Positions 1-64,000 of a stretch of 64,000 nucleotides of DNA are shown here, piece after piece. The stretch's first letter is position 1. Each line of letters begins with the position of its first letter. The notes below the pieces were generated by a model. It did not search any database. It worked only from the letters and a program-made list of their open reading frames with translations, and was not told the origin of the DNA. This DNA comes from an uncultured Croceitalea sp. Lineage in GTDB: Bacteria > Bacteroidota > Bacteroidia > Flavobacteriales > Flavobacteriaceae. A program made the position numbers and the translations under genes. The stretch spans positions 124,001 to 188,000 of the forward strand of contig CANMOV010000001.1 of assembly GCA_947499565.1 (NCBI GenBank), read 5' to 3'.

Positions 1-141
1 TTTGGTGTAGCGAATGACGTACTAAGCGCACATGCTGTTGAGATGGGATATGTCTATTCTCCAAGAGATTTATTGTTGCCAATTCCTGCAAGGGAAATTA
101 ATCTAAGCGATGGTCTTTTAACGCAAAATCCAGGATATTAA
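1..141 (+). CDS. SusD/RagB-family outer-membrane lipoprotein, C-terminal end (5' partial)
   Basis: An open frame runs from the first base to a TAA at 139-141 and encodes 46 residues. It ends in PIPAREIN followed by TQNPGY, the typical C-terminus of SusD-like glycan-binding lipoproteins, where a PIP motif precedes a short tail ending in NPGY. SusD proteins sit on the cell surface and pass oligosaccharides to a TonB-dependent SusC channel. A SusC gene would be expected just upstream, outside the window. The PKD lipoprotein and alginate lyases that follow suggest alginate oligosaccharides as the ligand; this is inferred from context. Confidence 0.8.
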   Translation, partial: FGVANDVLSAHAVEMGYVYSPRDLLLPIPAREINLSDGLLTQNPGY

Positions 142-158
142 TATTAATATTAGAAACG

Positions 159-2147
159 ATGAAATTTAAAGTAAACATATTTAATAAAATAAGACTGGTG
201 CTAACAACATTGGTAGTAGCCAGTATTGTCTTAAGTTGCGTGGGTGATGAGCTTTTTAGAGATGATTTACCCGGTGCAAATTCCAAAGCAGATACAGTTT
301 TTCCGGCGGCTAATTTTTCCTATGCTTCTTCTTCTGATGATTTTAGGATAATTAACTTTACTAACCTTTCTACGGAAGCCTTGTCATTTGAGTGGGACTT
401 TGGGAACGGTAATTCCTCAACGGAAGAAGACCCATCATTTACATTTGAAGCAGGAGAAGGTACTTACCCTGTATCATTGACAGCTACTGATGGTAATGGT
501 ATTACAGGAACTACCACTATTGATGTTATTGTGGTAGAAGGACCATTCCAACCGATTATTTTAGAAGCAGGATTTGAAGATGATACCTTGCCCGAAGGTG
601 GAGGTGATGGAAGGGATTCTTGGAGGAACAGTGATTTAGGTGGAGTAATACAGATTACGGGAAGCCCAGTAACTTTTGGAGATCAAGGAGGTAAATTGCC
701 TACTCCAGCGGGAGACCGTGCGGGTTATCAAGAACTTACGGTTGACCCAGATACTAACTATGATTTGAGCTTCTGGTATACTATGCTTAGTGGTTCTTCT
801 GACCCTAGACTTATAGTATCTGTACTTGGAGTTACGCAGAACGGCGGTACTTTTGAAACATTAGAAGCAGTTGCAAACGGAACTATTGCTACGGTAACTG
901 TAACCGATGATTCTGAACCAGACGTTTATGTTCAACAGAAGTTATCTTTTAATTCTGGTACAAATAATACAATTGCTATATTCTTCACCAACGGTGACGT
1001 AGAATGTAGAATAGATGATTTTACAATTGATATAGGTGCCGAAGGTGCAGTGCCACCTTCAGTAGGTTTTGAAGCTCAGCAAAGTGAGATTAATTTCTTA
1101 GAATATACTTTCGCAAACTCTTCTGCAGGTGCAACAAGCTATGCTTGGGATTTTGGCGACGGAAATACTTCAACAGAAGAATCTCCTACACATGTTTATG
1201 ATACACCTGATACATATACGATAACGCTTGTAGTATCTAACGATGCTGGTTTATCTAGCACATTGGAACAAACCATAACTATCTTGGCACCAGTATCTGC
1301 TGCATTTACTTCGCAGGTGGATCCAGATGACTATACAACGTTCTCCTTCATGGATGCCTCTGAAGGCTCAGTAGCGTCCTTATTATGGGAGTTTGGAGAT
1401 GGTTTCCAATTTACAGGAATGAATCCTTCGCATACATATGCGGAAGACGGGATATACACAGTTACTTTAACAGCAACTAGTATTACAGGTAATACTTCCG
1501 CTGCAACAGAAGAGCTTGTAGTAGCTCAAGGATTTGTTGTGCAGGTAATAAATGGAAACTTTGACCTTTATGGAACAACCGCGGGATGTGGTGGTGAAAG
1601 TACTGGAGATAATGTTGACCCTTGGGATATGACAACTAATTCAACTATTAAGGATTGTGATGGAAATGATATTCCTAGTCCCTACGCGGATTTATGGGAT
1701 AATGGAGCTCTAGATAGTTGGCTGGAAACTGAATATGGTGATAATAGTGAGCAAGCGGGTTCTACTAGTGATGGAAATAATGATACAAGAGGAGCAAAAT
1801 TGGATGAAAGAGGTCGTCGTTTATACCAAGTAGTAACTGTGCAACAAGGAGAGACCTATACATTTTCTATAGATGCACGAACTACCGCAGGAGGAATAAC
1901 TTCCGAAGTATTTATACTTAATACAGAAATTGCAGATGAGACAGGTATTAATGCCAATCTTGGTGCAGATGCAGATGTAGATGCTTATTTTGCTATTCCA
2001 AATATTTTTGACACCGATGGTGATGCGTATGCAACAAGTACTTTCCAGTTTACAGCATCAACAAATCAGATAGTTATTTATGTGAGAAATATAGATGTTG
2101 TAGATGGTGCTGCTGAGGCCTTCTTTGATAATATTACTATTGAATGA
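159..2147 (+). CDS. PKD-domain surface lipoprotein of the alginate locus
   Basis: This 662-residue protein begins with a lipoprotein signal whose lipobox ends LSC near residue 27. It has three PKD-like repeats, at about 48-125, 300-375 and 380-455, each with the WDFG(D/N)G or WEFGDG core. Two all-beta segments with a carbohydrate-binding-module look lie at about 133-292 and 460-662. No catalytic motif is visible. Directly after susD, such proteins are usually surface glycan-binding proteins (SusE/F-like position). It starts 17 bp after the susD stop and is probably co-transcribed. Alginate binding is inferred from its neighbours. Confidence 0.8.
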   Translation: MKFKVNIFNKIRLVLTTLVVASIVLSCVGDELFRDDLPGANSKADTVFPAANFSYASSSDDFRIINFTNLSTEALSFEWDFGNGNSSTEEDPSFTFEAGEGTYPVSLTATDGNGITGTTTIDVIVVEGPFQPIILEAGFEDDTLPEGGGDGRDSWRNSDLGGVIQITGSPVTFGDQGGKLPTPAGDRAGYQELTVDPDTNYDLSFWYTMLSGSSDPRLIVSVLGVTQNGGTFETLEAVANGTIATVTVTDDSEPDVYVQQKLSFNSGTNNTIAIFFTNGDVECRIDDFTIDIGAEGAVPPSVGFEAQQSEINFLEYTFANSSAGATSYAWDFGDGNTSTEESPTHVYDTPDTYTITLVVSNDAGLSSTLEQTITILAPVSAAFTSQVDPDDYTTFSFMDASEGSVASLLWEFGDGFQFTGMNPSHTYAEDGIYTVTLTATSITGNTSAATEELVVAQGFVVQVINGNFDLYGTTAGCGGESTGDNVDPWDMTTNSTIKDCDGNDIPSPYADLWDNGALDSWLETEYGDNSEQAGSTSDGNNDTRGAKLDERGRRLYQVVTVQQGETYTFSIDARTTAGGITSEVFILNTEIADETGINANLGADADVDAYFAIPNIFDTDGDAYATSTFQFTASTNQIVIYVRNIDVVDGAAEAFFDNITIE

Positions 2148-2167
2148 TATAGTGTAATACAAAATAC

Positions 2168-2203
2168 CCATCCAAACCTGGTTATAAAATCAGGTTCGGG
2201 TGG
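2168..2203 (+). promoter_or_regulatory. Intercistronic hairpin between PKD lipoprotein and first PL7 gene
   Basis: An inverted repeat with a perfect six-pair inner stem (AACCTG/CAGGTT), one mismatch and about six further outer pairs including one G-U surrounds a 10-nt loop. No T-run follows, so it looks more like an RNA-stabilising or processing element, or a partial attenuator, than a strong terminator. It would uncouple expression of the binding proteins from that of the lyases. Confidence 0.45.
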
Positions 2204-2258
2204 TTATTAACTATGAAGATTAATACTAATCTTACTTTTTTAACTTTTAAATTATAAA

Positions 2259-3173
2259 ATGAAGATTTTCTCAAAAAAATCCATCACGATTTTTTTATTA
2301 TCATTTCTAATCGTGAGCGTTAATGCTCAGGAGAGTATAAGTGATACTTCATATTCAAAAACCAAAGTTGGTAAGAAAAAGAGAAAGGTTAAAAAGAAAA
2401 TTAGACTGCCAGAAGTAGATTTAAGTAATTGGAAGGTTACTATTCCTGAAGGTAAAGGTAAGGGAGGTGCAATAAGTGTATCACCACCAGAGATTTTGGA
2501 CTATGCTAATAATGAGGTACTAAAGCCCTTTATGTATAATGATTCTTTGTCCGGAGCTTTGGTTTTTCATGCATACCCAACTGATGCTACTACAGCAAAT
2601 ACAAAGTATTCAAGGTCTGAACTTAGGGAGCAAATGGAACCTGGTAATGACAAGGTTAATTGGACTTTTGCAGAAGGAGGGTATTTAAAGGCGAAAATGG
2701 CAATGGGTGAAGTTTCCAGAGCAGCAAACGGAAAATATCATAAGGTTATCATTGCTCAAATTCATGGTCGCTTATCAAATGAGCAACGTGAACTAATAGG
2801 GCAGAAGGATAATAATGCTCCTCCTATTCTAAAAATTTACTGGCAAAACGGAAAAATAAGAGTAAAAACAAAAGTATTAAAGTATGCTGGTGTTGATCAA
2901 AAGGGAATTTTATACAAAGAGGCTTGGACAGATGATAAAGGTCAAAATTTTGAACAAGAAGTTGGCTTTAGAAAATTTACGATAGAGGTAAAAGTTACCG
3001 ATGGTAAAATGGTTGTTTCCTTAAACAAAAATGAGTTTTTTGTTTATGATAGTGCCAGTATAAAACGCTGGGGAGTATTTGAAAACTATTTTAAAGTAGG
3101 TAATTATTTTCAAACAAGAGATAAAGGTGCTTTTGCAAGCGTAAAACTTTTTGAACTTAATGTAGTGCATTAA
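2259..3173 (+). CDS. Alginate lyase, PL7 family, secreted
   Basis: This 304-residue protein has an N-terminal signal peptide (cleavage after VNAQ, about residue 24) and a basic linker. A PL7 catalytic beta-jelly-roll follows. The three family motifs are present: SRSELRE near 125, QIHGR near 170, and YFKVGNYFQ near the C-terminus, which supply the Arg/Glu, Gln/His and Tyr residues of the active site. PL7 enzymes cleave alginate by beta-elimination, giving unsaturated uronate ends. It is a close paralogue of the next gene, 7 bp downstream. There is no lipobox, so it is probably periplasmic or secreted. Endo/exo mode and M/G preference cannot be read from sequence. Confidence 0.9.
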   Translation: MKIFSKKSITIFLLSFLIVSVNAQESISDTSYSKTKVGKKKRKVKKKIRLPEVDLSNWKVTIPEGKGKGGAISVSPPEILDYANNEVLKPFMYNDSLSGALVFHAYPTDATTANTKYSRSELREQMEPGNDKVNWTFAEGGYLKAKMAMGEVSRAANGKYHKVIIAQIHGRLSNEQRELIGQKDNNAPPILKIYWQNGKIRVKTKVLKYAGVDQKGILYKEAWTDDKGQNFEQEVGFRKFTIEVKVTDGKMVVSLNKNEFFVYDSASIKRWGVFENYFKVGNYFQTRDKGAFASVKLFELNVVH

Positions 3174-3180
3174 AAAAGAC

Positions 3181-4128
3181 ATGATGAGAATAGATATATA
3201 CATTACTTTTTACAAGCTTATTCCTATAAGACTGCTCATGCTTAGCGCGGGTATGGTTTTATTTTGCTCTTGTAATAGTGAAGGAAAGGATATCCCTATT
3301 GAAGAAATAGAAGAAGAAGTTATTCTAGAAGATGATACTGTCGTCGAGGATAACAATTCATTTACTTTACCAGAAATAGATTTGAATAATTGGAAAGTTA
3401 CATTACCAATTTCCAACAATGGAAAACCAATTGAAGTTGAACCACCAGAAATTTTAGATTACGCTAACAATGAGGTATTAAAACCTTTTATGTACAATGA
3501 TTCCATTAATGGAGCACTAGTTTTTTATACGTATCCAGGTGCTACAACAGCGAATTCATCTTATTCAAGAACAGAATTAAGAGAACAAATGAATCCAGGA
3601 AGTAATTCAACTAATTGGACCTTTGGTCAGGGTGGAAATATGAAAGGAACACTTTCTTTAGAGGAAATCTCTAGAGATAGTGGTGGGGATTATCATCGAA
3701 CAATGGTTATGCAAATTCATGGAAGATTAACAAATGCACAACGTGATTTAATAGGTGAAAATGATAATAACGCGCCACCTATGTTAAAAATTTATTGGCA
3801 AGATGGGGCAGTAAGAGTCGTAACAAAAGCCTTAAAAGATTTATCTGCATCGGATACCGAAATATTGTATACCGATGCTTGGAGGGATGGAGAGAGCTAT
3901 ATTTTTCCAGATAAAGTTGATTTTGAAAAATTTACAGTCGAAATAAAAGCATCTGAAGGAAAAATAGAAGTAATACTAAATGAAAGTGCTTCTAAAACTT
4001 TTGATGGTATTCACATAGAAAAATGGGGAGTTTTTGAAAACTACTTTAAGGCAGGAAATTATTTGCAAACAACAGATTCAGAGGCATTTGCAAAAGTTAA
4101 ATATTATGATTTATTGGTTGAGCATTAA
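3181..4128 (+). CDS. Alginate lyase, PL7 family, lipoprotein
   Basis: This 315-residue PL7 lyase carries a lipobox (FCSC near residue 32) followed by an acidic linker (EEIEEEV), so it is probably anchored and possibly surface-exposed. Catalytic motifs match the upstream paralogue: SRTELRE, QIHGR and YFKAGNYLQ. The two proteins share long near-identical stretches around YANNEVLKPFMYNDS, which indicates tandem duplication followed by different localisation. Two Met codons (3181 and 3184) are equally possible starts. Confidence 0.9.
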   Translation: MMRIDIYITFYKLIPIRLLMLSAGMVLFCSCNSEGKDIPIEEIEEEVILEDDTVVEDNNSFTLPEIDLNNWKVTLPISNNGKPIEVEPPEILDYANNEVLKPFMYNDSINGALVFYTYPGATTANSSYSRTELREQMNPGSNSTNWTFGQGGNMKGTLSLEEISRDSGGDYHRTMVMQIHGRLTNAQRDLIGENDNNAPPMLKIYWQDGAVRVVTKALKDLSASDTEILYTDAWRDGESYIFPDKVDFEKFTVEIKASEGKIEVILNESASKTFDGIHIEKWGVFENYFKAGNYLQTTDSEAFAKVKYYDLLVEH

Positions 4129-4156
4129 TTCGTATTTGAGTTAGTTTAGTTATGAC

Positions 4157-4190
4157 AAGGGCTGTTATTAGTCAGTTATTAGCAGCCTTT
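4157..4190 (+). terminator. Possible weak terminator after the lyase genes
   Basis: An eight-pair stem (AAGGGCTG with CAGCCTTT, one G-U) closes an 18-nt loop. Only three T residues end the second arm. Its position between the lyase stop and the next promoter region fits a weak terminator, but the large loop and lack of a T-tract keep confidence low. Confidence 0.35.
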
Positions 4191-4268
4191 GTAAACTATA
4201 AAATAATTAATGCCGATATAATTTGGGTCAATAACAAATAGTTGAAGTTATTTTCATAAATTTAACAA

Positions 4269-4292
4269 ACCAATCTGGTTAACCAATTTGGT
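4269..4292 (+). promoter_or_regulatory. Probable operator of the GntR/FCD regulator
   Basis: Two near-palindromic 11-mers (ACCAATCTGGT and ACCAATTTGGT) abut, and their junction creates a perfect 10-bp palindrome TGGTTAACCA at 4276-4285. FadR/FCD-type GntR regulators commonly bind TGGT-N-ACCA palindromes. The site ends 18 bp before the regulator's ATG, consistent with autoregulation. Binding is inferred. Confidence 0.6.
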
Positions 4293-4309
4293 CAAAATAT
4301 AAAAATAGT

Positions 4310-5017
4310 ATGAAAGTTGAGGTTTTAACAAACAATGAAAAGCGAGATGTACAGCAAAGTATTATTGCCAAACTTCGTGATTTAATTGAATATAAAAATC
4401 TAGAGCCAGGTGATAAATTACCATCTGAAAGAATGTTGTCAGAGAAGTTTGGCGTAAGCAGAAGTAATATTCGTGAAGCTATTCAAAAGCTAGAATTTTA
4501 TGGAATTTTATATTCTAAACCTCAGAGTGGAACTTTCATTGCGGAAATTGGTCGGGTCGCTATGAGCGGGATGATGGAAGATATTCTAGGATTGGAAGAA
4601 CCAGATTTTAAATCATTAGTGGAAACAAGAATTTTACTAGAACTTAAAACAGTAAGATTGGCAGCACTTAGAAGAACAGATGAGGATTTGGAAGCATTGC
4701 AATCAGCGTTAAATGCTTATAAAAATAAGGTGTTAAACAAAGAAGATGCTGTTGAAGAAGACCTATTATTTCACTTGGCAATTGCCAAGGCTAGTAAAAA
4801 TAGTTCGATGAATACGTTTATGTTAATTATTACGCCAGAGATTATTACAAATTTCGAAAAATATCATGTGTGTGATTCAAACCAATCATTCAAAGGTATT
4901 CAAGAACACGAAGATATTTTTCAAGCAATAAAAGACCAAAACCCTAAAAGGGCAAAAGAGATGATGAAAATTCATTTTAGCGTATTGTATCAATATTGTT
5001 ATCATTCGAATAACTAA
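4310..5017 (+). CDS. GntR-family transcriptional regulator, FCD (FadR-type) ligand domain
   Basis: This 235-residue protein has an N-terminal winged helix-turn-helix at about 12-78 with the GntR signature (LEPGDKLPSER...LSEKFGVSRSNIREAI). A helical FCD domain at about 95-225 has metal/ligand-site His residues in FHLAIAKAS and EHEDIF. FCD regulators usually sense acidic sugar metabolites. Lying between the alginate lyases and the uronate catabolic genes, it most likely responds to DEH, KDG or KDPG and represses one or both flanking operons. The palindrome at 4269-4292 is its likely operator. Confidence 0.85.
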   Translation: MKVEVLTNNEKRDVQQSIIAKLRDLIEYKNLEPGDKLPSERMLSEKFGVSRSNIREAIQKLEFYGILYSKPQSGTFIAEIGRVAMSGMMEDILGLEEPDFKSLVETRILLELKTVRLAALRRTDEDLEALQSALNAYKNKVLNKEDAVEEDLLFHLAIAKASKNSSMNTFMLIITPEIITNFEKYHVCDSNQSFKGIQEHEDIFQAIKDQNPKRAKEMMKIHFSVLYQYCYHSNN

Positions 5018-5232
5018 GTTGAAAGTTTTGAAAACAAAAAATGCACGATTTTGTTTTCGATAAATAGAATTAGGAGGGAGTAAAACTTGATAGAAAAATT
5101 ACGAATCGGATTCTAGATTTGTCATTAGTATTCAAGAAATACTTTAAAATATATACTGATATATAAGATACTCATATACAGATTTGGAAATCTTAATTTG
5201 AGTTTTAAGTCAGTTGTAATTAGAATACTATT

Positions 5233-6495
5233 ATGAAAGTAAAAGGACTTAGGTGGTGGATTATTGGATTAGTATGTTTAGCAACCATTATTAATTATAT
5301 AGACAGATCCGCATTGGGCATAATGTGGCCAGAAATGAGCAAAGATTTGGGATTAACCGAGTCTGACTATGCTTGGGTTATTAATATCTTCACAATAACC
5401 TATGCAGCAGGTAAATTTATCTCCGGAAAGGTTTACGACAAAGTAGGAACTAAAATTGGTTTTGTACTGTCTATTTTCTTTTGGTCTTTAGCATCTGTAT
5501 TACATTTCTTTGCTAAAGGAGCGGCTTCATTAGGGATTTTTAGAGGACTTTTGGGTGTTGCAGAAGCAGGAAACTGGCCAGGTGCGGTAAAGAACAATGC
5601 AGAATGGTTTCCTATACAAGAAAGAGCAATGGCTCAGGGTATCTTTAATGCCGGAGCAGGTATCGGATCAATAGTTGCAGCTCCAACAATAGCAGAATTA
5701 TTTGGAGCTTATGGTTGGAAACTAACTTTTGTCATTATCGGTGTGTTGGGTTTTCTATGGATTATTCCTTGGTTAATCATGAACAAAAAGAAACCAAAAT
5801 TACATCCTTGGATTACCGAGGAGGAGAAAACACATATTGTTTCTGGTAGACATGAGAGTAGGCAAAATGACGATGTAGTTAAAGGACTTAGTGTCTTTGA
5901 AATCCTATCCAAGAAAGAATCTTGGGGGTTAATAGCAGCGCGTTTTTTTATTGAACCTATATGGTGGTTGTTTGTTTTTTGGATGCCGATTTATCTTTTT
6001 AAAGAATTTGATTTCAACGTAAAAGAAATTGGTTATTACGCTTGGTTTCCATACGTAGGAGCAATGATTGGAAGTTTAGCAGGAGGTTGGTATGCTCAGA
6101 AACTTATTAAGAAGAATACAGTTGATTTTAGTAGAAAAAAGACGATTACCATAGGAGCAATAATTATAGTCCTAGCTATTATAGGGGCGATATTCTTAGC
6201 CGATACCCCAATTAAATTTGTTTCGTTTGTCTTTATTGTTTTGTTTGGTTTTCAATTCTCAATCAGCAATATTCAAACGATTCCAAGTGATCTTTTAAGC
6301 GGGAAATCTGTAGGGACATTGGCAGGTTTGGGGGGAAGTATAGGTGCTGTTTCTGTTATAATAATGAATTGGTTGATCCCAATAATAACAACAGAGTCTT
6401 ATACTCCGGCATTTATCATATTAGCAATACTAGCTCCTTTGGCAGTTTTATCGGTGTATGGATTAATCAAGGAAATAAAACCAATCGATGTTTAA
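5233..6495 (+). CDS. MFS transporter, ACS/hexuronate type
   Basis: This 420-residue protein has about 12 membrane helices and the anion:cation symporter-family hallmarks: NYIDR in the first helix and GEAGNWPGA in the fourth/fifth-helix region. The family carries hexuronates, glucarate and related organic anions. Its place ahead of two uronate reductases, KDG kinase and KDPG aldolase suggests inner-membrane import of unsaturated uronate monomers or DEH. The leader (5018-5232) is AT-rich, and I see no clear terminator or operator in it. A paralogue lies at 56236-57492. Confidence 0.85.
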   Translation: MKVKGLRWWIIGLVCLATIINYIDRSALGIMWPEMSKDLGLTESDYAWVINIFTITYAAGKFISGKVYDKVGTKIGFVLSIFFWSLASVLHFFAKGAASLGIFRGLLGVAEAGNWPGAVKNNAEWFPIQERAMAQGIFNAGAGIGSIVAAPTIAELFGAYGWKLTFVIIGVLGFLWIIPWLIMNKKKPKLHPWITEEEKTHIVSGRHESRQNDDVVKGLSVFEILSKKESWGLIAARFFIEPIWWLFVFWMPIYLFKEFDFNVKEIGYYAWFPYVGAMIGSLAGGWYAQKLIKKNTVDFSRKKTITIGAIIIVLAIIGAIFLADTPIKFVSFVFIVLFGFQFSISNIQTIPSDLLSGKSVGTLAGLGGSIGAVSVIIMNWLIPIITTESYTPAFIILAILAPLAVLSVYGLIKEIKPIDV

Positions 6496-6530
6496 AATAA
6501 AAATTAATCAAAAAAATATAATATTAAACG

Positions 6531-7295
6531 ATGAGTAAAAATACTGGAAAAGTTGCTGTTGTAACAGGAGCAACGGGAGGCATAGGTTTTGAAGTTGCAA
6601 AAAGATTGGGAACAGATGGTTATACCGTTGTATTAAATGGTATAGAAGATGATGCTGGAGCTCAACGAGTAAAAGAACTAGTTGCACAAGGAATTAAAGC
6701 AGAATACTTTGGATTTGATGTTACTAGTGAGGAAGCTGTAACTTCTAACATTAAAAAAATAGGAGAAAAGTATGGTAAAATAGATGTGCTAGTTAACAAC
6801 GCTGGTGGATTAGGTGGAAGATCAAGGTTCGAAGAAATGACAACAGATTTTTACAGATTTGTAATGGCATTAAATCTTGATTCTGTATTTTTTGCATCAA
6901 GAGCTGCGATTCCATTCCTTAAAAAAGGAGAACATCCTTCTATCATAAATTATACTTCAAATGCGGGTTGGACTGCTGGTGGTCCTGGCGCAGGTATTTA
7001 TGGGACATCAAAAGCTGGTGTTCATGCTATCACAAGAGCCTTGGCAAAGGATTTAGCAGAATATGGTATAAGAGCGAATGCCGTATCTCCAGGCACAATA
7101 GATACTCCTTTTCATGCACAAATAAAAGCCACTAAACCAGAGGTTTTTGCCTCATGGGCGAACAATATTATGCTAGGAAGATTAGGACAACCAGAAGATG
7201 TTGCAGGGGTTATTTCTTTCTTAGCAAGTAAAGACGCATCTTTTATAACGGCAGAAACTATTCAAATTGGTGGAGGACAAGCTTTAGGAATATAA
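6531..7295 (+). CDS. SDR oxidoreductase, candidate DEH reductase
   Basis: This is a classical short-chain dehydrogenase of 254 residues with the TGATGGIGF nucleotide-binding motif near 13, NNAGG near 90, and catalytic Ser plus YGTSK near 160. DEH reductases such as Sphingomonas A1-R belong to this family and convert 4-deoxy-L-erythro-5-hexoseulose uronate to 2-keto-3-deoxygluconate. The position before kdgK and kdgA supports that role. A second SDR follows 18 bp downstream, and which of the two is the main DEH reductase cannot be decided from sequence. Confidence 0.75.
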   Translation: MSKNTGKVAVVTGATGGIGFEVAKRLGTDGYTVVLNGIEDDAGAQRVKELVAQGIKAEYFGFDVTSEEAVTSNIKKIGEKYGKIDVLVNNAGGLGGRSRFEEMTTDFYRFVMALNLDSVFFASRAAIPFLKKGEHPSIINYTSNAGWTAGGPGAGIYGTSKAGVHAITRALAKDLAEYGIRANAVSPGTIDTPFHAQIKATKPEVFASWANNIMLGRLGQPEDVAGVISFLASKDASFITAETIQIGGGQALGI

Positions 7296-7313
7296 AAGCA
7301 TACAAAATATATA

Positions 7314-8069
7314 ATGGGTAAACTAGAAGGAAAAATAGCAGTAGTTACAGGAGGTTCAAGAGATATTGGGCGAGCGATAGCTATAAAATTAGCCAAAGAG
7401 GGAGCTAATGTTGTTGTTAACTATTTTAATACAGAGGCAGGAGCCATTGACACAGTTAAAACAATAAAGTCTTTAGGACAAAAAGCTATTGCAGTTAAAG
7501 CCGATGCTTCAAACCTTGATGATATTAAAAAATTAAAAGACCAAACTGTTGAAGCATTTGGTGAACAAGTTCATATTTTGGTAAATAATGCTGGAGGGCT
7601 TTTTGCTAGAAAGACATTACAAGAATTTGATGAAGACTTTTATAACCTTGTAATGAATGTTAATTTTAAATCTACGGTATTCGTATCTCAGGCTTTTGAA
7701 CCTTTAATGCCTAAAGGCGCATCAATTATAAATTTATCTTCCCAAGCTGCAAGGGATGGAGGAGGGGGAGGTTCAGCCTTATACGCTTCTTCAAAAGGTG
7801 CTGTTACTACTTTCACAAGGGCAATGGCAAAAGAACTTGGACCAAAAGGCATAAGAGTAAATGCGCTATGTCCTGGGTTAATAGGCACAAAATTCCATGA
7901 TGATTTTACTAAGGATGAAGTTAGAACTAAAGTAGCCTCAGGAACTCCATTAAGAAGAGAAGGTGGTGCAGAAGAAGTTGCAGATTTGGTAGCTTACTTA
8001 GGTTCTGATGAAGCTTCTTTTGTAACCGGTAATAACATCGATATAAATGGGGGATTGGCTTTTAGTTAA
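7314..8069 (+). CDS. SDR oxidoreductase, second candidate DEH/uronate reductase
   Basis: This 251-residue classical SDR has TGGSRDIGRAI as the cofactor loop, NNAGG, a catalytic Ser (NLSSQ) and YASSK. An Arg follows the first Gly-rich turn (GGSRD), a position often occupied by a basic residue in NADPH-preferring enzymes. Together with the preceding SDR it could provide two cofactor preferences for DEH reduction, or one could be a KduD-like 3-dehydrouronate reductase. A glycine-rich insertion (GGGGG) after the catalytic Ser distinguishes it. It is in the same operon. Confidence 0.75.
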   Translation: MGKLEGKIAVVTGGSRDIGRAIAIKLAKEGANVVVNYFNTEAGAIDTVKTIKSLGQKAIAVKADASNLDDIKKLKDQTVEAFGEQVHILVNNAGGLFARKTLQEFDEDFYNLVMNVNFKSTVFVSQAFEPLMPKGASIINLSSQAARDGGGGGSALYASSKGAVTTFTRAMAKELGPKGIRVNALCPGLIGTKFHDDFTKDEVRTKVASGTPLRREGGAEEVADLVAYLGSDEASFVTGNNIDINGGLAFS

Positions 8070-8109
8070 AAAGAGGAAAATAATAGCAATCAAAAAAATA
8101 TAGTACAAA

Positions 8110-9150
8110 ATGAAAAAAGTTGTAACCTTCGGAGAGATTATGTTACGATTAGCGCCTCCTGGTTTTTTAAGGTTTTCACAAACCACTAGCTTTGATGTTG
8201 TTTATGGCGGAGGCGAGTCAAATGTGGCTGTGTCCTTAGCAAATTATGGAGTTCCAGTAGATTTTGTAACAAGACTACCTAAGAATGATATTGGAGATTG
8301 TGCTTTAATGGAAATGCGGAAAAGAGGTGTTGGCACGGATAAGATTATCTATGGTGGAGATCGTCTAGGAATTTATTTTTTGGAAACTGGAGCCGTAAGC
8401 AGAGGGAGTAAAGTTGTTTATGATCGTGCACACTCTGCTATTGCTGAAATACAGAAGGGAATGGTGGATTGGAAGTCAGTTTTTAAAGGAGTGGAATGGT
8501 TTCATTGGACCGGTATTACTCCAGCAATCTCTCAAGGAGCTGCAGATGCTTGTCTTGAAGCTGTTAAGGTAGCTAGCGAAATGGGTGTTACTATTTCAAC
8601 AGACTTAAATTACCGAGCAAAACTTTGGAAGTATGGCGGTGATAGAGAAGCTATTATGACTGAATTGACTTCTTATTGTGATATTGTATTAGGGAATGAA
8701 GAAGATGCAGAAAAGCATTTTGGCATTAAGCCAGAAGGTTTAGACATTACTACACAAGGTGAGCATGTTAAAGCCGAAGCTTTTTTGTCTGTATGTGAGC
8801 AAATGATGAAAAAATTTCCTCGAGCTAAAAAAGTAATTACGACGTTAAGAGGATCCATATCGGCTTCACATAATAGTTGGGCCGGGGTACTTTATGATGG
8901 TAAAAAAATGTTTAAATCTCCGGAGTATCAGATTACTGATATTGTGGATAGAGTAGGTGGGGGAGATTCTTTTATGGGCGGTTTAATCTACGGTCTTTTA
9001 AAATACCCAGAAGATGATCAAAACGCTTTGAATTTTGCAGTAGCAGCTTCATGTTTAAAACATACTATTAAAGGAGATGCAAACTTGGCTACAGTAGCGG
9101 AAGTTGAAAAGTTAATGAGTGGAGATGCTTCTGGAAGAGTAGCAAGATAA
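8110..9150 (+). CDS. kdgK: 2-keto-3-deoxygluconate kinase (PfkB family)
   Basis: This 346-residue PfkB-fold kinase has the N-terminal GGGESNVAVSLA substrate motif near 35 and the C-terminal DRVGGGDSFMGG motif, whose Asp is the catalytic base and which forms the anion hole. KdgK phosphorylates KDG to KDPG using ATP. It lies 8 bp before the KDPG aldolase gene, completing the lower alginate pathway. The length fits the Bacteroidota KDG kinases. Another 2-keto-sugar-acid substrate is possible but less likely here. Confidence 0.88.
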   Translation: MKKVVTFGEIMLRLAPPGFLRFSQTTSFDVVYGGGESNVAVSLANYGVPVDFVTRLPKNDIGDCALMEMRKRGVGTDKIIYGGDRLGIYFLETGAVSRGSKVVYDRAHSAIAEIQKGMVDWKSVFKGVEWFHWTGITPAISQGAADACLEAVKVASEMGVTISTDLNYRAKLWKYGGDREAIMTELTSYCDIVLGNEEDAEKHFGIKPEGLDITTQGEHVKAEAFLSVCEQMMKKFPRAKKVITTLRGSISASHNSWAGVLYDGKKMFKSPEYQITDIVDRVGGGDSFMGGLIYGLLKYPEDDQNALNFAVAASCLKHTIKGDANLATVAEVEKLMSGDASGRVAR

Positions 9151-9158
9151 CTATTAAG

Positions 9159-9827
9159 ATGGCACAATATTCAAGAATAGAAGTTGCAGGAGTAATGAAG
9201 AATAATGGAATGGTACCATTATTTTATCACCCAGATATTGAATTGGGTAAACAAGTACTTAAAGCATGTTATGATGGAGGCTCGCGCTTAATGGAGTTTA
9301 CGGCACGTGGTGATTTTGCGTATGAAGTATTTTTAGAACTTAATAAGTATGCTCTTAGCGCATTGCCAGGAATGATTATGGGTGTAGGATCTATTACAGA
9401 TGCTGGAGCAGCGTCACTTTTCATGCAAATGGGAGCTAATTTTATTGTTACTCCGTCTCTTAGAGAGGACATTGCAATTGTTTGTAATAGACGTAAAGTA
9501 TTGTGGTCTCCAGGATGTGGTTCCTTAACAGAAATAAATAAGGCAGAAGAATTGGGCTGCGAAATAGTTAAGTTATTTCCTGGGTCAACATATGGCCCTG
9601 GTTTTGTAAAAGCGATAAAAGGCCCACAACCATGGACGAGTATAATGCCAACAGGAGGAGTAAGCACAGAAGAAAGCAACCTTAAAAACTGGTTTGATGC
9701 TGGGGTTACTTGTGTTGGTATGGGTTCTAAACTTATTAGCAAAGAAATACTAGCAACAAAGGACTTTCAAGGACTTGAAGAAAAAGTACGTGCTACCTTA
9801 ACAACTATAGCTAACCTTAGAGGATAA
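9159..9827 (+). CDS. kdgA: KDPG aldolase (KdgA/Eda family)
   Basis: This 222-residue class I aldolase has EFTARGD near 46 (catalytic Glu and phosphate/substrate residues), the Schiff-base Lys in VKLFPGS near 140, and MPTGGVS near 165. It cleaves 2-keto-3-deoxy-6-phosphogluconate to pyruvate and glyceraldehyde-3-phosphate. It is tightly spaced between kdgK (8 bp) and the Nramp-fold transporter gene (4 bp), so all three are co-transcribed. Confidence 0.88.
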   Translation: MAQYSRIEVAGVMKNNGMVPLFYHPDIELGKQVLKACYDGGSRLMEFTARGDFAYEVFLELNKYALSALPGMIMGVGSITDAGAASLFMQMGANFIVTPSLREDIAIVCNRRKVLWSPGCGSLTEINKAEELGCEIVKLFPGSTYGPGFVKAIKGPQPWTSIMPTGGVSTEESNLKNWFDAGVTCVGMGSKLISKEILATKDFQGLEEKVRATLTTIANLRG

Positions 9828-9831
9828 GTAA

Positions 9832-11106
9832 GTGGATAATTCAACCGTAAGTAAGTCATTGTTTAAGAAACTACTTGCGGTTATTTTAGCATTCGGACCT
9901 GGCATTTTTGCAATTGGCTATACCATTGGAACAGGCAGTGTCACTTCAATGATTGTTGCCGGCAGTACTTTTGGTATGCAACTTTTATGGGTACTACTTT
10001 TAAGCTGTTTTTTTTCAGGTGTTTTAATGTACGTATACGGTAATTATGCTTTGCTTACTGGCGAAACTGCTTTATATGCATTCAAAAAACATCTAAAATA
10101 TGGCAAACTTATAGCCATACTTATCATCATTGGAATCTCTTTTGGACAATGGAACTCCCTGATGGGAATTTTAGGAATTTCGTCCAATATCATCTTTGAA
10201 ATAATTCACATCTATCTGCCTGTAGTTAGTAATTATCAATATGAAGTAGTTTTAGCAATTGCTATAGTAGTTATTGCGATTATGTACGGACTATTAATGG
10301 TGGGTAAGTATACATTTTTCGAGAAAATTTTAGTTGTTTTTGTTACCATAATGGCATTCTCTTTTCTAATTTCCTTATTTATGGTGTATCCGTTACCTAT
10401 GGAAGTTGCAAAGGGCCTTATTCCTTCTATTCCTGAGGTAGAAGGTGGTAAAATGATGGTTGCCGCTTTTGTAGGCACTACTATGGCTGCAGCAACATTT
10501 TTATCCAGGCCATTATTTGTTCAGGGTAAAGGATGGACAGAAAAGAATCTTGGTCAACAAAAGAAAGATGCCATTACGGCTGCTTGCTTAGTATTTTTAA
10601 TAAGTGCTACTATTATGGCTGTTGCTTGCGGTGCTTTGTTTTATGAAGGACAGCCGGTTACTAAGGTTTTAGACATGGTAGGTGTTTTAGAGCCAGTTGC
10701 TGGAAAGTTTGCTTTAACACTTTTCTTTTTTGGAACTTTAAGCGCTGGTCTATCTTCAATTTTTCCATGTGTTTTAATTGCTCCTATATTGGTTGCGGAT
10801 TATCAATCTGGGAAACTGGATACTACATCTCGTCAATTTAAAATAATAACTTTTATTGCTTGTTTGTTCGCTTTAATTGTTCCTGTTTTTGGAGCTAACC
10901 CTATAGAAATGCAAATTCTTTCTCAGGTATTTAACGTCTTTGTTTTGCCACTTGTTATTATTGGTATTTTACTATTGATAAATAATAAGAAATTAATGGG
11001 TAAGCATAAAACTAGTTTTCTAATAAATCTAAGTTTAATTGCAGCTTTGTTCTTTTCCTGTGTGATTTCTTATAATGGTGTTTTAGCCTTACAAGGTTAT
11101 TTCTAG
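9832..11106 (+). CDS. Nramp-fold membrane transporter lacking canonical metal motifs
   Basis: This 424-residue protein has about 11 hydrophobic helices and an Nramp-like start (FGPGIFAIGY). It begins with GTG at 9832, four bases after the kdgA stop; no closer ATG exists. The DPGN sequence that binds metal in helix 1 of true Nramp proteins is replaced by GTGS at residues 33-36. Helix 6 reads VGTTMAAATF where MPH-type residues are expected. It may therefore not carry Mn or Fe. Co-transcription with kdgK/kdgA suggests an organic substrate such as a uronate or keto-sugar acid (inference). Confidence 0.7.
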   Translation: MDNSTVSKSLFKKLLAVILAFGPGIFAIGYTIGTGSVTSMIVAGSTFGMQLLWVLLLSCFFSGVLMYVYGNYALLTGETALYAFKKHLKYGKLIAILIIIGISFGQWNSLMGILGISSNIIFEIIHIYLPVVSNYQYEVVLAIAIVVIAIMYGLLMVGKYTFFEKILVVFVTIMAFSFLISLFMVYPLPMEVAKGLIPSIPEVEGGKMMVAAFVGTTMAAATFLSRPLFVQGKGWTEKNLGQQKKDAITAACLVFLISATIMAVACGALFYEGQPVTKVLDMVGVLEPVAGKFALTLFFFGTLSAGLSSIFPCVLIAPILVADYQSGKLDTTSRQFKIITFIACLFALIVPVFGANPIEMQILSQVFNVFVLPLVIIGILLLINNKKLMGKHKTSFLINLSLIAALFFSCVISYNGVLALQGYF

Positions 11107-11197
11107 ACTTTATCTTTTTTGCAAATGATTTTAAGAAATTTGCCCCAAACATTCTTCAATTGAAAAAATGTATTAGCAAGTACGTTGTTAGAGAAGT

Positions 11198-12232
11198 TTA
11201 TACATTAGCCTCTTGGTAGTTTCGTATTTTACATTCCCAGTCCCATGCAGATTTCATGGCTTGATCCAGCGTAGTTTCTGCTTGCCAACCTAATATCTTG
11301 TTTGCCTTGTTGGTACTCGCATAAGCAGTGATGACATCACCAAGACGCCGATCTACCATTTTATAATTTAATTTTTTGCCTGAAACTCGTTCATAGCTTT
11401 GTATAACCTCGAGCACAGAACTTCCTTTTCCTGTTCCTAAGTTATAGACTTCGTAGTTCTTGTTATTTTCTCCACTCAATAGTCGTTTTAAAGCCATTAC
11501 ATGAGCCTTTGCTAAATCCATAACATGAATGTAATCCCTAATGCATGTTCCATCTGCTGTGGGATAATCATGTCCAAAAACAGATAGGCTTTCCCGTAAT
11601 CCAACTCCTGTTTGGGTAATAAAAGGCACTAAATTCTGTGGGACACCAATAGGGAGTTCACCAATTTCAGCAGATGGATGCGCACCCATTGGATTAAAAT
11701 AGCGTAATGAAATGGCATTTAACCCTTCTTTCACCTTGCAAGTATCTTTAATAATTTCCTCACCTACCTGTTTGGTATTTCCGTAAGGAGATTCGGCTGG
11801 TTTAACAGGAGCATTTTCAGTAATCGGCATTTCATCGGCTTGGCCATAAACTGTACAAGAAGAGCTAAATATAAAATTTGTTCTTTTCTTATCTTGTAGT
11901 TCCTGTAGAAGATACACTAATGTGCCAATATTGTTTTCATAATATGCAAGCGGATCCGTAACACTTTCACCAACTGCCTTATACGCAGCAAAATGAATAA
12001 CCCCCTCAATATCCGGATGCCTTTTAAAAAAGGAAATTACACTGGATTTATCTCGTAAGTCTATATTTTCGAATAAAGGTTTCTCTCCGGTGATCTTTGC
12101 AATACCGTCTAGCACATCTTCACTGGAATTACTAAGATTGTCTATTATCACAACTTCAAAACCATCATTTTGCAATGCAACTACGGTATGGGATCCTATA
12201 AAACCCAATCCGCCTGTAACTAATACTTTCAT
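11198..12232 (-). CDS. galE: UDP-glucose 4-epimerase
   Basis: This 344-residue extended SDR has GGLGFIGSH at the N-terminus, the catalytic Ser/Thr region SSSCTVYG and the Tyr-Lys pair in SPYGNTKQ. The C-terminal NLGTGKGSSVLE is typical of GalE. It interconverts UDP-glucose and UDP-galactose, supplying galactose units for the exopolysaccharide. It is last in the rfb group, 11 bp after rfbD, and converges with the alginate operon across a 91-bp gap. Confidence 0.9.
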   Translation of the reverse strand: MKVLVTGGLGFIGSHTVVALQNDGFEVVIIDNLSNSSEDVLDGIAKITGEKPLFENIDLRDKSSVISFFKRHPDIEGVIHFAAYKAVGESVTDPLAYYENNIGTLVYLLQELQDKKRTNFIFSSSCTVYGQADEMPITENAPVKPAESPYGNTKQVGEEIIKDTCKVKEGLNAISLRYFNPMGAHPSAEIGELPIGVPQNLVPFITQTGVGLRESLSVFGHDYPTADGTCIRDYIHVMDLAKAHVMALKRLLSGENNKNYEVYNLGTGKGSSVLEVIQSYERVSGKKLNYKMVDRRLGDVITAYASTNKANKILGWQAETTLDQAMKSAWDWECKIRNYQEANV

Positions 12233-12243
12233 CTTTCTGTTTT

Positions 12244-13119
12244 TTATGTAACTAAATTATTTTTTTGATACACCTCACTGGCTCTTAACAGACTATTCCT
12301 CCAATATGGAATTTGTATACCGAGTAAGTCTTTAATTTTGGTCTTGTCTAAAACACTGTAAGAAGGCCTTTTTGCTGGTGAGGGATATTCGTCTGTCCGA
12401 ATAGGGTTTACCGAGACGGTTATTTTGTTTATCTCAAAAATTGCTTTGGCAAAGTCATACCAACTTGCTACACCTTCATTACTGTAGTGATATGTACCAT
12501 ATGATTTTATATTCTTTTCAATAAGAAGTAAGATAACATCTGCTAAATCTTTGGCATAAGTTGGTGTTCCTATTTGATCATATACGATAGATAGTTTATC
12601 CATTTCCTTACCATATTTCAACATAGATTTCATGAAATTATGACCATATTCAGAATAGAGCCAAGAGGTTCGTATTATGAAATGTTTTTTGCACGCCGAT
12701 GCAATTTCTTTTTCACCTAAAAGCTTTGTATTTCCATATACACCTAATCCATACGGTTCGTCTTCTTCGCTATATGGAAGGCTATTGGAGCCATCAAAAA
12801 CAAAGTCGGTAGAAATATGGATTAATATTGTATTTTTTTCGGACGATATATTGGCAAGGTTTCTTGCTCCCATTCGGTTAACCGCATCCGCAAAACTTGG
12901 ATTTGTCTCAGCCGCATCAACATTAGTATATGCAGCGCAATTGATACAAAAATCGTAGTTACCCGTTTCAAATTCTTTTGAAACAGCCTTAAGGTTTGTA
13001 ATATCCAATTCGGCCGAAGACCGATATACGAACTTCATGTTTCTAATGTGGTTCAAGGAAGCCTCCGCTATACAGCTTGCTAATTGACCAGTTCCGCCCG
13101 TTACAAGTATTTTAATCAT
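12244..13119 (-). CDS. rfbD: dTDP-4-dehydrorhamnose reductase
   Basis: This 291-residue RmlD-like SDR has VTGGTGQLAS at the N-terminus, the NCAAYTNVDAAE motif characteristic of RmlD, the catalytic STDFVFDG region and YGNTKLLGE. It performs the last NADPH-dependent step to dTDP-L-rhamnose. It sits between rfbC and galE with 9 to 11 bp spacing. Confidence 0.92.
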   Translation of the reverse strand: MIKILVTGGTGQLASCIAEASLNHIRNMKFVYRSSAELDITNLKAVSKEFETGNYDFCINCAAYTNVDAAETNPSFADAVNRMGARNLANISSEKNTILIHISTDFVFDGSNSLPYSEEDEPYGLGVYGNTKLLGEKEIASACKKHFIIRTSWLYSEYGHNFMKSMLKYGKEMDKLSIVYDQIGTPTYAKDLADVILLLIEKNIKSYGTYHYSNEGVASWYDFAKAIFEINKITVSVNPIRTDEYPSPAKRPSYSVLDKTKIKDLLGIQIPYWRNSLLRASEVYQKNNLVT

Positions 13120-13128
13120 CGCTTGCTG

Positions 13129-13692
13129 TTAGGACTTAAAGATTGTGGTTTCCGTTAGTTCCTTAAAGGTTGGTAACAGCTTATCTTTTTCAGAAATAAT
13201 CATTTCGTCTTCTGGAATTTCCCAATCGATGTTAAAAAAATCATCATTGTAGAGCAAACCAGATTCTGCATCTTTATTATAATAATTATCACATTTATAA
13301 GAGAAAATGGCATTTTCGCTCAAAGTGATAAAACCATGCGCGCAACCTCTTGGAATAAAAATCTGGGTATTATTGGCTTCAGACAATAAGATAGAAATTA
13401 CATTACCGTAGGTTGCCGATTTTTGCCTTAAATCTACTGCCACATCCAATACTTTTCCGCTCAAGACACGAACTAATTTCGCCTGAGCATAATCTCCCCG
13501 TTGGAAGTGTAAGCCACGAAGCACACCTCTTGAGGAAAATGACTGGTTGTCTTGCACAAAATGTATTTTCTTTTGGATGACTTCCTCAAATTTTTCTTGA
13601 TTAAAGGATTCGAAAAAATAACCCCGCTCATCTTCAAAGACCCTAGGTTTAATTGTGAAACACCCTTCTATTCTTGTATTTTTTATTTCCAT
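13129..13692 (-). CDS. rfbC: dTDP-4-dehydrorhamnose 3,5-epimerase
   Basis: This 187-residue cupin-fold epimerase has RGLHFQRGDYAQAK (catalytic His and substrate contacts), the VDLRQKS strand and PRGCAHGF. It epimerises C3 and C5 of the 4-keto-6-deoxy sugar nucleotide before reduction by RfbD. It lies 4 bp after rfbA. Confidence 0.93.
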   Translation of the reverse strand: MEIKNTRIEGCFTIKPRVFEDERGYFFESFNQEKFEEVIQKKIHFVQDNQSFSSRGVLRGLHFQRGDYAQAKLVRVLSGKVLDVAVDLRQKSATYGNVISILLSEANNTQIFIPRGCAHGFITLSENAIFSYKCDNYYNKDAESGLLYNDDFFNIDWEIPEDEMIISEKDKLLPTFKELTETTIFKS

Positions 13693-13696
13693 AATT

Positions 13697-14557
13697 TTAA
13701 ATTAAAGCGTCTAGCAAAGCTTTGCTATACCCACTTTTGATTAAAGGTGCAGTAAGTTTTTTGTATTGGGTTTTGGTAATAAAGCCCATTTTATAGGCAG
13801 AAGCCTCAATAGCTCCAATTTTAAGCCCCTGTCTTTCTTCTATTACCTGCACAAACTGTGCTGCTTGCATTAGGGAATTAAAAGTTCCAGTATCTAACCA
13901 GGCAGTGCCTTTATCCAAAATACTAACTTTTAATTTCCCCCTTTTTAAATATTCCTTATTAACATCGGTTATTTCAATTTCACCGCGCGGACTTGGTTTA
14001 ACATTCTTTGCAATTTCAACTACGGCATTATCGTAAAAGTAAATTCCAGGAACAGCATAGCTGGACTTAGGCTTTTTTGGCTTTTCTTCAATCGAAATTG
14101 CATTGTTTTTCTCATCAAAATCTACTACACCATAACGTTCAGGGTCGGTTACATGATAAGCATAAATAATACCGCCGTCTGGGTTATTATTGGCTTGTAA
14201 CAAATTTTCTAATCCGGTACCATGGAAAATGTTATCCCCAAGAATAAGTGCGACCTTATCGTTTCCTATAAATTTTTCTCCAATAATAAAAGCTTCCGCC
14301 AATCCATTAGGATTATGTTGTACTGCATATTCAAATTTGCATCCGTATTGCCGTCCATCTCCCAAAAGTTTTTTAAACATAGGCAAGTCATGAGCAGTAG
14401 AAATAATCAATATTTCCCATATACCAGACTCTATCAATGTGGATAGCGGGTAATAAATCATGGGTTTATCATAAACAGGCATTAGCTGTTTACTAACTGC
14501 GAGTGTGCATGGGTGAAGTCTTGTGCCGGATCCGCCAGCTAGAATTATTCCTTTCAT
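13697..14557 (-). CDS. rfbA: Glucose-1-phosphate thymidylyltransferase
   Basis: This 286-residue nucleotidyltransferase has the N-terminal [11 protein letters not shown] loop, KPMIYYPLS, the Mg-binding LGDNIFHG and the EEKP region. It makes dTDP-glucose from glucose-1-phosphate and dTTP, the entry step to dTDP-rhamnose. Length and motifs match RmlA of the short form. Confidence 0.93.
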
Positions 14558-14586
14558 CTATTAAAGCGTTTATTTTTTCCTAAAAT

Positions 14587-15624
14587 CTAGGATAGGTTTT
14601 TTTCTTTTTTGCTAGCATACTCTGCTAGGTACCATTTCAATGTTTTTTCAATACCGGTCTCAAAATTTTCCTCAGCTTTCCAGCCCAATTCCTTTTCAAT
14701 TTTTGAAGCATCAATAGCATACCTAAAATCATGACCGGCTCTATCCTTAACATAAGTAATCAATTCAAGGTAACTTTCCCCTGTTTGTAAAGGTTTTACC
14801 TTATCTAACAACTCGCATATTTTAGTAGCGATATAGAGATTAGTACGCTCGTTTTTTCCACCAATATTATAAGTCTCACCAGTAACCCCCGTATGAAATG
14901 CTAGTGCAATACCCTTGCAATGATCTAGAACATATAACCAGTCTCTAACATTTAGCCCATCACCGTAAATGGGTATGGGTTGATTGGAAATTGCTTTTCT
15001 TATTATGGTTGGAATTAATTTTTCATCATGTTGATTTGGGCCGTAGTTATTGGAACAGTTAGTAGTAACTACATTCATTCCAAAAGTATGATGGTAGCTT
15101 CTCACTATAAAATCTGACGATGCTTTTGAAGCACTATATGGACTATTTGGTGCATAAGGTGTGGTTTCCTTAAAAAGACCATTTTTGCCTAATGTACCGT
15201 AAACCTCATCTGTTGAAACGTGATGAAAGCGACTATGTGTATAGTCCGCTTTGTAAATTTCTGGAGCCATCATCCAATGTTTTTTTGCAACGTCTATTAG
15301 ATTGAAGGTGCCTAGAATATTGGTGTGCATAAAAGCGTCCGGATTTTTTATTGAATTATCCACATGGGATTCCGCGGCAAAATGAATTACATGTTTAATA
15401 TCATATTTATTGAACAATTTCTCGACTAAATTACGGTCACAGATATTACCTTTTACAAAAGAATAACGCTCATGATTTTCTACTGCAGCCAAATTCTTTA
15501 GATTTCCGGCATAAGTGAGCGCATCGATATTTACGATATGTAGTTCTGGATTTTCCTCAAGAAAATATGGGATAAAATTAGAGCCTATAAAACCAGCTCC
15601 TCCTGTAATTAAAACATGTTCCAT
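14587..15624 (-). CDS. rfbB: dTDP-glucose 4,6-dehydratase
   Basis: This extended SDR has ITGGAGFIGSNFIP, the STDEVYG catalytic Thr-Asp-Glu triad and the YSASKASSD Tyr-Lys motif. The product is dTDP-4-keto-6-deoxyglucose. The open frame extends to a TTG at 15648, but the ATG at 15624 places the Rossmann strand directly at the N-terminus as in other RmlB proteins, so I chose it (345 residues). It is first of the rfbB-A-C-D-galE group. The 250-bp gap upstream contains no gene on either strand. Confidence 0.92.
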   Translation of the reverse strand: MEHVLITGGAGFIGSNFIPYFLEENPELHIVNIDALTYAGNLKNLAAVENHERYSFVKGNICDRNLVEKLFNKYDIKHVIHFAAESHVDNSIKNPDAFMHTNILGTFNLIDVAKKHWMMAPEIYKADYTHSRFHHVSTDEVYGTLGKNGLFKETTPYAPNSPYSASKASSDFIVRSYHHTFGMNVVTTNCSNNYGPNQHDEKLIPTIIRKAISNQPIPIYGDGLNVRDWLYVLDHCKGIALAFHTGVTGETYNIGGKNERTNLYIATKICELLDKVKPLQTGESYLELITYVKDRAGHDFRYAIDASKIEKELGWKAEENFETGIEKTLKWYLAEYASKKEKNLS

Positions 15625-15874
15625 TTTAGAATTTTGTATAAGGTTCAATTAAATGAATTGTAAACATAATCCTACAAAAATGGAATTTTAAATATTTGTT
15701 GTGAAATGCAGTTTTTGTGTGGTCGAATGTAGATAAGTATCGATGGAGTATTAGTATTTATAGTACTCTTCGCATGTTTCGCTTTTAAATTGAAATATTT
15801 AGAAATAATAACGTTTATAAACTTTTTCCTACTTTTGATAATGTGATATTAGAATTATTCAAATAAATACACTC

Positions 15875-16984
15875 ATGCCCAAAGCTCTCATTGCTGCTAT
15901 TGATGATGAAATAATGAATATTGAGATAATTAAGTTTGTTATCCAAGGAATGGATTATGACTTTTTAGGAATCAATAATAGCCTAGAAGCCATTGAACTT
16001 TTATCGAAAAATAAACCGCACCTGATTTTAATGGATGTTCAAATGCCCAATTTGGACGGATTTGAACTCTGCCGACAAATAAAGCTGAATGATTATCTTT
16101 CCAAGGTTCCGATTATTTTCCTAACGGGTATGAATAAAACTGAGAGCAAAGTAAAGGGATTGGAGCTTGGAGGTGTAGATTATGTTACCAAGCCTTTTAA
16201 TAAACAGGAGCTCGCAGCACGGATTACCACCCATGTAAATCTTGTTAAGGCAAATTCTAAAGTGGAGGAACAAGCTAAAGCATTAGAGCGGGATAACGTG
16301 TTAAAAAACAGATTATTATCAATAATTGGTCATGATTTAAGATCTCCTTTAAGCGCAGTGAAGATGCAATTAGATTTTATCATAAGGGGAATTATTAATC
16401 CACGTGATGATGAGTTTATAGATACCACCGTACATAGTCTTGCTGCAACTACGGATGAAGCATTTAATTTATTGGATAACCTTTTGAGCTGGGCTAAATC
16501 TGAAAGCGGGGTTTTGAGTGTTATCGAGGAAAAATTGGATATTAAAGAAATAGTAGAACGGAATATTCGACTAGTACAAATGGCCTTGACAGCAAAGGAA
16601 ATAGAATTAAAAATAGTAGTTCCAGAGGATGCTTACGTGCTTACCGATTTGAATATGTTTAAGACGCTATTGCGGAACTTGCTTTCAAATGCCATAAAGT
16701 TTACCCCAAAGGAGGGTAGAATTACAATTTCGGCAGCACCTAAAGCTAATACCTGGGTTATCAGCGTAGCAGACACTGGTACTGGGATGTCTAAGGATGA
16801 GTTGGTTAAAGTACGAGATACCAAGAAGCACTTTACTAAAACGGGAACCGACGATGAAGCGGGTACAGGACTTGGTCTAGTGCTCTGTCAAGACTTTGCC
16901 AGAAAGGTTGGTGGTGAGCTTGTTATAGAAAGCGAGTTAGGAAAGGGTAGTTGTTTTTCATTTGCATTACCAAAAGCGTCCTAA
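15875..16984 (+). CDS. Receiver-histidine kinase hybrid (orphan)
   Basis: This 369-residue protein has a receiver domain at about 4-120 (phospho-acceptor Asp54 in LILMDVQMP, Lys in DYVTKPF), a coiled linker, a HisKA domain (IIGHDLRSP) and a HATPase domain (N box LLRNLLSNAIKF, G boxes ADTGTGM and GTGLGL). It has no membrane segment, so it is cytosolic and probably takes phosphate from, or is gated by, another system. It is the only plus-strand gene inside the polysaccharide region. The partner is unknown; the CheY-like protein at 34795 is one candidate. Confidence 0.88.
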   Translation: MPKALIAAIDDEIMNIEIIKFVIQGMDYDFLGINNSLEAIELLSKNKPHLILMDVQMPNLDGFELCRQIKLNDYLSKVPIIFLTGMNKTESKVKGLELGGVDYVTKPFNKQELAARITTHVNLVKANSKVEEQAKALERDNVLKNRLLSIIGHDLRSPLSAVKMQLDFIIRGIINPRDDEFIDTTVHSLAATTDEAFNLLDNLLSWAKSESGVLSVIEEKLDIKEIVERNIRLVQMALTAKEIELKIVVPEDAYVLTDLNMFKTLLRNLLSNAIKFTPKEGRITISAAPKANTWVISVADTGTGMSKDELVKVRDTKKHFTKTGTDDEAGTGLGLVLCQDFARKVGGELVIESELGKGSCFSFALPKAS

Positions 16985-16989
16985 AAAGA

Positions 16990-18201
16990 CTAAGCAACAA
17001 CTTTTGTGGTATTACTACCTCTTTGAGCACGTTCCCAATTTACAGATTGGTTTCCTTTCATATACCTTTCAAAGCCCAAGAAAACTGATAAATTCATAAT
17101 AAAAAAGTAGTAGGGTATAAATAGTATTTTTAAACGTATTTGCCGGTTTTCTAAAAACCAACCCAATAGAGCTGCCGTATAAAATAAAATTTGCCCCCAA
17201 GCTAACAGACTATATAAGCCAAACTCAAAAAAACCTTCGTTGTAGGCCAAAATAAAATTGATTGGGATAATCAATAACAAGAATAAAGGCGTTAATGTCC
17301 ACCGTAATACCCTATGTGATATGTATTGAAAAGACAGCGTACCATATTTAAAAATGTTGAGTAAAGGCGAAAGCCTAATAACAGACTGTATTCCACCAGC
17401 AGAAATACGAACTTTACGCTTTAATTCTTCCTTAACATTGGCAGATGCATTTTCAATTGCATAGGCTTCTGGGTTATATTGAATGGTATAACCAGACATA
17501 GCCACCCGCAATGAAATCATAAAATCATCTAATAAAGTATCTTTTTCAACTTCTTGCCATAGTTCTGTGCGTATCGCAAATAACTCACCTGCAGCACCCA
17601 CTACCGAATAAAGTTCGGCATCCCATTTTTTTAACTGGGACTCGTATTTCCAATACATACCTTCACCTGCACCAGCAGCACTATCTACGTCTTTTGAATA
17701 TATTCTTTTTTCTCCAGAAACGCAGCCTACCTCAGGGTCTCTGAACAAACGTATAATTTCTTTTATAGAATCCTTACCCAAGTTTGTATTGCCATCTGAA
17801 AAGATAACAATGGGGGTTTTTACATATTTCATTCCCCGGTTCATGGCAGCAATTTTTCCCGCACGTTCGTCATGGTGCAATACTTCAACATCCTTATATG
17901 CTTTCAGTAAATTTGGCGTGCCATCATCTGAACCATCTGTTACCCAAAGTTGGGTCACTTTTTCACTTGGATAGTTTAAACTTTTGGAATTAGCAACTTT
18001 TTCCGCTAAATAATCCTTTTCGTTGTAGGCAGCCACAAAAAGAGTTACTTCCGGCTCATAATCTTCATTGCCAGTAAATGGTTTACCTAAACCGAATAAT
18101 CTTCTAATTTTTACAATAACAAAAAGTAAAATCCCATATCCTAAATAAGAATAAAAGATGATAAACAATGCTACCAAAAAAATGATTTTTAACGACTCCA
18201 T
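16990..18201 (-). CDS. Membrane glycosyltransferase, family 2 (processive-type fold)
   Basis: This GT2 protein has an N-terminal helix, a catalytic domain (FVAAYNE, TDGSDDGTP, DGNTNLG) and three to four C-terminal helices, like cellulose/hyaluronan-synthase-related enzymes that act at the inner membrane. The frame is open to 18252, but the Met at 18201 (MESLKIIF) starts directly at the hydrophobic helix and avoids overlap with the upstream acetyltransferase gene, so I prefer it (403 residues). Donor and acceptor are unknown. Confidence 0.8.
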   Translation of the reverse strand: MESLKIIFLVALFIIFYSYLGYGILLFVIVKIRRLFGLGKPFTGNEDYEPEVTLFVAAYNEKDYLAEKVANSKSLNYPSEKVTQLWVTDGSDDGTPNLLKAYKDVEVLHHDERAGKIAAMNRGMKYVKTPIVIFSDGNTNLGKDSIKEIIRLFRDPEVGCVSGEKRIYSKDVDSAAGAGEGMYWKYESQLKKWDAELYSVVGAAGELFAIRTELWQEVEKDTLLDDFMISLRVAMSGYTIQYNPEAYAIENASANVKEELKRKVRISAGGIQSVIRLSPLLNIFKYGTLSFQYISHRVLRWTLTPLFLLLIIPINFILAYNEGFFEFGLYSLLAWGQILFYTAALLGWFLENRQIRLKILFIPYYFFIMNLSVFLGFERYMKGNQSVNWERAQRGSNTTKVVA

Positions 18202-18212
18202 GTTTTGTTTAT

Positions 18213-18851
18213 TTAAGAAATTATGGCATGCTTTCTCTTGAGTGATTCCCATTCACCGTTATAATGATTGTATTGTTTTATAACCCTTGCAGGGTTGCCT
18301 ACTGCAACAGAATAATCGGGAATATCCTTGGTCACAACGCTTCCTCCGGCAATGATGCAGTGTTTGCCAATACTAACACCGGCGACAATGGTGACGTTGG
18401 CACCAATCCAAGTTTCTTCTTTAACAACTATAGTTGCTGTTGATACACCTTGAGCATGAATAGGTTGTGAAACATCTTCATAATTGTGGTTAAGGCCAGA
18501 TAGCACAACATTTTGTGCCAACCGAACATCGTCCTTAATTGTTACTGGGCCAATAATCGTATTACCAAGGCCAATGCGGGTATTTTTGCCTATAATAACA
18601 GCGCCAACACCATTGTTTATGGTTGAAAAATCTTCAATTGTGGAATTAGCCCCTAATTGAAACGAATTCCATGGCAGAACATCAATCCTTGTCCGTCTTC
18701 TAATCCTTGCCCCACTCCCTTTCTTATGATAAAATGAATTCACGAACAATTTCACCCATAATCTAGGCCTTGCCTGACCATTAGGTACTAGCATCCAATG
18801 CACTAGTCTTTTTAGCTTTTGGCTACTCTTTATTTTATTCTTTAATCCCAT
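18213..18851 (-). CDS. Left-handed beta-helix acyl/acetyltransferase
   Basis: This 212-residue hexapeptide-repeat protein has repeated (I/V)GxNxxI turns from about residue 65 to 190 and the LNHNYE loop with a likely catalytic His (SGLNHNYED). This resembles WcaF/VatD-like sugar O-acetyltransferases. It probably acetylates a sugar of the exopolysaccharide repeat unit. It lies between two glycosyltransferase genes with 2 to 11 bp spacing. Confidence 0.8.
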   Translation of the reverse strand: MGLKNKIKSSQKLKRLVHWMLVPNGQARPRLWVKLFVNSFYHKKGSGARIRRRTRIDVLPWNSFQLGANSTIEDFSTINNGVGAVIIGKNTRIGLGNTIIGPVTIKDDVRLAQNVVLSGLNHNYEDVSQPIHAQGVSTATIVVKEETWIGANVTIVAGVSIGKHCIIAGGSVVTKDIPDYSVAVGNPARVIKQYNHYNGEWESLKRKHAIIS

Positions 18852-18853
18852 TG

Positions 18854-20047
18854 CTAAGCAGAATTTTTAATGGCCTCATATATCGCCAGTACATTATTTT
18901 CCCAAGTATGACTTTTTGCAAATCCAATTCTTTCATCAATAAGTTCTTTGGAGTTTTCGGAAAGAGCTTTCTCTGCTAAAGCGATGTATTCTTCCTTAGA
19001 AGAGGCCAAGTACACATGATTTTTGAACATTTCCATTGCTTTTGTACTAGTCGCCAAGGTAGGTTTACCCATGGCCAGATACTCATCAATTTTTCTCGGA
19101 TAGTTGCCAATTGTCCAATCATTCACCAATTGCGGATTCATTGCCACATCAAAGCCTTTGACATAGGCTGGTAGTTCAGAACCATCTTTACCCCCCAAGA
19201 AATACACATTGTCAATTTCATGTAATACAGATTTTCTAAAATCCTCATCTTCCGGACCGACAAGAACAATGCTCCAATCTTTTCGTTCTTTAGCTAAATG
19301 TTCTAAAAGCGAAATATCCAATCGCATGCTTGTCAAGTAACCTACATAACCTAATATTGGTTTCGGAATGTTCTGGAACTCCTCAGGCACTTTAATTCCA
19401 CGATCTTCATCATTGAACAATGACACATCACATCCTTGGCCAACCATAAAACTTTTAGGGTTATACTGAGCCCCATATTCGGTGTATAATATAGAATTAT
19501 TGACCACGGTATCCGCCTTTTTTATCAATTGAGGTTCCATTCGTTCCCCATGTTTCTTCCAATAAGGCACTCGTATCAAATAATCCCGCATATAATAAGT
19601 ATACCACTTTGGGGATAAGAATTCTTTAAGATGAAAGCCCAAAAACATAGAGCTATCATTAAAGAGCAGAATATCTTCAAAACCAAGTCTATCCATCGCC
19701 GATTTAATATCCTTGGCGAAGGTTCTGGAGTTTCGCTTATTGAGAATTTTGAATACTCCATGAAAAGGAATCCAATTAATGGATTCGGTCATCGTTTTTG
19801 GATATAGATTCCATAAGTTGAAATCTATTTTAACCAAATCATTTTCTTTACCTTGTTTTACCCGTATTCTTTTTTTAATCTTTTCGGTGTGCTTTTCCCT
19901 TTTTAGGGATGATCTGTCCAAAGGTGGGTTCACATATAACACCCTGTTATTTTTTGCCATTTCAATGGCAATGTTTTTACAGTTGCTTCCAATCTCTATA
20001 TCCCAGGCTTGAATGCCCATTACGATGATGTCTTTTCCTTTAATCAT
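18854..20047 (-). CDS. Glycosyltransferase (GT-B fold, family 4-like)
   Basis: This 397-residue protein has a GT-B look. An N-terminal domain is followed by a nucleotide-sugar-binding half with ILGYVGYLTSMRLD, VLVGPEDE and the P.KIDEYLAMGKPT motif near 320, equivalent to the EX7E donor-site region. It resembles the glycosyltransferases found in flavobacterial exopolysaccharide loci. Its start overlaps the stop of the next upstream gene by 4 bp. The sugar specificity is unknown. Confidence 0.75.
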   Translation of the reverse strand: MIKGKDIIVMGIQAWDIEIGSNCKNIAIEMAKNNRVLYVNPPLDRSSLKREKHTEKIKKRIRVKQGKENDLVKIDFNLWNLYPKTMTESINWIPFHGVFKILNKRNSRTFAKDIKSAMDRLGFEDILLFNDSSMFLGFHLKEFLSPKWYTYYMRDYLIRVPYWKKHGERMEPQLIKKADTVVNNSILYTEYGAQYNPKSFMVGQGCDVSLFNDEDRGIKVPEEFQNIPKPILGYVGYLTSMRLDISLLEHLAKERKDWSIVLVGPEDEDFRKSVLHEIDNVYFLGGKDGSELPAYVKGFDVAMNPQLVNDWTIGNYPRKIDEYLAMGKPTLATSTKAMEMFKNHVYLASSKEEYIALAEKALSENSKELIDERIGFAKSHTWENNVLAIYEAIKNSA

Positions 20048-21207
20048 TCCGTAACAACGTTTAGTTCTTCAACTACTTCTTCATAAAGTTCCAATACATT
20101 TTTTGCCATGGTTTCCCATGAAAAGTGTTTCGCCCTTGCTATTCCTTTTTCTATCAAAATACTTGTCAATAATTCATCTTCTACCAAGGTTTGCATGGCA
20201 TTGGCAATTTCCTTAGGTTTAAAGGGATCTATTATAAATGCAGCATCTTCTCCCGCCACTTCAGGCATTGATGATGTATTAGAAGTGATAACTGGAACGC
20301 CACAAGCCATACCTTCTAAAATTGGAATCCCAAAACTCTCGCGTAAGGAAGGGTAAAGAAAAATGGAACATTGATTTATGATAGCGGGTAGCTGCACATT
20401 TGGCACATATCCCAACAATTGGATTTGGGCTCTCAACTCGGGATGGCCAATAGATTCTAAAATGCGCTGTAGCTCATTCTCATCATAGTCCAACATCACC
20501 AATTTATATTGATTATGATAGTTTTGATTAAAAAAAGCAAAAGCTCTTAAAACCCCAATAGTATTCTTTTTTGGATCCGTATTTCCTAGAAAGAAAAAGA
20601 ATTTTTCAGGTAGATTGAATGTTGTTCCCACTTGTGCAAGTTCTTTCGTATCTGTAACTTTTTTGAAATGTTCTCCAACACCGTTATAAATTGTCTTTAA
20701 TCTAGCATCATCAAAGCCAAAGAATTTATTAATGCGATTTTTTTCATAATTGGATACTGTAATTACTTTTTTACTTTTTTTGATTACAGGCGGGACAAAG
20801 TACCGTCGATACATATTTCCTAATTTTTGATACCAAGTACCCTCTTTTTTAAAAATGCTGATACTCTCAAGATAGATAATGTCATGTAGGGTAGTCACTA
20901 GTGGAACTTTAGAAAAAATTGGACCCGTATTGCTAGTACAATGTAATACATCACAACCTTCTCGATAAGCCGCCCTAGGTAACTCCCACTGTTCCCAGCC
21001 TGGATAACCCAATTTAGAATTGAGTTCGATAATTTTAAAGTTAGGGGCTGGAGGAATACAGGAATTATCTTCATCGGGTTTAACAAAAATTATATATTCA
21101 TTGGTTTGGTCTATCCGTTGCAAGTTTTTGATTAACTCCAGAGCCACCATATCCATGCCGTGTTTCTTTTTTCTAAAAAGGCGTTGTCCTTCTATTCCTA
21201 TTATCAT
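20044..21207 (-). CDS. Glycosyltransferase family 4
   Basis: This 387-residue GT4 enzyme has the acceptor-domain HDIIYLES region, FFFLGNTDPKKN in the hinge and the donor-site motif ESFGIPILEGMACGVPV (EX7E). Retaining GT4 enzymes add mannose, rhamnose, glucose and similar sugars to a lipid-linked glycan on the cytoplasmic side. It overlaps the downstream glycosyltransferase gene by 4 bp. Confidence 0.88.
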   Translation of the reverse strand: MIIGIEGQRLFRKKKHGMDMVALELIKNLQRIDQTNEYIIFVKPDEDNSCIPPAPNFKIIELNSKLGYPGWEQWELPRAAYREGCDVLHCTSNTGPIFSKVPLVTTLHDIIYLESISIFKKEGTWYQKLGNMYRRYFVPPVIKKSKKVITVSNYEKNRINKFFGFDDARLKTIYNGVGEHFKKVTDTKELAQVGTTFNLPEKFFFFLGNTDPKKNTIGVLRAFAFFNQNYHNQYKLVMLDYDENELQRILESIGHPELRAQIQLLGYVPNVQLPAIINQCSIFLYPSLRESFGIPILEGMACGVPVITSNTSSMPEVAGEDAAFIIDPFKPKEIANAMQTLVEDELLTSILIEKGIARAKHFSWETMAKNVLELYEEVVEELNVVTE

Positions 21208-21217
21208 TATTTTTTAA

Positions 21218-22423
21218 TCAAGAGTTAATAGTACCGTGCTGGGTATGTATAAATTTTTTATTGGCTCCTTTTAGTTTAAAAAGAGAAAAGAACATAAGTG
21301 CAAAAGCTTTTGGCAAGGTTAGTAGCGCTTTTAGTGTATTTAAAGAATAAAACTTAAGGGGTATTGCCATTATAAAGGCGATTACTGTTAGTGTACAAAT
21401 AACTAACCATAATTTTAGTGGAATAGTTAAGCTAGTGGCTAGACCTATTCCATATAAAAGTGAATAGAGTATGGTAATTATGACCACTATTCCTGCCAAT
21501 AAAATTCGTGGAGGAGATATCATCTGATATACCTTATCCGCAAAATCGACATTCCCATTTAAAAAAAGCTCTTTAATTCCTGTTCCGATATACCTTTTAA
21601 AGTAAATGAATTGCGCAGATAACCATCTTTTTCGTTGGTTAGAGAATACTTCTGCCTTTTGTACTTTTTCATCAAGAACCAAGGCCTCATGGAGGTATTC
21701 TATTTTAGTTCTATCTTGAAGTAGCTTCAATTCCAACTCCTTATCAAAACCACCCACAGCATTTACATTGGCCATGATTGTTTTAAAAAAGTGATAGTCA
21801 AAAGCCATTCCTGAACCTATTAATGCTGATGAGAGACCAAGAACGCGATGTCCTTTTCTAAAAATATGATTATTTACCTCTTCACTTATAGCATCTAAAA
21901 CAGCCATTGGCGTATTGGTGTTTTTTGCTATTCTATGCCCTTGAACTACCGTGTAACCCTTGTTGAAAGCATTATTTATCCGTTCAATAAAGTCAAATGC
22001 CATAATGTTATCAGCATCTAGAATTAGTGCTATGTGGTATTGGTCACCAATAACTTCCATTGCTTTGTTTAATGCCTTGGACTTGGTACTTTTTTCAAAT
22101 GAGACTTCTACCAATTTTATAGGAAGCTCAGCTAATTTTTGTAATGTACGCTCCTTAAAGGAATCGGCAATCACAACGACATCGTACAAAGCCTGATCAT
22201 AACTTTGCTCTAAAGCCTTTTTGGCAACTTCTATAATTACATTATCTTCTTTATAGCCTGGAATTAAAACTGCAAACTTTCGCTTTTTGTTAATTACCGT
22301 TTTTCTCTTTTTGGCTTTGAAAAGACCAAAAAAGGAGAATAGGAAGATATAGATGGATGCAAATCCAAAATACGATATCAATACAATTTCGACTACATTG
22401 AATATAAGCTTGATTGCATCCAT
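21218..22423 (-). CDS. Membrane glycosyltransferase, family 2
   Basis: This 401-residue protein has one N-terminal helix, a GT2 domain (LIPGYKE, ILDADN, and an RKRW motif in NQRKRWLSAQ corresponding to QxxRW) and three C-terminal helices. QxxRW marks processive or membrane-bound GT2 enzymes of the cellulose/chitin/hyaluronan-synthase type. It probably contributes a backbone or side-chain sugar in the exopolysaccharide. Confidence 0.83.
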   Translation of the reverse strand: MDAIKLIFNVVEIVLISYFGFASIYIFLFSFFGLFKAKKRKTVINKKRKFAVLIPGYKEDNVIIEVAKKALEQSYDQALYDVVVIADSFKERTLQKLAELPIKLVEVSFEKSTKSKALNKAMEVIGDQYHIALILDADNIMAFDFIERINNAFNKGYTVVQGHRIAKNTNTPMAVLDAISEEVNNHIFRKGHRVLGLSSALIGSGMAFDYHFFKTIMANVNAVGGFDKELELKLLQDRTKIEYLHEALVLDEKVQKAEVFSNQRKRWLSAQFIYFKRYIGTGIKELFLNGNVDFADKVYQMISPPRILLAGIVVIITILYSLLYGIGLATSLTIPLKLWLVICTLTVIAFIMAIPLKFYSLNTLKALLTLPKAFALMFFSLFKLKGANKKFIHTQHGTINS

Positions 22424-22444
22424 GATTATGTGATTTTGTTAGAA

Positions 22445-23413
22445 TTATGAATTAAGCAATTCTCGAATAGACTTGTCTTGAAGCGTATTATCAAAATACT
22501 TGATAGTCTTTTCCAACCCGGTGCGCAAATTCACACTTGGATTCCAATTCTTAAGCTTTTCCTTGGCCAAAGTAATATCTGGTTTACGTTGCATAGGATC
22601 GTCTGATGGTAATGGTAAATGGATGATTTTTGATTTTGACTCGGTTAAATCAATAATGTTTTCCGCTAATTCAAGCATAGTGAATTCTACTGGGTTGCCA
22701 ATATTTATTGGTCCAATGAAATCATCATCTGTCCCCATCATTTTAATCATACCATCAACTAAATCACTTACATACTGAAAGCTTCTAGTTTGGGTTCCAT
22801 CGCCAAAAACGGTTATATCCTTTCCCTGGAGTGCTTGCATAATAAAGTTTGATACAACTCTACCATCATCAGGTTCCATCCTTGGTCCGTAAGTATTAAA
22901 AATTCTAATAATTTTTACTAGGACATCATTTGATTGATGATAGTTCACAAAGAGGGATTCTGCACATCTTTTCCCTTCATCATAACATGAACGCAAACCT
23001 ATAGGGTTCACATGACCCCAGTAATTTTCAGGTTGAGGATGTACCTCAGGATCGCCATACACCTCGCTGGTAGATGCTTGTAAAATTTTTGCATTAATTC
23101 GTTTGGCAAGACCTAACATATTTATTGCCCCTAAAACAGAAGTTTTTATTGTTTTTATGGGGTTATGCTGATAATGTACGGGCGAGGCTGGGCAAGCAAG
23201 ATTGTATATCTCATCTACCTCAATAAAGTAAGGCAATGTGACATCATGTCTTATTAACTCAAAATAAGGGTTGTCCATTAAATGAACAATTTTACTTTTA
23301 CGACCCGTAAAATAATTATCCATACATACAACTTCATTCCCCTCCTTAAGAAGGCGCTCACATAAATGTGATCCTACAAAACCTGCTCCACCAGTTACTA
23401 ATATTCTTTTCAT
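22445..23413 (-). CDS. UDP-glucuronate decarboxylase (UDP-xylose synthase type)
   Basis: This 322-residue extended SDR starts with [16 protein letters not shown] and has the TSEVYGDP region and YDEGKR (Tyr-Lys pair), a signature of UXS enzymes, with [10 protein letters not shown] further on. It converts UDP-glucuronate to UDP-xylose. The adjacent UDP-glucose dehydrogenase, 19 bp upstream, provides its substrate, so xylose and possibly glucuronate are predicted constituents of the polymer. Confidence 0.88.
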
Positions 23414-23432
23414 CTTTTTGCTTTCAATATGA

Positions 23433-24779
23433 TTAAACCTGTGCTGACTCTTCTACTTTTATTGCGCTACGGCCTATGCTATAGTAGTTAAAACCTATTT
23501 CTTCCATTTCTTCAGGGTCGTATATGTTTCTTCCATCAAAAATGGTATGCTCATTCATAAGTTTTTCTAGAATTCTAAAATTTGGCATCCTAAATTCCGA
23601 CCATTCAGTTACTACAATAAGAGCATCAGCGTCTATAGCCACATCGTATTCATCTTTGGCATACTCGATAGAATCTCCAAGAATTCGTTTGGCTTCTTCC
23701 ATTGCTACTGGGTCATATGCACGAATATTTGCACCCATTGCTTTCAATTGTTCAATTATGACTAAGGATGGAGCTTCTCGCATATCATCAGTTTTTGGTT
23801 TAAAGGCTAGGCCCCACATTCCAAATTGTTTTCCTTTTAGGTTTTCACCAAAGTGTTTTTTGATTTTTTCCACAAGTGTGGTTTTTTGCCTATAGTTAAC
23901 AGCTTCTACGGCTTTTAGCACTTCTAAAGAATGTCCATATTCATCTGCGGTGCGAACCAAGGCTTGTACATCTTTTGGAAAACAGCTACCACCATATCCA
24001 GTGCCCGGGTAAATAAACTTATTACCAATTCTGGTATCTGAGCCAATCCCTTTTCTAACCAAATCTATATTAGCACCAACTAGTTCACAAAGGTTAGCGA
24101 TATCGTTCATAAAGCTAATTTTTGTAGCTAACATGGAATTAGCTGCATATTTGGTCATCTCAGAAGAGAAAATGTCCATAAATAATAATGGGTGACCATT
24201 CATCAAGAAAGGCTTGTAAAGTCTTTTCATTACTTTTTCGGCTCTCTTACTTTCTACACCAACTACAATACGGTCTGGCTTTAAGAAATCATCAACGGCA
24301 CTACCTTCTTTTAAAAACTCTGGGTTTGATGCCACATCAAATGGAATACGTACACCTCTATTAACTAATTCTTCTTCAACAGCTGTTTTTACTTTATAAG
24401 AAGTTCCTACAGGTACCGTACTTTTTGTAATAATTACTTTGTAGTCTTCCATATGTTGACCAATTTCTCTGGCAACACCTAAAACATATTTTAAATCGGC
24501 ACTACCATCTTCATCAGGTGGTGTTCCAACGGCAATGAATACTGCATCACAGTCTTTGATCGCTTTTTGCAAATTTGTAGTAAAAGAAATTCTACCTTTA
24601 TCAATGTTGCGTTCTAAAAGCGCATCAAGGCCTGGTTCGTAGATAGGCACTTCTCCGTTGCGGAGCATATCTACTTTCTTTTTGTCAATATCAACGCAGA
24701 CAACGTTTATACCCGTTTCTGCAAAACAAGTGCCGGTTACCAAACCAACATACCCTGTACCAATTACTGCAATATTCAT
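23433..24779 (-). CDS. ugd: UDP-glucose 6-dehydrogenase
   Basis: This 448-residue protein has the N-terminal [15 protein letters not shown] Rossmann motif, the catalytic Cys in [10 protein letters not shown] near 260 and a C-terminal UDP-binding domain ([16 protein letters not shown]). It oxidises UDP-glucose twice to UDP-glucuronate. It precedes the decarboxylase gene in the operon. Confidence 0.93.
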
Positions 24780-24885
24780 TATTAAAGTTTTTTCGTTATT
24801 TATTTGTAAATATTATCCTACAATATTTAGATTGAAAAATTATGTTGTGAAACCTAACCAATGCGTTGTAAAAAGAATTTTTAGG

Positions 24886-26838
24886 TTATTGAGCGTACCA
24901 ATCAAGATCCTCCGTGCCACCAGAATTTGCCCAATTAACAAACCTAGGATACTGTAAAATAATTGGAACACTTTCAGGTGGTGTCTGAAAACCTTCGTAA
25001 ATATTGAGTGCCCATGGTAGATTAGTACTGGTTTTATAATAGCGTCCATTTGAGGCATCACTAAAATCATCTTTTGTCCCTAAATAATCTGCCTTGCTAG
25101 TAGGTGGTAAGTCCGGTAGATGAATTTCCTTAGCACGATCCTGATTTGCTATTAAAAAAGCATTAAATGGTACTTGCCCTAAGTCGTTTGCATCTACTGG
25201 TGTGGTAAATTCTATCGAAATAGCTATTGTCTGTCCTAGTAAATCAAAACAGTCACCAACTACAATAATTACGGTTTCATCAGAATTAGTACCAGTCTCA
25301 GTGCCATTTGAAGCTATAGTCTCATAACCCCCATTGATAATTTGACCATCTATATCATTAATAATATTAGGGCTTATTGGAAGTGTAAATGCAAAACCAT
25401 TGTGCAAAGCCCCACCAATATTGTCAATTGTAAAGGAAGCATCAATGGAGGTTACCAAATTATCCCCATTTGCTATTAGATTAAAAGAATAATCCACTGC
25501 CAAGTCATTAAAATCATAATCTCCTTTACTTGGCCATAAATCTTCATAAACTAACTTCCCAGTTGAATTAACTGATGGTAAGAAGTTATTAAAGGCCTTG
25601 TCTGGATCAAAAGGAAAGTCATCTAGCTCATCGTTAATACCATCTCCGTCAGCATCATTAGCAACTTCTATTTCAGCAAAATTCCCTATTTGAATAGCGT
25701 CAGGCGGATTGGCCTTAGCGTAAAACACGGCATCATTAAAATCATCATCAGTAGCGACATCTCTTCTTAAATCCTCAAACCCGAGTAAGGTTAATTCACG
25801 AGCTTCGTCATAAAGCAAGACCATATGATTTCTTGTTGCAGCGGTGGATTCTGGATTAAAATCAGGGTTTGAATAGTATACGCCGTTACCGTCATTCACC
25901 CCACTTCCGAACCAGCCATTTGCTGCCAAAAACCAGGATATAACCGTATTTTCCGGAAACCTTCCCAAATAAACTCTATCCCCAGGAATTAAACCTCCGC
26001 CAGAGCCTAAAAATGAAACATTTGGAAAAATGATGCGATGCTCAGCAATATCATTAACCGTAGCGGGTTCACTGCCAAGAGGATAAGAATAATACCCCAA
26101 GACGTTTCTATAACCCGCTCCTTCCGAAACAAAAGTCACCCAAACATCAGCCTCTTCTGTAATTATTAAACTGGTTTCCTTACCTGCTAAGAAATCAGGG
26201 TTTGAAGTTGGTATACCACCAGGCACATTCTCGGGTAAAGAAGCATTGATATCATCCAATAAATTTTGTTGAATTACATCTGCAAATGCTAAGTTATCAG
26301 GCACCCCTAATCCATTAAAGCTATCAATAAAAGTATAATCAGCTTGTCCATTTTGAGTACGGTAAGTACGCTTTGGCTGTTCAAAGCTTTTTCCTGAACT
26401 TCCATTGCGCACATAAAATTGTGAATAATCAAAAATTACTTCTTGTGTATTTACTGGTAAACGTATGTTGTCTATTAGTCCAATATAATTTGTAAATATC
26501 AAAAGGCTATCCAGCCTGGTACTAACAGTCAACCTTTTTTCAAAGCGGCCTTGATCATTGAATGTTCCACTTGCTATTGCTAGGCTATCTTGGTTACCAA
26601 TTTTGCCAAAAATGGAAAAAGTAGCTCCTTTTAAAAAGTCGGGTGCATCAAGCACCAAATTCAAATTTTTACTTGTTGGGTAATCAAATGTAGTGGCAAC
26701 ATTTAATGAAGATAGTGGGTCGTCGTCTGTGATAACAACTTCATCATCTGAAATAGGTTGATCTAAATCTTTCTCACTAACGCAAGAAAAGAATGCAATC
26801 GTAACTGCAATAAGTAGAATTTTACATAGGTTTTTCAT
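24886..26838 (-). CDS. DUF4114/LruC-domain lipoprotein in the polysaccharide locus
   Basis: This 650-residue protein has a lipobox (FFSC near 19), a beta-rich N-terminal half and a DUF4114-like segment at about 290-390 (WFLAANGWFGSGVND...DDDFNDAVF). An acidic Ca-binding repeat follows near 400 (DADGDGINDELDDFPFD), then a LruC domain to the C-terminus (DLWPSKGDYDFNDLAVDY). These domains occur on surface proteins and the acidic repeat suggests Ca binding. Its place between the Ugd and glycosyltransferase genes suggests it anchors or organises the extracellular polymer. Function is otherwise unknown. Confidence 0.75.
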   Translation of the reverse strand: MKNLCKILLIAVTIAFFSCVSEKDLDQPISDDEVVITDDDPLSSLNVATTFDYPTSKNLNLVLDAPDFLKGATFSIFGKIGNQDSLAIASGTFNDQGRFEKRLTVSTRLDSLLIFTNYIGLIDNIRLPVNTQEVIFDYSQFYVRNGSSGKSFEQPKRTYRTQNGQADYTFIDSFNGLGVPDNLAFADVIQQNLLDDINASLPENVPGGIPTSNPDFLAGKETSLIITEEADVWVTFVSEGAGYRNVLGYYSYPLGSEPATVNDIAEHRIIFPNVSFLGSGGGLIPGDRVYLGRFPENTVISWFLAANGWFGSGVNDGNGVYYSNPDFNPESTAATRNHMVLLYDEARELTLLGFEDLRRDVATDDDFNDAVFYAKANPPDAIQIGNFAEIEVANDADGDGINDELDDFPFDPDKAFNNFLPSVNSTGKLVYEDLWPSKGDYDFNDLAVDYSFNLIANGDNLVTSIDASFTIDNIGGALHNGFAFTLPISPNIINDIDGQIINGGYETIASNGTETGTNSDETVIIVVGDCFDLLGQTIAISIEFTTPVDANDLGQVPFNAFLIANQDRAKEIHLPDLPPTSKADYLGTKDDFSDASNGRYYKTSTNLPWALNIYEGFQTPPESVPIILQYPRFVNWANSGGTEDLDWYAQ

Positions 26839-26848
26839 GGAATTTTTT

Positions 26849-27751
26849 TTAAGAATGAATTATTTTGTGATTTGTGACATTCCAGAAAATTGCTTTCCAA
26901 AAAGCCCTTAAATGCCTAAACTGTCTTTTAATAAGGAATGTCACCGTATTCTTAGGAATAGAAACTAAGGTTTGAAATAACATACTAACCAGTAAATGCA
27001 GTGGCTTAAAGTTGCGCCTAGCATATACGATTCGATTTCTAGAAATGTAGTATGTTTTTAGTGGGCTGAACTTGCCTGTTGAAAGTGATTCTTTATGAAG
27101 AATATATGATTTTGGTTGATAGTAAACTTTATATCCTGCACGCTTTATAGCCTGAGCCCAATCATGCTCCTCATAATATAGAAAGTAGATTTCCGTCATC
27201 AATCCAACCTTTTCAATGACACGTCTTGGAACCATCATAGCCGCTCCATGAATTGACTCAGTTTCACCGGGTTTATCATAATCACCGTCATCTTTTTGAT
27301 GATAGCCAATACTGTTGTTTCTAATTGTCCAATGATTCATTGGTGTATACCCTGCATATTGAATTAAAGTTGGATCCCAATGAAATTTAATCTTCGGGCT
27401 AACCATACCAATGGTTTCATCTTTATCCAAAGTTTCGACTAAGGGCTCAATAAAACCATCTGGGACTATGGTGTCATTGTTTATGAATAGTAAATATTCT
27501 CCTTGAGCTGCATTAACTCCTATATTGTTGCCTCCAGCAAAACCTAAATTTTTTGTACTCTTAATTAATGTTACCTCTGGAAATTTTTCTTTTATTCTTT
27601 CTGGATTATCATTTGGGGAAGCATTATCAACTACAATGACTTCAACATTTTTATAGGATAAGTTATTTAAAGACTCCAACATCTCTATAGTCACATCGGA
27701 CTCGTTATAATTTATGGTTATGATAGAAACCAAGGGGTTGTTTGTTTTCAT
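26849..27751 (-). CDS. Glycosyltransferase family 2 (rhamnosyltransferase-like)
   Basis: This 300-residue soluble GT2 protein has SIITINYNESDVT, VVDNASPND, the GFAGGNN motif typical of rhamnosyl-/galactofuranosyl-type enzymes, and FINNDT as the metal-binding DxD equivalent. Given the dTDP-rhamnose genes in the locus, rhamnose transfer is a reasonable guess but not proven. It lies 10 bp after the polymerase-like gene. Confidence 0.83.
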   Translation of the reverse strand: MKTNNPLVSIITINYNESDVTIEMLESLNNLSYKNVEVIVVDNASPNDNPERIKEKFPEVTLIKSTKNLGFAGGNNIGVNAAQGEYLLFINNDTIVPDGFIEPLVETLDKDETIGMVSPKIKFHWDPTLIQYAGYTPMNHWTIRNNSIGYHQKDDGDYDKPGETESIHGAAMMVPRRVIEKVGLMTEIYFLYYEEHDWAQAIKRAGYKVYYQPKSYILHKESLSTGKFSPLKTYYISRNRIVYARRNFKPLHLLVSMLFQTLVSIPKNTVTFLIKRQFRHLRAFWKAIFWNVTNHKIIHS

Positions 27752-27761
27752 AATTTTATTT

Positions 27762-29261
27762 TTAAGCTGGACTCAGGTTGCCTAATTTTTTTAATACCGT
27801 TTCGTTGGATTGCCCTGCTTTTTCAGTCATGATTTTTTTATCCATTTTAGGTGCAATAAACATGAAAACCATACCTGTATACATTAGGATACAAGTTGGA
27901 AACTGTCCAAAAACTCCATTGCCATATGAAGCCCCCATAATTCCGAACATGCCGCAAACCAATGCAGCTATTTGCCCTTTGAGCCATGGATCTTTAATTT
28001 TAAACATTACATTATAGGCGCCAGTAATCAATACAAAAAACAGGATGAACAAATGCAAATAGAGTCCAACAACACCAGTATCTGCCCATATGGCAACAAA
28101 CCAACTGTCTGTCGCAGTATTGGCTAAAAATGTGTGCGGAGTAAAACGTTGCCCCCAGTTACCCGTTGATCCAATTCCGCCACCAAATGGTCTAGATGCC
28201 AAATAAGTTTTTAATTTTCTTTGATTTGCCAAGCGTACCTGAAGGGAAGCATCATTGGGGTCAAATGCGGTTCGCATTCGCCGTACCTGGGCATTATTAT
28301 TCATTATTGTTGTATGGGCAAAAAACACATACACGCCAATACCCATTATAGCTCCTGCAATTAGAATAGGAATATTTTTTCTTAAGATTAAAAACATTAT
28401 ACCCCCAGCGGCAGGCACTGCAATAGCACCTCTTGTTCCTGAAATTAGCATTCCATATAGACCAGCTAAGGAAACTACAATACAAAAAACTCTGAATTTC
28501 TTACTTTTTGCAAAAAGGGCAAGGACTCCAAATACTACTCCAGCATGACCTTGAGATGCACCAAATTGACCAGCATCTGAATAAAACGAGAATATTCGCA
28601 ATTTACCAAAGAGCACATGTGTTAAAGCTCCTCCATTGTCTAACCATTTTTGTTCAAATGGATCTACTCCAAAAAATAATTGCTGACAACCTTTTAAAGT
28701 TCCTAGTAAGGACATTATTCCCCAGATAATAAGGAAAAGCTTTAAGTCTTTGGGTTTATTAAAAATGATAAATAACAATGGTACTATCATCCATTGGTAT
28801 AGTGCTAAGCCCCGCATGGCATAGAACCATGCTTCAAAACTAGCAGCTTCTGGATTTACGGCCTGAAATAAGGCATAACCAAACCAAATTGTAACTAGTA
28901 AACTAAGTTGTGATCTTGCTCTGCTCCAAGGAATTTTAATTTTAAAGGCTTTAAAGAACAAAGCCAAGTACATTAAAAATAATAGGCCGTCAATCAGTAA
29001 GCCCCACGTCATTGAAACATAACGCGCAAGCCCTAGAATAGTAAAATTCAGCACAAAAATTGTTAGTATTCCGAGTTTAGGCTTTGCAAAGAGGACCCCT
29101 AAATACACAATTGCAATAGGCAGAATTATTATTGCCATGCCCACAACTAAGCCTTTTGTAGCTGTTAAGTGCGCACATGTAATAGTCATGGAAAGGAGAA
29201 TCGCAATTGGTAATGGCTCCTTTAAGTAATCTGTTCCATATGTTTTATGAAATGGATTCAT
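27762..29261 (-). CDS. O-antigen ligase/polymerase-like membrane protein (Wzy-type)
   Basis: This 499-residue protein has roughly a dozen hydrophobic segments and a long periplasmic loop near 330-385 (RLANQRKLKTYLASRPFGGGIG). It resembles the Wzy_C/O-antigen-ligase group. Next to a flippase and a Wzc-like protein it is the best candidate for polymerising repeat units in the periplasm. Sequence conservation in this family is low, so polymerase versus ligase is not decided. Confidence 0.75.
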   Translation of the reverse strand: MNPFHKTYGTDYLKEPLPIAILLSMTITCAHLTATKGLVVGMAIIILPIAIVYLGVLFAKPKLGILTIFVLNFTILGLARYVSMTWGLLIDGLLFLMYLALFFKAFKIKIPWSRARSQLSLLVTIWFGYALFQAVNPEAASFEAWFYAMRGLALYQWMIVPLLFIIFNKPKDLKLFLIIWGIMSLLGTLKGCQQLFFGVDPFEQKWLDNGGALTHVLFGKLRIFSFYSDAGQFGASQGHAGVVFGVLALFAKSKKFRVFCIVVSLAGLYGMLISGTRGAIAVPAAGGIMFLILRKNIPILIAGAIMGIGVYVFFAHTTIMNNNAQVRRMRTAFDPNDASLQVRLANQRKLKTYLASRPFGGGIGSTGNWGQRFTPHTFLANTATDSWFVAIWADTGVVGLYLHLFILFFVLITGAYNVMFKIKDPWLKGQIAALVCGMFGIMGASYGNGVFGQFPTCILMYTGMVFMFIAPKMDKKIMTEKAGQSNETVLKKLGNLSPA

Positions 29262-30604
29262 CGGCCTATATAGGTATTAAGGTTTTTAAAGAAGAAGATT
29301 CCCTCTGGTAATATTTCTTTCGATTGAATCTGAATTTCTTTTCGTAAAAAATAAAATCCTAAAAAGATACCTAATAGCGTGAAGCCTACTGTGCCTATGG
29401 CAACTATAATAAGACTTTCAAAAACGAAAACCCCCAACAGATCTACCAAAATATTTGCTGTTGCCATAAAAATGACTTTATACAAATTCAATTTTGGCTT
29501 ATTAATACTGTCTAATAATACACCTGTAAATCGGTCAATTGGAAGCAATAAGGTATAAACAGTAAATATTCTAAATACTGTAACTAATAAGGGTAATGAA
29601 TCTGCATAAACTTCACCGCCTAAAAATAGAATCAAATATTCGGCAAAAACAAAGCAGAAAATTGCAACTGGTATAAACAACAATGTGATGGCTCCTGAAT
29701 AGCTGTAAAATATTTTACGTACCGCATCTAAGTCACCCTCAATTGCTTTCTTTGACATTCTTGGGTACGCTGTCATCGTAAAGCTTCGCAATGGAATTCC
29801 GAGTAAATCTGTAAGTTTTAATGGAATCGCATACATTGCGATTCCTGCTGAACCTAATACTGGACTTAATCCAATAATGAGTGTATCTGCGCTTTTTAGT
29901 AGGCTAGAACCTATTAATGTGCCCATGGAGTACTTACCAAAATTGATAAGTTCATTTTCTGTGCTTCTTTTAGCGTATTTATAGTAGAATAGCCCATCCC
30001 ATTTCTTGATAGTACACCAAACACTGGAAAGCAAATTCACAATTAGATTAACCAAAATAATCTCTAATATGCCTAAGTGGAACCAAAACATATTGCTGAT
30101 TAGGAATAATACAAAAAGACCAATATTGGCAAACCGAACATACATCATCCGGGTAAAATTTTGTTCAGCTTGGAACAATGCTGAAGCAGTATTCCATCCT
30201 AAATTGCATAATGCTAATAAAGGATACCATCTTATAAAAAGTTCATAGCCTTGATTAATATTAACCTTAAACATGGATAACATACCCATAGTTCCCCAGC
30301 ATAAAACTGCAATTAGTATTAGCAGTATTAGGTTGATTCTATAAGATGACCCCAATAAAACTTTAAACTCTTTTGCATCTGCCCCAGCTAGTAGCCTAAC
30401 TACCGAAGTTCTAGTTAAGCCAAATCGCAACAGATCAATAAAAGTTGCTAGCGTAATAAAAAGTACCCAATCACCAAATAACTCTTTGTTTAGTTGCCTT
30501 GTTAAGAGCATAAAACTCAAAAGGCCAAGAAAGGCGATAACAACATTCGTCAACAAGGAGGAAATGTTCTTCTCTTTCCCTATTTTTTTTAGTTTATGTA
30601 TCAT
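29258..30604 (-). CDS. Oligosaccharide flippase (Wzx/MATE-like)
   Basis: This 448-residue protein has about 12-14 membrane helices and the polysaccharide-synthesis flippase pattern (NVVIAFLGLLSFMLLTRQL at the N-terminus, SADTLIIGL in the middle). It would flip undecaprenyl-linked repeat units to the periplasm. It overlaps the polymerase gene by 4 bp and the Wzc-like gene by 1 bp, so translation is probably coupled. Confidence 0.82.
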   Translation of the reverse strand: MIHKLKKIGKEKNISSLLTNVVIAFLGLLSFMLLTRQLNKELFGDWVLFITLATFIDLLRFGLTRTSVVRLLAGADAKEFKVLLGSSYRINLILLILIAVLCWGTMGMLSMFKVNINQGYELFIRWYPLLALCNLGWNTASALFQAEQNFTRMMYVRFANIGLFVLFLISNMFWFHLGILEIILVNLIVNLLSSVWCTIKKWDGLFYYKYAKRSTENELINFGKYSMGTLIGSSLLKSADTLIIGLSPVLGSAGIAMYAIPLKLTDLLGIPLRSFTMTAYPRMSKKAIEGDLDAVRKIFYSYSGAITLLFIPVAIFCFVFAEYLILFLGGEVYADSLPLLVTVFRIFTVYTLLLPIDRFTGVLLDSINKPKLNLYKVIFMATANILVDLLGVFVFESLIIVAIGTVGFTLLGIFLGFYFLRKEIQIQSKEILPEGIFFFKNLNTYIGR

Positions 30605-32835
30605 TAGGCAACAGATTTTTTAGTGAAGAATCTTAACTGAACGATTTGTTTAATCCATCTTCTAATGATTGATCTTTTCTTAGGAATATCGCCTACTACT
30701 GTTTCCATTTCCAACGTTTTAACCCCATTAAGAATAATAGAGGGTTCTGGACCTGTTGTAGCTTCATTGAAAAGTGCTAATGCATTCTTATCTGCATCAC
30801 CCCAAGCTCTATTAGCTCTGGTAATCAAAAATGTGTAATCCATAGTTGATGCTAACTTTACTGGAAAAGGATTTTTGATTATACTTGGAAGTTCAAGAAT
30901 TATAAAATCATAAAACGTAAAATCTTGGATAGTATTAGCATTATCAAGCTCTTCTATCTTTGAGATTTTGTACAGATAATCGCTTACTTTGTAGCTTAGT
31001 TTTTGGTAACAAGGTTTGGTTAAATTAAAGTCTTGTTCGTCATAAGTAACATGAAGCGTATTATAATCTAGTTCACAGAGCTTTGTTATTAAGTGCTCAC
31101 AAATGAAAGTTTTACCCTCATTATCTTGAGTTGAAAAGAACATATTCACAACAGGCATACCTCCTTTTTCCTTCTTGAATTGATTTAAAATGATGTTACG
31201 AGAAATTGCATTTACTGCTTTATTCTTTAAATAATCAAAATCTATTTTTTTGCTTTTTTCATTTATGATAGGGAATATGGAAGAAATTTTCAGCTCTATC
31301 TTTTCTTCAGCTCTAGCAGCTGTGTTGATATTGCCATCTAAAAACTCTAGAATTAATACTGTAAAGGTTACTAAGACAAATCCGGCCATGCCTGCAACAA
31401 TTACAAGCATCATTCGCTTACTTGGTTTAGGATTTATTGGAAAAAATGGAACCTCAATCAATTTTAGATTTGATTTTAATTCTACATTTTGCTGTCTAAG
31501 TTTTGCCAAACCCAAACTATGTAATAAGCTTAGGTATTCACGTTCGGCAATATCAATTTTTCTTTCAAGCCTTTTCATTGTTGCTCCAAGTGGAGAAAAG
31601 ACTTGATAAAGTTTTTCAAATTCAAGTCGTTTTAAGTCCATGACCTTTAATTGAGCCTTGGTACTTTCAAACAGGATTGTATTTTCTAGCCAATCTGTTA
31701 AAATATCAGTTGAGGCTAAGGTCTTTTCATCATAATCTGTGGAATAAAGTTCGTTGACTTGTTTTGTTAGTTTATTGTTTAGTTCTGAAGCTTTCTTTTC
31801 AAGACTCACAACATCCTTGGCATTCTGAATTCGTATTGTAGAATCAGTTTCAACACCCAAAGATTTCATTGAAATTTCAAAATTAATATCAGCCATTTCA
31901 TTACGTAAAGCCATTATTTCTTCGCTAGAAAGACGTTTCTTTTCATGCGATTCTATTTTAGATTCTAATGTTTTCAAAACTGCTTTAGCACCATAATGCT
32001 TTATATGCACATTTTGATATTCCAACTCAAAATGCTCCTTTTCAGAAGCAAGGTGCTTGGTTTGTTCATAGTAGTTGATGATATTGTGAGTTCTATTAAA
32101 ATCTAGTAACTCATCTTCCGCTGAACGAAGTTCTTTGGTTGATGTGTTTAATTGCCCTTCAAAATATTTTACTACAGCATCACTTTGGTTTACCTTTATT
32201 TCTGCATTCAGCTTCACAAAAACGTCAGAGAGAATTAGTAGCGTGCTCTGACAAATAGCGGGATCTTCAGATTCAAATTCAATATCTACAAAATCACTAC
32301 TTAAAATTCTGCGTACACTAATACGTTTAACAATTTTTTCAATACTGTAGTCAGGATGCTCTAGATTAATAAGCTCATAAATAAAATTGGTGTGATTAGA
32401 ATCTTTGAGTTCTTTAAAATTAACAAAGGTCTTTTCGATGTCGCCTTTTACTGCTAAAGCCTTAACCTCATCTGGTACAATTTCCATTAAAGCATCATAC
32501 TTTTCTTTGGAGATTACTTTAATATTAGCACTATCAAGTGACATATGTAGCGCAAATAGCTTAAGCCCTACGGTCTCGATAGTTGTGCGAGCCTTAATGA
32601 GATTTAGTAAATTGTCATAAGCTGTGTTAGTTGCTCTAAAATCAAGTTTGGTATTATCTAACTCTATAGTTGAACCGGAGGCAATTCCTGTATAAACCCT
32701 AGCTTTAGAATTATAGACCTTTGGTTGATCTTGGGTCAAATAGAAAACTAATGAGGCAAGAATTATAGGAATTAATAGTAATAAGGCAATGTGCCTTAGT
32801 AATAGTCTAACAAAAAATAGAAGGTTAAACTTCAT
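30604..32835 (-). CDS. Wzc-like polysaccharide co-polymerase with degenerate kinase domain
   Basis: This 743-residue protein has a Wzz domain with membrane helices near 17-32 and 475-495 and a long periplasmic coiled coil (about 220-450). A C-terminal cytoplasmic ATPase domain shows FSTQDNEGKTF as Walker A. The Walker A' segment reads HVTYDEQD instead of a (L/I)(L/I)D(x)D form, Walker B reads FIILELPS, and no C-terminal tyrosine cluster is present (tail FFTKKSVA). It probably controls chain length and export but may not be an active BY-kinase. Confidence 0.82.
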   Translation of the reverse strand: MKFNLLFFVRLLLRHIALLLLIPIILASLVFYLTQDQPKVYNSKARVYTGIASGSTIELDNTKLDFRATNTAYDNLLNLIKARTTIETVGLKLFALHMSLDSANIKVISKEKYDALMEIVPDEVKALAVKGDIEKTFVNFKELKDSNHTNFIYELINLEHPDYSIEKIVKRISVRRILSSDFVDIEFESEDPAICQSTLLILSDVFVKLNAEIKVNQSDAVVKYFEGQLNTSTKELRSAEDELLDFNRTHNIINYYEQTKHLASEKEHFELEYQNVHIKHYGAKAVLKTLESKIESHEKKRLSSEEIMALRNEMADINFEISMKSLGVETDSTIRIQNAKDVVSLEKKASELNNKLTKQVNELYSTDYDEKTLASTDILTDWLENTILFESTKAQLKVMDLKRLEFEKLYQVFSPLGATMKRLERKIDIAEREYLSLLHSLGLAKLRQQNVELKSNLKLIEVPFFPINPKPSKRMMLVIVAGMAGFVLVTFTVLILEFLDGNINTAARAEEKIELKISSIFPIINEKSKKIDFDYLKNKAVNAISRNIILNQFKKEKGGMPVVNMFFSTQDNEGKTFICEHLITKLCELDYNTLHVTYDEQDFNLTKPCYQKLSYKVSDYLYKISKIEELDNANTIQDFTFYDFIILELPSIIKNPFPVKLASTMDYTFLITRANRAWGDADKNALALFNEATTGPEPSIILNGVKTLEMETVVGDIPKKRSIIRRWIKQIVQLRFFTKKSVA

Positions 32836-32837
32836 AC

Positions 32838-33578
32838 TTAAAATTCTATTTTAATACCTACTGTTCCTTCAAGTGATTTCAATGCAATCAGAAATTCTGA
32901 ACGTTGCGATTCGAAGGAGCTTATAGCCTGGTTTAGCATTTGCTGTAAACGGGTATATTCGGTTACATTTATTGCCCCATTGGCAAAATCTTTATCTGCT
33001 CGGACAGCTTGAACTTTGTAGGACTCTACTATGGAATTGGAAATAAAAAACAAGCGATGTGCTTTAATCAAATCATTGTATTGTCTAACAATTAGTTGTT
33101 CAAGCTCCCATTCCGCAAATTCTTTTTGATATTTTGACTTCTCTGCTTCCGCTTTTGCATTCTTTATTTTTCTCCCTCTATTAAAAACTGATGAAAGCGG
33201 TAGTTTTATTGATGCGCCAACGGTATATCTGCTCTGCTGTGTAGAAAACAAGGTTTGACTTCCCGGGTCACCCGCTATTTGTTGATTACTGAGGTTATCA
33301 AAAATGCCATAACCATAGGAAGCGTCTAAATTTATATTGTTAAGCCATGCCCTTTTTTCAAGAGTGATTTGACCATCCCAATAATCAAAATCAGAATCAA
33401 AAAATTTAAGTCGAGGAGAGTTGTTTTTTGCTATTGTAATTAGGGTATCTAACTGAGGAAGACGTTGTGAAATATCATTATCCTCAAGACCTCGATTTAC
33501 AAAATCATTTAAACTCTGAGAATTTCCAATGGTTGGTAAAAAAACAAGTACTGCTATTAAAATGAATATTGTTCTCAT
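32838..33578 (-). CDS. Half-size TolC-like outer membrane efflux protein
   Basis: This 246-residue protein has a signal peptide (cleavage near GNSQS) and one copy of the TolC-type helix/strand repeat (helical SPRLKFFDSDFDYWDGQITLEKR, a beta segment, then long helices to the end). Normal TolC-family proteins are about 400-480 residues with two repeats. No frameshift remnant is visible next to it: it is 2 bp from each neighbour and ends cleanly. It could form the outer-membrane part of the export machine as a higher-order oligomer. Confidence 0.72.
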   Translation of the reverse strand: MRTIFILIAVLVFLPTIGNSQSLNDFVNRGLEDNDISQRLPQLDTLITIAKNNSPRLKFFDSDFDYWDGQITLEKRAWLNNINLDASYGYGIFDNLSNQQIAGDPGSQTLFSTQQSRYTVGASIKLPLSSVFNRGRKIKNAKAEAEKSKYQKEFAEWELEQLIVRQYNDLIKAHRLFFISNSIVESYKVQAVRADKDFANGAINVTEYTRLQQMLNQAISSFESQRSEFLIALKSLEGTVGIKIEF

Positions 33579-33580
33579 GT

Positions 33581-34777
33581 TTAAACGTTCTCTTTTTGGA
33601 AAACAGCTTTAAATGTTCTAAAAACAATCCACATATCCCACAGGAATGCCTTGTTGCTATTGGCATATTCAACATATTTCACATCCAAGGATTTACGTTC
33701 TTCCGGACTCATTTTTGAAGTTCGCCCCCTGGCTTCTACTTGCCAAAGACCCGTTATTCCAGACGGTCCATTAAAACGTTCTGTCCATTCATCAGTGGTA
33801 AGTAATTCAGCTTCGTACAAGGGAAGAGGTCTGTTGCCCACAATGGACATATCTCCTCTTAGAACATTAATTAACTGTGGTAATTCATCAATGCTAAGCT
33901 TTCGTATTATTTTACCAACTTTTGTGATTCTTGGGTCGTTTTCAAATTTTACAAAAGCACTTTTTGCGGTCTCCGTTCTTTGTCTGTTAAAAGTATCTTC
34001 ATCTACCTCTTCATCATCCCCTACAAGCATATTTCCTGATAGAGTGTGAATAGGTTTTGTAACTGTTTCAGTTTCCAACATTTCGTTTTTATCCTTATCT
34101 ATATATTGATTAAGGTGCTCAAACTCCTTTAACCGTTTGTCAGCATCAGGATACATAGACCGAAGCTTTAAGAAATTAAATATTTTGTAGCCCGTTCCTA
34201 CTCTTTTTGAGATGTAATAGACCTTCCCTTTAGACTCCAAACGAATAGCTAGTATTACTAGGAGTAAAAATGGAGCAGCCACAAGTAGCACCCCGCCTGC
34301 AACTACAATGTCAAACAACCTTTTAAAAGAACTCATCTTATACTCTTTGTTTGTATCTGCAGATGTCTTTATACTATTGCTTTCTAGATTAGATTTCAGC
34401 TGTGTTAAAAAACGAATTCTATCAAGTAGGTTTTCTGGCGATATGGGTAGTGTATACAAGTCGTCTATACCGCTTTGCAGTAATGTCTGTTTATCTTTAC
34501 TACCTTCTTTGTCCGATAAAACAATGAAGCATACTTGTTTGGTATTGTCCAAGGCTTTAACAGTATCATAAAATTCCATGGCATTAAGGCCTGGTATGTT
34601 TCTTTCGCATAGGATGGCATCATAATTTGGATTCTCCTCCAAATGCTTTGTTGCCAGTAAGGCATTTTTTATGGAGTGTATGGTTACGCTCTCTGAAAAT
34701 TCTGTAAACTGTTGGACAAAAGATGAATCCTTGCCAACATGCAATAGATGTAACGATTTGGTAGTGATTACTTCCAT
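33581..34777 (-). CDS. Pseudo-receiver fused to initiating phosphoglycosyl transferase (WcaJ/ExoY type)
   Basis: This 398-residue fusion has an N-terminal receiver-like domain at about 8-130. Glu58 replaces the phospho-acceptor Asp (ILCERNIPG) and Leu110 replaces the conserved Lys (YTLPISP). A linker leads to a bacterial sugar transferase domain from about 155 with one membrane helix (FDIVVAGGVLLVAAP), LKLRSM, the catalytic SIDELPQ and MSIVGNRPLP. The enzyme half transfers a sugar-1-phosphate to undecaprenyl phosphate and starts the repeat unit. The receiver half cannot be phosphorylated in the usual way and may mimic the active state. Confidence 0.85.
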   Translation of the reverse strand: MEVITTKSLHLLHVGKDSSFVQQFTEFSESVTIHSIKNALLATKHLEENPNYDAILCERNIPGLNAMEFYDTVKALDNTKQVCFIVLSDKEGSKDKQTLLQSGIDDLYTLPISPENLLDRIRFLTQLKSNLESNSIKTSADTNKEYKMSSFKRLFDIVVAGGVLLVAAPFLLLVILAIRLESKGKVYYISKRVGTGYKIFNFLKLRSMYPDADKRLKEFEHLNQYIDKDKNEMLETETVTKPIHTLSGNMLVGDDEEVDEDTFNRQRTETAKSAFVKFENDPRITKVGKIIRKLSIDELPQLINVLRGDMSIVGNRPLPLYEAELLTTDEWTERFNGPSGITGLWQVEARGRTSKMSPEERKSLDVKYVEYANSNKAFLWDMWIVFRTFKAVFQKENV

Positions 34778-34794
34778 TTATTTTTTATAACTAA

Positions 34795-35163
34795 TTAATT
34801 TTGACGTACTAATAATTTTTCTACGCGTATTAAAAGCTCTTCTGGATTAAATGGTTTAATCATATAATCATCTGCTCCTAATTTTAAACACTTTACGCGA
34901 TCAATGCTATTGTCCTTACAACTAAGCACAATAATGGGTATATCCTTAAAGAAACCGCTTTGCTTTACCCTCTTAATGAGTTCAAATCCATCCATTTCTG
35001 GCATTTCCAAATCTGTAATTATAAGGTCTGGAACATTGCCAGATTGAAGCCAACTAAAAGCTTCTAATCCATTCTTTTTAGTAATCATTTCAAATGATTG
35101 CCCCAAAAACTGAGCGACCATTTTACTAAGGGTGGTTTTGTCGTCCACTACAAGTATTTTCAT
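34795..35163 (-). CDS. Single-domain CheY-like response regulator
   Basis: This 122-residue stand-alone receiver has all catalytic residues: the acidic pair in VVDDK, acceptor Asp51 (LIITDLEMP) and Lys103 (YMIKPF). It has no output domain and must act by protein contact. Encoded 17 bp before the pseudo-receiver sugar transferase gene, it may control initiation of the polymer through interaction with that protein. Confidence 0.88.
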   Translation of the reverse strand: MKILVVDDKTTLSKMVAQFLGQSFEMITKKNGLEAFSWLQSGNVPDLIITDLEMPEMDGFELIKRVKQSGFFKDIPIIVLSCKDNSIDRVKCLKLGADDYMIKPFNPEELLIRVEKLLVRQN

Positions 35164-35236
35164 AGTCTAATATTTTATATGTAATTGTAATTGGTGTTGT
35201 TTAGCACCAGTTTTATTTCCCCGAGATTTAAAAGAA

Positions 35237-35539
35237 TTATTCTCTGTCTGGGCTAAATATGTAGTTGGTATTTGTTCTTTTCAGCGTATCTTTAATACTC
35301 TTGTTTTCTAGCCCAAAAAGAACAAGTATTTTGTTTAAATTGATGGCCTCCAGATAAAGGGTCTCAAAATTAAATATGGCAGAATCGTCAGCAAATTTAA
35401 CTTCCTCTAGACTAACTAGCATCTTATCTTTGATGTCCAATAATTTTCTCATATGATTTGTTGCCAGCAATGAAGTTTTTGTGTTTAACGTACCTATAAT
35501 TTTTAAGATGCCGTGTTCTTCTTTAATTTCTAAAGCCAT
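35237..35539 (-). CDS. STAS-domain protein (anti-sigma-antagonist-like)
   Basis: This small STAS-like domain (100 residues from the ATG at 35539) has the pattern IIGTLNTKTSLLATNHM, then VSLEEVKFADDSAIFNFETLY with Ser at the site usually phosphorylated in SpoIIAA-type proteins. The frame continues upstream to 35596, but those 19 residues do not fit the domain and the ATG at 35539 gives a canonical beta1 start. It is first in the exopolysaccharide operon, so it may link a partner-switching signal to polymer synthesis. Confidence 0.68.
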   Translation of the reverse strand: MALEIKEEHGILKIIGTLNTKTSLLATNHMRKLLDIKDKMLVSLEEVKFADDSAIFNFETLYLEAINLNKILVLFGLENKSIKDTLKRTNTNYIFSPDRE

Positions 35540-36327
35540 AATAATTTTGATTTGTAGGTTAATAATTTGTAAAAATTTTAATAAATTCTTACTCATACAT
35601 AACGTATATAACTAATAATATTGTAGTACTTTTCTTATTTTTTAAAATATGATTATCGATTATCTACTTATATCATCGACAAAATGACTAGGCTTTTTAG
35701 TACTTTTTTACTTGATAATCACATATATAGAATGCCTTGTAGGTTTTATGATAGCCTCTCAAAATTAATTTTAAGCTGGACCTGATTAAGATTCATTAAT
35801 TGAGTGCTTATTTTAACTTACAAGACAAATGTCATAATTCTGATTAGGGGGTTAAGCCTTAATCCTCGGATGACCTGTTAGTGTGGATGAATGGACGTAT
35901 TACTATGTTAAATACGATATCCACTCCATAAAGGAAAGGACAGTTATTAGGTTTTTTATACGAAAACGTTATTTTAGATAAAAGGGAGTCGGATTGTATA
36001 AGTTGTTGAAGGATGATTGGCTAATTGGAGTTGTTCAGACTTTATATGGTTCTTATTACATAAAGGAATTATGAACGGGCTTTTATATATCTATATTACA
36101 GCGCATGTTTTTTCTGCTTTTTGTTGCATTGGACATTTAAGGCTAGTGCTCTATTAATATACTTAAATAAGAGTACTTAATCTGCAATAGAAAAGTGATT
36201 TGCTAAGAATTTGAAATTGCGAGAAAGCAACATTTGGTTCTTACAAAAGAATTGATAATGGTCTCAAGACGCCATAATAACACGTTCAAAAACTTAAACC
36301 GGTTTTACCAGTTTTTAATACTATGGC
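35540..36327. other. Gene-poor 788-bp intergenic region
   Basis: No frame of meaningful length or codon character is visible on either strand. The right end holds the 3' flank of the marR gene, and the left end must contain the promoter of the minus-strand polysaccharide operon. I could not identify a convincing TTTG/TAnnTTTG promoter pair. No tRNA, strong hairpin or repeat was found. A small RNA or long leader is possible but unsupported. The region marks the border between the polysaccharide locus and the catabolic island. Confidence 0.6.
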
Positions 36328-36852
36328 TTATACTTCTACCAATAATTTGTGGAAAGATTTAATTTTTTCTGGTTCATTAGTTATTTTACCAATACAAGTT
36401 TGTAAAAAGCGATCAAACACTTCTTTTTCACTATTACTAAAACCTTCAGTCAAAAACATGATAACTGCTGAACGAGAAGGTTGTGCTCTGTTTACAAAAT
36501 CAATTCCTTTTTTTGTAAGCTCTAATCGCTTTTTTCTACGATCTTGCTCATCTTCGTACTGCCATATTAGATCTTTTTCTAAAAGCACATTTATAAGATT
36601 AGTAATATTAGCTCGCGAAACGTTTAAGGAATCTGCTAATTCACTTGCCATCAAAGCTTTTTTATGTTTTTCTCTTTTGAAAAAAGGAAGGTTAGGATTT
36701 TCAGCTAAATGAAGTAAAATAAGCCATTGTTGCGTAGTTAGACCAACTTTTTGGTATACTTCATCACCAATTTTTTTCAATTGATTTGCTAGTTCAAAAA
36801 TGTTAAGTACTATAGACTCTTCAATACTTTTTTCTATCATATTCTTTTTCAT
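36328..36852 (-). CDS. MarR-family transcriptional regulator
   Basis: This 174-residue winged-helix protein has an N-terminal dimerisation helix, TTQQWLILLHLAENP, the recognition-helix segment ASELADSLNVSRANITNLINVL at about 68-90, and the wing DEQDRRKKRLELTKKG. MarR proteins are usually repressors released by small, often aromatic or acidic ligands. It lies 40 bp downstream of the nitrilase gene and is probably co-transcribed from the promoter containing the TTAA-N5-TTAA element at 37946. It is the best candidate to bind that element throughout the island. Confidence 0.88.
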   Translation of the reverse strand: MKKNMIEKSIEESIVLNIFELANQLKKIGDEVYQKVGLTTQQWLILLHLAENPNLPFFKREKHKKALMASELADSLNVSRANITNLINVLLEKDLIWQYEDEQDRRKKRLELTKKGIDFVNRAQPSRSAVIMFLTEGFSNSEKEVFDRFLQTCIGKITNEPEKIKSFHKLLVEV

Positions 36853-36892
36853 TAAGTGGTGATAAGCATACGCTAAGATATGCTACATCGCC

Positions 36893-37912
36893 TTATTTTT
36901 GTAGGTTTTTTATAACCTTTAATTGTGTTTTTATAAACAATTCCTTAGATGGTTTTTCCTTTGCAAAACTGTTAGCTGGGTAATGGGTAAAGTTTGTATA
37001 AGAATCTGCATACAATTCAAAACGTTGTCTTGCATTATAATTTTGCATAGAAACTTTGGAACGATAGTCTCTTTGAGCCCCAATATCTAAATAACTGTTT
37101 GCTACCATACTTCCACCAGTTCCGGCCTCTGCCAAAACATGCCCTTCATAACTTATTATTTTTGATAGTCCATCGGTAGCAGCAAAGGGGAAATCTATTC
37201 CCGAAATACCCGCAGAATTTGCTGATACAACATAACACATATTCTCTATTGCTCTCGCTCTTTTTGCAACTTCCTTGTGTGTTAGTTTTGGACTTCCTGC
37301 TTCTGATGAAGAATGTAAAAATACTTCAGCTCCCCGCATCATTAGACACCTTGCTATTTCAGGATATAAAATTTCTTCAGAAGCTATACACGCTAATTTC
37401 CCTAATTTGGTCTCCACCACAGGGAAAAGAGATTCATATCCGTATACTTCTATATACGCATCCATAACATCATGTGGAGTAGGAGCGAACATAGAGTTTA
37501 ATCTTCGATATTTTAAAATTAGCTCACCTTTATCATCAATTATGAAGCTACTTTGAAAATAGAGATCTGGGAAATTATCATCTATTTCATAAAAATTGCC
37601 GGATAAAAAGATTTCATTCTTAACGCAGAATTCCCTCATTTGATTAAACAAATCGTCATTAGTAGTCAAGCAGGCTTTTTCCTTCCATTCTTCTAGACTC
37701 TCTCCAAATGGAAAACTGGTCAAAAAGTATTCTGGTAGCACAACTAGTTTTAAATCTGGACCAATAAATGCTTTTGAACCTCTGGTTTCTGCTAAAACCG
37801 TGTTGAGAGATTTTTGCATTAAATCATAAGCTGAAGCTCGGTTTTTGCAACTATTAATTGCAAAACATTCAGTTTGTAAGGCAAGCGCTTTATATCTCGA
37901 AATTAACTCCAA
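36893..37912 (-). CDS. Nitrilase-superfamily carbon-nitrogen hydrolase
   Basis: This 339-residue protein has the full catalytic set Glu61 (VVLPEYF), Lys134 (LILKYRR) and Cys175 (LACIASEE). There is no signal peptide, so it is cytoplasmic. Superfamily members hydrolyse amides, carbamoyl groups or nitriles. In this island it may release ammonia from an amide intermediate. A glutaminase partner domain is absent. The exact branch (amidase, ureidopropionase-like or nitrilase) cannot be told by eye. Confidence 0.82.
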   Translation of the reverse strand: MELISRYKALALQTECFAINSCKNRASAYDLMQKSLNTVLAETRGSKAFIGPDLKLVVLPEYFLTSFPFGESLEEWKEKACLTTNDDLFNQMREFCVKNEIFLSGNFYEIDDNFPDLYFQSSFIIDDKGELILKYRRLNSMFAPTPHDVMDAYIEVYGYESLFPVVETKLGKLACIASEEILYPEIARCLMMRGAEVFLHSSSEAGSPKLTHKEVAKRARAIENMCYVVSANSAGISGIDFPFAATDGLSKIISYEGHVLAEAGTGGSMVANSYLDIGAQRDYRSKVSMQNYNARQRFELYADSYTNFTHYPANSFAKEKPSKELFIKTQLKVIKNLQK

Positions 37913-37945
37913 TGAATTAGCTCTTTTTATAAGTTACGAAAATAA

Positions 37946-37958
37946 TTAATAATATTAA
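37946..37958 (-). promoter_or_regulatory. Candidate MarR operator E (single 13-mer)
   Basis: TTAATAATATTAA matches TTAA-N5-TTAA and lies 33 bp upstream of the nitrilase start. Read on the minus strand, the element is followed by TAACTTAT, close to a TAnnTTTG -7 box. The order and distance resemble the element and box in front of the ALDH gene. Function as the operator of the nitrilase-marR unit is inferred. Confidence 0.5.
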
Positions 37959-38025
37959 CTGTTTTGGCTTTCTTAGGGCTTATATCGATAAACTTCTCTT
38001 TATATCCATTAATAGAAATCAACTG

Positions 38026-39138
38026 TCAATCAGTTAGTTCAAATTCCAGTTTAGTTATTGGTTTGTTTTTTGGCTCATCAGTTTTCTCAATAATCTGCCA
38101 GCTTACTCCTGCAGTATCAGAAAATAGAAAAGATTGTTCCCCAAATTCATTTTTTAGTATTGGGGTAGGGTTTAATTTATGCCCACTTACCAGTTGATGA
38201 ACCATCTTAATTTTTGGTGTGTAAAATGAGTGTAGGGTAATTCCTTTTTCCCCAATTCGTTGGTGATTAGATTTATTAGTTTTATCTCCTCTAGGGATAA
38301 AAAATTTCAACTTTCCACAAATGTTATTTGGCGAAACAAAACCTTGATACCAATGGCTATAACCGGGTTCCATTTGAAAAACACGTTTAGGACCTTTTAG
38401 CCAATCACCATCAATAACAGGCTCATCTTCAGCCTGTAAACCCAAAGCAGAAGATAGATACGACATCTGCTCCATAGACTTTGCATTTATGATAAAATCA
38501 TGATGGGTAAACTCACTAGTTTTTAAAGGAGTTTCTGATTTAATAGTACCATACCCTGGAATTTTATAACCATATCGTTGAAAGAAAATGTGATTAAAAA
38601 ACTCTCCATAAACTGCATTTTCCCTAACCAAAACAGGGCGATTAAAAAAATCTCTTTCCCCAGTATTAAGTCCAAATAAATCGTCAGCAATTGGTTTTGT
38701 AGGCAACCAAGGCTTTTTTCCAACAGCCCTGGCAGTTTGGTAAATATCATAAAGTCTAAAAATATCCTTAGTCATCATTACGGCTATCCGTGAACCAATT
38801 GTCTCTACAGGAGCATAACCAATACCTTCTCCTAAGGGTTTCTCCCATTCTAGAATGCGTAAAAGCCCATGACTATCAATATTTCCATTTTGTAATCTAT
38901 AGGATGTAAGTTTAGAATTTACACCATAGATTTTTTGAGCTTCTTTTGAGGAAATAGTGCTACTATCAATAGTTTTAAAACCAAAATCTGCGAAGTACTT
39001 CTTTGCGTAATCGGCATTGTCCACGCCTATCATTACTTCATAAACCCCACTAATACCCGTTTCAGGTAAACTTTGTGAAATTGATGGAATAGCAATCATC
39101 GTGAATATTATTAAATATAGTGTGGTTAATGATTTCAT
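38026..39138 (-). CDS. Exported VOC (glyoxalase/dioxygenase-fold) protein
   Basis: This 370-residue protein has a signal peptide (cleavage near SISQS) and two or more VOC-like beta-alpha-beta modules: one at about 28-170 beginning YEVMIGVDNADYAKKYF, one at about 205-365 ending SFLFSDTAGVSWQIIEK. VOC proteins include ring-cleaving dioxygenases, lyases and ligand-binding forms. The metal ligands cannot be assigned with certainty by eye. It is co-transcribed with the upstream CurA-like gene (1-bp gap). Export suggests action on a substrate in the periplasm. Confidence 0.68.
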   Translation of the reverse strand: MKSLTTLYLIIFTMIAIPSISQSLPETGISGVYEVMIGVDNADYAKKYFADFGFKTIDSSTISSKEAQKIYGVNSKLTSYRLQNGNIDSHGLLRILEWEKPLGEGIGYAPVETIGSRIAVMMTKDIFRLYDIYQTARAVGKKPWLPTKPIADDLFGLNTGERDFFNRPVLVRENAVYGEFFNHIFFQRYGYKIPGYGTIKSETPLKTSEFTHHDFIINAKSMEQMSYLSSALGLQAEDEPVIDGDWLKGPKRVFQMEPGYSHWYQGFVSPNNICGKLKFFIPRGDKTNKSNHQRIGEKGITLHSFYTPKIKMVHQLVSGHKLNPTPILKNEFGEQSFLFSDTAGVSWQIIEKTDEPKNKPITKLEFELTD

Positions 39139-39139
39139 T

Positions 39140-40135
39140 TTAAGTTATTAATACTAGCTTGCCAAAGTTTTCACCAGTAAAAAGCATTTTGAGTGTTGGT
39201 ACATAATTATCCAATCCTTTAACTAAGTGTTCTTTTACATTAATTTTTCCATCAGCAATCCATCCGGACATTTCTTCTACCGCGGACGGCCATTCTTCGA
39301 TAAAGTCAAATACAATAATACCAGTCATATACCCTCTAGCACTTACTATTTTCATATAATTTTTTGGACCATATATATTTGCCATGTCGTTATATTGGGA
39401 AATTGCGCCACAGATAACTACCCTAGCACCTCTAGCCAGATTTAGTAAGGCAGTATCTAAAGTAGCCCCTCCAACATTATCATAAAAAATATTAATACCA
39501 TCCGGCGCATATTCTTTTAATTTTGCATCTAAATCTTCGGTTTTGTAGTTGATTGCATAATCAAAACCACATTCATCAACTAAAAATTTACATTTTGTAT
39601 CACTGCCAGCAGAACCTATAACTGTGCAACCTTTAATCTTGGCAATCTGTCCGACAGTAGAACCTACTACTCCTGAGGCAGCTGAAATATAAATAACTTC
39701 ACCACTTTTTGGCTCACCTCGTCGTAACAAGCCAAAATATGCGGTCATACCCGGCATGCCTAATACACCTAAATAATGGGAAAGTTTACCATGAGAAACA
39801 TTTATGACGCGTATTCCTTCCCCATTAGATATGGAATAAAGTTGAGTTCCCAAAAAACCTTCTACATAATCATCAACCGCAAAAGAATCATTTTTAGACT
39901 GTATTACTTTACCGGCAGAAAAGCTTCGCATCACAGCGCCAATTTCAATCCCTTTTATATACGTAGTACCTTCGTTCATCCAACCACGAATAGCTGGATC
40001 AAGTGAAATTGCTTCAATCTGCACAAGTATTTCACCGTCCTCAATTGCAGGAATTTCTTCTTCAACAATTTTGAAATTATTATCCGCTATCATACCATTT
40101 GGCCGGCTTGCCAAAGTAACTTTTCTATTAGTCAT
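39140..40135 (-). CDS. MDR-superfamily NADP-dependent double-bond reductase (CurA/PTGR-like)
   Basis: This 331-residue zinc-free medium-chain reductase has the LASRPNGM start and the IRGWMNE segment typical of the CurA/prostaglandin-reductase group, ISAASGVVGSTVGQIAKIKG as the cofactor loop, and FYDNVGG. The family reduces activated C=C bonds using NADPH. It is the first gene of the minus-strand unit diverging from the hydrolase gene at 40231, with the paired operator between them. It is paralogous to the gene at 53715-54734. Confidence 0.85.
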   Translation of the reverse strand: MTNRKVTLASRPNGMIADNNFKIVEEEIPAIEDGEILVQIEAISLDPAIRGWMNEGTTYIKGIEIGAVMRSFSAGKVIQSKNDSFAVDDYVEGFLGTQLYSISNGEGIRVINVSHGKLSHYLGVLGMPGMTAYFGLLRRGEPKSGEVIYISAASGVVGSTVGQIAKIKGCTVIGSAGSDTKCKFLVDECGFDYAINYKTEDLDAKLKEYAPDGINIFYDNVGGATLDTALLNLARGARVVICGAISQYNDMANIYGPKNYMKIVSARGYMTGIIVFDFIEEWPSAVEEMSGWIADGKINVKEHLVKGLDNYVPTLKMLFTGENFGKLVLIT

Positions 40136-40177
40136 TAGTATATTTATTTATGTAATATTAAAAGTACTTAAAATTAG

Positions 40178-40206
40178 TTAATATTATAAATAATTAACTA
40201 TATTAA
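40178..40206. promoter_or_regulatory. Candidate MarR operator A (paired 13-mers, divergent promoter)
   Basis: The element TTAACTATATTAA (40194-40206) is preceded exactly 16 bp upstream by TTAATATTATAAA (40178-40190), which has one mismatch to TTAA-N5-TTAA. An overlapping longer inverted repeat has arms TAGTTAAT (40175-40182) and ATTAACTA (40193-40200). The site occupies the 95-bp gap between two divergent genes and could control both. Confidence 0.6.
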
Positions 40207-40230
40207 CTATTCATTTTTAAAAGGACTGAT

Positions 40231-41265
40231 TTGAGTAAAAGTAGAATAGTAACTATTGATGACCAAAAGCTGCATTTTTATACTATGGGTAAAGGTCCAG
40301 CATTAGTTATGATGCATCCTTCTCCCAGTAGTGCAGAATCTCTGTTGCCTTTGGCAAAGGAGCTTGCGGAAAACTTTACAGTTTTTTGTGTGGATACTCC
40401 GGGATATGGCAAGTCTGACCCGTTAGTAAAGAAGCCAGAAAACCTAAGAGATTATACACGTTTTTTAAATAAAGCCTTTTTTAAATTAGGTCTAGAGAAA
40501 CCGGCTTTATATGGCTCGGCTACTGGCGCTCAGTTGGCTATTCGCTATGGATTAGAATATCCTGAAGCTGTATCACATATTTTTTTGGATAACTCGGCTC
40601 ACTTTGATGATGACTTACGAGATAAAGTTTTGAAAAATTATTTCCCCGATTTAACCCCTAAAATAAATGGAAATCATCTCGATATTATTTGGACTATGGT
40701 TAGCCAAATGTTTCAATTTTTTCCGTGGTGTTTTACTACAGAAGAGTATGCTCTCAACAGACCGCAAATGCCCCTTGTTGTCTTGCAAATGGTTGCAATG
40801 GATTATCTAAAGGCGGGTGAGCATTATAATGTGGCTTATATGGCTGCTTTTAAACACGAGAAAGGAGAATTTGTTCAACAATTAAAAATTCCTACAACAA
40901 TATTTAGATGGAACAATAGTATAATTACTCCATATATAGACAGTCTATTGGCTTTTGAGTTACCGTCAAATATAAATGGTTTTTACATAGAAGGTGATGC
41001 TGCTGAAAGAAGTATGAAAATGACTTCGTTCATGAATAGTATTTCTAAACAAATACCAATTCATACGATTAAAGAATCAGCAATGGAAGTTCTTCCGGAT
41101 GAACAAGTAATTTATGTAAAGCCAACTACGTATCCACCAAAAATTGAAGCTACCGGAAAGTACTTGCATGATGCTTGGAACCAACTTGTATTAAGTAATA
41201 CTCATTTAAATGCTAAAGCAATACAAGAATCTTTAGTAGACTGGTATTCTTCTAATTCAGAATAG
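40231..41265 (+). CDS. Alpha/beta-hydrolase-fold protein lacking the nucleophile serine
   Basis: This 344-residue protein has an alpha/beta-hydrolase fold (ALVMMHPSPSS oxyanion strand, VDTPGYGKSD, then the nucleophile elbow). The elbow reads YGSATGA with Ala97 where GxSxG has its Ser, and the codon is plainly GCT. No convincing catalytic His motif is visible near the C-terminus. The gene starts with TTG at 40231 behind an AAAAGGA stretch. It may be a binding protein or use other chemistry, as in some cofactor-free members of the fold. It is first in a three-gene plus-strand operon. Confidence 0.72.
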   Translation: MSKSRIVTIDDQKLHFYTMGKGPALVMMHPSPSSAESLLPLAKELAENFTVFCVDTPGYGKSDPLVKKPENLRDYTRFLNKAFFKLGLEKPALYGSATGAQLAIRYGLEYPEAVSHIFLDNSAHFDDDLRDKVLKNYFPDLTPKINGNHLDIIWTMVSQMFQFFPWCFTTEEYALNRPQMPLVVLQMVAMDYLKAGEHYNVAYMAAFKHEKGEFVQQLKIPTTIFRWNNSIITPYIDSLLAFELPSNINGFYIEGDAAERSMKMTSFMNSISKQIPIHTIKESAMEVLPDEQVIYVKPTTYPPKIEATGKYLHDAWNQLVLSNTHLNAKAIQESLVDWYSSNSE

Positions 41266-41270
41266 CGCAT

Positions 41271-42035
41271 ATGAGAAATTTAATAATTATAATACTAATA
41301 AGTACAAGCTTCTTGTCTTGTAAAAAGACAATGGATCAAGTGCCAAAACCTCAAAAAGAAGATGCTACCATAATAGGTCACTGGGATAATTTTCAACAGT
41401 ATTGGTTAGAGAACACAAAAACTAAAATTCACCGCGTTGAAACGGATGATAAACACCGTCATTTATCTTTAGATATTAATGAAAGCTCAAATGACAAAGA
41501 AATTATCATTGAGATTAGGGAAGGAAGAAATGGAAAATCTTTAGTCGAGAAAATGACGATTCGAAAAGAAGATTTAACGGAATTTGTTTTAGACCATAAC
41601 GCAGATACCCTATTCATAAGTGGAATGAAACACTTTAAAAATAGTCAACCTTACAAGTTTATCCGTACACGTAAATTTTCTGGATGGTTAGAATACCCAA
41701 TGCAACAATTTAAAGATAGTGTGTACAGAAAAAGCAATTTGGAGATTCATGACCAAGGCGGTATGGCAGAAATAAATATCGATGGAGTGCACTACACTGC
41801 GGAGTTAACACAATTGTTATTCGGGCATAAACTTCCTATTATGAAATTGGCTATTTATAATATGCCTATGGATAGTGTTCAAATAAACAGTCGTTCCATT
41901 AGCTATACTTGGCTTAATCCAGATGCAAAAAGGACAGGAATTAATTTGCGAAAAATAATTACTGGGTGGACGTTTATCGAACCTGGATATATAAATTCTG
42001 ATAATACAAAGTTTAGCAAGAAAGAAGATGATTAA
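41271..42035 (+). CDS. Lipoprotein sharing the C-terminal domain of a CpcT/CpeT-like protein
   Basis: This 254-residue protein has a lipobox (SFLSC near 17). Its C-terminal part (from about residue 140: W-EYPMQQF...LEIHDQGG, then DGVHYTAEL and NPDAKRTG) resembles residues about 225-335 of the protein at 62795-63811 (DILIHDQGG, DGKTYKVQL, PDPDKAG). The N-terminal half (GHWDNFQQYW...HRH) faintly recalls the CpcT WF.GEFDN motif. It may be a distant member of the same ligand-binding group. The function is not known. It starts 5 bp after the hydrolase gene. Confidence 0.62.
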   Translation: MRNLIIIILISTSFLSCKKTMDQVPKPQKEDATIIGHWDNFQQYWLENTKTKIHRVETDDKHRHLSLDINESSNDKEIIIEIREGRNGKSLVEKMTIRKEDLTEFVLDHNADTLFISGMKHFKNSQPYKFIRTRKFSGWLEYPMQQFKDSVYRKSNLEIHDQGGMAEINIDGVHYTAELTQLLFGHKLPIMKLAIYNMPMDSVQINSRSISYTWLNPDAKRTGINLRKIITGWTFIEPGYINSDNTKFSKKEDD

Positions 42036-42774
42036 GGCAAAATATGAAATAGAAAAAGTCTTTATTGTCATTGTTGGAGCCAATAGTGGTATTGGACAGG
42101 CCTTGATAAAACAACTTGTGGAAGCCAAGGCTTCAGTCTTTGGCATTGATATTCAAAAAGAAACTAGGACTACAACCTCTAAAACATATCAATATTTTAC
42201 TGCCAATCCATTAGATAAGGATGATTTGGTTAAAGTAATTCAAAACATTGAGGAAGAAACGGCTCAAATTAATGGATTGGTAAATCTATCGGGGACCATA
42301 ACTCAGTTTAAAACAATTGCCGATATTTCCTTTGAGGAATGGAATGAAACCTATGATATAAGCTTTAAAAGTTGTTTTAATGCTTGTAAAGCATTCATTC
42401 CATTAATGAAGAATTCATCCAATCCATGCATTGTAAATATGTCTTCAGGGCTTGCTTTTATAGGCCAAAAGAATTATGGTCCCTATAGTGCGGCAAAAGC
42501 AGCTGTTATTAGTTTTAGTAAGACATTGGCGGCAGAATTAGCTCCAGAAATAAGAGTAAATACCGTTGCGCCAGGTGCGGTAGATACGAACTTCATTTAT
42601 AAAGAAGATGGCTCCACCAGATTTGATAAAGAAGTTTATAAAGGTTTAGTTCCACTAGGAACCATGGCTAAAGCAGAGGAGATTGGTTCTGTGATTTTAT
42701 TTTTATTGAGCGATGCAGCTTCTCATATTACAGGGCAATGCATTCACGTAAATGGGGGGGCTGGAATGCATTAA
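42028..42774 (+). CDS. SDR-family oxidoreductase
   Basis: This 248-residue classical SDR has GANSGIGQAL as the cofactor motif, NLSGT in place of NNAG, catalytic Ser (NMSSGL) and YSAAK. It ends with the typical GQCIHVNGGAGMH. Its start overlaps the end of the lipoprotein gene by 8 bp, so translation is probably coupled. The substrate is unknown; a hydroxyl/keto step in the island's pathway is likely. A run of seven G lies near its 3' end. Confidence 0.85.
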   Translation: MIKAKYEIEKVFIVIVGANSGIGQALIKQLVEAKASVFGIDIQKETRTTTSKTYQYFTANPLDKDDLVKVIQNIEEETAQINGLVNLSGTITQFKTIADISFEEWNETYDISFKSCFNACKAFIPLMKNSSNPCIVNMSSGLAFIGQKNYGPYSAAKAAVISFSKTLAAELAPEIRVNTVAPGAVDTNFIYKEDGSTRFDKEVYKGLVPLGTMAKAEEIGSVILFLLSDAASHITGQCIHVNGGAGMH

Positions 42775-42793
42775 AAGTGCATTATATGGCTAA

Positions 42794-43690
42794 CTACACT
42801 TTTTCTTCTCTAAGAATCATTCTTTTGTAAATAAAAATAACCCCAATTGCTAAAACACTCATTACTACGCCGTAAACTCCAGGAGTCGCTGCCATTTCAG
42901 GACTATTAAGTAAACTTGGCGACATTGCAAGTGTCATTCCTAAGACATTGTTTTGCATACCACTTTCAATAGAAATAGTCGCAGCTTGTTTAGTAGATAA
43001 CTTTATAGACTTGGCACTTATAAAACCTATTGCTAAGGTGAAAAAATTTAGTAAGACTACACTAAAGAAGGCAGCTTTAAGAAAGGACCAACTATCGCCA
43101 ATCTCCTCTAATTTTAAAACCATAAAAATCAATGCCAGTATTATAACTGTAATAGATCCCCATTTAATAACTGGTTTTCCTTTTTCTGCCGACTTTGGAA
43201 ATTTATAGTTTAAAAACATCCCTAAAAAGACTGGAAGTGCAGTAAGTTTAAAAATATTAAATATAGTTCTCCCTAGAGGCAGCTGAATACTTTTAGAAGC
43301 TTCCCCAAGAATGGTATCCAAAGAAAAATTAATAATAAGGGGAATAGTAAATATGGTCACAATACTGCTAATTGCAGTTAATGTAATCGAAAGTGCTGTA
43401 TCACCCTTTGATAAATATGAAAATAAATTAGATACTGCTCCACCAGGGCTGCATGCACAAACCATTAAACCCATTGCCATTATGGGTTCCATAGGAACTA
43501 ATATAACGATACCATATGCAATTAATGGAACAAGTATAATTTGATTTACTAAACCTGTAATTACCGCTTTCGGTGCTATACCTACTCTTGTAAAATCAGG
43601 TACTGTTAACGTCATCCCCATTCCAAACATGACTAAAAAAAGGAGTACTTGTAAAATGTAAGGAATATAACTCGAAAGGATATCTGTCAT
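42794..43690 (-). CDS. BASS-family organic-anion:sodium symporter
   Basis: This 298-residue protein has about nine to ten membrane helices. The family motifs are CACSPGGAVSNLFSYL near 78 and the crossover region SIESGMQNNVLGM near 240. The family imports organic anions such as bile acids, pantoate, pyruvate and 2-keto acids with sodium. It is the last gene of the ten-gene operon, so it may import or exchange a dicarboxylate or an imide/half-amide. It converges with the SDR gene. Confidence 0.85.
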   Translation of the reverse strand: MTDILSSYIPYILQVLLFLVMFGMGMTLTVPDFTRVGIAPKAVITGLVNQIILVPLIAYGIVILVPMEPIMAMGLMVCACSPGGAVSNLFSYLSKGDTALSITLTAISSIVTIFTIPLIINFSLDTILGEASKSIQLPLGRTIFNIFKLTALPVFLGMFLNYKFPKSAEKGKPVIKWGSITVIILALIFMVLKLEEIGDSWSFLKAAFFSVVLLNFFTLAIGFISAKSIKLSTKQAATISIESGMQNNVLGMTLAMSPSLLNSPEMAATPGVYGVVMSVLAIGVIFIYKRMILREEKV

Positions 43691-43701
43691 TTACCGCTTA
43701 A

Positions 43702-44628
43702 TTATTGTTGATTTTTCCAAGCTGATAAAATCTTGCTCGCAGATGTAGACCAGACTTCAGGATTGTCGCTTAATTTTTCCAAAACCCGCTCTAAATACTG
43801 AATGCGATGTGGTTGCCCCAATACCCAAGGATGAATATTTAAACTTAAAATACGCCCTCCAGATGTTTTACTTTCCTTTAATAAAAACTCAAAAGCATCT
43901 TCAACTTGATTTGCCCAATCTTCAGCTGAATGAAGGTTATTTAAGATGATGAAACGGTCTTCCAATTCTGTACTTAACGGCATTGCTGTTAAAGTACCAT
44001 TTTTGGTTTTAAAATTATAGGGCATATCATCATTTACCCAATCACAGAAATATTCAATACCATTTGCAGCGAGGATATCTGGCGTATTTTCAGATTCATT
44101 TTTTGCAGGACTAATCCATCCTTTTATGTCTTGCCCTGATAATTTACGCAGTCCATCTAAGGAACGTTTTATAAGTTCTGTTTCCTCAGCGTTATCTTGT
44201 CCCCCGTAATGCAACTTGTCCATATCATAACCGTGACACAATAGTTCATTGTTGCGTTCTCTAATAGTGCCTAAAAGATAAGGGTAACGTTCTGCCAACT
44301 TTGTATTCATGGCAAAAGTGGGCGTAATATTATAATTGTCAAGAGCTTTAAAGAAACGATAGATACCTATACGGTTACCATAGTCTCGGAGGCTATAATG
44401 CCTTAAATCTGGATACGGTTTTGTCATTCCACCGGGTACCTTAAATGGAATTCCTTTTTGATTTAAAGGAAAAAATTGGACCCCAACATTTATCCATAAA
44501 GCTATTTTCTTTCCGTTAGGCCATGTTACCTTTTTTCGATTTTGTAGCATGCTCCATTCATAACGGTCATGGTCCATACCATATGACCGCTCTGGATATT
44601 TTAAATAGTCACTATCCAAGCTTGCCAT
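43702..44628 (-). CDS. Polysaccharide-deacetylase-fold hydrolase, PuuE/cyclic-imidase-like (copy 2)
   Basis: This 308-residue NodB-fold protein matches the PuuE (metal-dependent allantoinase) branch rather than true chitin deacetylases. It has NELLCHGYDMD, GWISPAKNESENTPD, CDWVNDDMPY, and IHPWVLGQPHRI preceding EVWSTSASKI. This branch acts on cyclic ureides and imides, opening the ring at a C-N bond. There is no signal peptide, so it acts in the cytoplasm, not on a polysaccharide. It overlaps the upstream paralogue by 17 bp. The exact substrate is inferred from context to be a cyclic imide. Confidence 0.75.
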   Translation of the reverse strand: MASLDSDYLKYPERSYGMDHDRYEWSMLQNRKKVTWPNGKKIALWINVGVQFFPLNQKGIPFKVPGGMTKPYPDLRHYSLRDYGNRIGIYRFFKALDNYNITPTFAMNTKLAERYPYLLGTIRERNNELLCHGYDMDKLHYGGQDNAEETELIKRSLDGLRKLSGQDIKGWISPAKNESENTPDILAANGIEYFCDWVNDDMPYNFKTKNGTLTAMPLSTELEDRFIILNNLHSAEDWANQVEDAFEFLLKESKTSGGRILSLNIHPWVLGQPHRIQYLERVLEKLSDNPEVWSTSASKILSAWKNQQ

Positions 44629-45565
44629 ATTTCTGTTTTTTAGTTTTGATATCTTCCAATGCTATGTCGTAGTAATTGTCTAAAAAGAATTGAGCAATTT
44701 CCTTTCCTGTAGTCACCCAAACATCTGAATGACCAGTAATATACTCCAGTGCCTCCTCATATGCCTTAATTCTATGCGCGTTAGTTACTTGATAATTGTG
44801 AGTAGGAATACACATTATCGTACCGCTTTCTGCGCCTTCGGTATACAACCTATCAAAATTATCTTTGATTTCCTTACCATAGCTACGGGGTGTTGTTTTT
44901 TGAACTAGATAGGCTATGGTATCATTCATTTCGAGCGAGTAGGGGATAGAAGCAAATCGCTTTCCACTTCTTAAATTAATTGGTGTTGGCTGATCGTCAT
45001 GAAATAAATCGCATGAGTATATTCCAGCTTCATCACCAAATAGTTCCGTACCAACTTCGGCAAATAAATCCAACGTATTTTCGGAATGGGATAGAGCAGG
45101 AGCTAAATAACCGGCGCACTTTTGACCAGTATGCTTATATATGGTTTCAATAGAATCTTTAATCATTTCTCGTTCTTGCGCTTCGGTCATGCCATAGGTG
45201 TAGCGTGTATTGTAAATACCATGACTAAAAAATTCCCAGTTACGCGCTGCACATAATTCGATGATTTCGGGGTGATGGTCACACAAAGCAGTTGATAAAG
45301 AAATAGAACCCCTGATTCCATATTTTTCCAATAACTCCATTTGGCGTATATGACCAACACGATTTCCCCAGTCTCTGCTGGTATAACCAGGCAGTGCAGG
45401 ATTGGGCTGTGGCCATGGTTTCCTAAATGGGTTATTTGGAGGATTTAACTCATAAAACTCAATATTAGGAGCTACCCAAAAGGCAACTTTTGCACCATTT
45501 GGCCATTCTATTTTGGGCCTGTTTTCATAAGGCCAATAATCATAATATCCTGGATCTTCTTTCAT
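44612..45565 (-). CDS. Polysaccharide-deacetylase-fold hydrolase, PuuE/cyclic-imidase-like (copy 1)
   Basis: This 317-residue paralogue of the downstream gene has WEFFSHGIYNTRYTYGM, AGYLAPALSHSENTLD, CDLFHDDQP, SIPYSLEMND and a C-terminal PTHNYQVTNAHRIKAYEEAL. The conserved His/Glu/Asp positions of the PuuE branch are present, but the late motif differs from copy 2 (THNYQ instead of HPWVLGQ). The two may form a hetero-oligomer or act on different rings. It is cytoplasmic and lies 4 bp after the amidase gene. Confidence 0.75.
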   Translation of the reverse strand: MKEDPGYYDYWPYENRPKIEWPNGAKVAFWVAPNIEFYELNPPNNPFRKPWPQPNPALPGYTSRDWGNRVGHIRQMELLEKYGIRGSISLSTALCDHHPEIIELCAARNWEFFSHGIYNTRYTYGMTEAQEREMIKDSIETIYKHTGQKCAGYLAPALSHSENTLDLFAEVGTELFGDEAGIYSCDLFHDDQPTPINLRSGKRFASIPYSLEMNDTIAYLVQKTTPRSYGKEIKDNFDRLYTEGAESGTIMCIPTHNYQVTNAHRIKAYEEALEYITGHSDVWVTTGKEIAQFFLDNYYDIALEDIKTKKQKYGKLG

Positions 45566-45569
45566 TTAA

Positions 45570-46247
45570 TTATAAGCTATTTAACCATGTAAATACTTCT
45601 TCAACTTCCATCACATCACAATATTTTAAGGATAGGTCTGTCAAATTTGCATAGTGATAGCTCTCATGCTTGTCTGCTACACATTCTTCAGGAATTATGG
45701 TCCTATATCCTCTTGAAAGAGAGTCAACACCTGCTGCACGCACGCATCCTGAGGTTGAACCCCCGGTTAAGATCACTGTGTCAATCTGGTGCCAAACTAA
45801 TAGGGACTGCAAAGGCGTTTCAAAAAATGGAGAGGGCATTTTCTTTTCATAAAACACGTCAGTGCTTTTATCCAATTGCAAACGATTATCTAATTCTGAA
45901 CGTTCTGAATCAAACTTAATGTTTTGTAAACTATCTGGGGTGTCTGTTCGAGTACCCCAAATACCTGCATCAGCGGCAGTGTCCATATAGGCTACGTTCG
46001 TCCAAACAACAGGCCAGCCTAAAACTCTAAATTTAGATGCTAGCTGATTTACATATTCCAGTTGTTTTGGGTCAGCTTCATAAGCAGTTTTAAAAAGATC
46101 GGTTCTTGTATATGCTTTTTGAATATCTATATTCACCAAACAGGCCTTTTTACCAAAACCAAAACGTTTTCGTGCCGGATTCGCTTTTACCTCAAAATAA
46201 AGTTCCTTTGCAGTTTTGTCTGTGGTTTTCATTTTCGTTCCTTTCAT
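45570..46247 (-). CDS. Isochorismatase-fold cysteine hydrolase, N-carbamoylsarcosine/maleamate-amidase-like
   Basis: This 225-residue cysteine hydrolase has the catalytic triad Asp41 (VNIDIQKAY), Lys135 or 136 (YEKKMPSPF) and Cys168 in TGGSTSGCVRA. The TSGCVRA form is diagnostic of the N-carbamoylsarcosine amidase and maleamate (NicF-like) amidase branch, which hydrolyses a primary amide next to a carboxylate. In this operon it would remove ammonia from the half-amide made by the two PuuE-like enzymes. An alternative start is the Met at 46232. Confidence 0.82.
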   Translation of the reverse strand: MKGTKMKTTDKTAKELYFEVKANPARKRFGFGKKACLVNIDIQKAYTRTDLFKTAYEADPKQLEYVNQLASKFRVLGWPVVWTNVAYMDTAADAGIWGTRTDTPDSLQNIKFDSERSELDNRLQLDKSTDVFYEKKMPSPFFETPLQSLLVWHQIDTVILTGGSTSGCVRAAGVDSLSRGYRTIIPEECVADKHESYHYANLTDLSLKYCDVMEVEEVFTWLNSL

Positions 46248-46256
46248 GAGTTTAAG

Positions 46257-46706
46257 CTATTTTTTCTTTTTCTCTTTTATTTTTGATGATTGCATCGAAA
46301 TAATTTTCCAAGAACCTTCATGTATTTTCCATACCGTGGTTAGGCGAAATTTCCCCTTTGGAAAATCCTTATATTTTCTTTCGTTAATATAATTAGAAAT
46401 GATTACATCGTCTGCTACTTTTAAAAGAACAATATCAGAATTTTGATAGCTTTCAAAAGTGTTCTTGATATTAATTAAGGCTACCTTTTTGTTGTATTTT
46501 TTTCCGCTTTGAGAAGTGAGCATTAAATCCGGATGATATAGTCTATTTGCTAAAGAGCTATCACTATGCAGATGCGCTATTTTTAGACTATCTATTTGGT
46601 TGAGGATTTGGCCTTTGATTTCTGGAGTTATTTCTTGGGCGCTAATACTAAAAGAAAAAAGTATTGTGCATAGTAGGAGGCTTATATTTTTAAAAACAAT
46701 TTTCAA
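46257..46706 (-). CDS. Exported NTF2-like (DUF4440-type) protein
   Basis: This 149-residue protein has a signal peptide (cleavage near SISAQ) and one NTF2-like cone fold: helix, LYHPDLMLTSQSGK, strands, then FRLTTVWKIHEGSWKIISMQSS. The family binds or isomerises small hydrophobic ligands, or has no known activity. It is embedded between the amidase and CoA-transferase genes, and is the only exported product of this operon besides the transporter. Confidence 0.72.
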   Translation of the reverse strand: MKIVFKNISLLLCTILFSFSISAQEITPEIKGQILNQIDSLKIAHLHSDSSLANRLYHPDLMLTSQSGKKYNKKVALINIKNTFESYQNSDIVLLKVADDVIISNYINERKYKDFPKGKFRLTTVWKIHEGSWKIISMQSSKIKEKKKK

Positions 46707-46708
46707 TT

Positions 46709-47890
46709 TTATTCTGTTTTTATAATTCCTTCAGAAATCATCTTAACTATTGCTTCATCACCAATATTTAGCGCTTTCAATACTTCGGCAGTATGCTCTC
46801 CAATCTTAGGTGGATTAAATCGTTTTTCAACACGGGTCCCTTTATATTCAAGAGGAAATTTAGGCAATTTTGTGGTTTTACCATTGTCCATTGTAACTTC
46901 CATCAAACTATTTCCTTTGTTCAGCTGCTCGTCCTCAAAAAGGTCTTCTGGCCTATTAATTGGGGCAAAAGGGATATGACCACGTTCACACTTTTCTATA
47001 ATCTCAGCTTTGGTAAATTGTTTTACGCGCTCATTTAGGGCAGGGATAAACCATTCTCGCTCATCTATACGGAGATTGTTTGTTTTTAAACGTTCATCAT
47101 TAGCCCAATCATTCCATTCAAATACATCACATAAACGCTCCCAATGTTTTTCACTAATAATACCAATAAAAGCTTTGTCACCATCCTTGGTGTCAAAAAC
47201 TTTATAAATAGACCATGCGCTTACACGAGAGGGCATAGGTGGAATCTCATAATCTATCTGCGAGGAATACGCCATGTGTTGTCCCATTAAAAAAGCACAA
47301 GTTTCAAACAGGGCTGATTTTATAAATCCTCCCTCACCGGTTTTTTCACGTTCATAGAGTGCCTGTAAAATACCAATATACCCGAACATTCCTCCAGTGA
47401 TATCTATCACAGATGTGCCGGCACGTAAAGGATCTCCTTCACGGCCGGTCATATAGGCGAGTCCGCCCATCATCTGTACGACTTCGTCCATTGCATGTCT
47501 TTTCTCATAAGGCCCACTTAAAAAACCTTTGAGCGAACAGTAGATTAGTCGATTATTATATGTTTTTAACTTCTCGTAACCTAAGCCTAAACGATCCATT
47601 GTACCTGGACCAAAGTTTTCTACAATTACATCATATTCTTTAACCAAATCATAAATAAGTTGAATACCTTCTTTTGATTTTAAGTTGATAGCCAAACTTT
47701 TTTTGTTTCGGTTATAAAACCAAAAATAACCTGTTCCAAAACCTTGTAAACGCCTAGTACTATCACCGTTGGTAGGCTCAACATGTACTACGTCTGCACC
47801 CATATCTGCAAGCATTAATCCTGCACAGGGCCCCATTACAGCATGCGTAAATTCTAAAACTTTAATACCTTTTAAGGGTGCACTACTCAT
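46709..47890 (-). CDS. Family III CoA-transferase (CaiB/BaiF)
   Basis: This 393-residue protein has the N-terminal ADMGADVVHVEP segment, RNKKSLAINL, the catalytic Asp163 (SVIDITGG, equivalent to Asp169 of formyl-CoA transferase) and the interlocking C-terminal domain. The family moves CoA between carboxylates such as oxalate, carnitine, citramalate or succinate. In the operon it is positioned to activate a dicarboxylate for cleavage by the HMG-CoA-lyase-like enzyme. It overlaps the AhpD-like gene by 8 bp. Confidence 0.9.
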   Translation of the reverse strand: MSSAPLKGIKVLEFTHAVMGPCAGLMLADMGADVVHVEPTNGDSTRRLQGFGTGYFWFYNRNKKSLAINLKSKEGIQLIYDLVKEYDVIVENFGPGTMDRLGLGYEKLKTYNNRLIYCSLKGFLSGPYEKRHAMDEVVQMMGGLAYMTGREGDPLRAGTSVIDITGGMFGYIGILQALYEREKTGEGGFIKSALFETCAFLMGQHMAYSSQIDYEIPPMPSRVSAWSIYKVFDTKDGDKAFIGIISEKHWERLCDVFEWNDWANDERLKTNNLRIDEREWFIPALNERVKQFTKAEIIEKCERGHIPFAPINRPEDLFEDEQLNKGNSLMEVTMDNGKTTKLPKFPLEYKGTRVEKRFNPPKIGEHTAEVLKALNIGDEAIVKMISEGIIKTE

Positions 47891-48452
47891 TGTTTTCTTT
47901 TTTTAAAGATTGATAAAAAGAATTGGGTGAATCTTCTAGCCGGGTCTTTAAGGTTGAATTCCATCGATTTAAGAACCCAAACATGGCGATAACGCTAACA
48001 ATTTCAATAATAGCTTCGTTATCATAATATTTTTTTAGGGTATTAAAATCTTCATCAGTAGATTGGTTGGGCAACATGCTGGATTTTATAGCGAGCTCCA
48101 AAGCTGCTTTTTCCGCAGCCGAGAAAAGGGATGAGGTTCTGAATTCCCAAATTTGTTCTATTTTTTCCTTTTCTACACCATTTTCATTAGCTCCATAAGC
48201 GGAATGCGCGCTACAATACTCACATCCGCTTGATAAGCTTGAAATATGACCTATCATTCGTTTAAGCCCAGAAGGGATTTTTCCTTCTGCATAGACGGCT
48301 TTGGCCAAACCAAAGAATGAAGTCAACACGTCTGGTTTATGAGCCATAACTAAACCATCGTTCGGCAAAAACCCCATCCAAGATTCTGCCTGCTGGAATA
48401 AAGGAGCTAGTTTGCCTTCTTTTGGATTTTGTATTGGGTCTACTCTACTCAT
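47883..48452 (-). CDS. AhpD/carboxymuconolactone-decarboxylase-like protein
   Basis: This 189-residue helical protein belongs to the uncharacterised peroxidase-related branch, with redox CxxC plus His in CEYCSAHSAYGA near 77-88 and PNQSTDEDF after it. It may protect the oxygen-sensitive [4Fe-4S] dehydratase encoded beside it or reduce peroxides formed by pathway oxidases (inference). It starts 2 bp after the small dehydratase subunit gene. Confidence 0.8.
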   Translation of the reverse strand: MSRVDPIQNPKEGKLAPLFQQAESWMGFLPNDGLVMAHKPDVLTSFFGLAKAVYAEGKIPSGLKRMIGHISSLSSGCEYCSAHSAYGANENGVEKEKIEQIWEFRTSSLFSAAEKAALELAIKSSMLPNQSTDEDFNTLKKYYDNEAIIEIVSVIAMFGFLNRWNSTLKTRLEDSPNSFYQSLKKENNE

Positions 48453-48454
48453 TA

Positions 48455-48964
48455 CTAAAGAGAATAACTCCCGTTTTTAGTTAAGTAATTAACAAGTCCA
48501 CCTTCATTTAGGATGTTAATCATGATATCTGGTAGTTTGGTTGCGGTATAAGTAACCCCACCAGTTAGGTCTTTTACAATTCCAGTTTTTAAATCCACAT
48601 CCAATTCAGCTCCTTTATCAATTTTATGATTTGCCAATTCCAATACTGGAAGTCCAATGTTTATTGCGTTTCTAAAAAAGATACGAGCAAAATCCTGGGC
48701 TATAACTACAGACACTCCAGCTTGCTTTAATGCTAAAGGGGCTTGTTCACGAGAAGAGCCACAACCAAAATTAATTCCTGCAACAAGAATGTCACCTTGT
48801 TTTACAATCTTATTGAAATTTGGGTCCAAGTCTTCTAAAACATGATTTGCTAAAGTGGACATGTCTAAGGTTTTGGTGTATTTTCCAGGTATAATGCGAT
48901 CGGTATCTATATGGTCGCCATACACGTGGGCTTTTGCTTTGATATTGGTTTGTATTCCACTCAT
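48455..48964 (-). CDS. Aconitase-family dehydratase small subunit (LeuD/DmdB-like)
   Basis: This 169-residue swivel-domain protein has the [16 protein letters not shown] start, the substrate loop [13 protein letters not shown] and [15 protein letters not shown]. The short length fits the archaeal/catabolic LeuD group, which includes the (2R,3S)-dimethylmalate dehydratase subunit DmdB and homoaconitase small subunits. It pairs with the large subunit one base upstream. Biosynthetic leucine context (leuA, leuB) is absent. Confidence 0.87.
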
Positions 48965-48965
48965 C

Positions 48966-50201
48966 CTACAACAAATATTTTTTTGGATTTACAATATGCC
49001 CTTCAAGAGCAGAGGCTGCAACGGTTGACGGCGCACCTAAATAGATGTTGGAATTGGGATTTCCCATGCGACCTCTAAAATTTCGATTGGCAGCAGAAAT
49101 AACCACTTCTCCATCTGCTGGTACTCCTTGATGTGTGCCAACACATGGCCCACAACCGGATGTAATTAATGAAGCTCCTGCTTCTATCAATGTTTTCATA
49201 GTTCCGTTACTGATAGCGTCCAATAATACACTTTGCGAGGCTGGTGCTATCACCATGCGCACATCAGCATGTATTTTTTTTCCTTTTAAAATTTCAGCGG
49301 CAATATCTAAATCCTCTAAACGGCCGTTGCAACAGGTTCCGATAAAAGCATAGTTGATTTTGGTACCTTCATAATTTGAAATATTATGCACATTATCAGG
49401 AGATTCAGGAGCACTTACTTGAGGTTCTAACCCAGAAACATCAAAATCAAATGATTTTATATAGTTTGCATCATCATCAGGGGTTATCGCTTCAAAATCA
49501 TAATCCAATTTTAATCCTTTTGGGTGTACAATACCTGTTTTAGCCCCCATCTCGGAAGACATATTAGCAATGGTCATTCTACTTGCCAACGTCATTCCCT
49601 CAAAAGCCTCTCCAGTAAATTCAATGGTTTGGTAGGTAGCACCAGATACGGTCACTTTACCTACTAAAAAGAGAATTAAGTCTTTTGCAGTAACACCATC
49701 TTGGAGTTTGCCCGAACAATTTATTTTTATGGTCTGGGGTACTTTTAACCAGATTTTCCCGGTCATCATAGTTGCTGCTAAATCCGTAGAACCAACACCA
49801 CAAGCAAAAGCGTTTAAAGCACCATACGTAGGCGTATGTGAATCTGCACCTATAAAGATATCGCCTGGTTTTACATATTGGTTTTCTACCATTACCTGGT
49901 GGCAAATTCCTTCGCCTATTTCAAATAAGCGCATACCTTGCTCCTTAGCAAAATCGCGCATCATTTTATGCAAATTGGCAATACGTTCATTTGGAGATGG
50001 CGCCGCATGATCAATAATTAAAGCGCATTTTTTAGGGTTGAAAACCTTTTTGCCTCCCATTTCACGAAAAGCTTTTATGGTCAATGGCCCAGTAGTGTCA
50101 CTCGCCATGCAACCATCAACATCACTAATTACCAATTCACCGGCATATACCTTTTTGCCTGCGTGATTGGATATAATTTTTTCTGAAATTGTTTGCCCCA
50201 T
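48966..50201 (-). CDS. Aconitase-family dehydratase large subunit (LeuC/DmdA-like)
   Basis: This 411-residue [4Fe-4S] hydro-lyase subunit has cluster Cys in GTCCNGRLED and the SGCGPCVGTHQG pair, plus DSHTPTYGAL for substrate/metal contacts. Length fits the short LeuC/homoaconitase/DmdA group. These enzymes add water to or remove it from alkyl-substituted malate/maleate-type diacids. Next to an HMG-CoA-lyase-like gene and a CoA-transferase rather than leuB, a catabolic role such as hydration of a dialkylmaleate is inferred. Confidence 0.87.
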   Translation of the reverse strand: MGQTISEKIISNHAGKKVYAGELVISDVDGCMASDTTGPLTIKAFREMGGKKVFNPKKCALIIDHAAPSPNERIANLHKMMRDFAKEQGMRLFEIGEGICHQVMVENQYVKPGDIFIGADSHTPTYGALNAFACGVGSTDLAATMMTGKIWLKVPQTIKINCSGKLQDGVTAKDLILFLVGKVTVSGATYQTIEFTGEAFEGMTLASRMTIANMSSEMGAKTGIVHPKGLKLDYDFEAITPDDDANYIKSFDFDVSGLEPQVSAPESPDNVHNISNYEGTKINYAFIGTCCNGRLEDLDIAAEILKGKKIHADVRMVIAPASQSVLLDAISNGTMKTLIEAGASLITSGCGPCVGTHQGVPADGEVVISAANRNFRGRMGNPNSNIYLGAPSTVAASALEGHIVNPKKYLL

Positions 50202-51104
50202 TTAAATCATCTTGATTTCATCGTTATCTACTAATTGGTATAACTGGCCAGGAAGTTTATAACCTAGCGTAGCTTCCATTTCTCTACTAATAGCTGCAAT
50301 TTTGTTAATATCCAAACCTGTTTCATACCCCATTTGATGCGCCGTATGTGCAGTATCTTCAGTAGCAATATTGCCTGTTGCACTTTTGATAAAGGGGCAT
50401 CCACCTAATCCACCAAAAGCAGTATCAAAAATTCGAACACCTGCCTCTGTTGCAGCATAGAAATTAGAATAGCCTTTGTTTTCTGTATTATGAAGGTGTA
50501 AAATAACAGGAACACCGTTTGCTTTTTCCATTACTTTTCCCATCAACTCTCCTAATTGCTTTGGATTTCCCATTCCAGTTGAATCTGCCAAAGCTAATTC
50601 GTCAATTCCAGCATCTAAATGATGGTCAACCATATCCAATACATGATTAGCATCTACTTTTCCTTCATACCTGCATCCAAAAGCACATTGAATACCTCCT
50701 CGGACTGTAACATCATTTATCTTAGATAGTTTTACCATTTCTTTGAAAGCACTTTTAGCTTCTGTAAGAGTTAAACGAGCATTCTTTTGACTATGCGCAT
50801 TACTGGCAGAAATTGAACATGCTAAATGATTAAGCCCAGCAGCAATACCGCGCTCAACACCTTTCAGGTTCAGCACTAATCCGCTATAAATAACCCCGTC
50901 TTTTTTAGTGACATTTTTGCAAACTTCCTCGGCATCTGCCATTTGGGGAACCAATCTTGGGTGCACAAAAGAGGCAATCTGTATACGCTTAATACCAGCA
51001 TCTACCAATTGATCTATATAGTCTAATTTCTTTTCTGTTGGGATTACTTGAGTCAAGGTTTGAAACCCATCTCGCAAACCCTGTTCTTCAAGAATTACTT
51101 TCAT
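50202..51104 (-). CDS. HMG-CoA-lyase-like 3-hydroxyacyl-CoA lyase
   Basis: This 300-residue TIM-barrel enzyme of the HMGL family has RDG at 11-13 (catalytic Arg and metal Asp), HLHNT with metal-binding His203 and His205, and FGGLGGCPF with the mobile catalytic Cys236 followed by Asn245 in TGNIATED. The family cleaves 3-hydroxy-acyl-CoA thioesters by retro-Claisen reaction. As first gene of the operon with a dehydratase and CoA-transferase, it likely splits an alkylmalyl-CoA into a 2-oxo acid and an acyl-CoA. Leucine catabolism is an alternative, but no other genes of that path are present. Confidence 0.87.
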   Translation of the reverse strand: MKVILEEQGLRDGFQTLTQVIPTEKKLDYIDQLVDAGIKRIQIASFVHPRLVPQMADAEEVCKNVTKKDGVIYSGLVLNLKGVERGIAAGLNHLACSISASNAHSQKNARLTLTEAKSAFKEMVKLSKINDVTVRGGIQCAFGCRYEGKVDANHVLDMVDHHLDAGIDELALADSTGMGNPKQLGELMGKVMEKANGVPVILHLHNTENKGYSNFYAATEAGVRIFDTAFGGLGGCPFIKSATGNIATEDTAHTAHQMGYETGLDINKIAAISREMEATLGYKLPGQLYQLVDNDEIKMI

Positions 51105-51211
51105 TATCTTTAATTTCTAATGTCCTTGGCAGACATTTATTCGACGGATTTTTGTGAAGTTCCCTCAAATTTTCTAGAATTCATAACCAAAAAATAAAAA
51201 TACAAAAAAAG

Positions 51212-51240
51212 TTAATATAATTAATGATTAATATAGTTAA
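51212..51240. promoter_or_regulatory. Candidate MarR operator B (exact tandem pair of 13-mers)
   Basis: TTAATATAATTAA (51212-51224) and TTAATATAGTTAA (51228-51240) both match TTAA-N5-TTAA exactly and are 16 bp apart, in the gap between the divergent ten-gene operon and the ALDH gene. The right element ends 9 bp before a TAACTTTG box, so a bound regulator would cover the -33 region. Confidence 0.68.
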
Positions 51241-51249
51241 CTATTTTTA

Positions 51250-51257
51250 TAACTTTG
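51250..51257 (+). promoter_or_regulatory. Bacteroidota-type -7 promoter element of the ALDH gene
   Basis: TAACTTTG fits the TAnnTTTG consensus of Bacteroidota primary sigma promoters. Transcription would start about 6-8 bp downstream, leaving a leader of some 30 nt before the ATG at 51296. The -33 position falls inside operator B. The promoter assignment is by pattern only. Confidence 0.5.
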
Positions 51258-51295
51258 AGATATTCGGTTTGTACTAGTAATGTAATAAAGTGCCT

Positions 51296-52711
51296 ATGAA
51301 AGTAAGAAACCCAAGAACGGGAGAGTACGATTATAATTTGCAAGAAGATAGTACGCGATTAGTTGTTGAAAAAGCATTATCTATTCGTTCTGCACAAAAA
51401 GAATGGCAAAATATGACCATCACTGAGCGCGTTGCTGTTTTGAAAAAATGGCTTGCTAGTTTTACTAACTTTCAATCGGAGATAGCAGGGCAATTAGCTG
51501 TTGATACCGCTAGAAAAAGAATTTCGGAAGTTGAAACGGGAGGTATTATTGGTTTAATGCAGGCATGGAGTTACCGAGCACCACAATTATATAATCCACC
51601 AGCTGAAAGAACTTCTGCTTCGGCAAACACCGTACAAATTGGACAACAATGGATACCCTATGGTTTAGTTGGCGTAATTAGCCCTTGGAATTTCCCCTTG
51701 CTTTTAGCTTTAATTGACACAATTCCTGCTTTAATGGCTGGTTGTGGAGTGCTATTAAAACCTAGCGAAGTGACACCACGTTTTATGGATGGGTTAGAGA
51801 AAAGTATCAAAGCAGTACCCGAATTGGATGCGGTTTTAAAATTAGTTCGTGGTGGTGCTGAAGCTGGTAAAGCTGTTGTGAATACTGTGGATGCGCTATG
51901 CTTCACTGGGAGTGTACCTACCGGTAAAAAGATAGGTGCAGTGTGCGCTGAACGTTTTATCCCTGCATTTTTAGAGTTGGGAGGAAAAGACCCTGCCATT
52001 GTGCTCTCAGATGCGGATTTAGAAGTGGCAACCGATGCTGTTTTACGCAGCTGTGTTGGTGCCACCGGTCAAGCATGTCAATCTTTGGAACGCATATATG
52101 TTGCTGAAAACATTTATGATGATTTTGTAGAACAAATTACAAAGAAAGCTACAGCGGTTACCATGACCATTAATCCAGAAGAAGGACAAATGGGGCCACT
52201 TATTTTTGAACAGCAAGCTGAGAAAATTCAAGAACAAATAAATGATGCCGTAGCTAAAGGGGCAAAAATCCTTTCAGGAGGAAAAGTAGAAAATATAAAT
52301 GGGGGTTTATGGTGTAGACCAACCGTTTTAACCAATGTCAACCATAAGATGAGTGTTATGGTAGAGGAGACTTTTGGTCCACTAATACCTATTATGCCTT
52401 TTCGCACAGAAGAACAAGCACTCGAGTGGGCGAACGACAGTATTTTTGGGTTGTCAGCATCAGTATTTTCAAAGGATAGGGAAAAAGCCATTGAAATTGC
52501 TTCACAAATTGAAGCAGGCGCTATCAGTATTAACGATGGTAGCTTAACCAACAAAGTATATGATGCCGAAAAGAATTCGTTTAAAGAATCTGGTATCAAT
52601 GGTTCTCGAATGGGAGATGCAGGATTTTTACGCTTTTTTAGAAAGAAAGCGTTGTTGATACAAACGGCACATCCAGAGACAATGGCACATTTTGAAGAAA
52701 AAAGTTCATAG
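51296..52711 (+). CDS. Aldehyde dehydrogenase family protein
   Basis: This ALDH-superfamily protein of 471 residues has the NAD-site SPWNFPL, catalytic Glu in LELGGKDP and catalytic Cys in GQACQS, plus EETFGPL. It oxidises an aldehyde to an acid, or acts on a semialdehyde. The frame is also open from a GTG at 51290, but the ATG six bases later is preferred. It is monocistronic, divergent from the ten-gene operon and convergent with the MDR genes. The substrate is unknown. Confidence 0.88.
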   Translation: MKVRNPRTGEYDYNLQEDSTRLVVEKALSIRSAQKEWQNMTITERVAVLKKWLASFTNFQSEIAGQLAVDTARKRISEVETGGIIGLMQAWSYRAPQLYNPPAERTSASANTVQIGQQWIPYGLVGVISPWNFPLLLALIDTIPALMAGCGVLLKPSEVTPRFMDGLEKSIKAVPELDAVLKLVRGGAEAGKAVVNTVDALCFTGSVPTGKKIGAVCAERFIPAFLELGGKDPAIVLSDADLEVATDAVLRSCVGATGQACQSLERIYVAENIYDDFVEQITKKATAVTMTINPEEGQMGPLIFEQQAEKIQEQINDAVAKGAKILSGGKVENINGGLWCRPTVLTNVNHKMSVMVEETFGPLIPIMPFRTEEQALEWANDSIFGLSASVFSKDREKAIEIASQIEAGAISINDGSLTNKVYDAEKNSFKESGINGSRMGDAGFLRFFRKKALLIQTAHPETMAHFEEKSS

Positions 52712-52713
52712 AA

Positions 52714-53718
52714 CTATAAAGAAACAACAACTTTCCCACAGCTTTTACCTGCTAATAAATACTCGGAAGCATCAACTATAGCTTCAATACCCTTGAATTG
52801 TTTAGGGTCTACTTTTACTTGTAATATTCCTTTTTGGTATTGGTTAAATAAGAAGTTCCTAGCTTCAGGATGTTGTTCTTTATATAAATGGTTCATAAAG
52901 CAACGGACTGATGCTCCTTTCCAATAAATACTCTCATAAACTCTTGGTCCTGTAATTTGTTGAAACGCTCCATCATTAATCTCCGTGGCAAGTCCGCTTA
53001 CAACTAAGCGACCTAAAGGGGCTAAATTCTTTAAGAAAGCATCGAATATATGACGTCCCACGGAATCAAAAGCAACATTAATGGTATTTGCATATTCCCT
53101 GTTTAAAACCCCAGCAATATCTTCTTCGCTATGATTGATAATTCGGTCACATGAATTCAAAGATTCCAATAGGGAAACCTTATCAGGATTTCCACAAATA
53201 CCAACTACATGACATCCTTTTTGTTTTGCTAATTGCACAATAATATGGCCGAGACCTCCTGCAGCTGCAGAAACTACAATAGTTTCGTTAGCTTGAAGCT
53301 CTCCAACATTTTTCAGAGCCAAATATGCGGAAACTCCTGTTGGGTTTAAAGTAAGGTATTCCGGCGTTGCCTTGGGAATTAAAACAATTTCTTCTTCATT
53401 AATAATCTGATATTGTTGGTAGGCAGTACCAACTTTGACTGTTGTCACTGAATCTCCTATTCGAGCTTGGGTTACATTGGACCCAATGTCGACAATTTCA
53501 CCTACGGCTTCTACGCCATATACATAAGGAAAATCTACCCGTATATAAGGAATCTTACCACGATAGAGTTCTCTATCGTATAGCGCATTAATTCCCACAA
53601 AAGTATTTTTAACCAATACTTGATTAGGTTTTAGTTTGGGAACTTCAGTTTCCTTAATTGTTGTTGCTTGTCTGATTTCGTTTGCAAAACTGCTAACAAC
53701 TAGTTGTTTATTCTTCAT
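52714..53718 (-). CDS. MDR-superfamily quinone-oxidoreductase-like protein
   Basis: This 334-residue zinc-free medium-chain reductase has VSAAAGGLGHIIVQLAKQKG as cofactor loop and NVAFDSVG near 215. Its N-terminal half (NQVLVKNTFVGINALYDRELYRGK) is of the quinone-oxidoreductase/PTGR3 type. It probably reduces an activated double bond using NADPH. It is last in the minus-strand operon and overlaps the CurA-like gene by 4 bp. Confidence 0.84.
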   Translation of the reverse strand: MKNKQLVVSSFANEIRQATTIKETEVPKLKPNQVLVKNTFVGINALYDRELYRGKIPYIRVDFPYVYGVEAVGEIVDIGSNVTQARIGDSVTTVKVGTAYQQYQIINEEEIVLIPKATPEYLTLNPTGVSAYLALKNVGELQANETIVVSAAAGGLGHIIVQLAKQKGCHVVGICGNPDKVSLLESLNSCDRIINHSEEDIAGVLNREYANTINVAFDSVGRHIFDAFLKNLAPLGRLVVSGLATEINDGAFQQITGPRVYESIYWKGASVRCFMNHLYKEQHPEARNFLFNQYQKGILQVKVDPKQFKGIEAIVDASEYLLAGKSCGKVVVSL

Positions 53719-54734
53719 TCGGATATTTTCACCAATTGTTTGCCTTTATTTTTGCGTTCGAAGAGCCTATTTAATGCAATTGGCATTTGAGATAAACCTT
53801 CTAATATATCTTCTTGATAGGTTAGTTTTCCCTCTTCAATCCATAGTGCCATTTGGGATTCGGCCTGATCAAATTGTGATTCAAAGTCGTAGATGAAAAA
53901 GCCTTTTAACATAGAACGAGTAGCTCCAACCCGATACCAATTTTTAAGGGAATACTCAGATTTATGCAGCGATTCTTCATACTGCGAAATGCGACCACAT
54001 AGCACGGTACGTGAATACCTTCTTATTTTACTTAGTGCAATATCCAAGATTTCACCACCAACATTGTCAAAATAAACATCAATACCATTTGGAAAGTAGT
54101 GGTCTATTCGTTCTGCTATATTTTCTGTCTTGTAATTAATAGCACCAACATAACCCAATCTTTCCGTTAGTAGTCTGCACTTCTCATCTGTACTAGCAAG
54201 ACCTATGGCTTTTGCACCTTTTATTTTTGCAAGGTTTCCGATATTAGAACCAACCCCACCGGTAGCAGCAGATACCAAAACATTTTCACCGGCTTTGAGC
54301 TCTCCCACATGATATAATCCAAAGTAAGAGGTGAAACCAGTCATACCTAAAACTCCTAAAGCTGTGGAGTAGGGGGCTTTTCGTTGCTTTACTTTATACA
54401 TCATATGATAAGGTGTGCCATCGCAAATTTTATATTCTTGCCAGCCACATTTTCCTTGAACAATATCTCCTACTTTAAAGCCTGTATTTTTGCTTTCTAT
54501 TACCTCACCAACTCCACGACCGCGCATGGTATCTCCAAATTGTAAAGGAGCTTCAATCCCCGCACCATCTTGCATATAAAACTTCATTACCGGAGCAACG
54601 GATAGAAACAAAACCTTAATCAAGAATTCACCATTTTTTAGAGGACGAATATCCTCTTCTTCCATTCTAAAATCAGTTTCCTTAATTAAAAGCCCACTGG
54701 GACGCGCTGCCAGCACTAGTTTTTTATTTTTCAT
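53715..54734 (-). CDS. MDR-superfamily CurA-like double-bond reductase
   Basis: This 339-residue paralogue of the 39140 gene has the LAARPSGL start, MKFYMQDGAG, VSAATGGVGSNIGNLAKIKG and YFDNVGGEIL. It should reduce alpha,beta-unsaturated carbonyl compounds. Overlaps of 4 bp on both sides indicate a tightly coupled operon with the LolA-like lipoprotein and the second MDR gene. Three such reductases in one island suggest a substrate with several conjugated C=C bonds. Confidence 0.85.
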   Translation of the reverse strand: MKNKKLVLAARPSGLLIKETDFRMEEEDIRPLKNGEFLIKVLFLSVAPVMKFYMQDGAGIEAPLQFGDTMRGRGVGEVIESKNTGFKVGDIVQGKCGWQEYKICDGTPYHMMYKVKQRKAPYSTALGVLGMTGFTSYFGLYHVGELKAGENVLVSAATGGVGSNIGNLAKIKGAKAIGLASTDEKCRLLTERLGYVGAINYKTENIAERIDHYFPNGIDVYFDNVGGEILDIALSKIRRYSRTVLCGRISQYEESLHKSEYSLKNWYRVGATRSMLKGFFIYDFESQFDQAESQMALWIEEGKLTYQEDILEGLSQMPIALNRLFERKNKGKQLVKISE

Positions 54735-55501
54735 AAGGCTTTGTTTAATACAAATAGACTATCTGGAAGTGTTTGGTTTACTTCAAAATCCTCCCAAATT
54801 ATTGTGTTTACTTTTTTATTATCATAGTATAAATCAACCTGCCCTGATTGTAACCAAGAATATGCTTCTTTACTAAAGAATTTTGAATAAATACGATGAT
54901 GCCATCCACGAGGGGTATCAAAAGCGACTTTTACGATTTTAAAATCTTCTTTATCTATTCCAAAGAAAGTTTCACCCTTACTTTTATCAATCACCTTAAT
55001 TTGATAAACGGCTTTGTTTGCAACGGTATCATCAACCATCTTTTGTAATTGATAACCGTCATCCAGCGCATGCCTTATTGCTCCATAACCAAAATTTGAC
55101 GCCCAACGTTTATCTGCTTCTGATTTTTCTTGTCTTCCTCTAAGGTCATAAGTGTTTTCCCCATCATAGGAAACAATAAATACAGGTTCACCATTTCGAA
55201 AAGATTCTATACGCACTTTACCATTTGCCTTATGCGCTTCATTCTTTTCGTTTGCAAAGGCTCGCCACATATTATGGTTTTCATGTTTAACGGAATCTTC
55301 ATTTCTAAAAAAAATACCATACCCTTTTAGGGTAAGACTTTTGGGTCTACGCCAAAAATCTCCACCTGCTTTTTCATGAGCTTTTTTCATGATTTGGGTG
55401 GCAGTTAATGGCACTTCTTTTATGGATGTATTTTCTTTCGTTCTCTCTTTACAACTAGTAATGAGGATGACGATAAATAGTAAAAAGATTGTTTTTTTCA
55501 T
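54731..55501 (-). CDS. LolA-like periplasmic lipoprotein, function unknown
   Basis: This 256-residue protein has a lipobox (LITSC near 17) and one beta-sheet domain of the LolA/LolB or DUF4292-like kind: ATQIMKKAHEKAGG, VRIESFRNGEP, YDGENTYDL and a late FGIDKEDFKIVKVAFDTPRG, ending in NQTLPDSLFVLNKAL. Such folds bind hydrophobic ligands or lipids in a half-barrel. Lying between a CpcT-like gene and two reductase genes, it may carry a hydrophobic intermediate. The family call is tentative. Confidence 0.6.
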   Translation of the reverse strand: MKKTIFLLFIVILITSCKERTKENTSIKEVPLTATQIMKKAHEKAGGDFWRRPKSLTLKGYGIFFRNEDSVKHENHNMWRAFANEKNEAHKANGKVRIESFRNGEPVFIVSYDGENTYDLRGRQEKSEADKRWASNFGYGAIRHALDDGYQLQKMVDDTVANKAVYQIKVIDKSKGETFFGIDKEDFKIVKVAFDTPRGWHHRIYSKFFSKEAYSWLQSGQVDLYYDNKKVNTIIWEDFEVNQTLPDSLFVLNKAL

Positions 55502-55516
55502 TATATATTATTTTTC

Positions 55517-56239
55517 TTATTCAGTACATGGTATCTCTTTAAGATTAATAGTAGGACCTTTGTCATTTACTCCAAAAACTAAATTCCCACTACTATCAAC
55601 TGCCGTATCGTCCAATAGTAAAGCGTCTTTCCTTAAAATAAGGGTTTCATTCAAGAAAACTTCGGTATTAAAACGTTTTGAAAAATAACTACAGGCATTT
55701 TCTTGTAGATAACCCTCAAATTGCTCCCCATTACGTTTCCAATAAACATCACAACCCGGTTTAAGAAAAAAATCATCAATAGTCAACCCTTCAAATAGCA
55801 CTGGGTTTAGATGCGCATCTTTAAGTTTTTTAGGCTCTTTTGGAGTATAAATTGTTAATCGAATTGCTTGTTCAATACTGTCTATTTGGAAAGCGTAAAT
55901 ACGTTGTCTGTAGATATTATTTAGATCATAATGTTGAGATTGTTGCGCGTAGATTTCTCTTCCTTCAATAAAATTTAACTCCACTGGAAAAAAAATATGA
56001 TGAGTTTGTCTGTGCCTTTTTTCTATAGGAAAACTGTCTACAGCTTCTTTATATACTTGTTGATGGTTGTCATATTCTCCAGGAAACCAATTTAGTAGTT
56101 TATCTAAATCCTGTTCCAATTTATTAGTTGATTTCTGATTTTGCACGAACTGTGGTGATTTTTCAGTTTTTTCGCGACAACTGCTGTTACATGTAAAAAT
56201 GAAAACAAAAACGAAAAGATATTTTAAGTTAGCCATCAT
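55517..56239 (-). CDS. CpcT/CpeT-like lipoprotein
   Basis: This 240-residue lipoprotein (lipobox NSSC near 20) carries the CpcT/CpeT pattern: LLNWFPGEYDNHQQ near 50, RHRQTHHIFFP, REIYAQQSQHYDLNNIYRQR (matching the family's LE.AY...PYR.R), and PGCDVYWKRNGEQFEG with a final Cys segment (ENACSY). In cyanobacteria this beta-barrel family attaches or chaperones phycobilins. Here it is membrane-anchored in a presumably non-photosynthetic host and may bind a bilin. It overlaps the MFS gene by 4 bp. Confidence 0.75.
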   Translation of the reverse strand: MMANLKYLFVFVFIFTCNSSCREKTEKSPQFVQNQKSTNKLEQDLDKLLNWFPGEYDNHQQVYKEAVDSFPIEKRHRQTHHIFFPVELNFIEGREIYAQQSQHYDLNNIYRQRIYAFQIDSIEQAIRLTIYTPKEPKKLKDAHLNPVLFEGLTIDDFFLKPGCDVYWKRNGEQFEGYLQENACSYFSKRFNTEVFLNETLILRKDALLLDDTAVDSSGNLVFGVNDKGPTINLKEIPCTE

Positions 56240-57492
56240 ACAATTTCTTTAACAGGTTGGATTTTTGGTATAAATACCATTACTATTAATGCGGATAGGA
56301 CATGTAAAAATGCTACTATTACAAATACAGGGGAATAAGAAATGGTGTCTACAAGCCAGCCAATAAGGGGAGTAAATAACATAGCTCCAAAGCTACCAGC
56401 GGAACCAGAAATCCCCCAAACTGATGCAGCGTCTTTTTTTGGGAATAGATCAATAGGCAATGTGAAAAGTGAAGCCTGTTTAAATTGTGTAGCAAAAAGC
56501 GCAAAACTTATAAGTGCGATTGCCCAGTACGCAGATTCTACATATAAACAGCCTAGTATGGGAATTACAAGTAATGCTCCAATCCATATTACTCGTTTTC
56601 TTGATGAATCTAAAGACACTTTTCTTCTTATTAAATGACTGCTATACCATCCGCCTACAAAACTCCCCAAATCAGCAAGAACAAAAGGTATCCAAGCAAA
56701 TAGGGCAATATCGGTTAGACTAAATCCTTTAGCATCCGTAAGCCACGATGGTAACCAGAATACAAAGAAGTAAAACACACCATCTGACACAAAACGTGAT
56801 AATGCTATACCCCAGACTTGTTTGTATTTAAAATAGCTTAACCACGGTGTTTTTTTAGATGTAACTACTTTTCTACCATCCTCTTGAATATGTGCTAATT
56901 CCTCCCTAGAAATCTTTGGATGTTTATCTGGTGAGTAGTAAATCCATTTCCATAAAATTAACCAGACAAACCCTAAAGCCCCAGTTATTACAAAAGCTAA
57001 TTTCCATCCAAATGCCAAAATCAACCAAGCCATTAGTGGAGGAGCAATAATGGCTCCCATTCCCGGTCCCATATTTAAGATACCTACAGCTTTGCTTTTT
57101 TCTCTCTTTGGAAACCATTCAGAAATTGCTTTCATGGCTGCAGGATAATTGCCAGCTTCACCAATACCTAATAAAAATCTAAATAGCCCAAGACTAGCCA
57201 TACTATTTCCAAAGGCATGTAGCATATTAGCTATGGACCACCATACAACAGCTAGGCTAAATCCTTTTTTTGTTCCTATTTTGTCAATGACTATACCGGA
57301 AGCTAATTGCATTATAGCATATGCTAATAAGAAAGCACTAACTATCCAACCATACTGTTCGTTAGAAAGACCTAGGTCTTCTTTTATGACCGGGGCAGCT
57401 ACAGATAATGCTTGTCTATCTATATAATTAATTGTGGTTGCTAAGAAAATGGTGCCAACAATGTACCATCTCAAGTTTTTTTTAAAAATCAT
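56236..57492 (-). CDS. MFS transporter, ACS/organic-anion type
   Basis: This 418-residue protein has 12 membrane helices and the ACS motifs NYIDRQALS and GEAGNYPAAMKA. It is a paralogue of the alginate-locus transporter at 5233. It is first gene of the operon with the CpcT-like, LolA-like and two MDR genes, so it probably imports an organic anion related to their substrate. No TTAA-N5-TTAA element precedes it. Confidence 0.85.
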   Translation of the reverse strand: MIFKKNLRWYIVGTIFLATTINYIDRQALSVAAPVIKEDLGLSNEQYGWIVSAFLLAYAIMQLASGIVIDKIGTKKGFSLAVVWWSIANMLHAFGNSMASLGLFRFLLGIGEAGNYPAAMKAISEWFPKREKSKAVGILNMGPGMGAIIAPPLMAWLILAFGWKLAFVITGALGFVWLILWKWIYYSPDKHPKISREELAHIQEDGRKVVTSKKTPWLSYFKYKQVWGIALSRFVSDGVFYFFVFWLPSWLTDAKGFSLTDIALFAWIPFVLADLGSFVGGWYSSHLIRRKVSLDSSRKRVIWIGALLVIPILGCLYVESAYWAIALISFALFATQFKQASLFTLPIDLFPKKDAASVWGISGSAGSFGAMLFTPLIGWLVDTISYSPVFVIVAFLHVLSALIVMVFIPKIQPVKEIV

Positions 57493-57583
57493 TTAGTCTT
57501 TTCTAAAGAACTATAAATAATAGCAATGCTTTATCGCTCATAGAACGTGTGTTAAAAAGGATTTAATTACCCTTAAATCACAT

Positions 57584-58144
57584 TTACTTTTTTATGTACT
57601 CATACATTTGTATGCGCACCCCATTTGGATCTAGTACAGCTAATGTCATAGATTTACCAGTGGCAGATGGGGTTAATGGAGCGACTATAGGTATATTATT
57701 GGCTTGCATCATCTTTTCAATCTTTTTTAGATTCTTTACGGAAAATGCCACCATGAGCTCACTAGCTATAGGTGCTCTTGCTCCCATTTGTTTTAATTGA
57801 GTTTCCGCTGCCTCAGGAATTTCAATTAAGTTAATGCCCATGATTATGTTTTCTTTAGAAAATGTAGCAGGTACAAGTGCCACGTATGTTAATGATTTTT
57901 GGCCAGTAACACCAAAATTCGCAAGACCTCCAGGCGTATCTATTTGAATACGTTTACGCTCTTTAAAACCTAAAAAATCTTCATAAAACTTTATGCTGGC
58001 TTTCAAGTCTTTAGTTACAAAAGCCATACCCGAAACCGTAGCATTAATATCTTCATCTGTAATTTTTGACACCTCTGATTGTGCATTTAATTGAGAGATA
58101 CTAAGTAAGTTCGCAAGTATTATTATTGTGAATACTTTTTTCAT
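57584..58144 (-). CDS. Exported single-domain VOC protein
   Basis: This 186-residue protein starts at the ATG at 58144, where a signal peptide begins (MKKVFTIIILANLL, cleavage near LNAQ). The frame is open to 58201, but those residues do not suit a signal. One VOC unit runs from about 28 to 185 (GMAFVTKDLKASIKFYEDFLGF to VLDPNGVRIQMYEY). The first metal-ligand position is not His, so it may bind a ligand rather than catalyse. It sits between the MFS operon and the TonB-receptor gene. Confidence 0.74.
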   Translation of the reverse strand: MKKVFTIIILANLLSISQLNAQSEVSKITDEDINATVSGMAFVTKDLKASIKFYEDFLGFKERKRIQIDTPGGLANFGVTGQKSLTYVALVPATFSKENIIMGINLIEIPEAAETQLKQMGARAPIASELMVAFSVKNLKKIEKMMQANNIPIVAPLTPSATGKSMTLAVLDPNGVRIQMYEYIKK

Positions 58145-58265
58145 TGTACGGCATATATTGGTTAATCTAATTTTAATTCTGCAAAGCGCCCTTAAATCCA
58201 TTTCTTATTGATGAATAAATTCGTTTTTATATTCTTTTAGCTAAATAGGAAGTCTTAATTAACAA

Positions 58266-58292
58266 AAAAGCACCACTTTACGTGGTGCTTTT
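58266..58292 (-). terminator. Rho-independent terminator after the TonB-receptor gene
   Basis: A perfect 11-bp stem (AAAAGCACCAC with GTGGTGCTTTT) closes a 5-nt loop. On the minus strand the stem is followed by a T-rich run. It lies 30 bp after the receptor stop codon. Confidence 0.85.
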
Positions 58293-58322
58293 ATTGATTA
58301 AACTAACTCAAACTTTAAATAA

Positions 58323-60971
58323 TTAAAATTGATATCCTACGGTAAATAATACTCTTTTCGGATTTTGAAAAACTGCAGATGATATTCTACCTGCTCTTGT
58401 TGGGTTGTTTTGTAGCTCTACTAAACCGGCATCAGTATTTTGACCACCTACAACAAGTTGTCTAGCATTTGCTCCATCAAACAAATTCTTAATACGCATA
58501 CTAAACCTTAGTTGATTTGAACCTAAAGGAAAAGTATAGTAGGCTCCAAAGTTATACTCTGATATGGTTGGTAACTCATAAAGATTTAAAGCATCAGCAT
58601 ATCCACCTGAATACGTGAAACCTCCAAAATCTGCACCCCATCTAGAGGCATTGTACCCAATATTTATGTTGTAAATTGTTGGAGGTCTGTTCTGTGCTTT
58701 CAATCCTTCAAGATTAATACCTGCTTCATCTCCTGATCCTACTAAATTAAGACCAAAAAGATCACCGCTTTGATCAACTCCGCTACCTACTGGAACAAAG
58801 AATTCTTCATATTCAGAATTTTGAAGCGTTAAAGAACCTCTAACTAATAGACCTCTTATTGCTTTTGGGGTGTATACTGCGGCGAATTCACCACCAAATA
58901 TTTTGTTTGAACCAGCTGGTCTTTCAACAAATTCTCCAAGACCACCGTCAAATATTGTAGCAGTTCTATTGTCGATTTTAGTATTAAATATTGTAAAATC
59001 TAGCGTTAAATCCCCCAGTCCTGCTCTATAGCCCACTTCAAAGTTATTTACAACTTCGTTGTCATCTGGCAGTTCTGTTGTCAAATTAATAGAACCTGGT
59101 AAGGAAAATGCGCGAACATAATTAGCATAAATAGCTGAAGATTCTCCTAATAAATAGTTGGCACCAATGGAATAGGAAAGATCATTAAACTTCAATTCAT
59201 TTTCCTCAAATGTTGCTGGATTAAAATCCACACCTGTATCGCGTATTTCTTCAGGGTCGTTGTTAAATCTATGCTTTAACCAGTCATAACGAAACGCAAG
59301 GTTTAAACTAAGCTTTTCATTAAATACCATTTCATCACCAATAAAGAGCCCAGTACTTGTCTCTTGTCTGTTAGACGACGTATTAGATATGTATGAAGTT
59401 GCTGGTGGCTGTGGAAACCCAAAGGAACCTGTACTGAACCCAAATGAATTTCCAACTGTTGGATTCCTGAAATCTACACTGGAACCATAAATAAAGTTAA
59501 CGCCCAAACGATCTCTGTTGGCATTACTAAAATAAAGACCTCCACTTATATTATGCTCAGCCGTGGCACCTTTTATTTGCTTAGAAATTCTATGCTCAGT
59601 AATCCAAGTTCTATTCTGATTGTTCGCTTCTCCGTTAAACCTGCTAACTGTTGAATTTACATCATAAAAGGTAGAGAAATTAAACTCATTGATATCATTG
59701 TATCTAAAATCATTATACCTAACTCTTTCATTCCAGAACCAACCATTACCTAAATCAAAATTCAAATCTATTCCTACGCTGGCACCTTGAGTTTTTTCTC
59801 TATTTCTTCCGGGTCTATCGGTTAAGGTATTACCACTTGCATCTGTTGCAAGTGCTGTATTGAAAAACCCTTGTCTAACATTTAGTTGACCAAACGCTGT
59901 AGTTAGATTACTTGCATCATTAAAAAAGGCATTTGCAGGATGCCATCCATCAAGAATTCTTTCGTTTTCTAAATCCCAGGGCGCATCGGTGATGTTTTGG
60001 AACTGATTGTTGAAAGCACTTGCATAAAGTCGTATTGATGAAGTTTCTGATAATAGATAGTCAAAATTTGCTCTTACTTGTGCTCCTCTATCCTTTGCAA
60101 ACTGCTCCTTAACTCCAGAATCTTCTAAAACATAGCCACCAATATTATAGCGTAATTTATCGCTTATGGGCCCGTTAAAGTTCATATCAACTCTATAATC
60201 AACTTCATCTTCGAACTGATGTCCTGCCCTTGAATTATTGCTATATTTTGTCATGGAAAAAGAGCCATGATGCTCTGTTCCACCTGTTTTTGAAATAATA
60301 TTAATTGCACCTGCAGCAGAAGCTCTACCAAAAAGGGTAGCGGCTGCACCTCTTACGACCTCTATATTTTGAACATTCTGATCAATACCATAGAATTCTT
60401 GGGTTCCTCCAGACTGCACGGCAATACCAGATACAGGCAAACCATCAATTAAAGTTGTCGTATAAATTGAACCTCCAGGAAAGCCCCGTATATTAAAGCC
60501 ACCTTTTCTACCTTGCGTTTCATCAATGATAACACCTGGAGTATTTTGGATAGCTTCTGTAAATGATTCTGCTTTTAAAGTAGCTAATTCTTCGGTTCCA
60601 ATACTGTTAATAGCTGTAGTAGCCTGCAGTTTTCGAACTGGCTTTCTAGTTGATGAAACTACAACTTCGTCTAATAAACTAACATTTTCTTTTAATTGTG
60701 CATTTACCACATTACCAGTTACCGAGATTCTTTGAGTTTGATAGCCGATGTAAGAGAAAATAAGCACGTCGCCAGTTGAAGCAGAAATGCTATAATTACC
60801 ATCATCATCTGAAGTGGTACCAGTATTAGTGCCCTGAACCTGAATTGTGGCTCCTAAGATTCCAATGCCGTCTTCATCTGTCACCTTACCAGTTACAGTG
60901 TTTTGAGCAAAAACTCCTGTTGTACAGCACAAAAAGCTGACTAAACAGATAAAATTTAAGATTTTTTTCAT
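58323..60971 (-). CDS. TonB-dependent receptor without a SusD partner
   Basis: This 882-residue protein has a signal peptide (cleavage near VFAQ), a carboxypeptidase-D-like regulatory domain at about 24-105 (TGKVTDEDGIGILGATIQV), a plug at about 115-230 (SFTEAIQNTPGVIIDE, VEVVRGAAATLFGRASAAGAIN) and a beta-barrel ending in the usual aromatic VLFTVGYQF. No susD gene is adjacent, so it is more like receptors for siderophores, cobalamin or other small ligands. It is divergent from the DUF1838-like gene, with two paired operators between. In this island it may import a tetrapyrrole-type ligand (inference). Confidence 0.88.
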   Translation of the reverse strand: MKKILNFICLVSFLCCTTGVFAQNTVTGKVTDEDGIGILGATIQVQGTNTGTTSDDDGNYSISASTGDVLIFSYIGYQTQRISVTGNVVNAQLKENVSLLDEVVVSSTRKPVRKLQATTAINSIGTEELATLKAESFTEAIQNTPGVIIDETQGRKGGFNIRGFPGGSIYTTTLIDGLPVSGIAVQSGGTQEFYGIDQNVQNIEVVRGAAATLFGRASAAGAINIISKTGGTEHHGSFSMTKYSNNSRAGHQFEDEVDYRVDMNFNGPISDKLRYNIGGYVLEDSGVKEQFAKDRGAQVRANFDYLLSETSSIRLYASAFNNQFQNITDAPWDLENERILDGWHPANAFFNDASNLTTAFGQLNVRQGFFNTALATDASGNTLTDRPGRNREKTQGASVGIDLNFDLGNGWFWNERVRYNDFRYNDINEFNFSTFYDVNSTVSRFNGEANNQNRTWITEHRISKQIKGATAEHNISGGLYFSNANRDRLGVNFIYGSSVDFRNPTVGNSFGFSTGSFGFPQPPATSYISNTSSNRQETSTGLFIGDEMVFNEKLSLNLAFRYDWLKHRFNNDPEEIRDTGVDFNPATFEENELKFNDLSYSIGANYLLGESSAIYANYVRAFSLPGSINLTTELPDDNEVVNNFEVGYRAGLGDLTLDFTIFNTKIDNRTATIFDGGLGEFVERPAGSNKIFGGEFAAVYTPKAIRGLLVRGSLTLQNSEYEEFFVPVGSGVDQSGDLFGLNLVGSGDEAGINLEGLKAQNRPPTIYNINIGYNASRWGADFGGFTYSGGYADALNLYELPTISEYNFGAYYTFPLGSNQLRFSMRIKNLFDGANARQLVVGGQNTDAGLVELQNNPTRAGRISSAVFQNPKRVLFTVGYQF

Positions 60972-61091
60972 TTTTCTAAGTTTTAGTCCTTGGTTTTTTT
61001 ATTAGTTAAATTCAATTTAAAATATTGAAAATCAATTATTTAAATATTTTTTAATTTGATTTTGTCAATATATACTCATCGAATATAATGA

Positions 61092-61120
61092 TTAATTATG
61101 TTAATCGTTAACTAAATTAA
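61092..61120. promoter_or_regulatory. Candidate MarR operator C (exact tandem pair of 13-mers)
   Basis: TTAATTATGTTAA (61092-61104) and TTAACTAAATTAA (61108-61120) both match TTAA-N5-TTAA and are 16 bp apart, the same geometry as operator B. They lie 121 bp upstream of the TonB-receptor start. Confidence 0.66.
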
Positions 61121-61278
61121 CTATTTTTTTAATAAAATTTAATACTTAAGTTTTGGAAATATTGAATACCTGCTCAAATGAAGCAAAAAATGCATATTTC
61201 TTAACTAGCATTCTTCAATTAAGAAAGGTGTTCTATAAAAAGAGTTTTTTAATACATAATTCTCAATGTAATTACTAA

Positions 61279-61307
61279 TAAACATTATTAACTATTAACT
61301 AAGTTAA
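61279..61307. promoter_or_regulatory. Candidate MarR operator D (paired 13-mers)
   Basis: TTAACTAAGTTAA (61295-61307) is a palindrome around its central base. TAAACATTATTAA (61279-61291), 16 bp upstream, has one mismatch to TTAA-N5-TTAA. The pair ends 7 bp before a possible -7 box (61315-61321) in front of the DUF1838-like lipoprotein gene. Confidence 0.63.
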
Positions 61308-61371
61308 CTTTTAGTATTTTGCAATGGAATTGGCACTAAATAATTACCTGGATTACTATAAAAACATAAAT

Positions 61372-62268
61372 ATGAAATTGATGAAAACAAAATTTTTAAT
61401 AGGAATACTTTTAATTACGGCTCTTATAAGTTGTAAAAAACAAATGAATACTGGTCCTGAAGACGGGACAAACACAACTATGGAAATTGCTGTTCATCCA
61501 TGGGCTGAAAAAGCCTCTTACCAAGCTGCTCCAGATGTTTTAAAAAATTGGGTAGATGCGCGTGCGGGTACAGGCGAGCCTGTGCATTGGGTTGCAGATG
61601 GTGCGGTTTATGAATATCCTTCGGGAAAAAAACTTTTTGGAATGATTGGTTTTGATAGCTCTACTATTATTTGGCCTGATGAAGCTGATGGAAAAGTTAT
61701 CCATTTAACACGTAAAACATTTGCCTATACAGATCCAGTAACTGGAGAAGTAATAACAGATTATAATGGTCAAGAGGTAAAGCCTATAGCGTACCCTTAC
61801 CAAATGATTACTTATAGGTTAGAAAATGATAGAATTTATGGTGATGTAGAGCAAGGAGTTGGCGAGCGTGTTCAAATTATTAAATCTGAGGATGGTATTC
61901 CATATCGTAAAATGGGTAGCGGTTATATATACAATGCCCAAGTGTATTTAGATTTCCCCCTTCCCACAGGAAAGCAATATCAAGCATGGGAAAACTATGA
62001 TTTTTTTATTCAACCAGAGGGTAGTGTAGATGAACCACATCAAATGGCATGGCAACGCTATGGTTCTTTACCACCATGGGCGGGTATGCCAGATACTAAG
62101 GCTATTATTCAATTACATTCGTGGCGTGTTGAAAGTCATGAAGAGTTTCCTGAAAAATTGTTGTCCTGGGCAAAGGAGAATAAACCTAAATGGCTAAATC
62201 CACCAAAAGATGTGGCGGAGGTGAGGGCCCTGCAGAATGGAGAAGCCGGTGATGGTTGGGGAAGATAA
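61372..62268 (+). CDS. DUF1838-like secreted lipoprotein
   Basis: From the ATG at 61372 the 298-residue product has a good lipoprotein signal (lipobox LISC). The longer frame from 61324 would add a non-signal extension lying over the likely promoter. The body is beta-rich with repeated sugar- or lipocalin-like strands (VHWVADGAVYEYPSGKKLF, YPYQMITYRLENDRIYG, PHQMAWQRYGSLPPWAGMPD) and matches my memory of DUF1838, a family without known function. It is transcribed alone, divergent from the TonB receptor, and followed by a strong terminator. Confidence 0.65.
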   Translation: MKLMKTKFLIGILLITALISCKKQMNTGPEDGTNTTMEIAVHPWAEKASYQAAPDVLKNWVDARAGTGEPVHWVADGAVYEYPSGKKLFGMIGFDSSTIIWPDEADGKVIHLTRKTFAYTDPVTGEVITDYNGQEVKPIAYPYQMITYRLENDRIYGDVEQGVGERVQIIKSEDGIPYRKMGSGYIYNAQVYLDFPLPTGKQYQAWENYDFFIQPEGSVDEPHQMAWQRYGSLPPWAGMPDTKAIIQLHSWRVESHEEFPEKLLSWAKENKPKWLNPPKDVAEVRALQNGEAGDGWGR

Positions 62269-62276
62269 AATAAATA

Positions 62277-62304
62277 AAAAAAGGGGCTATAATGCCCCTT
62301 TTTT
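62277..62304. terminator. Bidirectional terminator
   Basis: An 11-bp stem (six A plus GGGGC pairing with GCCCC plus six T) closes a 6-nt loop. It is flanked by A- and T-runs, so it works in both directions. It separates the DUF1838-like gene from the convergent cytochrome c gene. Confidence 0.88.
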
Positions 62305-62328
62305 ATAATTTGAATACCGAATATTAGT

Positions 62329-62763
62329 TTATTTAGTCTCCTCCTTTAAATATTCGATGAGAACATCCTGTTGCTCTTTATTTTTAATGCCAATAAAAGC
62401 CATAATAGTGCCAGGAACATAGTCTGTTGGTTTTTCTAACCACGCTCTAATATGATCTTCGTTCCAAACAATGTCAGATTTTTTAAGTGCTTCTGAATAA
62501 GCAAAACCTTCTAATGAGGCTGCTTTTCTTCCAAAAATGCCATGTAAGTTTGGACCAACTTTATTGGGTTCACCTTTCTTTAGATTATGGCAGGCAGCAC
62601 ATTGTATAAATGCTTTAGCTCCTGGAGATAGTTTTGCTATAGGCTTTTTTTGGCTTGTCTCCGTCTTAGGTCTTTTAACCAGAGACTCTTCTTTCTTCTC
62701 AGCTTTGCTTCCGCAAGATGCCATAGCGAATGCTAATGCCGAGGTAAAAATTATTTTTTTCAT
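62329..62763 (-). CDS. Class I cytochrome c lipoprotein
   Basis: This 144-residue lipoprotein (lipobox MASC near 17) has one heme site, Cys55-x-x-Cys58-His59 (CAACHN). A GPNLHGIFGRKA segment is typical of mitochondrial-type cytochromes c, and the axial ligand Met121 lies in PGTIMAF. It lies last in a minus-strand unit with a CpcT-like gene and a flavin amine-oxidase-like gene, which suggests it accepts electrons from the flavoenzyme in the periplasm. Confidence 0.88.
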   Translation of the reverse strand: MKKIIFTSALAFAMASCGSKAEKKEESLVKRPKTETSQKKPIAKLSPGAKAFIQCAACHNLKKGEPNKVGPNLHGIFGRKAASLEGFAYSEALKKSDIVWNEDHIRAWLEKPTDYVPGTIMAFIGIKNKEQQDVLIEYLKEETK

Positions 62764-62794
62764 GTACTACTATTTATTCAATCCTTCTTAATTA

Positions 62795-63811
62795 CTATTT
62801 ACTTTCTACTTTTTCACATACGCATGACGCCCATCCCATCTGAAACCCTGCTTTATCTGGATCAGGTTGTGCGAATGCCAAGGCTACTGAAGCACGTTGC
62901 CCTTTTTCTATTAGGCGAACCATAAAAAAGTCTGAACCTTCTTTGTAAAATGGATACTGTTTTTCTCGTAACTGGACTTTATATGTTTTGCCATCAACAG
63001 GATTCTCAAAAAAACGAGAACCACCTTGGTCATGAATCAGAATATCATTGTAGCGTTTGTCTTTTTCGCTTGGTAAGTAATACGCTTTTTCGTGAAAAGC
63101 AATATCACAACTGTACCAATCTACTTTTCGCATTTTATGTGGAATGTCATTTGGATGCCCTTTATAAAAGGAATTATCCTTAACCAAGTAGGTCTGGTCA
63201 ACCCGCCAATATTGATTCTCCGAAATAATCATATCATGCACCGAATATCGTTTTAAGTCACCTTCACCAAACTGACACGATTTGTCTTTCATACTGCCAT
63301 GGTACTGTTCACCAATCCTTTTGAAAAAGACGTTACATCCATCCAAGCCAAAGAGGCTTTCTTTTTTTAAACCATCAAAAACTTTTGGTGTAGCATAGGT
63401 CCCCAAATATTTTTTAGAATCCCTTAAAAAATAAAGCTCCATTTCAATAGTTTCTTTGGGAGCGTTACTTTTAAAATTAACTATTCTTTGTCGCCCAACT
63501 TTGGTGGAATCACCTCCTGTGTACTCTTCAATATAAAAAACATATTCACCAATTTCAGGTGCATTTATGCGGGTATGAATTACATGAATGCGCTCATGCT
63601 TTTCCTCTTCTTTTCCAGGCCATCCACCACGACCTTCATACCAGTTTTGAGAATCGTTATCAAATTCGCCTTCAAACCACTTTGAAAGCAGTAAAAGATC
63701 TCTAACATTAGGGTCACTAGATTGCGCTATGCCATTAAAACTTCCAAGAAATATTACTAGAATGGCCAGAAAGCCGGTATTCAAGTTTGAGTTCATTTTA
63801 AATTTTTTCAT
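62795..63811 (-). CDS. CpcT/CpeT-like exported protein with C-terminal extension
   Basis: This 338-residue protein has a signal peptide (cleavage near GIAQS; starts at 63811 or the Met at 63796). The CpcT/CpeT domain at about 38-215 has LSKWFEGEFDNDSQ, ERIHVIHTRI, EEYTGGDSTKVGRQR and LDGCNVFFKRIGEQYHG plus a late Cys (KSCQF). An extra domain from about 225 (IHDQGG, YKVQLREKQYPF, PDPDKAGF) is shared with the lipoprotein at 41271. Bilin or related tetrapyrrole binding is inferred from the family. It lies between genes for a flavoenzyme and a cytochrome c. Confidence 0.75.
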   Translation of the reverse strand: MKKFKMNSNLNTGFLAILVIFLGSFNGIAQSSDPNVRDLLLLSKWFEGEFDNDSQNWYEGRGGWPGKEEEKHERIHVIHTRINAPEIGEYVFYIEEYTGGDSTKVGRQRIVNFKSNAPKETIEMELYFLRDSKKYLGTYATPKVFDGLKKESLFGLDGCNVFFKRIGEQYHGSMKDKSCQFGEGDLKRYSVHDMIISENQYWRVDQTYLVKDNSFYKGHPNDIPHKMRKVDWYSCDIAFHEKAYYLPSEKDKRYNDILIHDQGGSRFFENPVDGKTYKVQLREKQYPFYKEGSDFFMVRLIEKGQRASVALAFAQPDPDKAGFQMGWASCVCEKVESK

Positions 63812-63840
63812 GTATTTCCGTTAAATAAAGCGATTCTTTT

Positions 63841-64000
63841 TTATGCTTCCATTATAATCTCTAGGGCAGCTCGTTCGCCAGATTCAAAAGCACCTTCCAT
63901 GCCACGTTCCATAATTGCGGTGTGTTCACCACAGAAATGAATATTGCCATGTCTTGGACGCATGTTGTTTCCAAACTTTGTTACTTGGCCTGGTTGCCAA
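63841..64000 (-). CDS. Flavin-containing amine oxidase-like protein, C-terminal end (5' partial)
   Basis: A minus-strand frame enters from the right edge and stops with TAA at 63841-63843, giving the last 52 residues. They contain HFCGEHTA and MEGAFESGERAALEII, the FAD-contacting C-terminal signature of the monoamine oxidase/protoporphyrinogen oxidase/phytoene desaturase superfamily. The start, any signal peptide and most of the FAD domain are outside the window. It lies 29 bp before the CpcT-like gene and is likely in one operon with it and the cytochrome c gene. Confidence 0.8.
   Translation of the reverse strand, partial: WQPGQVTKFGNNMRPRHGNIHFCGEHTAIMERGMEGAFESGERAALEIIMEA

Follow-up and report, generated by a model that had tools for sequence, protein, structure and literature searches.

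Gene content of the island

The window, that is, the whole stretch of 64,000 nucleotides analysed here, covers about one third of an approximately 77-kb island that starts at window position 36328 and ends at about C1:236974, ~49 kb beyond the window end; the island end at 64000 in the initial annotation was a mere window edge. The left island end is formed by a MarR-type regulator (36328..36852(-); PF12802/PF01047 above cut-off), which marks the same end in the Croceitalea, Aquimarina and Maribacter loci. Next to it lies a carbon-nitrogen hydrolase of the amidase/nitrilase type (36893..37912(-); PF00795, 89 bits), whose best NCBIfam matches, formamidase/aliphatic amidase, stay below their cut-offs. 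The three double-bond reductases read earlier from the sequence are medium-chain reductases, namely two curcumin-reductase-like proteins (39140..40135(-); PF16884, PF00107 and 53715..54734(-); PF16884) and a quinone-oxidoreductase-like protein (52714..53718(-); PF00107, PF08240). Further genes encode an alpha/beta hydrolase (40231..41265(+); PF00561), a short-chain dehydrogenase (42028..42774(+); PF13561), a protein of the aldehyde dehydrogenase family (51290..52711(+); PF00171) and an MFS transporter (56236..57492(-); PF07690). Exported VOC proteins were recovered in part: PF00903 identifies an exported VOC/glyoxalase-fold protein (57584..58201(-)), whereas the exported protein at 38026..39138(-), earlier called VOC, has no Pfam match; of the 14 wide clusters, 4 from Bacteroidota and 2 from proteobacteria contain relatives of it.

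A second group of genes may serve uptake and oxidation. The TonB-dependent receptor (58323..60971(-); PF00593, PF07715, PF13715) is a lone one, as had been noticed: none of the scanned neighbouring genes is SusD-like. Of the 14 wide clusters, 5 from Bacteroidota have relatives of this receptor. The pairing of a flavin amine-oxidase-like protein with a cytochrome c likewise stands: an exported cytochrome c (62329..62763(-); PF00034) is found near the flavin amine oxidase FAO1 (63841..64000(-); PF01593, 177 bits), of which the window holds the C-terminal end, i.e. the last ~53 codons. FAO1 runs on to C1:189343, and the full gene (L005:1342-2844) has a Tat-like N-terminus. Its closest solved relatives are monoamine oxidases, MAO-B first; 5ttj, which we take to be the nicotine oxidoreductase NicA2 that uses a cytochrome c, matches more weakly. 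The cytochrome c gene is flanked by a gene absent from the initial annotation, which encodes an exported DUF1838 protein (61324..62268(+); PF08894, 39 bits vs 25); no convincing fold match was found for DUF1838.

All four CpeT and all three DUF1838 matches of the 3.88-Mb genome fall within the ~77-kb stretch, together with its three best amine-oxidase matches; the clustering is therefore not due to chance. The island also encodes HyuAB, a second LeuCD pair and a DUF3598_N protein barely above cut-off (24.8 vs 22 bits), DUF3598 presumably being a calycin relative of bilin lyases. HyuA was rejected as caprolactamase alpha (NF050156, 554 bits vs an equivalog cut-off of 1000). Genes for pyruvate dehydrogenase, propionyl-CoA carboxylase and methylmalonyl-CoA mutase are likewise present, named by reading alone.

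The four CpeT copies (PF06206; 91.2, 77.8, 66.4 and 58.2 bits vs a cut-off of 21) all carry N-terminal export or lipoprotein signals, as judged by eye. Two of them, already recognised as CpcT/CpeT-like exported proteins, lie in the window: the lipoprotein CpeT1 (55517..56239(-); 91 bits vs 21) and the two-domain exported protein CpeT2 (62795..63811(-); 76 bits). A profile built from CpeT2 relatives retrieves the bilin lyase CpcT (4o4o/4o4s, 1.1e-20). CpeT2 is the one copy of the four that was modelled with AF2 (pLDDT 90.8); in this model it has the CpcT beta-barrel fold, matching the CpcT-phycocyanobilin complex 4o4s (Foldseek E 5.3e-11, TMt 0.79). Two invariant cysteines of the CpeT2 alignment match those of CpcT. 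The plant CRL protein also matches in the profile and fold searches, and membership in the CpeT family is no proof of bilin binding. The island proteins share sequence family and fold with the phycobilin lyases (PF06206; CpcT 4o4o/4o4s, phage CpeT 5hi8), but are exported, often have an extra C-terminal domain and stand among catabolic enzymes; their scores of 58-91 bits are lower than the 124-177 bits of the single copies in most CpeT-bearing relatives. The lipoprotein at 41271..42035(+), which has no Pfam match, does share a domain with CpeT2, as had been proposed: its residues 104-238 align to the second CpeT2 domain (hhalign probability 99.8). Another lipoprotein, whose family was not recognised (54731..55501(-); no Pfam match above cut-off), adjoins CpeT1 and is present in 7 of the 14 wide clusters.

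The putative imide operon

The operon noted previously consists of ten genes between 42794 and 51104. These are a transporter of the bile-acid:sodium-symporter family (SBF; 42794..43690(-); PF01758); imidases B (43702..44628(-); PF01522) and A (44612..45565(-); PF01522), predicted PuuE-like cyclic amide/imide hydrolases of the NodB type; an isochorismatase-family amidase, proposed to be a maleamate-type amidohydrolase (45570..46247(-); PF00857); an exported DUF4440 (NTF2-like) protein (46257..46706(-); PF14534, 27.1 bits vs 25.2); a class III CoA-transferase (46709..47890(-); PF02515, 363 bits); a carboxymuconolactone-decarboxylase/AhpD-type protein (CMD; 47883..48452(-); PF02627); the short hydratase subunits LeuD1 (LeuD/DmdB/homoaconitase type, small; 48455..48964(-)) and LeuC1 (LeuC/homoaconitase type, large; 48966..50201(-)); and a C-C lyase resembling HMG-CoA lyase (HMGL-like, DRE-TIM; 50202..51104(-)).

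The best solved relative of imidase A is the PuuE allantoinase 3cl6, a member of the same fold family; identity with PuuE was rejected for both imidases (TIGR03212, 97.4 bits for A and 105 for B vs an equivalog cut-off of 424.6). The amidase is closest to the N-carbamoylsarcosine amidohydrolases 4l07/4l08 and to 3ot4/3uao, of which 3uao is presumably the maleamate amidase NicF of nicotinate breakdown; RutB and biuret hydrolase were rejected (25.7 vs 377.95 and 26.1 vs 370, equivalog cut-offs). The CoA-transferase resembles formyl-, succinate-glutarate and mesaconate CoA-transferases and lies below the cut-off of each. LeuD1, with solved relatives 3vba and 2pkp, exceeds the TIGR02087 subfamily cut-off of 108.95 bits (202.7), LeuD2 of the second pair does not (88.2). 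LeuC1 is above cut-off for TIGR01343 and TIGR02086. As isopropylmalate isomerases of the leucine pathway LeuC1 and LeuC2 were rejected (TIGR02083, 464 and 445 bits vs an equivalog cut-off of 610.65); a separate leuC-type gene with a leuD-type neighbour is found elsewhere in the genome (C1:903913). The HMGL-like lyase exceeds the NF004283 subfamily cut-off (286.7 vs 246 bits); HMG-CoA lyases are its best solved relatives, homocitrate synthase 6ktq being more distant.

Cyclic-imide degradation in soil bacteria involves an imidase plus a half-amidase. The operon resembles it in the succession of imide hydrolase and amidase, but has a PuuE/NodB-type pair joined to a hydratase and lyase of the alkyl-maleate type. 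In nicotinate fermentation, the dimethylmaleate hydratase DmdAB is followed by dimethylmalate lyase; the operon shares with this route a LeuCD-type hydratase, predicted to act on a 2,3-disubstituted maleate, and a lyase for the next step, and LeuD1 belongs to the NCBIfam LeuD/DmdB family. It differs in that a CoA-transferase and an HMGL-type enzyme replace the lyase, and in that imides would be the feed.

Conservation and co-occurrence across genomes

Using imidase A as query, 409 relatives were found among genome contigs, of which the best 80 (75-94% identity) were kept. In these best 80 of 409, imidase B directly follows imidase A in 78 loci, and the order amidase-imidase A-imidase B is retained in 76. 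Of 60 loci over 18 kb, 42 have a homologue of the window's LeuC (25-95% identity) no more than ~10 kb from the imidase, in favour of the co-occurrence proposed for checking. The attached C-C lyase varies: in flavobacteria and NOR5-3 the imidase trio is joined to HMGL, in Psychrosphaera a PrpB-like enzyme adjoins LeuCD near the trio, and in Alteromonas lipolytica RipB/RipC-like enzymes and a CoA-transferase are found near it. These recall methylisocitrate lyase PrpB and the itaconate enzymes RipABC, but all score below the equivalog cut-offs.

The co-occurrence of imidase A and CpeT, proposed earlier as a check, was found in three families (Fisher tests that ignore shared ancestry). In the NOR5-3 family CpeT occurs in 16 of 30 genomes with and 7 of 110 without imidase (p=3.7e-8), in the Paraglaciecola sp. 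20A4 family in 15 of 27 and 12 of 219 (p=4.5e-10), and in the Maribacter family in 3 of 3 and 17 of 246 (p=4.5e-4). The 17 imidase-free Maribacter-family genomes have one high-scoring CpeT each, the three imidase-bearing ones three low-scoring copies each. Both genes lie at most 40 kb apart in 10 of the 15 Paraglaciecola-family and 3 of the 16 NOR5-3-family genomes harboring both. CpeT is absent from 24 of the 49 imidase-bearing genomes searched (14 of 30 in the NOR5-3 and 12 of 27 in the Paraglaciecola family have none); the imide module therefore also exists without CpeT. All eight flavobacteria among the 49 have a CpeT match. The initial annotation would have counted against itself an operon frequent without CpcT-like genes and with a different known substrate: the former was found for the core trio, and no such substrate surfaced.

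A putative route of pigment breakdown

We consider it evenly balanced whether the island constitutes a complete catabolic system for algal or cyanobacterial pigments of the tetrapyrrole type (bilin or chlorophyll derivatives); its maleimide half is probable, and a tetrapyrrole is slightly favoured as the source. From the observed gene content, families, conservation and linkage we infer substrates and an order of steps as follows. The pigment would be captured by the TonB receptor and the exported CpeT-like proteins. Its oxidation would take place outside the cytoplasm, where the exported flavin amine oxidases, together with a cytochrome c and the VOC and DUF1838 proteins, would turn it into mono- and dipyrrolic lactams and imides for import by MFS/SBF transporters. 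Medium-chain reductases may reduce side-chain double bonds; the caprolactamase-like HyuAB and C-N hydrolases would open lactams, and imidases A and B 2,3-disubstituted maleimides (hematinic acid, methyl-ethyl-maleimide), with ammonia freed by the isochorismatase-type amidase. The two LeuCD-type enzymes would hydrate the alkyl-maleates, to be split by CoA-transferase III and the HMGL-like lyase, perhaps also by an HpaI-like aldolase of the second set. Hematinic acid would thereby yield 2-oxoglutarate and propionyl-CoA, ethyl-methyl-maleate 2-oxobutyrate and propionyl-CoA, and the products would enter central metabolism via pyruvate dehydrogenase, propionyl-CoA carboxylase and methylmalonyl-CoA mutase.

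Support for the maleimide half comes from lineages that swap the C-C lyase on the same imidase trio. This variety fits 2,3-disubstituted maleimides, as formed from tetrapyrroles, being cut to 2-oxo acids and propionyl-CoA, and enzymes of the homoaconitase, methylisocitrate and itaconate type point to alkyl-branched unsaturated dicarboxylates. The tetrapyrrole reading of the initial annotation has gained from the maleimide half and from imidase-CpeT co-occurrence; for its ring-opening step, Pfam scans of island proteins revealed no heme oxygenase-, PAO- or dechelatase-type enzyme among those covered.

It is unlikely that the island instead breaks down another complex N-heterocycle of the alkaloid, pyridine or pyrimidine type, in which case the imidases would act on a cyclic imide or ureide, and hydrophobic ligands in general would be carried by the CpeT-like proteins. 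The likeness of FAO1 to monoamine oxidases and, more weakly, to 5ttj, of HyuA to caprolactamase and of the amidase to N-carbamoylsarcosine amidohydrolase and 3uao would suit such a substrate, as would the frequent lack of CpeT; however, four CpeT paralogues and DUF3598 would be left unexplained, as would the repeated attachment of homoaconitase-, methylisocitrate- and itaconate-type enzymes. Rather improbable are two separate adjoining systems, the imide operon beside an island recognisable by CpeT, FAO and DUF1838 that would act on something else, be it a pigment, a quinone or a terpenoid. Besides the CpeT-free trios, CpeT occurs without imidase in 7 NOR5-3-family and 12 Paraglaciecola-family genomes (9 of the latter with low-scoring copies), and the island blocks of Flavo301, Maribacter and Aquimarina are rearranged relative to each other; against this, the trio is linked to CpeT in Bacteroidota and, again, in two families of proteobacteria, and CpeT1 is carried by all 6 Bacteroidota wide clusters, a count that is not independent as clusters were partly picked for a nearby CpeT. 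Another alkyl-substituted pyrrole, e.g. a prodigiosin-like pigment, would serve the downstream chemistry, which presumably needs merely some disubstituted maleimide, but is highly improbable: the module is present in many marine lineages, and chlorophyll and bilins are far more common in the sea than prodigiosin-like pigments. That the CpeT-like proteins assemble pigments as chromophore lyases or turn over the cell's own heme, as family name and fold match to CpcT might suggest, is hardly credible given the export signals of all four copies and their catabolic neighbours.

For the tetrapyrrole route, the intermediates are precedented. In the available part of PMC7318184, hematinic acid and methyl-ethyl- and methyl-vinyl-maleimides are described as chlorophyll and heme oxidation products, with citations for senescent leaves and lake sediments; its own leaf samples contained hematinic acid and no maleimides. 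The same intermediates are expected here as in this plant and heme oxidation, which also yields propentdyopents, but no PAO-type enzyme was recognised among the scanned island proteins, and here the maleimides would be mineralised further. Strain LM27 transforms nickel and vanadyl porphyrins, with single-pyrrole products from tetrapyrroles reported and maleimides discussed (PMC8669743); in the portion available, that study names general oxygenases and dehydrogenases from (meta)proteomes, without a dedicated cluster like the island.

A comparable gene set was not found described in the literature searched. Other flavobacteria have most of the island set in rearranged order, as does a Saprospiraceae MAG, and a smaller version is present in Gammaproteobacteria. 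It is nearly as likely as not that marine Bacteroidota and Proteobacteria horizontally share a pathway mineralising chlorophyll- or bilin-type pigments with interchangeable C-C lyases; relatives lacking CpeT would then live on free maleimides. Aquimarina sp. RZ0 (L054) has the ten-gene run, and its sole CpeT, a high-scoring copy (135 bits), lies on another contig.

Extent and composition of the island

Within the 3.88-Mb draft genome, the window covers C1:124001-188000 (C1, contig CANMOV010000001.1), and a dense catabolic island starts at a MarR-type gene at position 36328 of the window. The island, which the initial annotation had delimited at 36328..64000, is confirmed and extends past 64000 to approximately C1:236974, a total of about 77 kb (the added part is covered by L005 to L008, the stretches adjoining the window on the right). 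Beyond the window it encodes three flavin amine oxidases whose N-termini are Tat-like (C1:187841-189343, 191351-192853 and 207563-208915), two further CpeT proteins (C1:192866-193600 and 193648-194706), two further DUF1838 proteins together with several VOC proteins, a DUF3598_N protein (C1:203546-204058), and a second LeuCD pair (C1:206292-207560 and 208928-209452). An HpaI-like aldolase, HyuA/HyuB, a fumarate-reductase-like flavoprotein, a methyltransferase and a second C-N hydrolase are found in the same part. The domain scan also places an exported protein with an FGE-sulfatase domain inside the island (L005:2871-3821). No sulfatase was seen among the island genes read, and the FGE-like protein therefore possibly has another role; in relatives it adjoins the flavin amine oxidase FAO1 or the CpeT protein CpeT3.

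CpeT is a minority gene. Of 295 genomes in the class, 37 have a match; the eight genomes listed from the same family have none, and among 14 control genomes only that of Synechococcus elongatus does. Since all four CpeT matches of the genome, all three DUF1838 matches and its three best amine-oxidase matches fall within one 77-kb stretch, the clustering of these families is not due to chance. We discarded the idea that the island is borne by a tRNA or tied to a regulatory RNA: there is no Rfam match in 34000-64000, no tRNA within the window, and no step in G+C content at the left edge of the island.

Imidase core and proposed carbon route

The core consists of a trio of genes, an isochorismatase-family amidase (45570..46247, −), imidase A (44612..45565, −) and imidase B (43702..44628, −). 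Both imidases resemble PuuE-type cyclic amide hydrolases and score below the allantoinase cut-off; the nearest solved relatives of the amidase include 4l07/4l08 and 3uao, which we take to be maleamate amidohydrolases. Using imidase A as query against genome contigs, we obtained 473 pattern matches and confirmed 409 relatives. The best 80 of these 409 (75-94% identity) include Croceitalea, Maribacter, Aquimarina, Saprospiraceae, Microbulbifer, Alteromonas and Paraglaciecola, as well as Marinobacter, gamma proteobacterium NOR5-3, a Halieaceae MAG, Billgrantia, Terasakiella and others. The order amidase, imidase A, imidase B is kept in 76 of these 80 loci; two begin at the locus edge and two are permuted. 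The trio is present, for example, in Maribacter vaceletii, M. algarum, NOR5-3, Psychrosphaera sp. F3M07 and Alteromonas lipolytica. Most of the island, rearranged and mostly at 45-95% protein identity, recurs in Croceitalea, Aquimarina, Maribacter vaceletii, other flavobacteria and one Saprospiraceae MAG. Gammaproteobacteria carry a smaller set around the trio, namely LeuCD, CpeT, VOC, FAO, SDR, a methyltransferase, a weakly DUF3108-like protein and CoA-transferases.

In 42 of the 60 loci longer than 18 kb, a homologue of LeuC is found no further than about 10 kb from the imidase; about half of these homologues show 25-42% identity. The hydratase pair LeuCD1 (48455..48964 and 48966..50201, −) is of the short homoaconitase/DmdB kind and differs from the leucine-type pair that the host also has. 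The next enzyme varies with lineage: flavobacteria and NOR5-3 have a CoA-transferase III and an HMGL-like lyase (here 50202..51104, −), Psychrosphaera has a PrpB-like lyase adjoining LeuCD, and Alteromonas lipolytica combines a CoA-transferase with a RipB-like hydratase and a RipC-like lyase. The substrates of such lyases and hydratases are di- and tricarboxylates that are branched or carry alkyl substituents. Together with the likeness of the imidases and the amidase and with LeuCD, the lineage-swapped lyases make an alkyl-substituted maleimide the simplest common substrate, and the core probably acts on such compounds. At a position occupied by arginine in the small subunit of the solved homoaconitase, the small subunit LeuD1 has a lysine. 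This residue was dropped as a sign of a third carboxylate (the propionate side chain), because the host's ordinary LeuD and the solved LeuD 2hcu share it.

Opened hematinic acid would be a methyl-homoaconitate. Hydration by the homoaconitase-like enzyme, followed by retro-Claisen cleavage by the HMGL-like enzyme, would yield 2-oxoglutarate and propionyl-CoA; from ethyl-methyl-maleate, 2-oxobutyrate would arise alongside propionyl-CoA. Genes that would process these products occur in the island, named from translations alone: a 2-oxo-acid dehydrogenase (E1/E2 of pyruvate dehydrogenase), a carboxylase of the biotin-dependent propionyl-CoA type, and both subunits of methylmalonyl-CoA mutase.

Co-occurrence of imidase and CpeT

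Comparison across genomes, proposed in the initial annotation as a check, associates imidase and CpeT in three families, those of NOR5-3, Paraglaciecola sp. 20A4 and Maribacter (Fisher 3.7e-8, 4.5e-10 and 4.5e-4, respectively, p-values that are too small given shared ancestry), and physical linkage, which is independent of these values, recurs. The NOR5-3 family (n=140) has imidase in 30 genomes (E<=1e-80), CpeT in 23 and both in 16; three of the 16 pairs are less than 20 kb apart on one contig, one is at 204 kb, and 12 are on different contigs. For the Paraglaciecola family (n=246) the corresponding numbers are 27, 27 and 15, with 10 pairs within 40 kb, one at 101 kb and four on different contigs. 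Among 249 genomes of the Maribacter family, CpeT occurs in all three imidase-bearing genomes, with three low-scoring copies each (57-85 bits), versus 17 of 246 others; each of these 17 has a single copy, which scores high (124-167 bits). The frequency of CpeT in our 14 wide clusters is no evidence, as these were picked partly for CpeT near the imidase.

However, only 25 of the 49 imidase-bearing genomes searched (from 50 of the best 80 of 409 loci) contain CpeT, and CpeT occurs without imidase in seven genomes of the NOR5-3 family and 12 of the Paraglaciecola family (three high-scoring, nine low-scoring). In the Billgrantia, Marinobacter, Terasakiella and Methylocystaceae MAGs (L109, L102, L079, L076, L083, L108, L092) the trio adjoins a LeuCD pair and a fumarate-reductase-like flavoprotein, and L109 has TRAP-like genes by reading. 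CpeT is absent from the genomes of L109, L102, L079, L076 and L083, the five of these that were searched; such carriers perhaps use free maleimides. A Lysobacterales MAG (the genome of locus L078) has seven CpeT matches over several contigs; in the 20 kb read (L176), CpeT adjoins an FAO and a cytochrome c, and the trio is absent.

Possible tetrapyrrole source and flanking loci

The N-terminal domain of CpeT2, a two-domain exported protein (62795..63811, −), matches CpcT by profile (1.1e-20), and its predicted fold matches the CpcT phycocyanobilin complex (5.3e-11). FAO1 (C-terminal end at 63841..64000, −) weakly matches 5ttj, presumably NicA2; the exported flavoprotein and cytochrome c of the island resemble in arrangement NicA2 and its cytochrome. 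DUF1838 gave a good model (pLDDT 87.8) with low-TM Foldseek matches only, and its profile comparisons with CpeT were null among the matches listed, save a signal-peptide match, so that DUF1838 was rejected as a lipocalin. For the protein at L007:7198-7770, hhalign probability to CpeT is at most 34.

The proposal that the island carries tetrapyrroles to maleimides is partly upheld: the alkyl-maleimide core and the CpeT co-occurrence speak for it, the 24 of 49 imidase-bearing genomes lacking CpeT against it. A tetrapyrrole source is slightly favoured, and its combination with alkyl-maleimide breakdown is about evenly balanced. According to PMC7318184, hematinic acid and maleimides arise when chlorophyll and heme are oxidised, and the paper cites their occurrence in lake sediments and in senescent leaves; the samples analysed by its authors contained hematinic acid, whereas maleimides were not found in them. 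The same paper puts the yearly synthesis and breakdown of chlorophyll alone at the 10^12 kg scale, and PMC8669743 describes a shale bacterium that transforms porphyrin via general oxygenases. The enzyme families of the island are already known; in the literature searched, a partial set scarcely covering subscription journals, no description was seen of bacterial genes that together take tetrapyrroles, or the maleimides derived from them, into central metabolism. As the island supplies named genes, named strains and specific predicted products, the question of who uses pigment nitrogen and carbon at sea is now directly testable, and roles for DUF1838, the exported CpeT-like proteins and several VOC proteins would follow.

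The part of the window before 36 kb contains an alginate-use locus and a polysaccharide-synthesis cluster. The former (2259-11106) consists of two alginate-lyase-2 proteins (PF08787), a GntR/FCD regulator, a PfkB-type kinase, a KDPG-type aldolase and an Nramp-family transporter, interspersed, by reading, with an MFS transporter and two SDR genes. The latter (11198-36000), named by reading, comprises nucleotide-sugar enzymes, glycosyltransferases, polymerase/flippase-like and chain-length proteins, and includes a DUF4842/DUF4114 lipoprotein (24886-26838). Just right of the island end, L008:6502-16991 encodes two very large proteins (1246 and 2245 aa) that read as RHS/YD-repeat-like.
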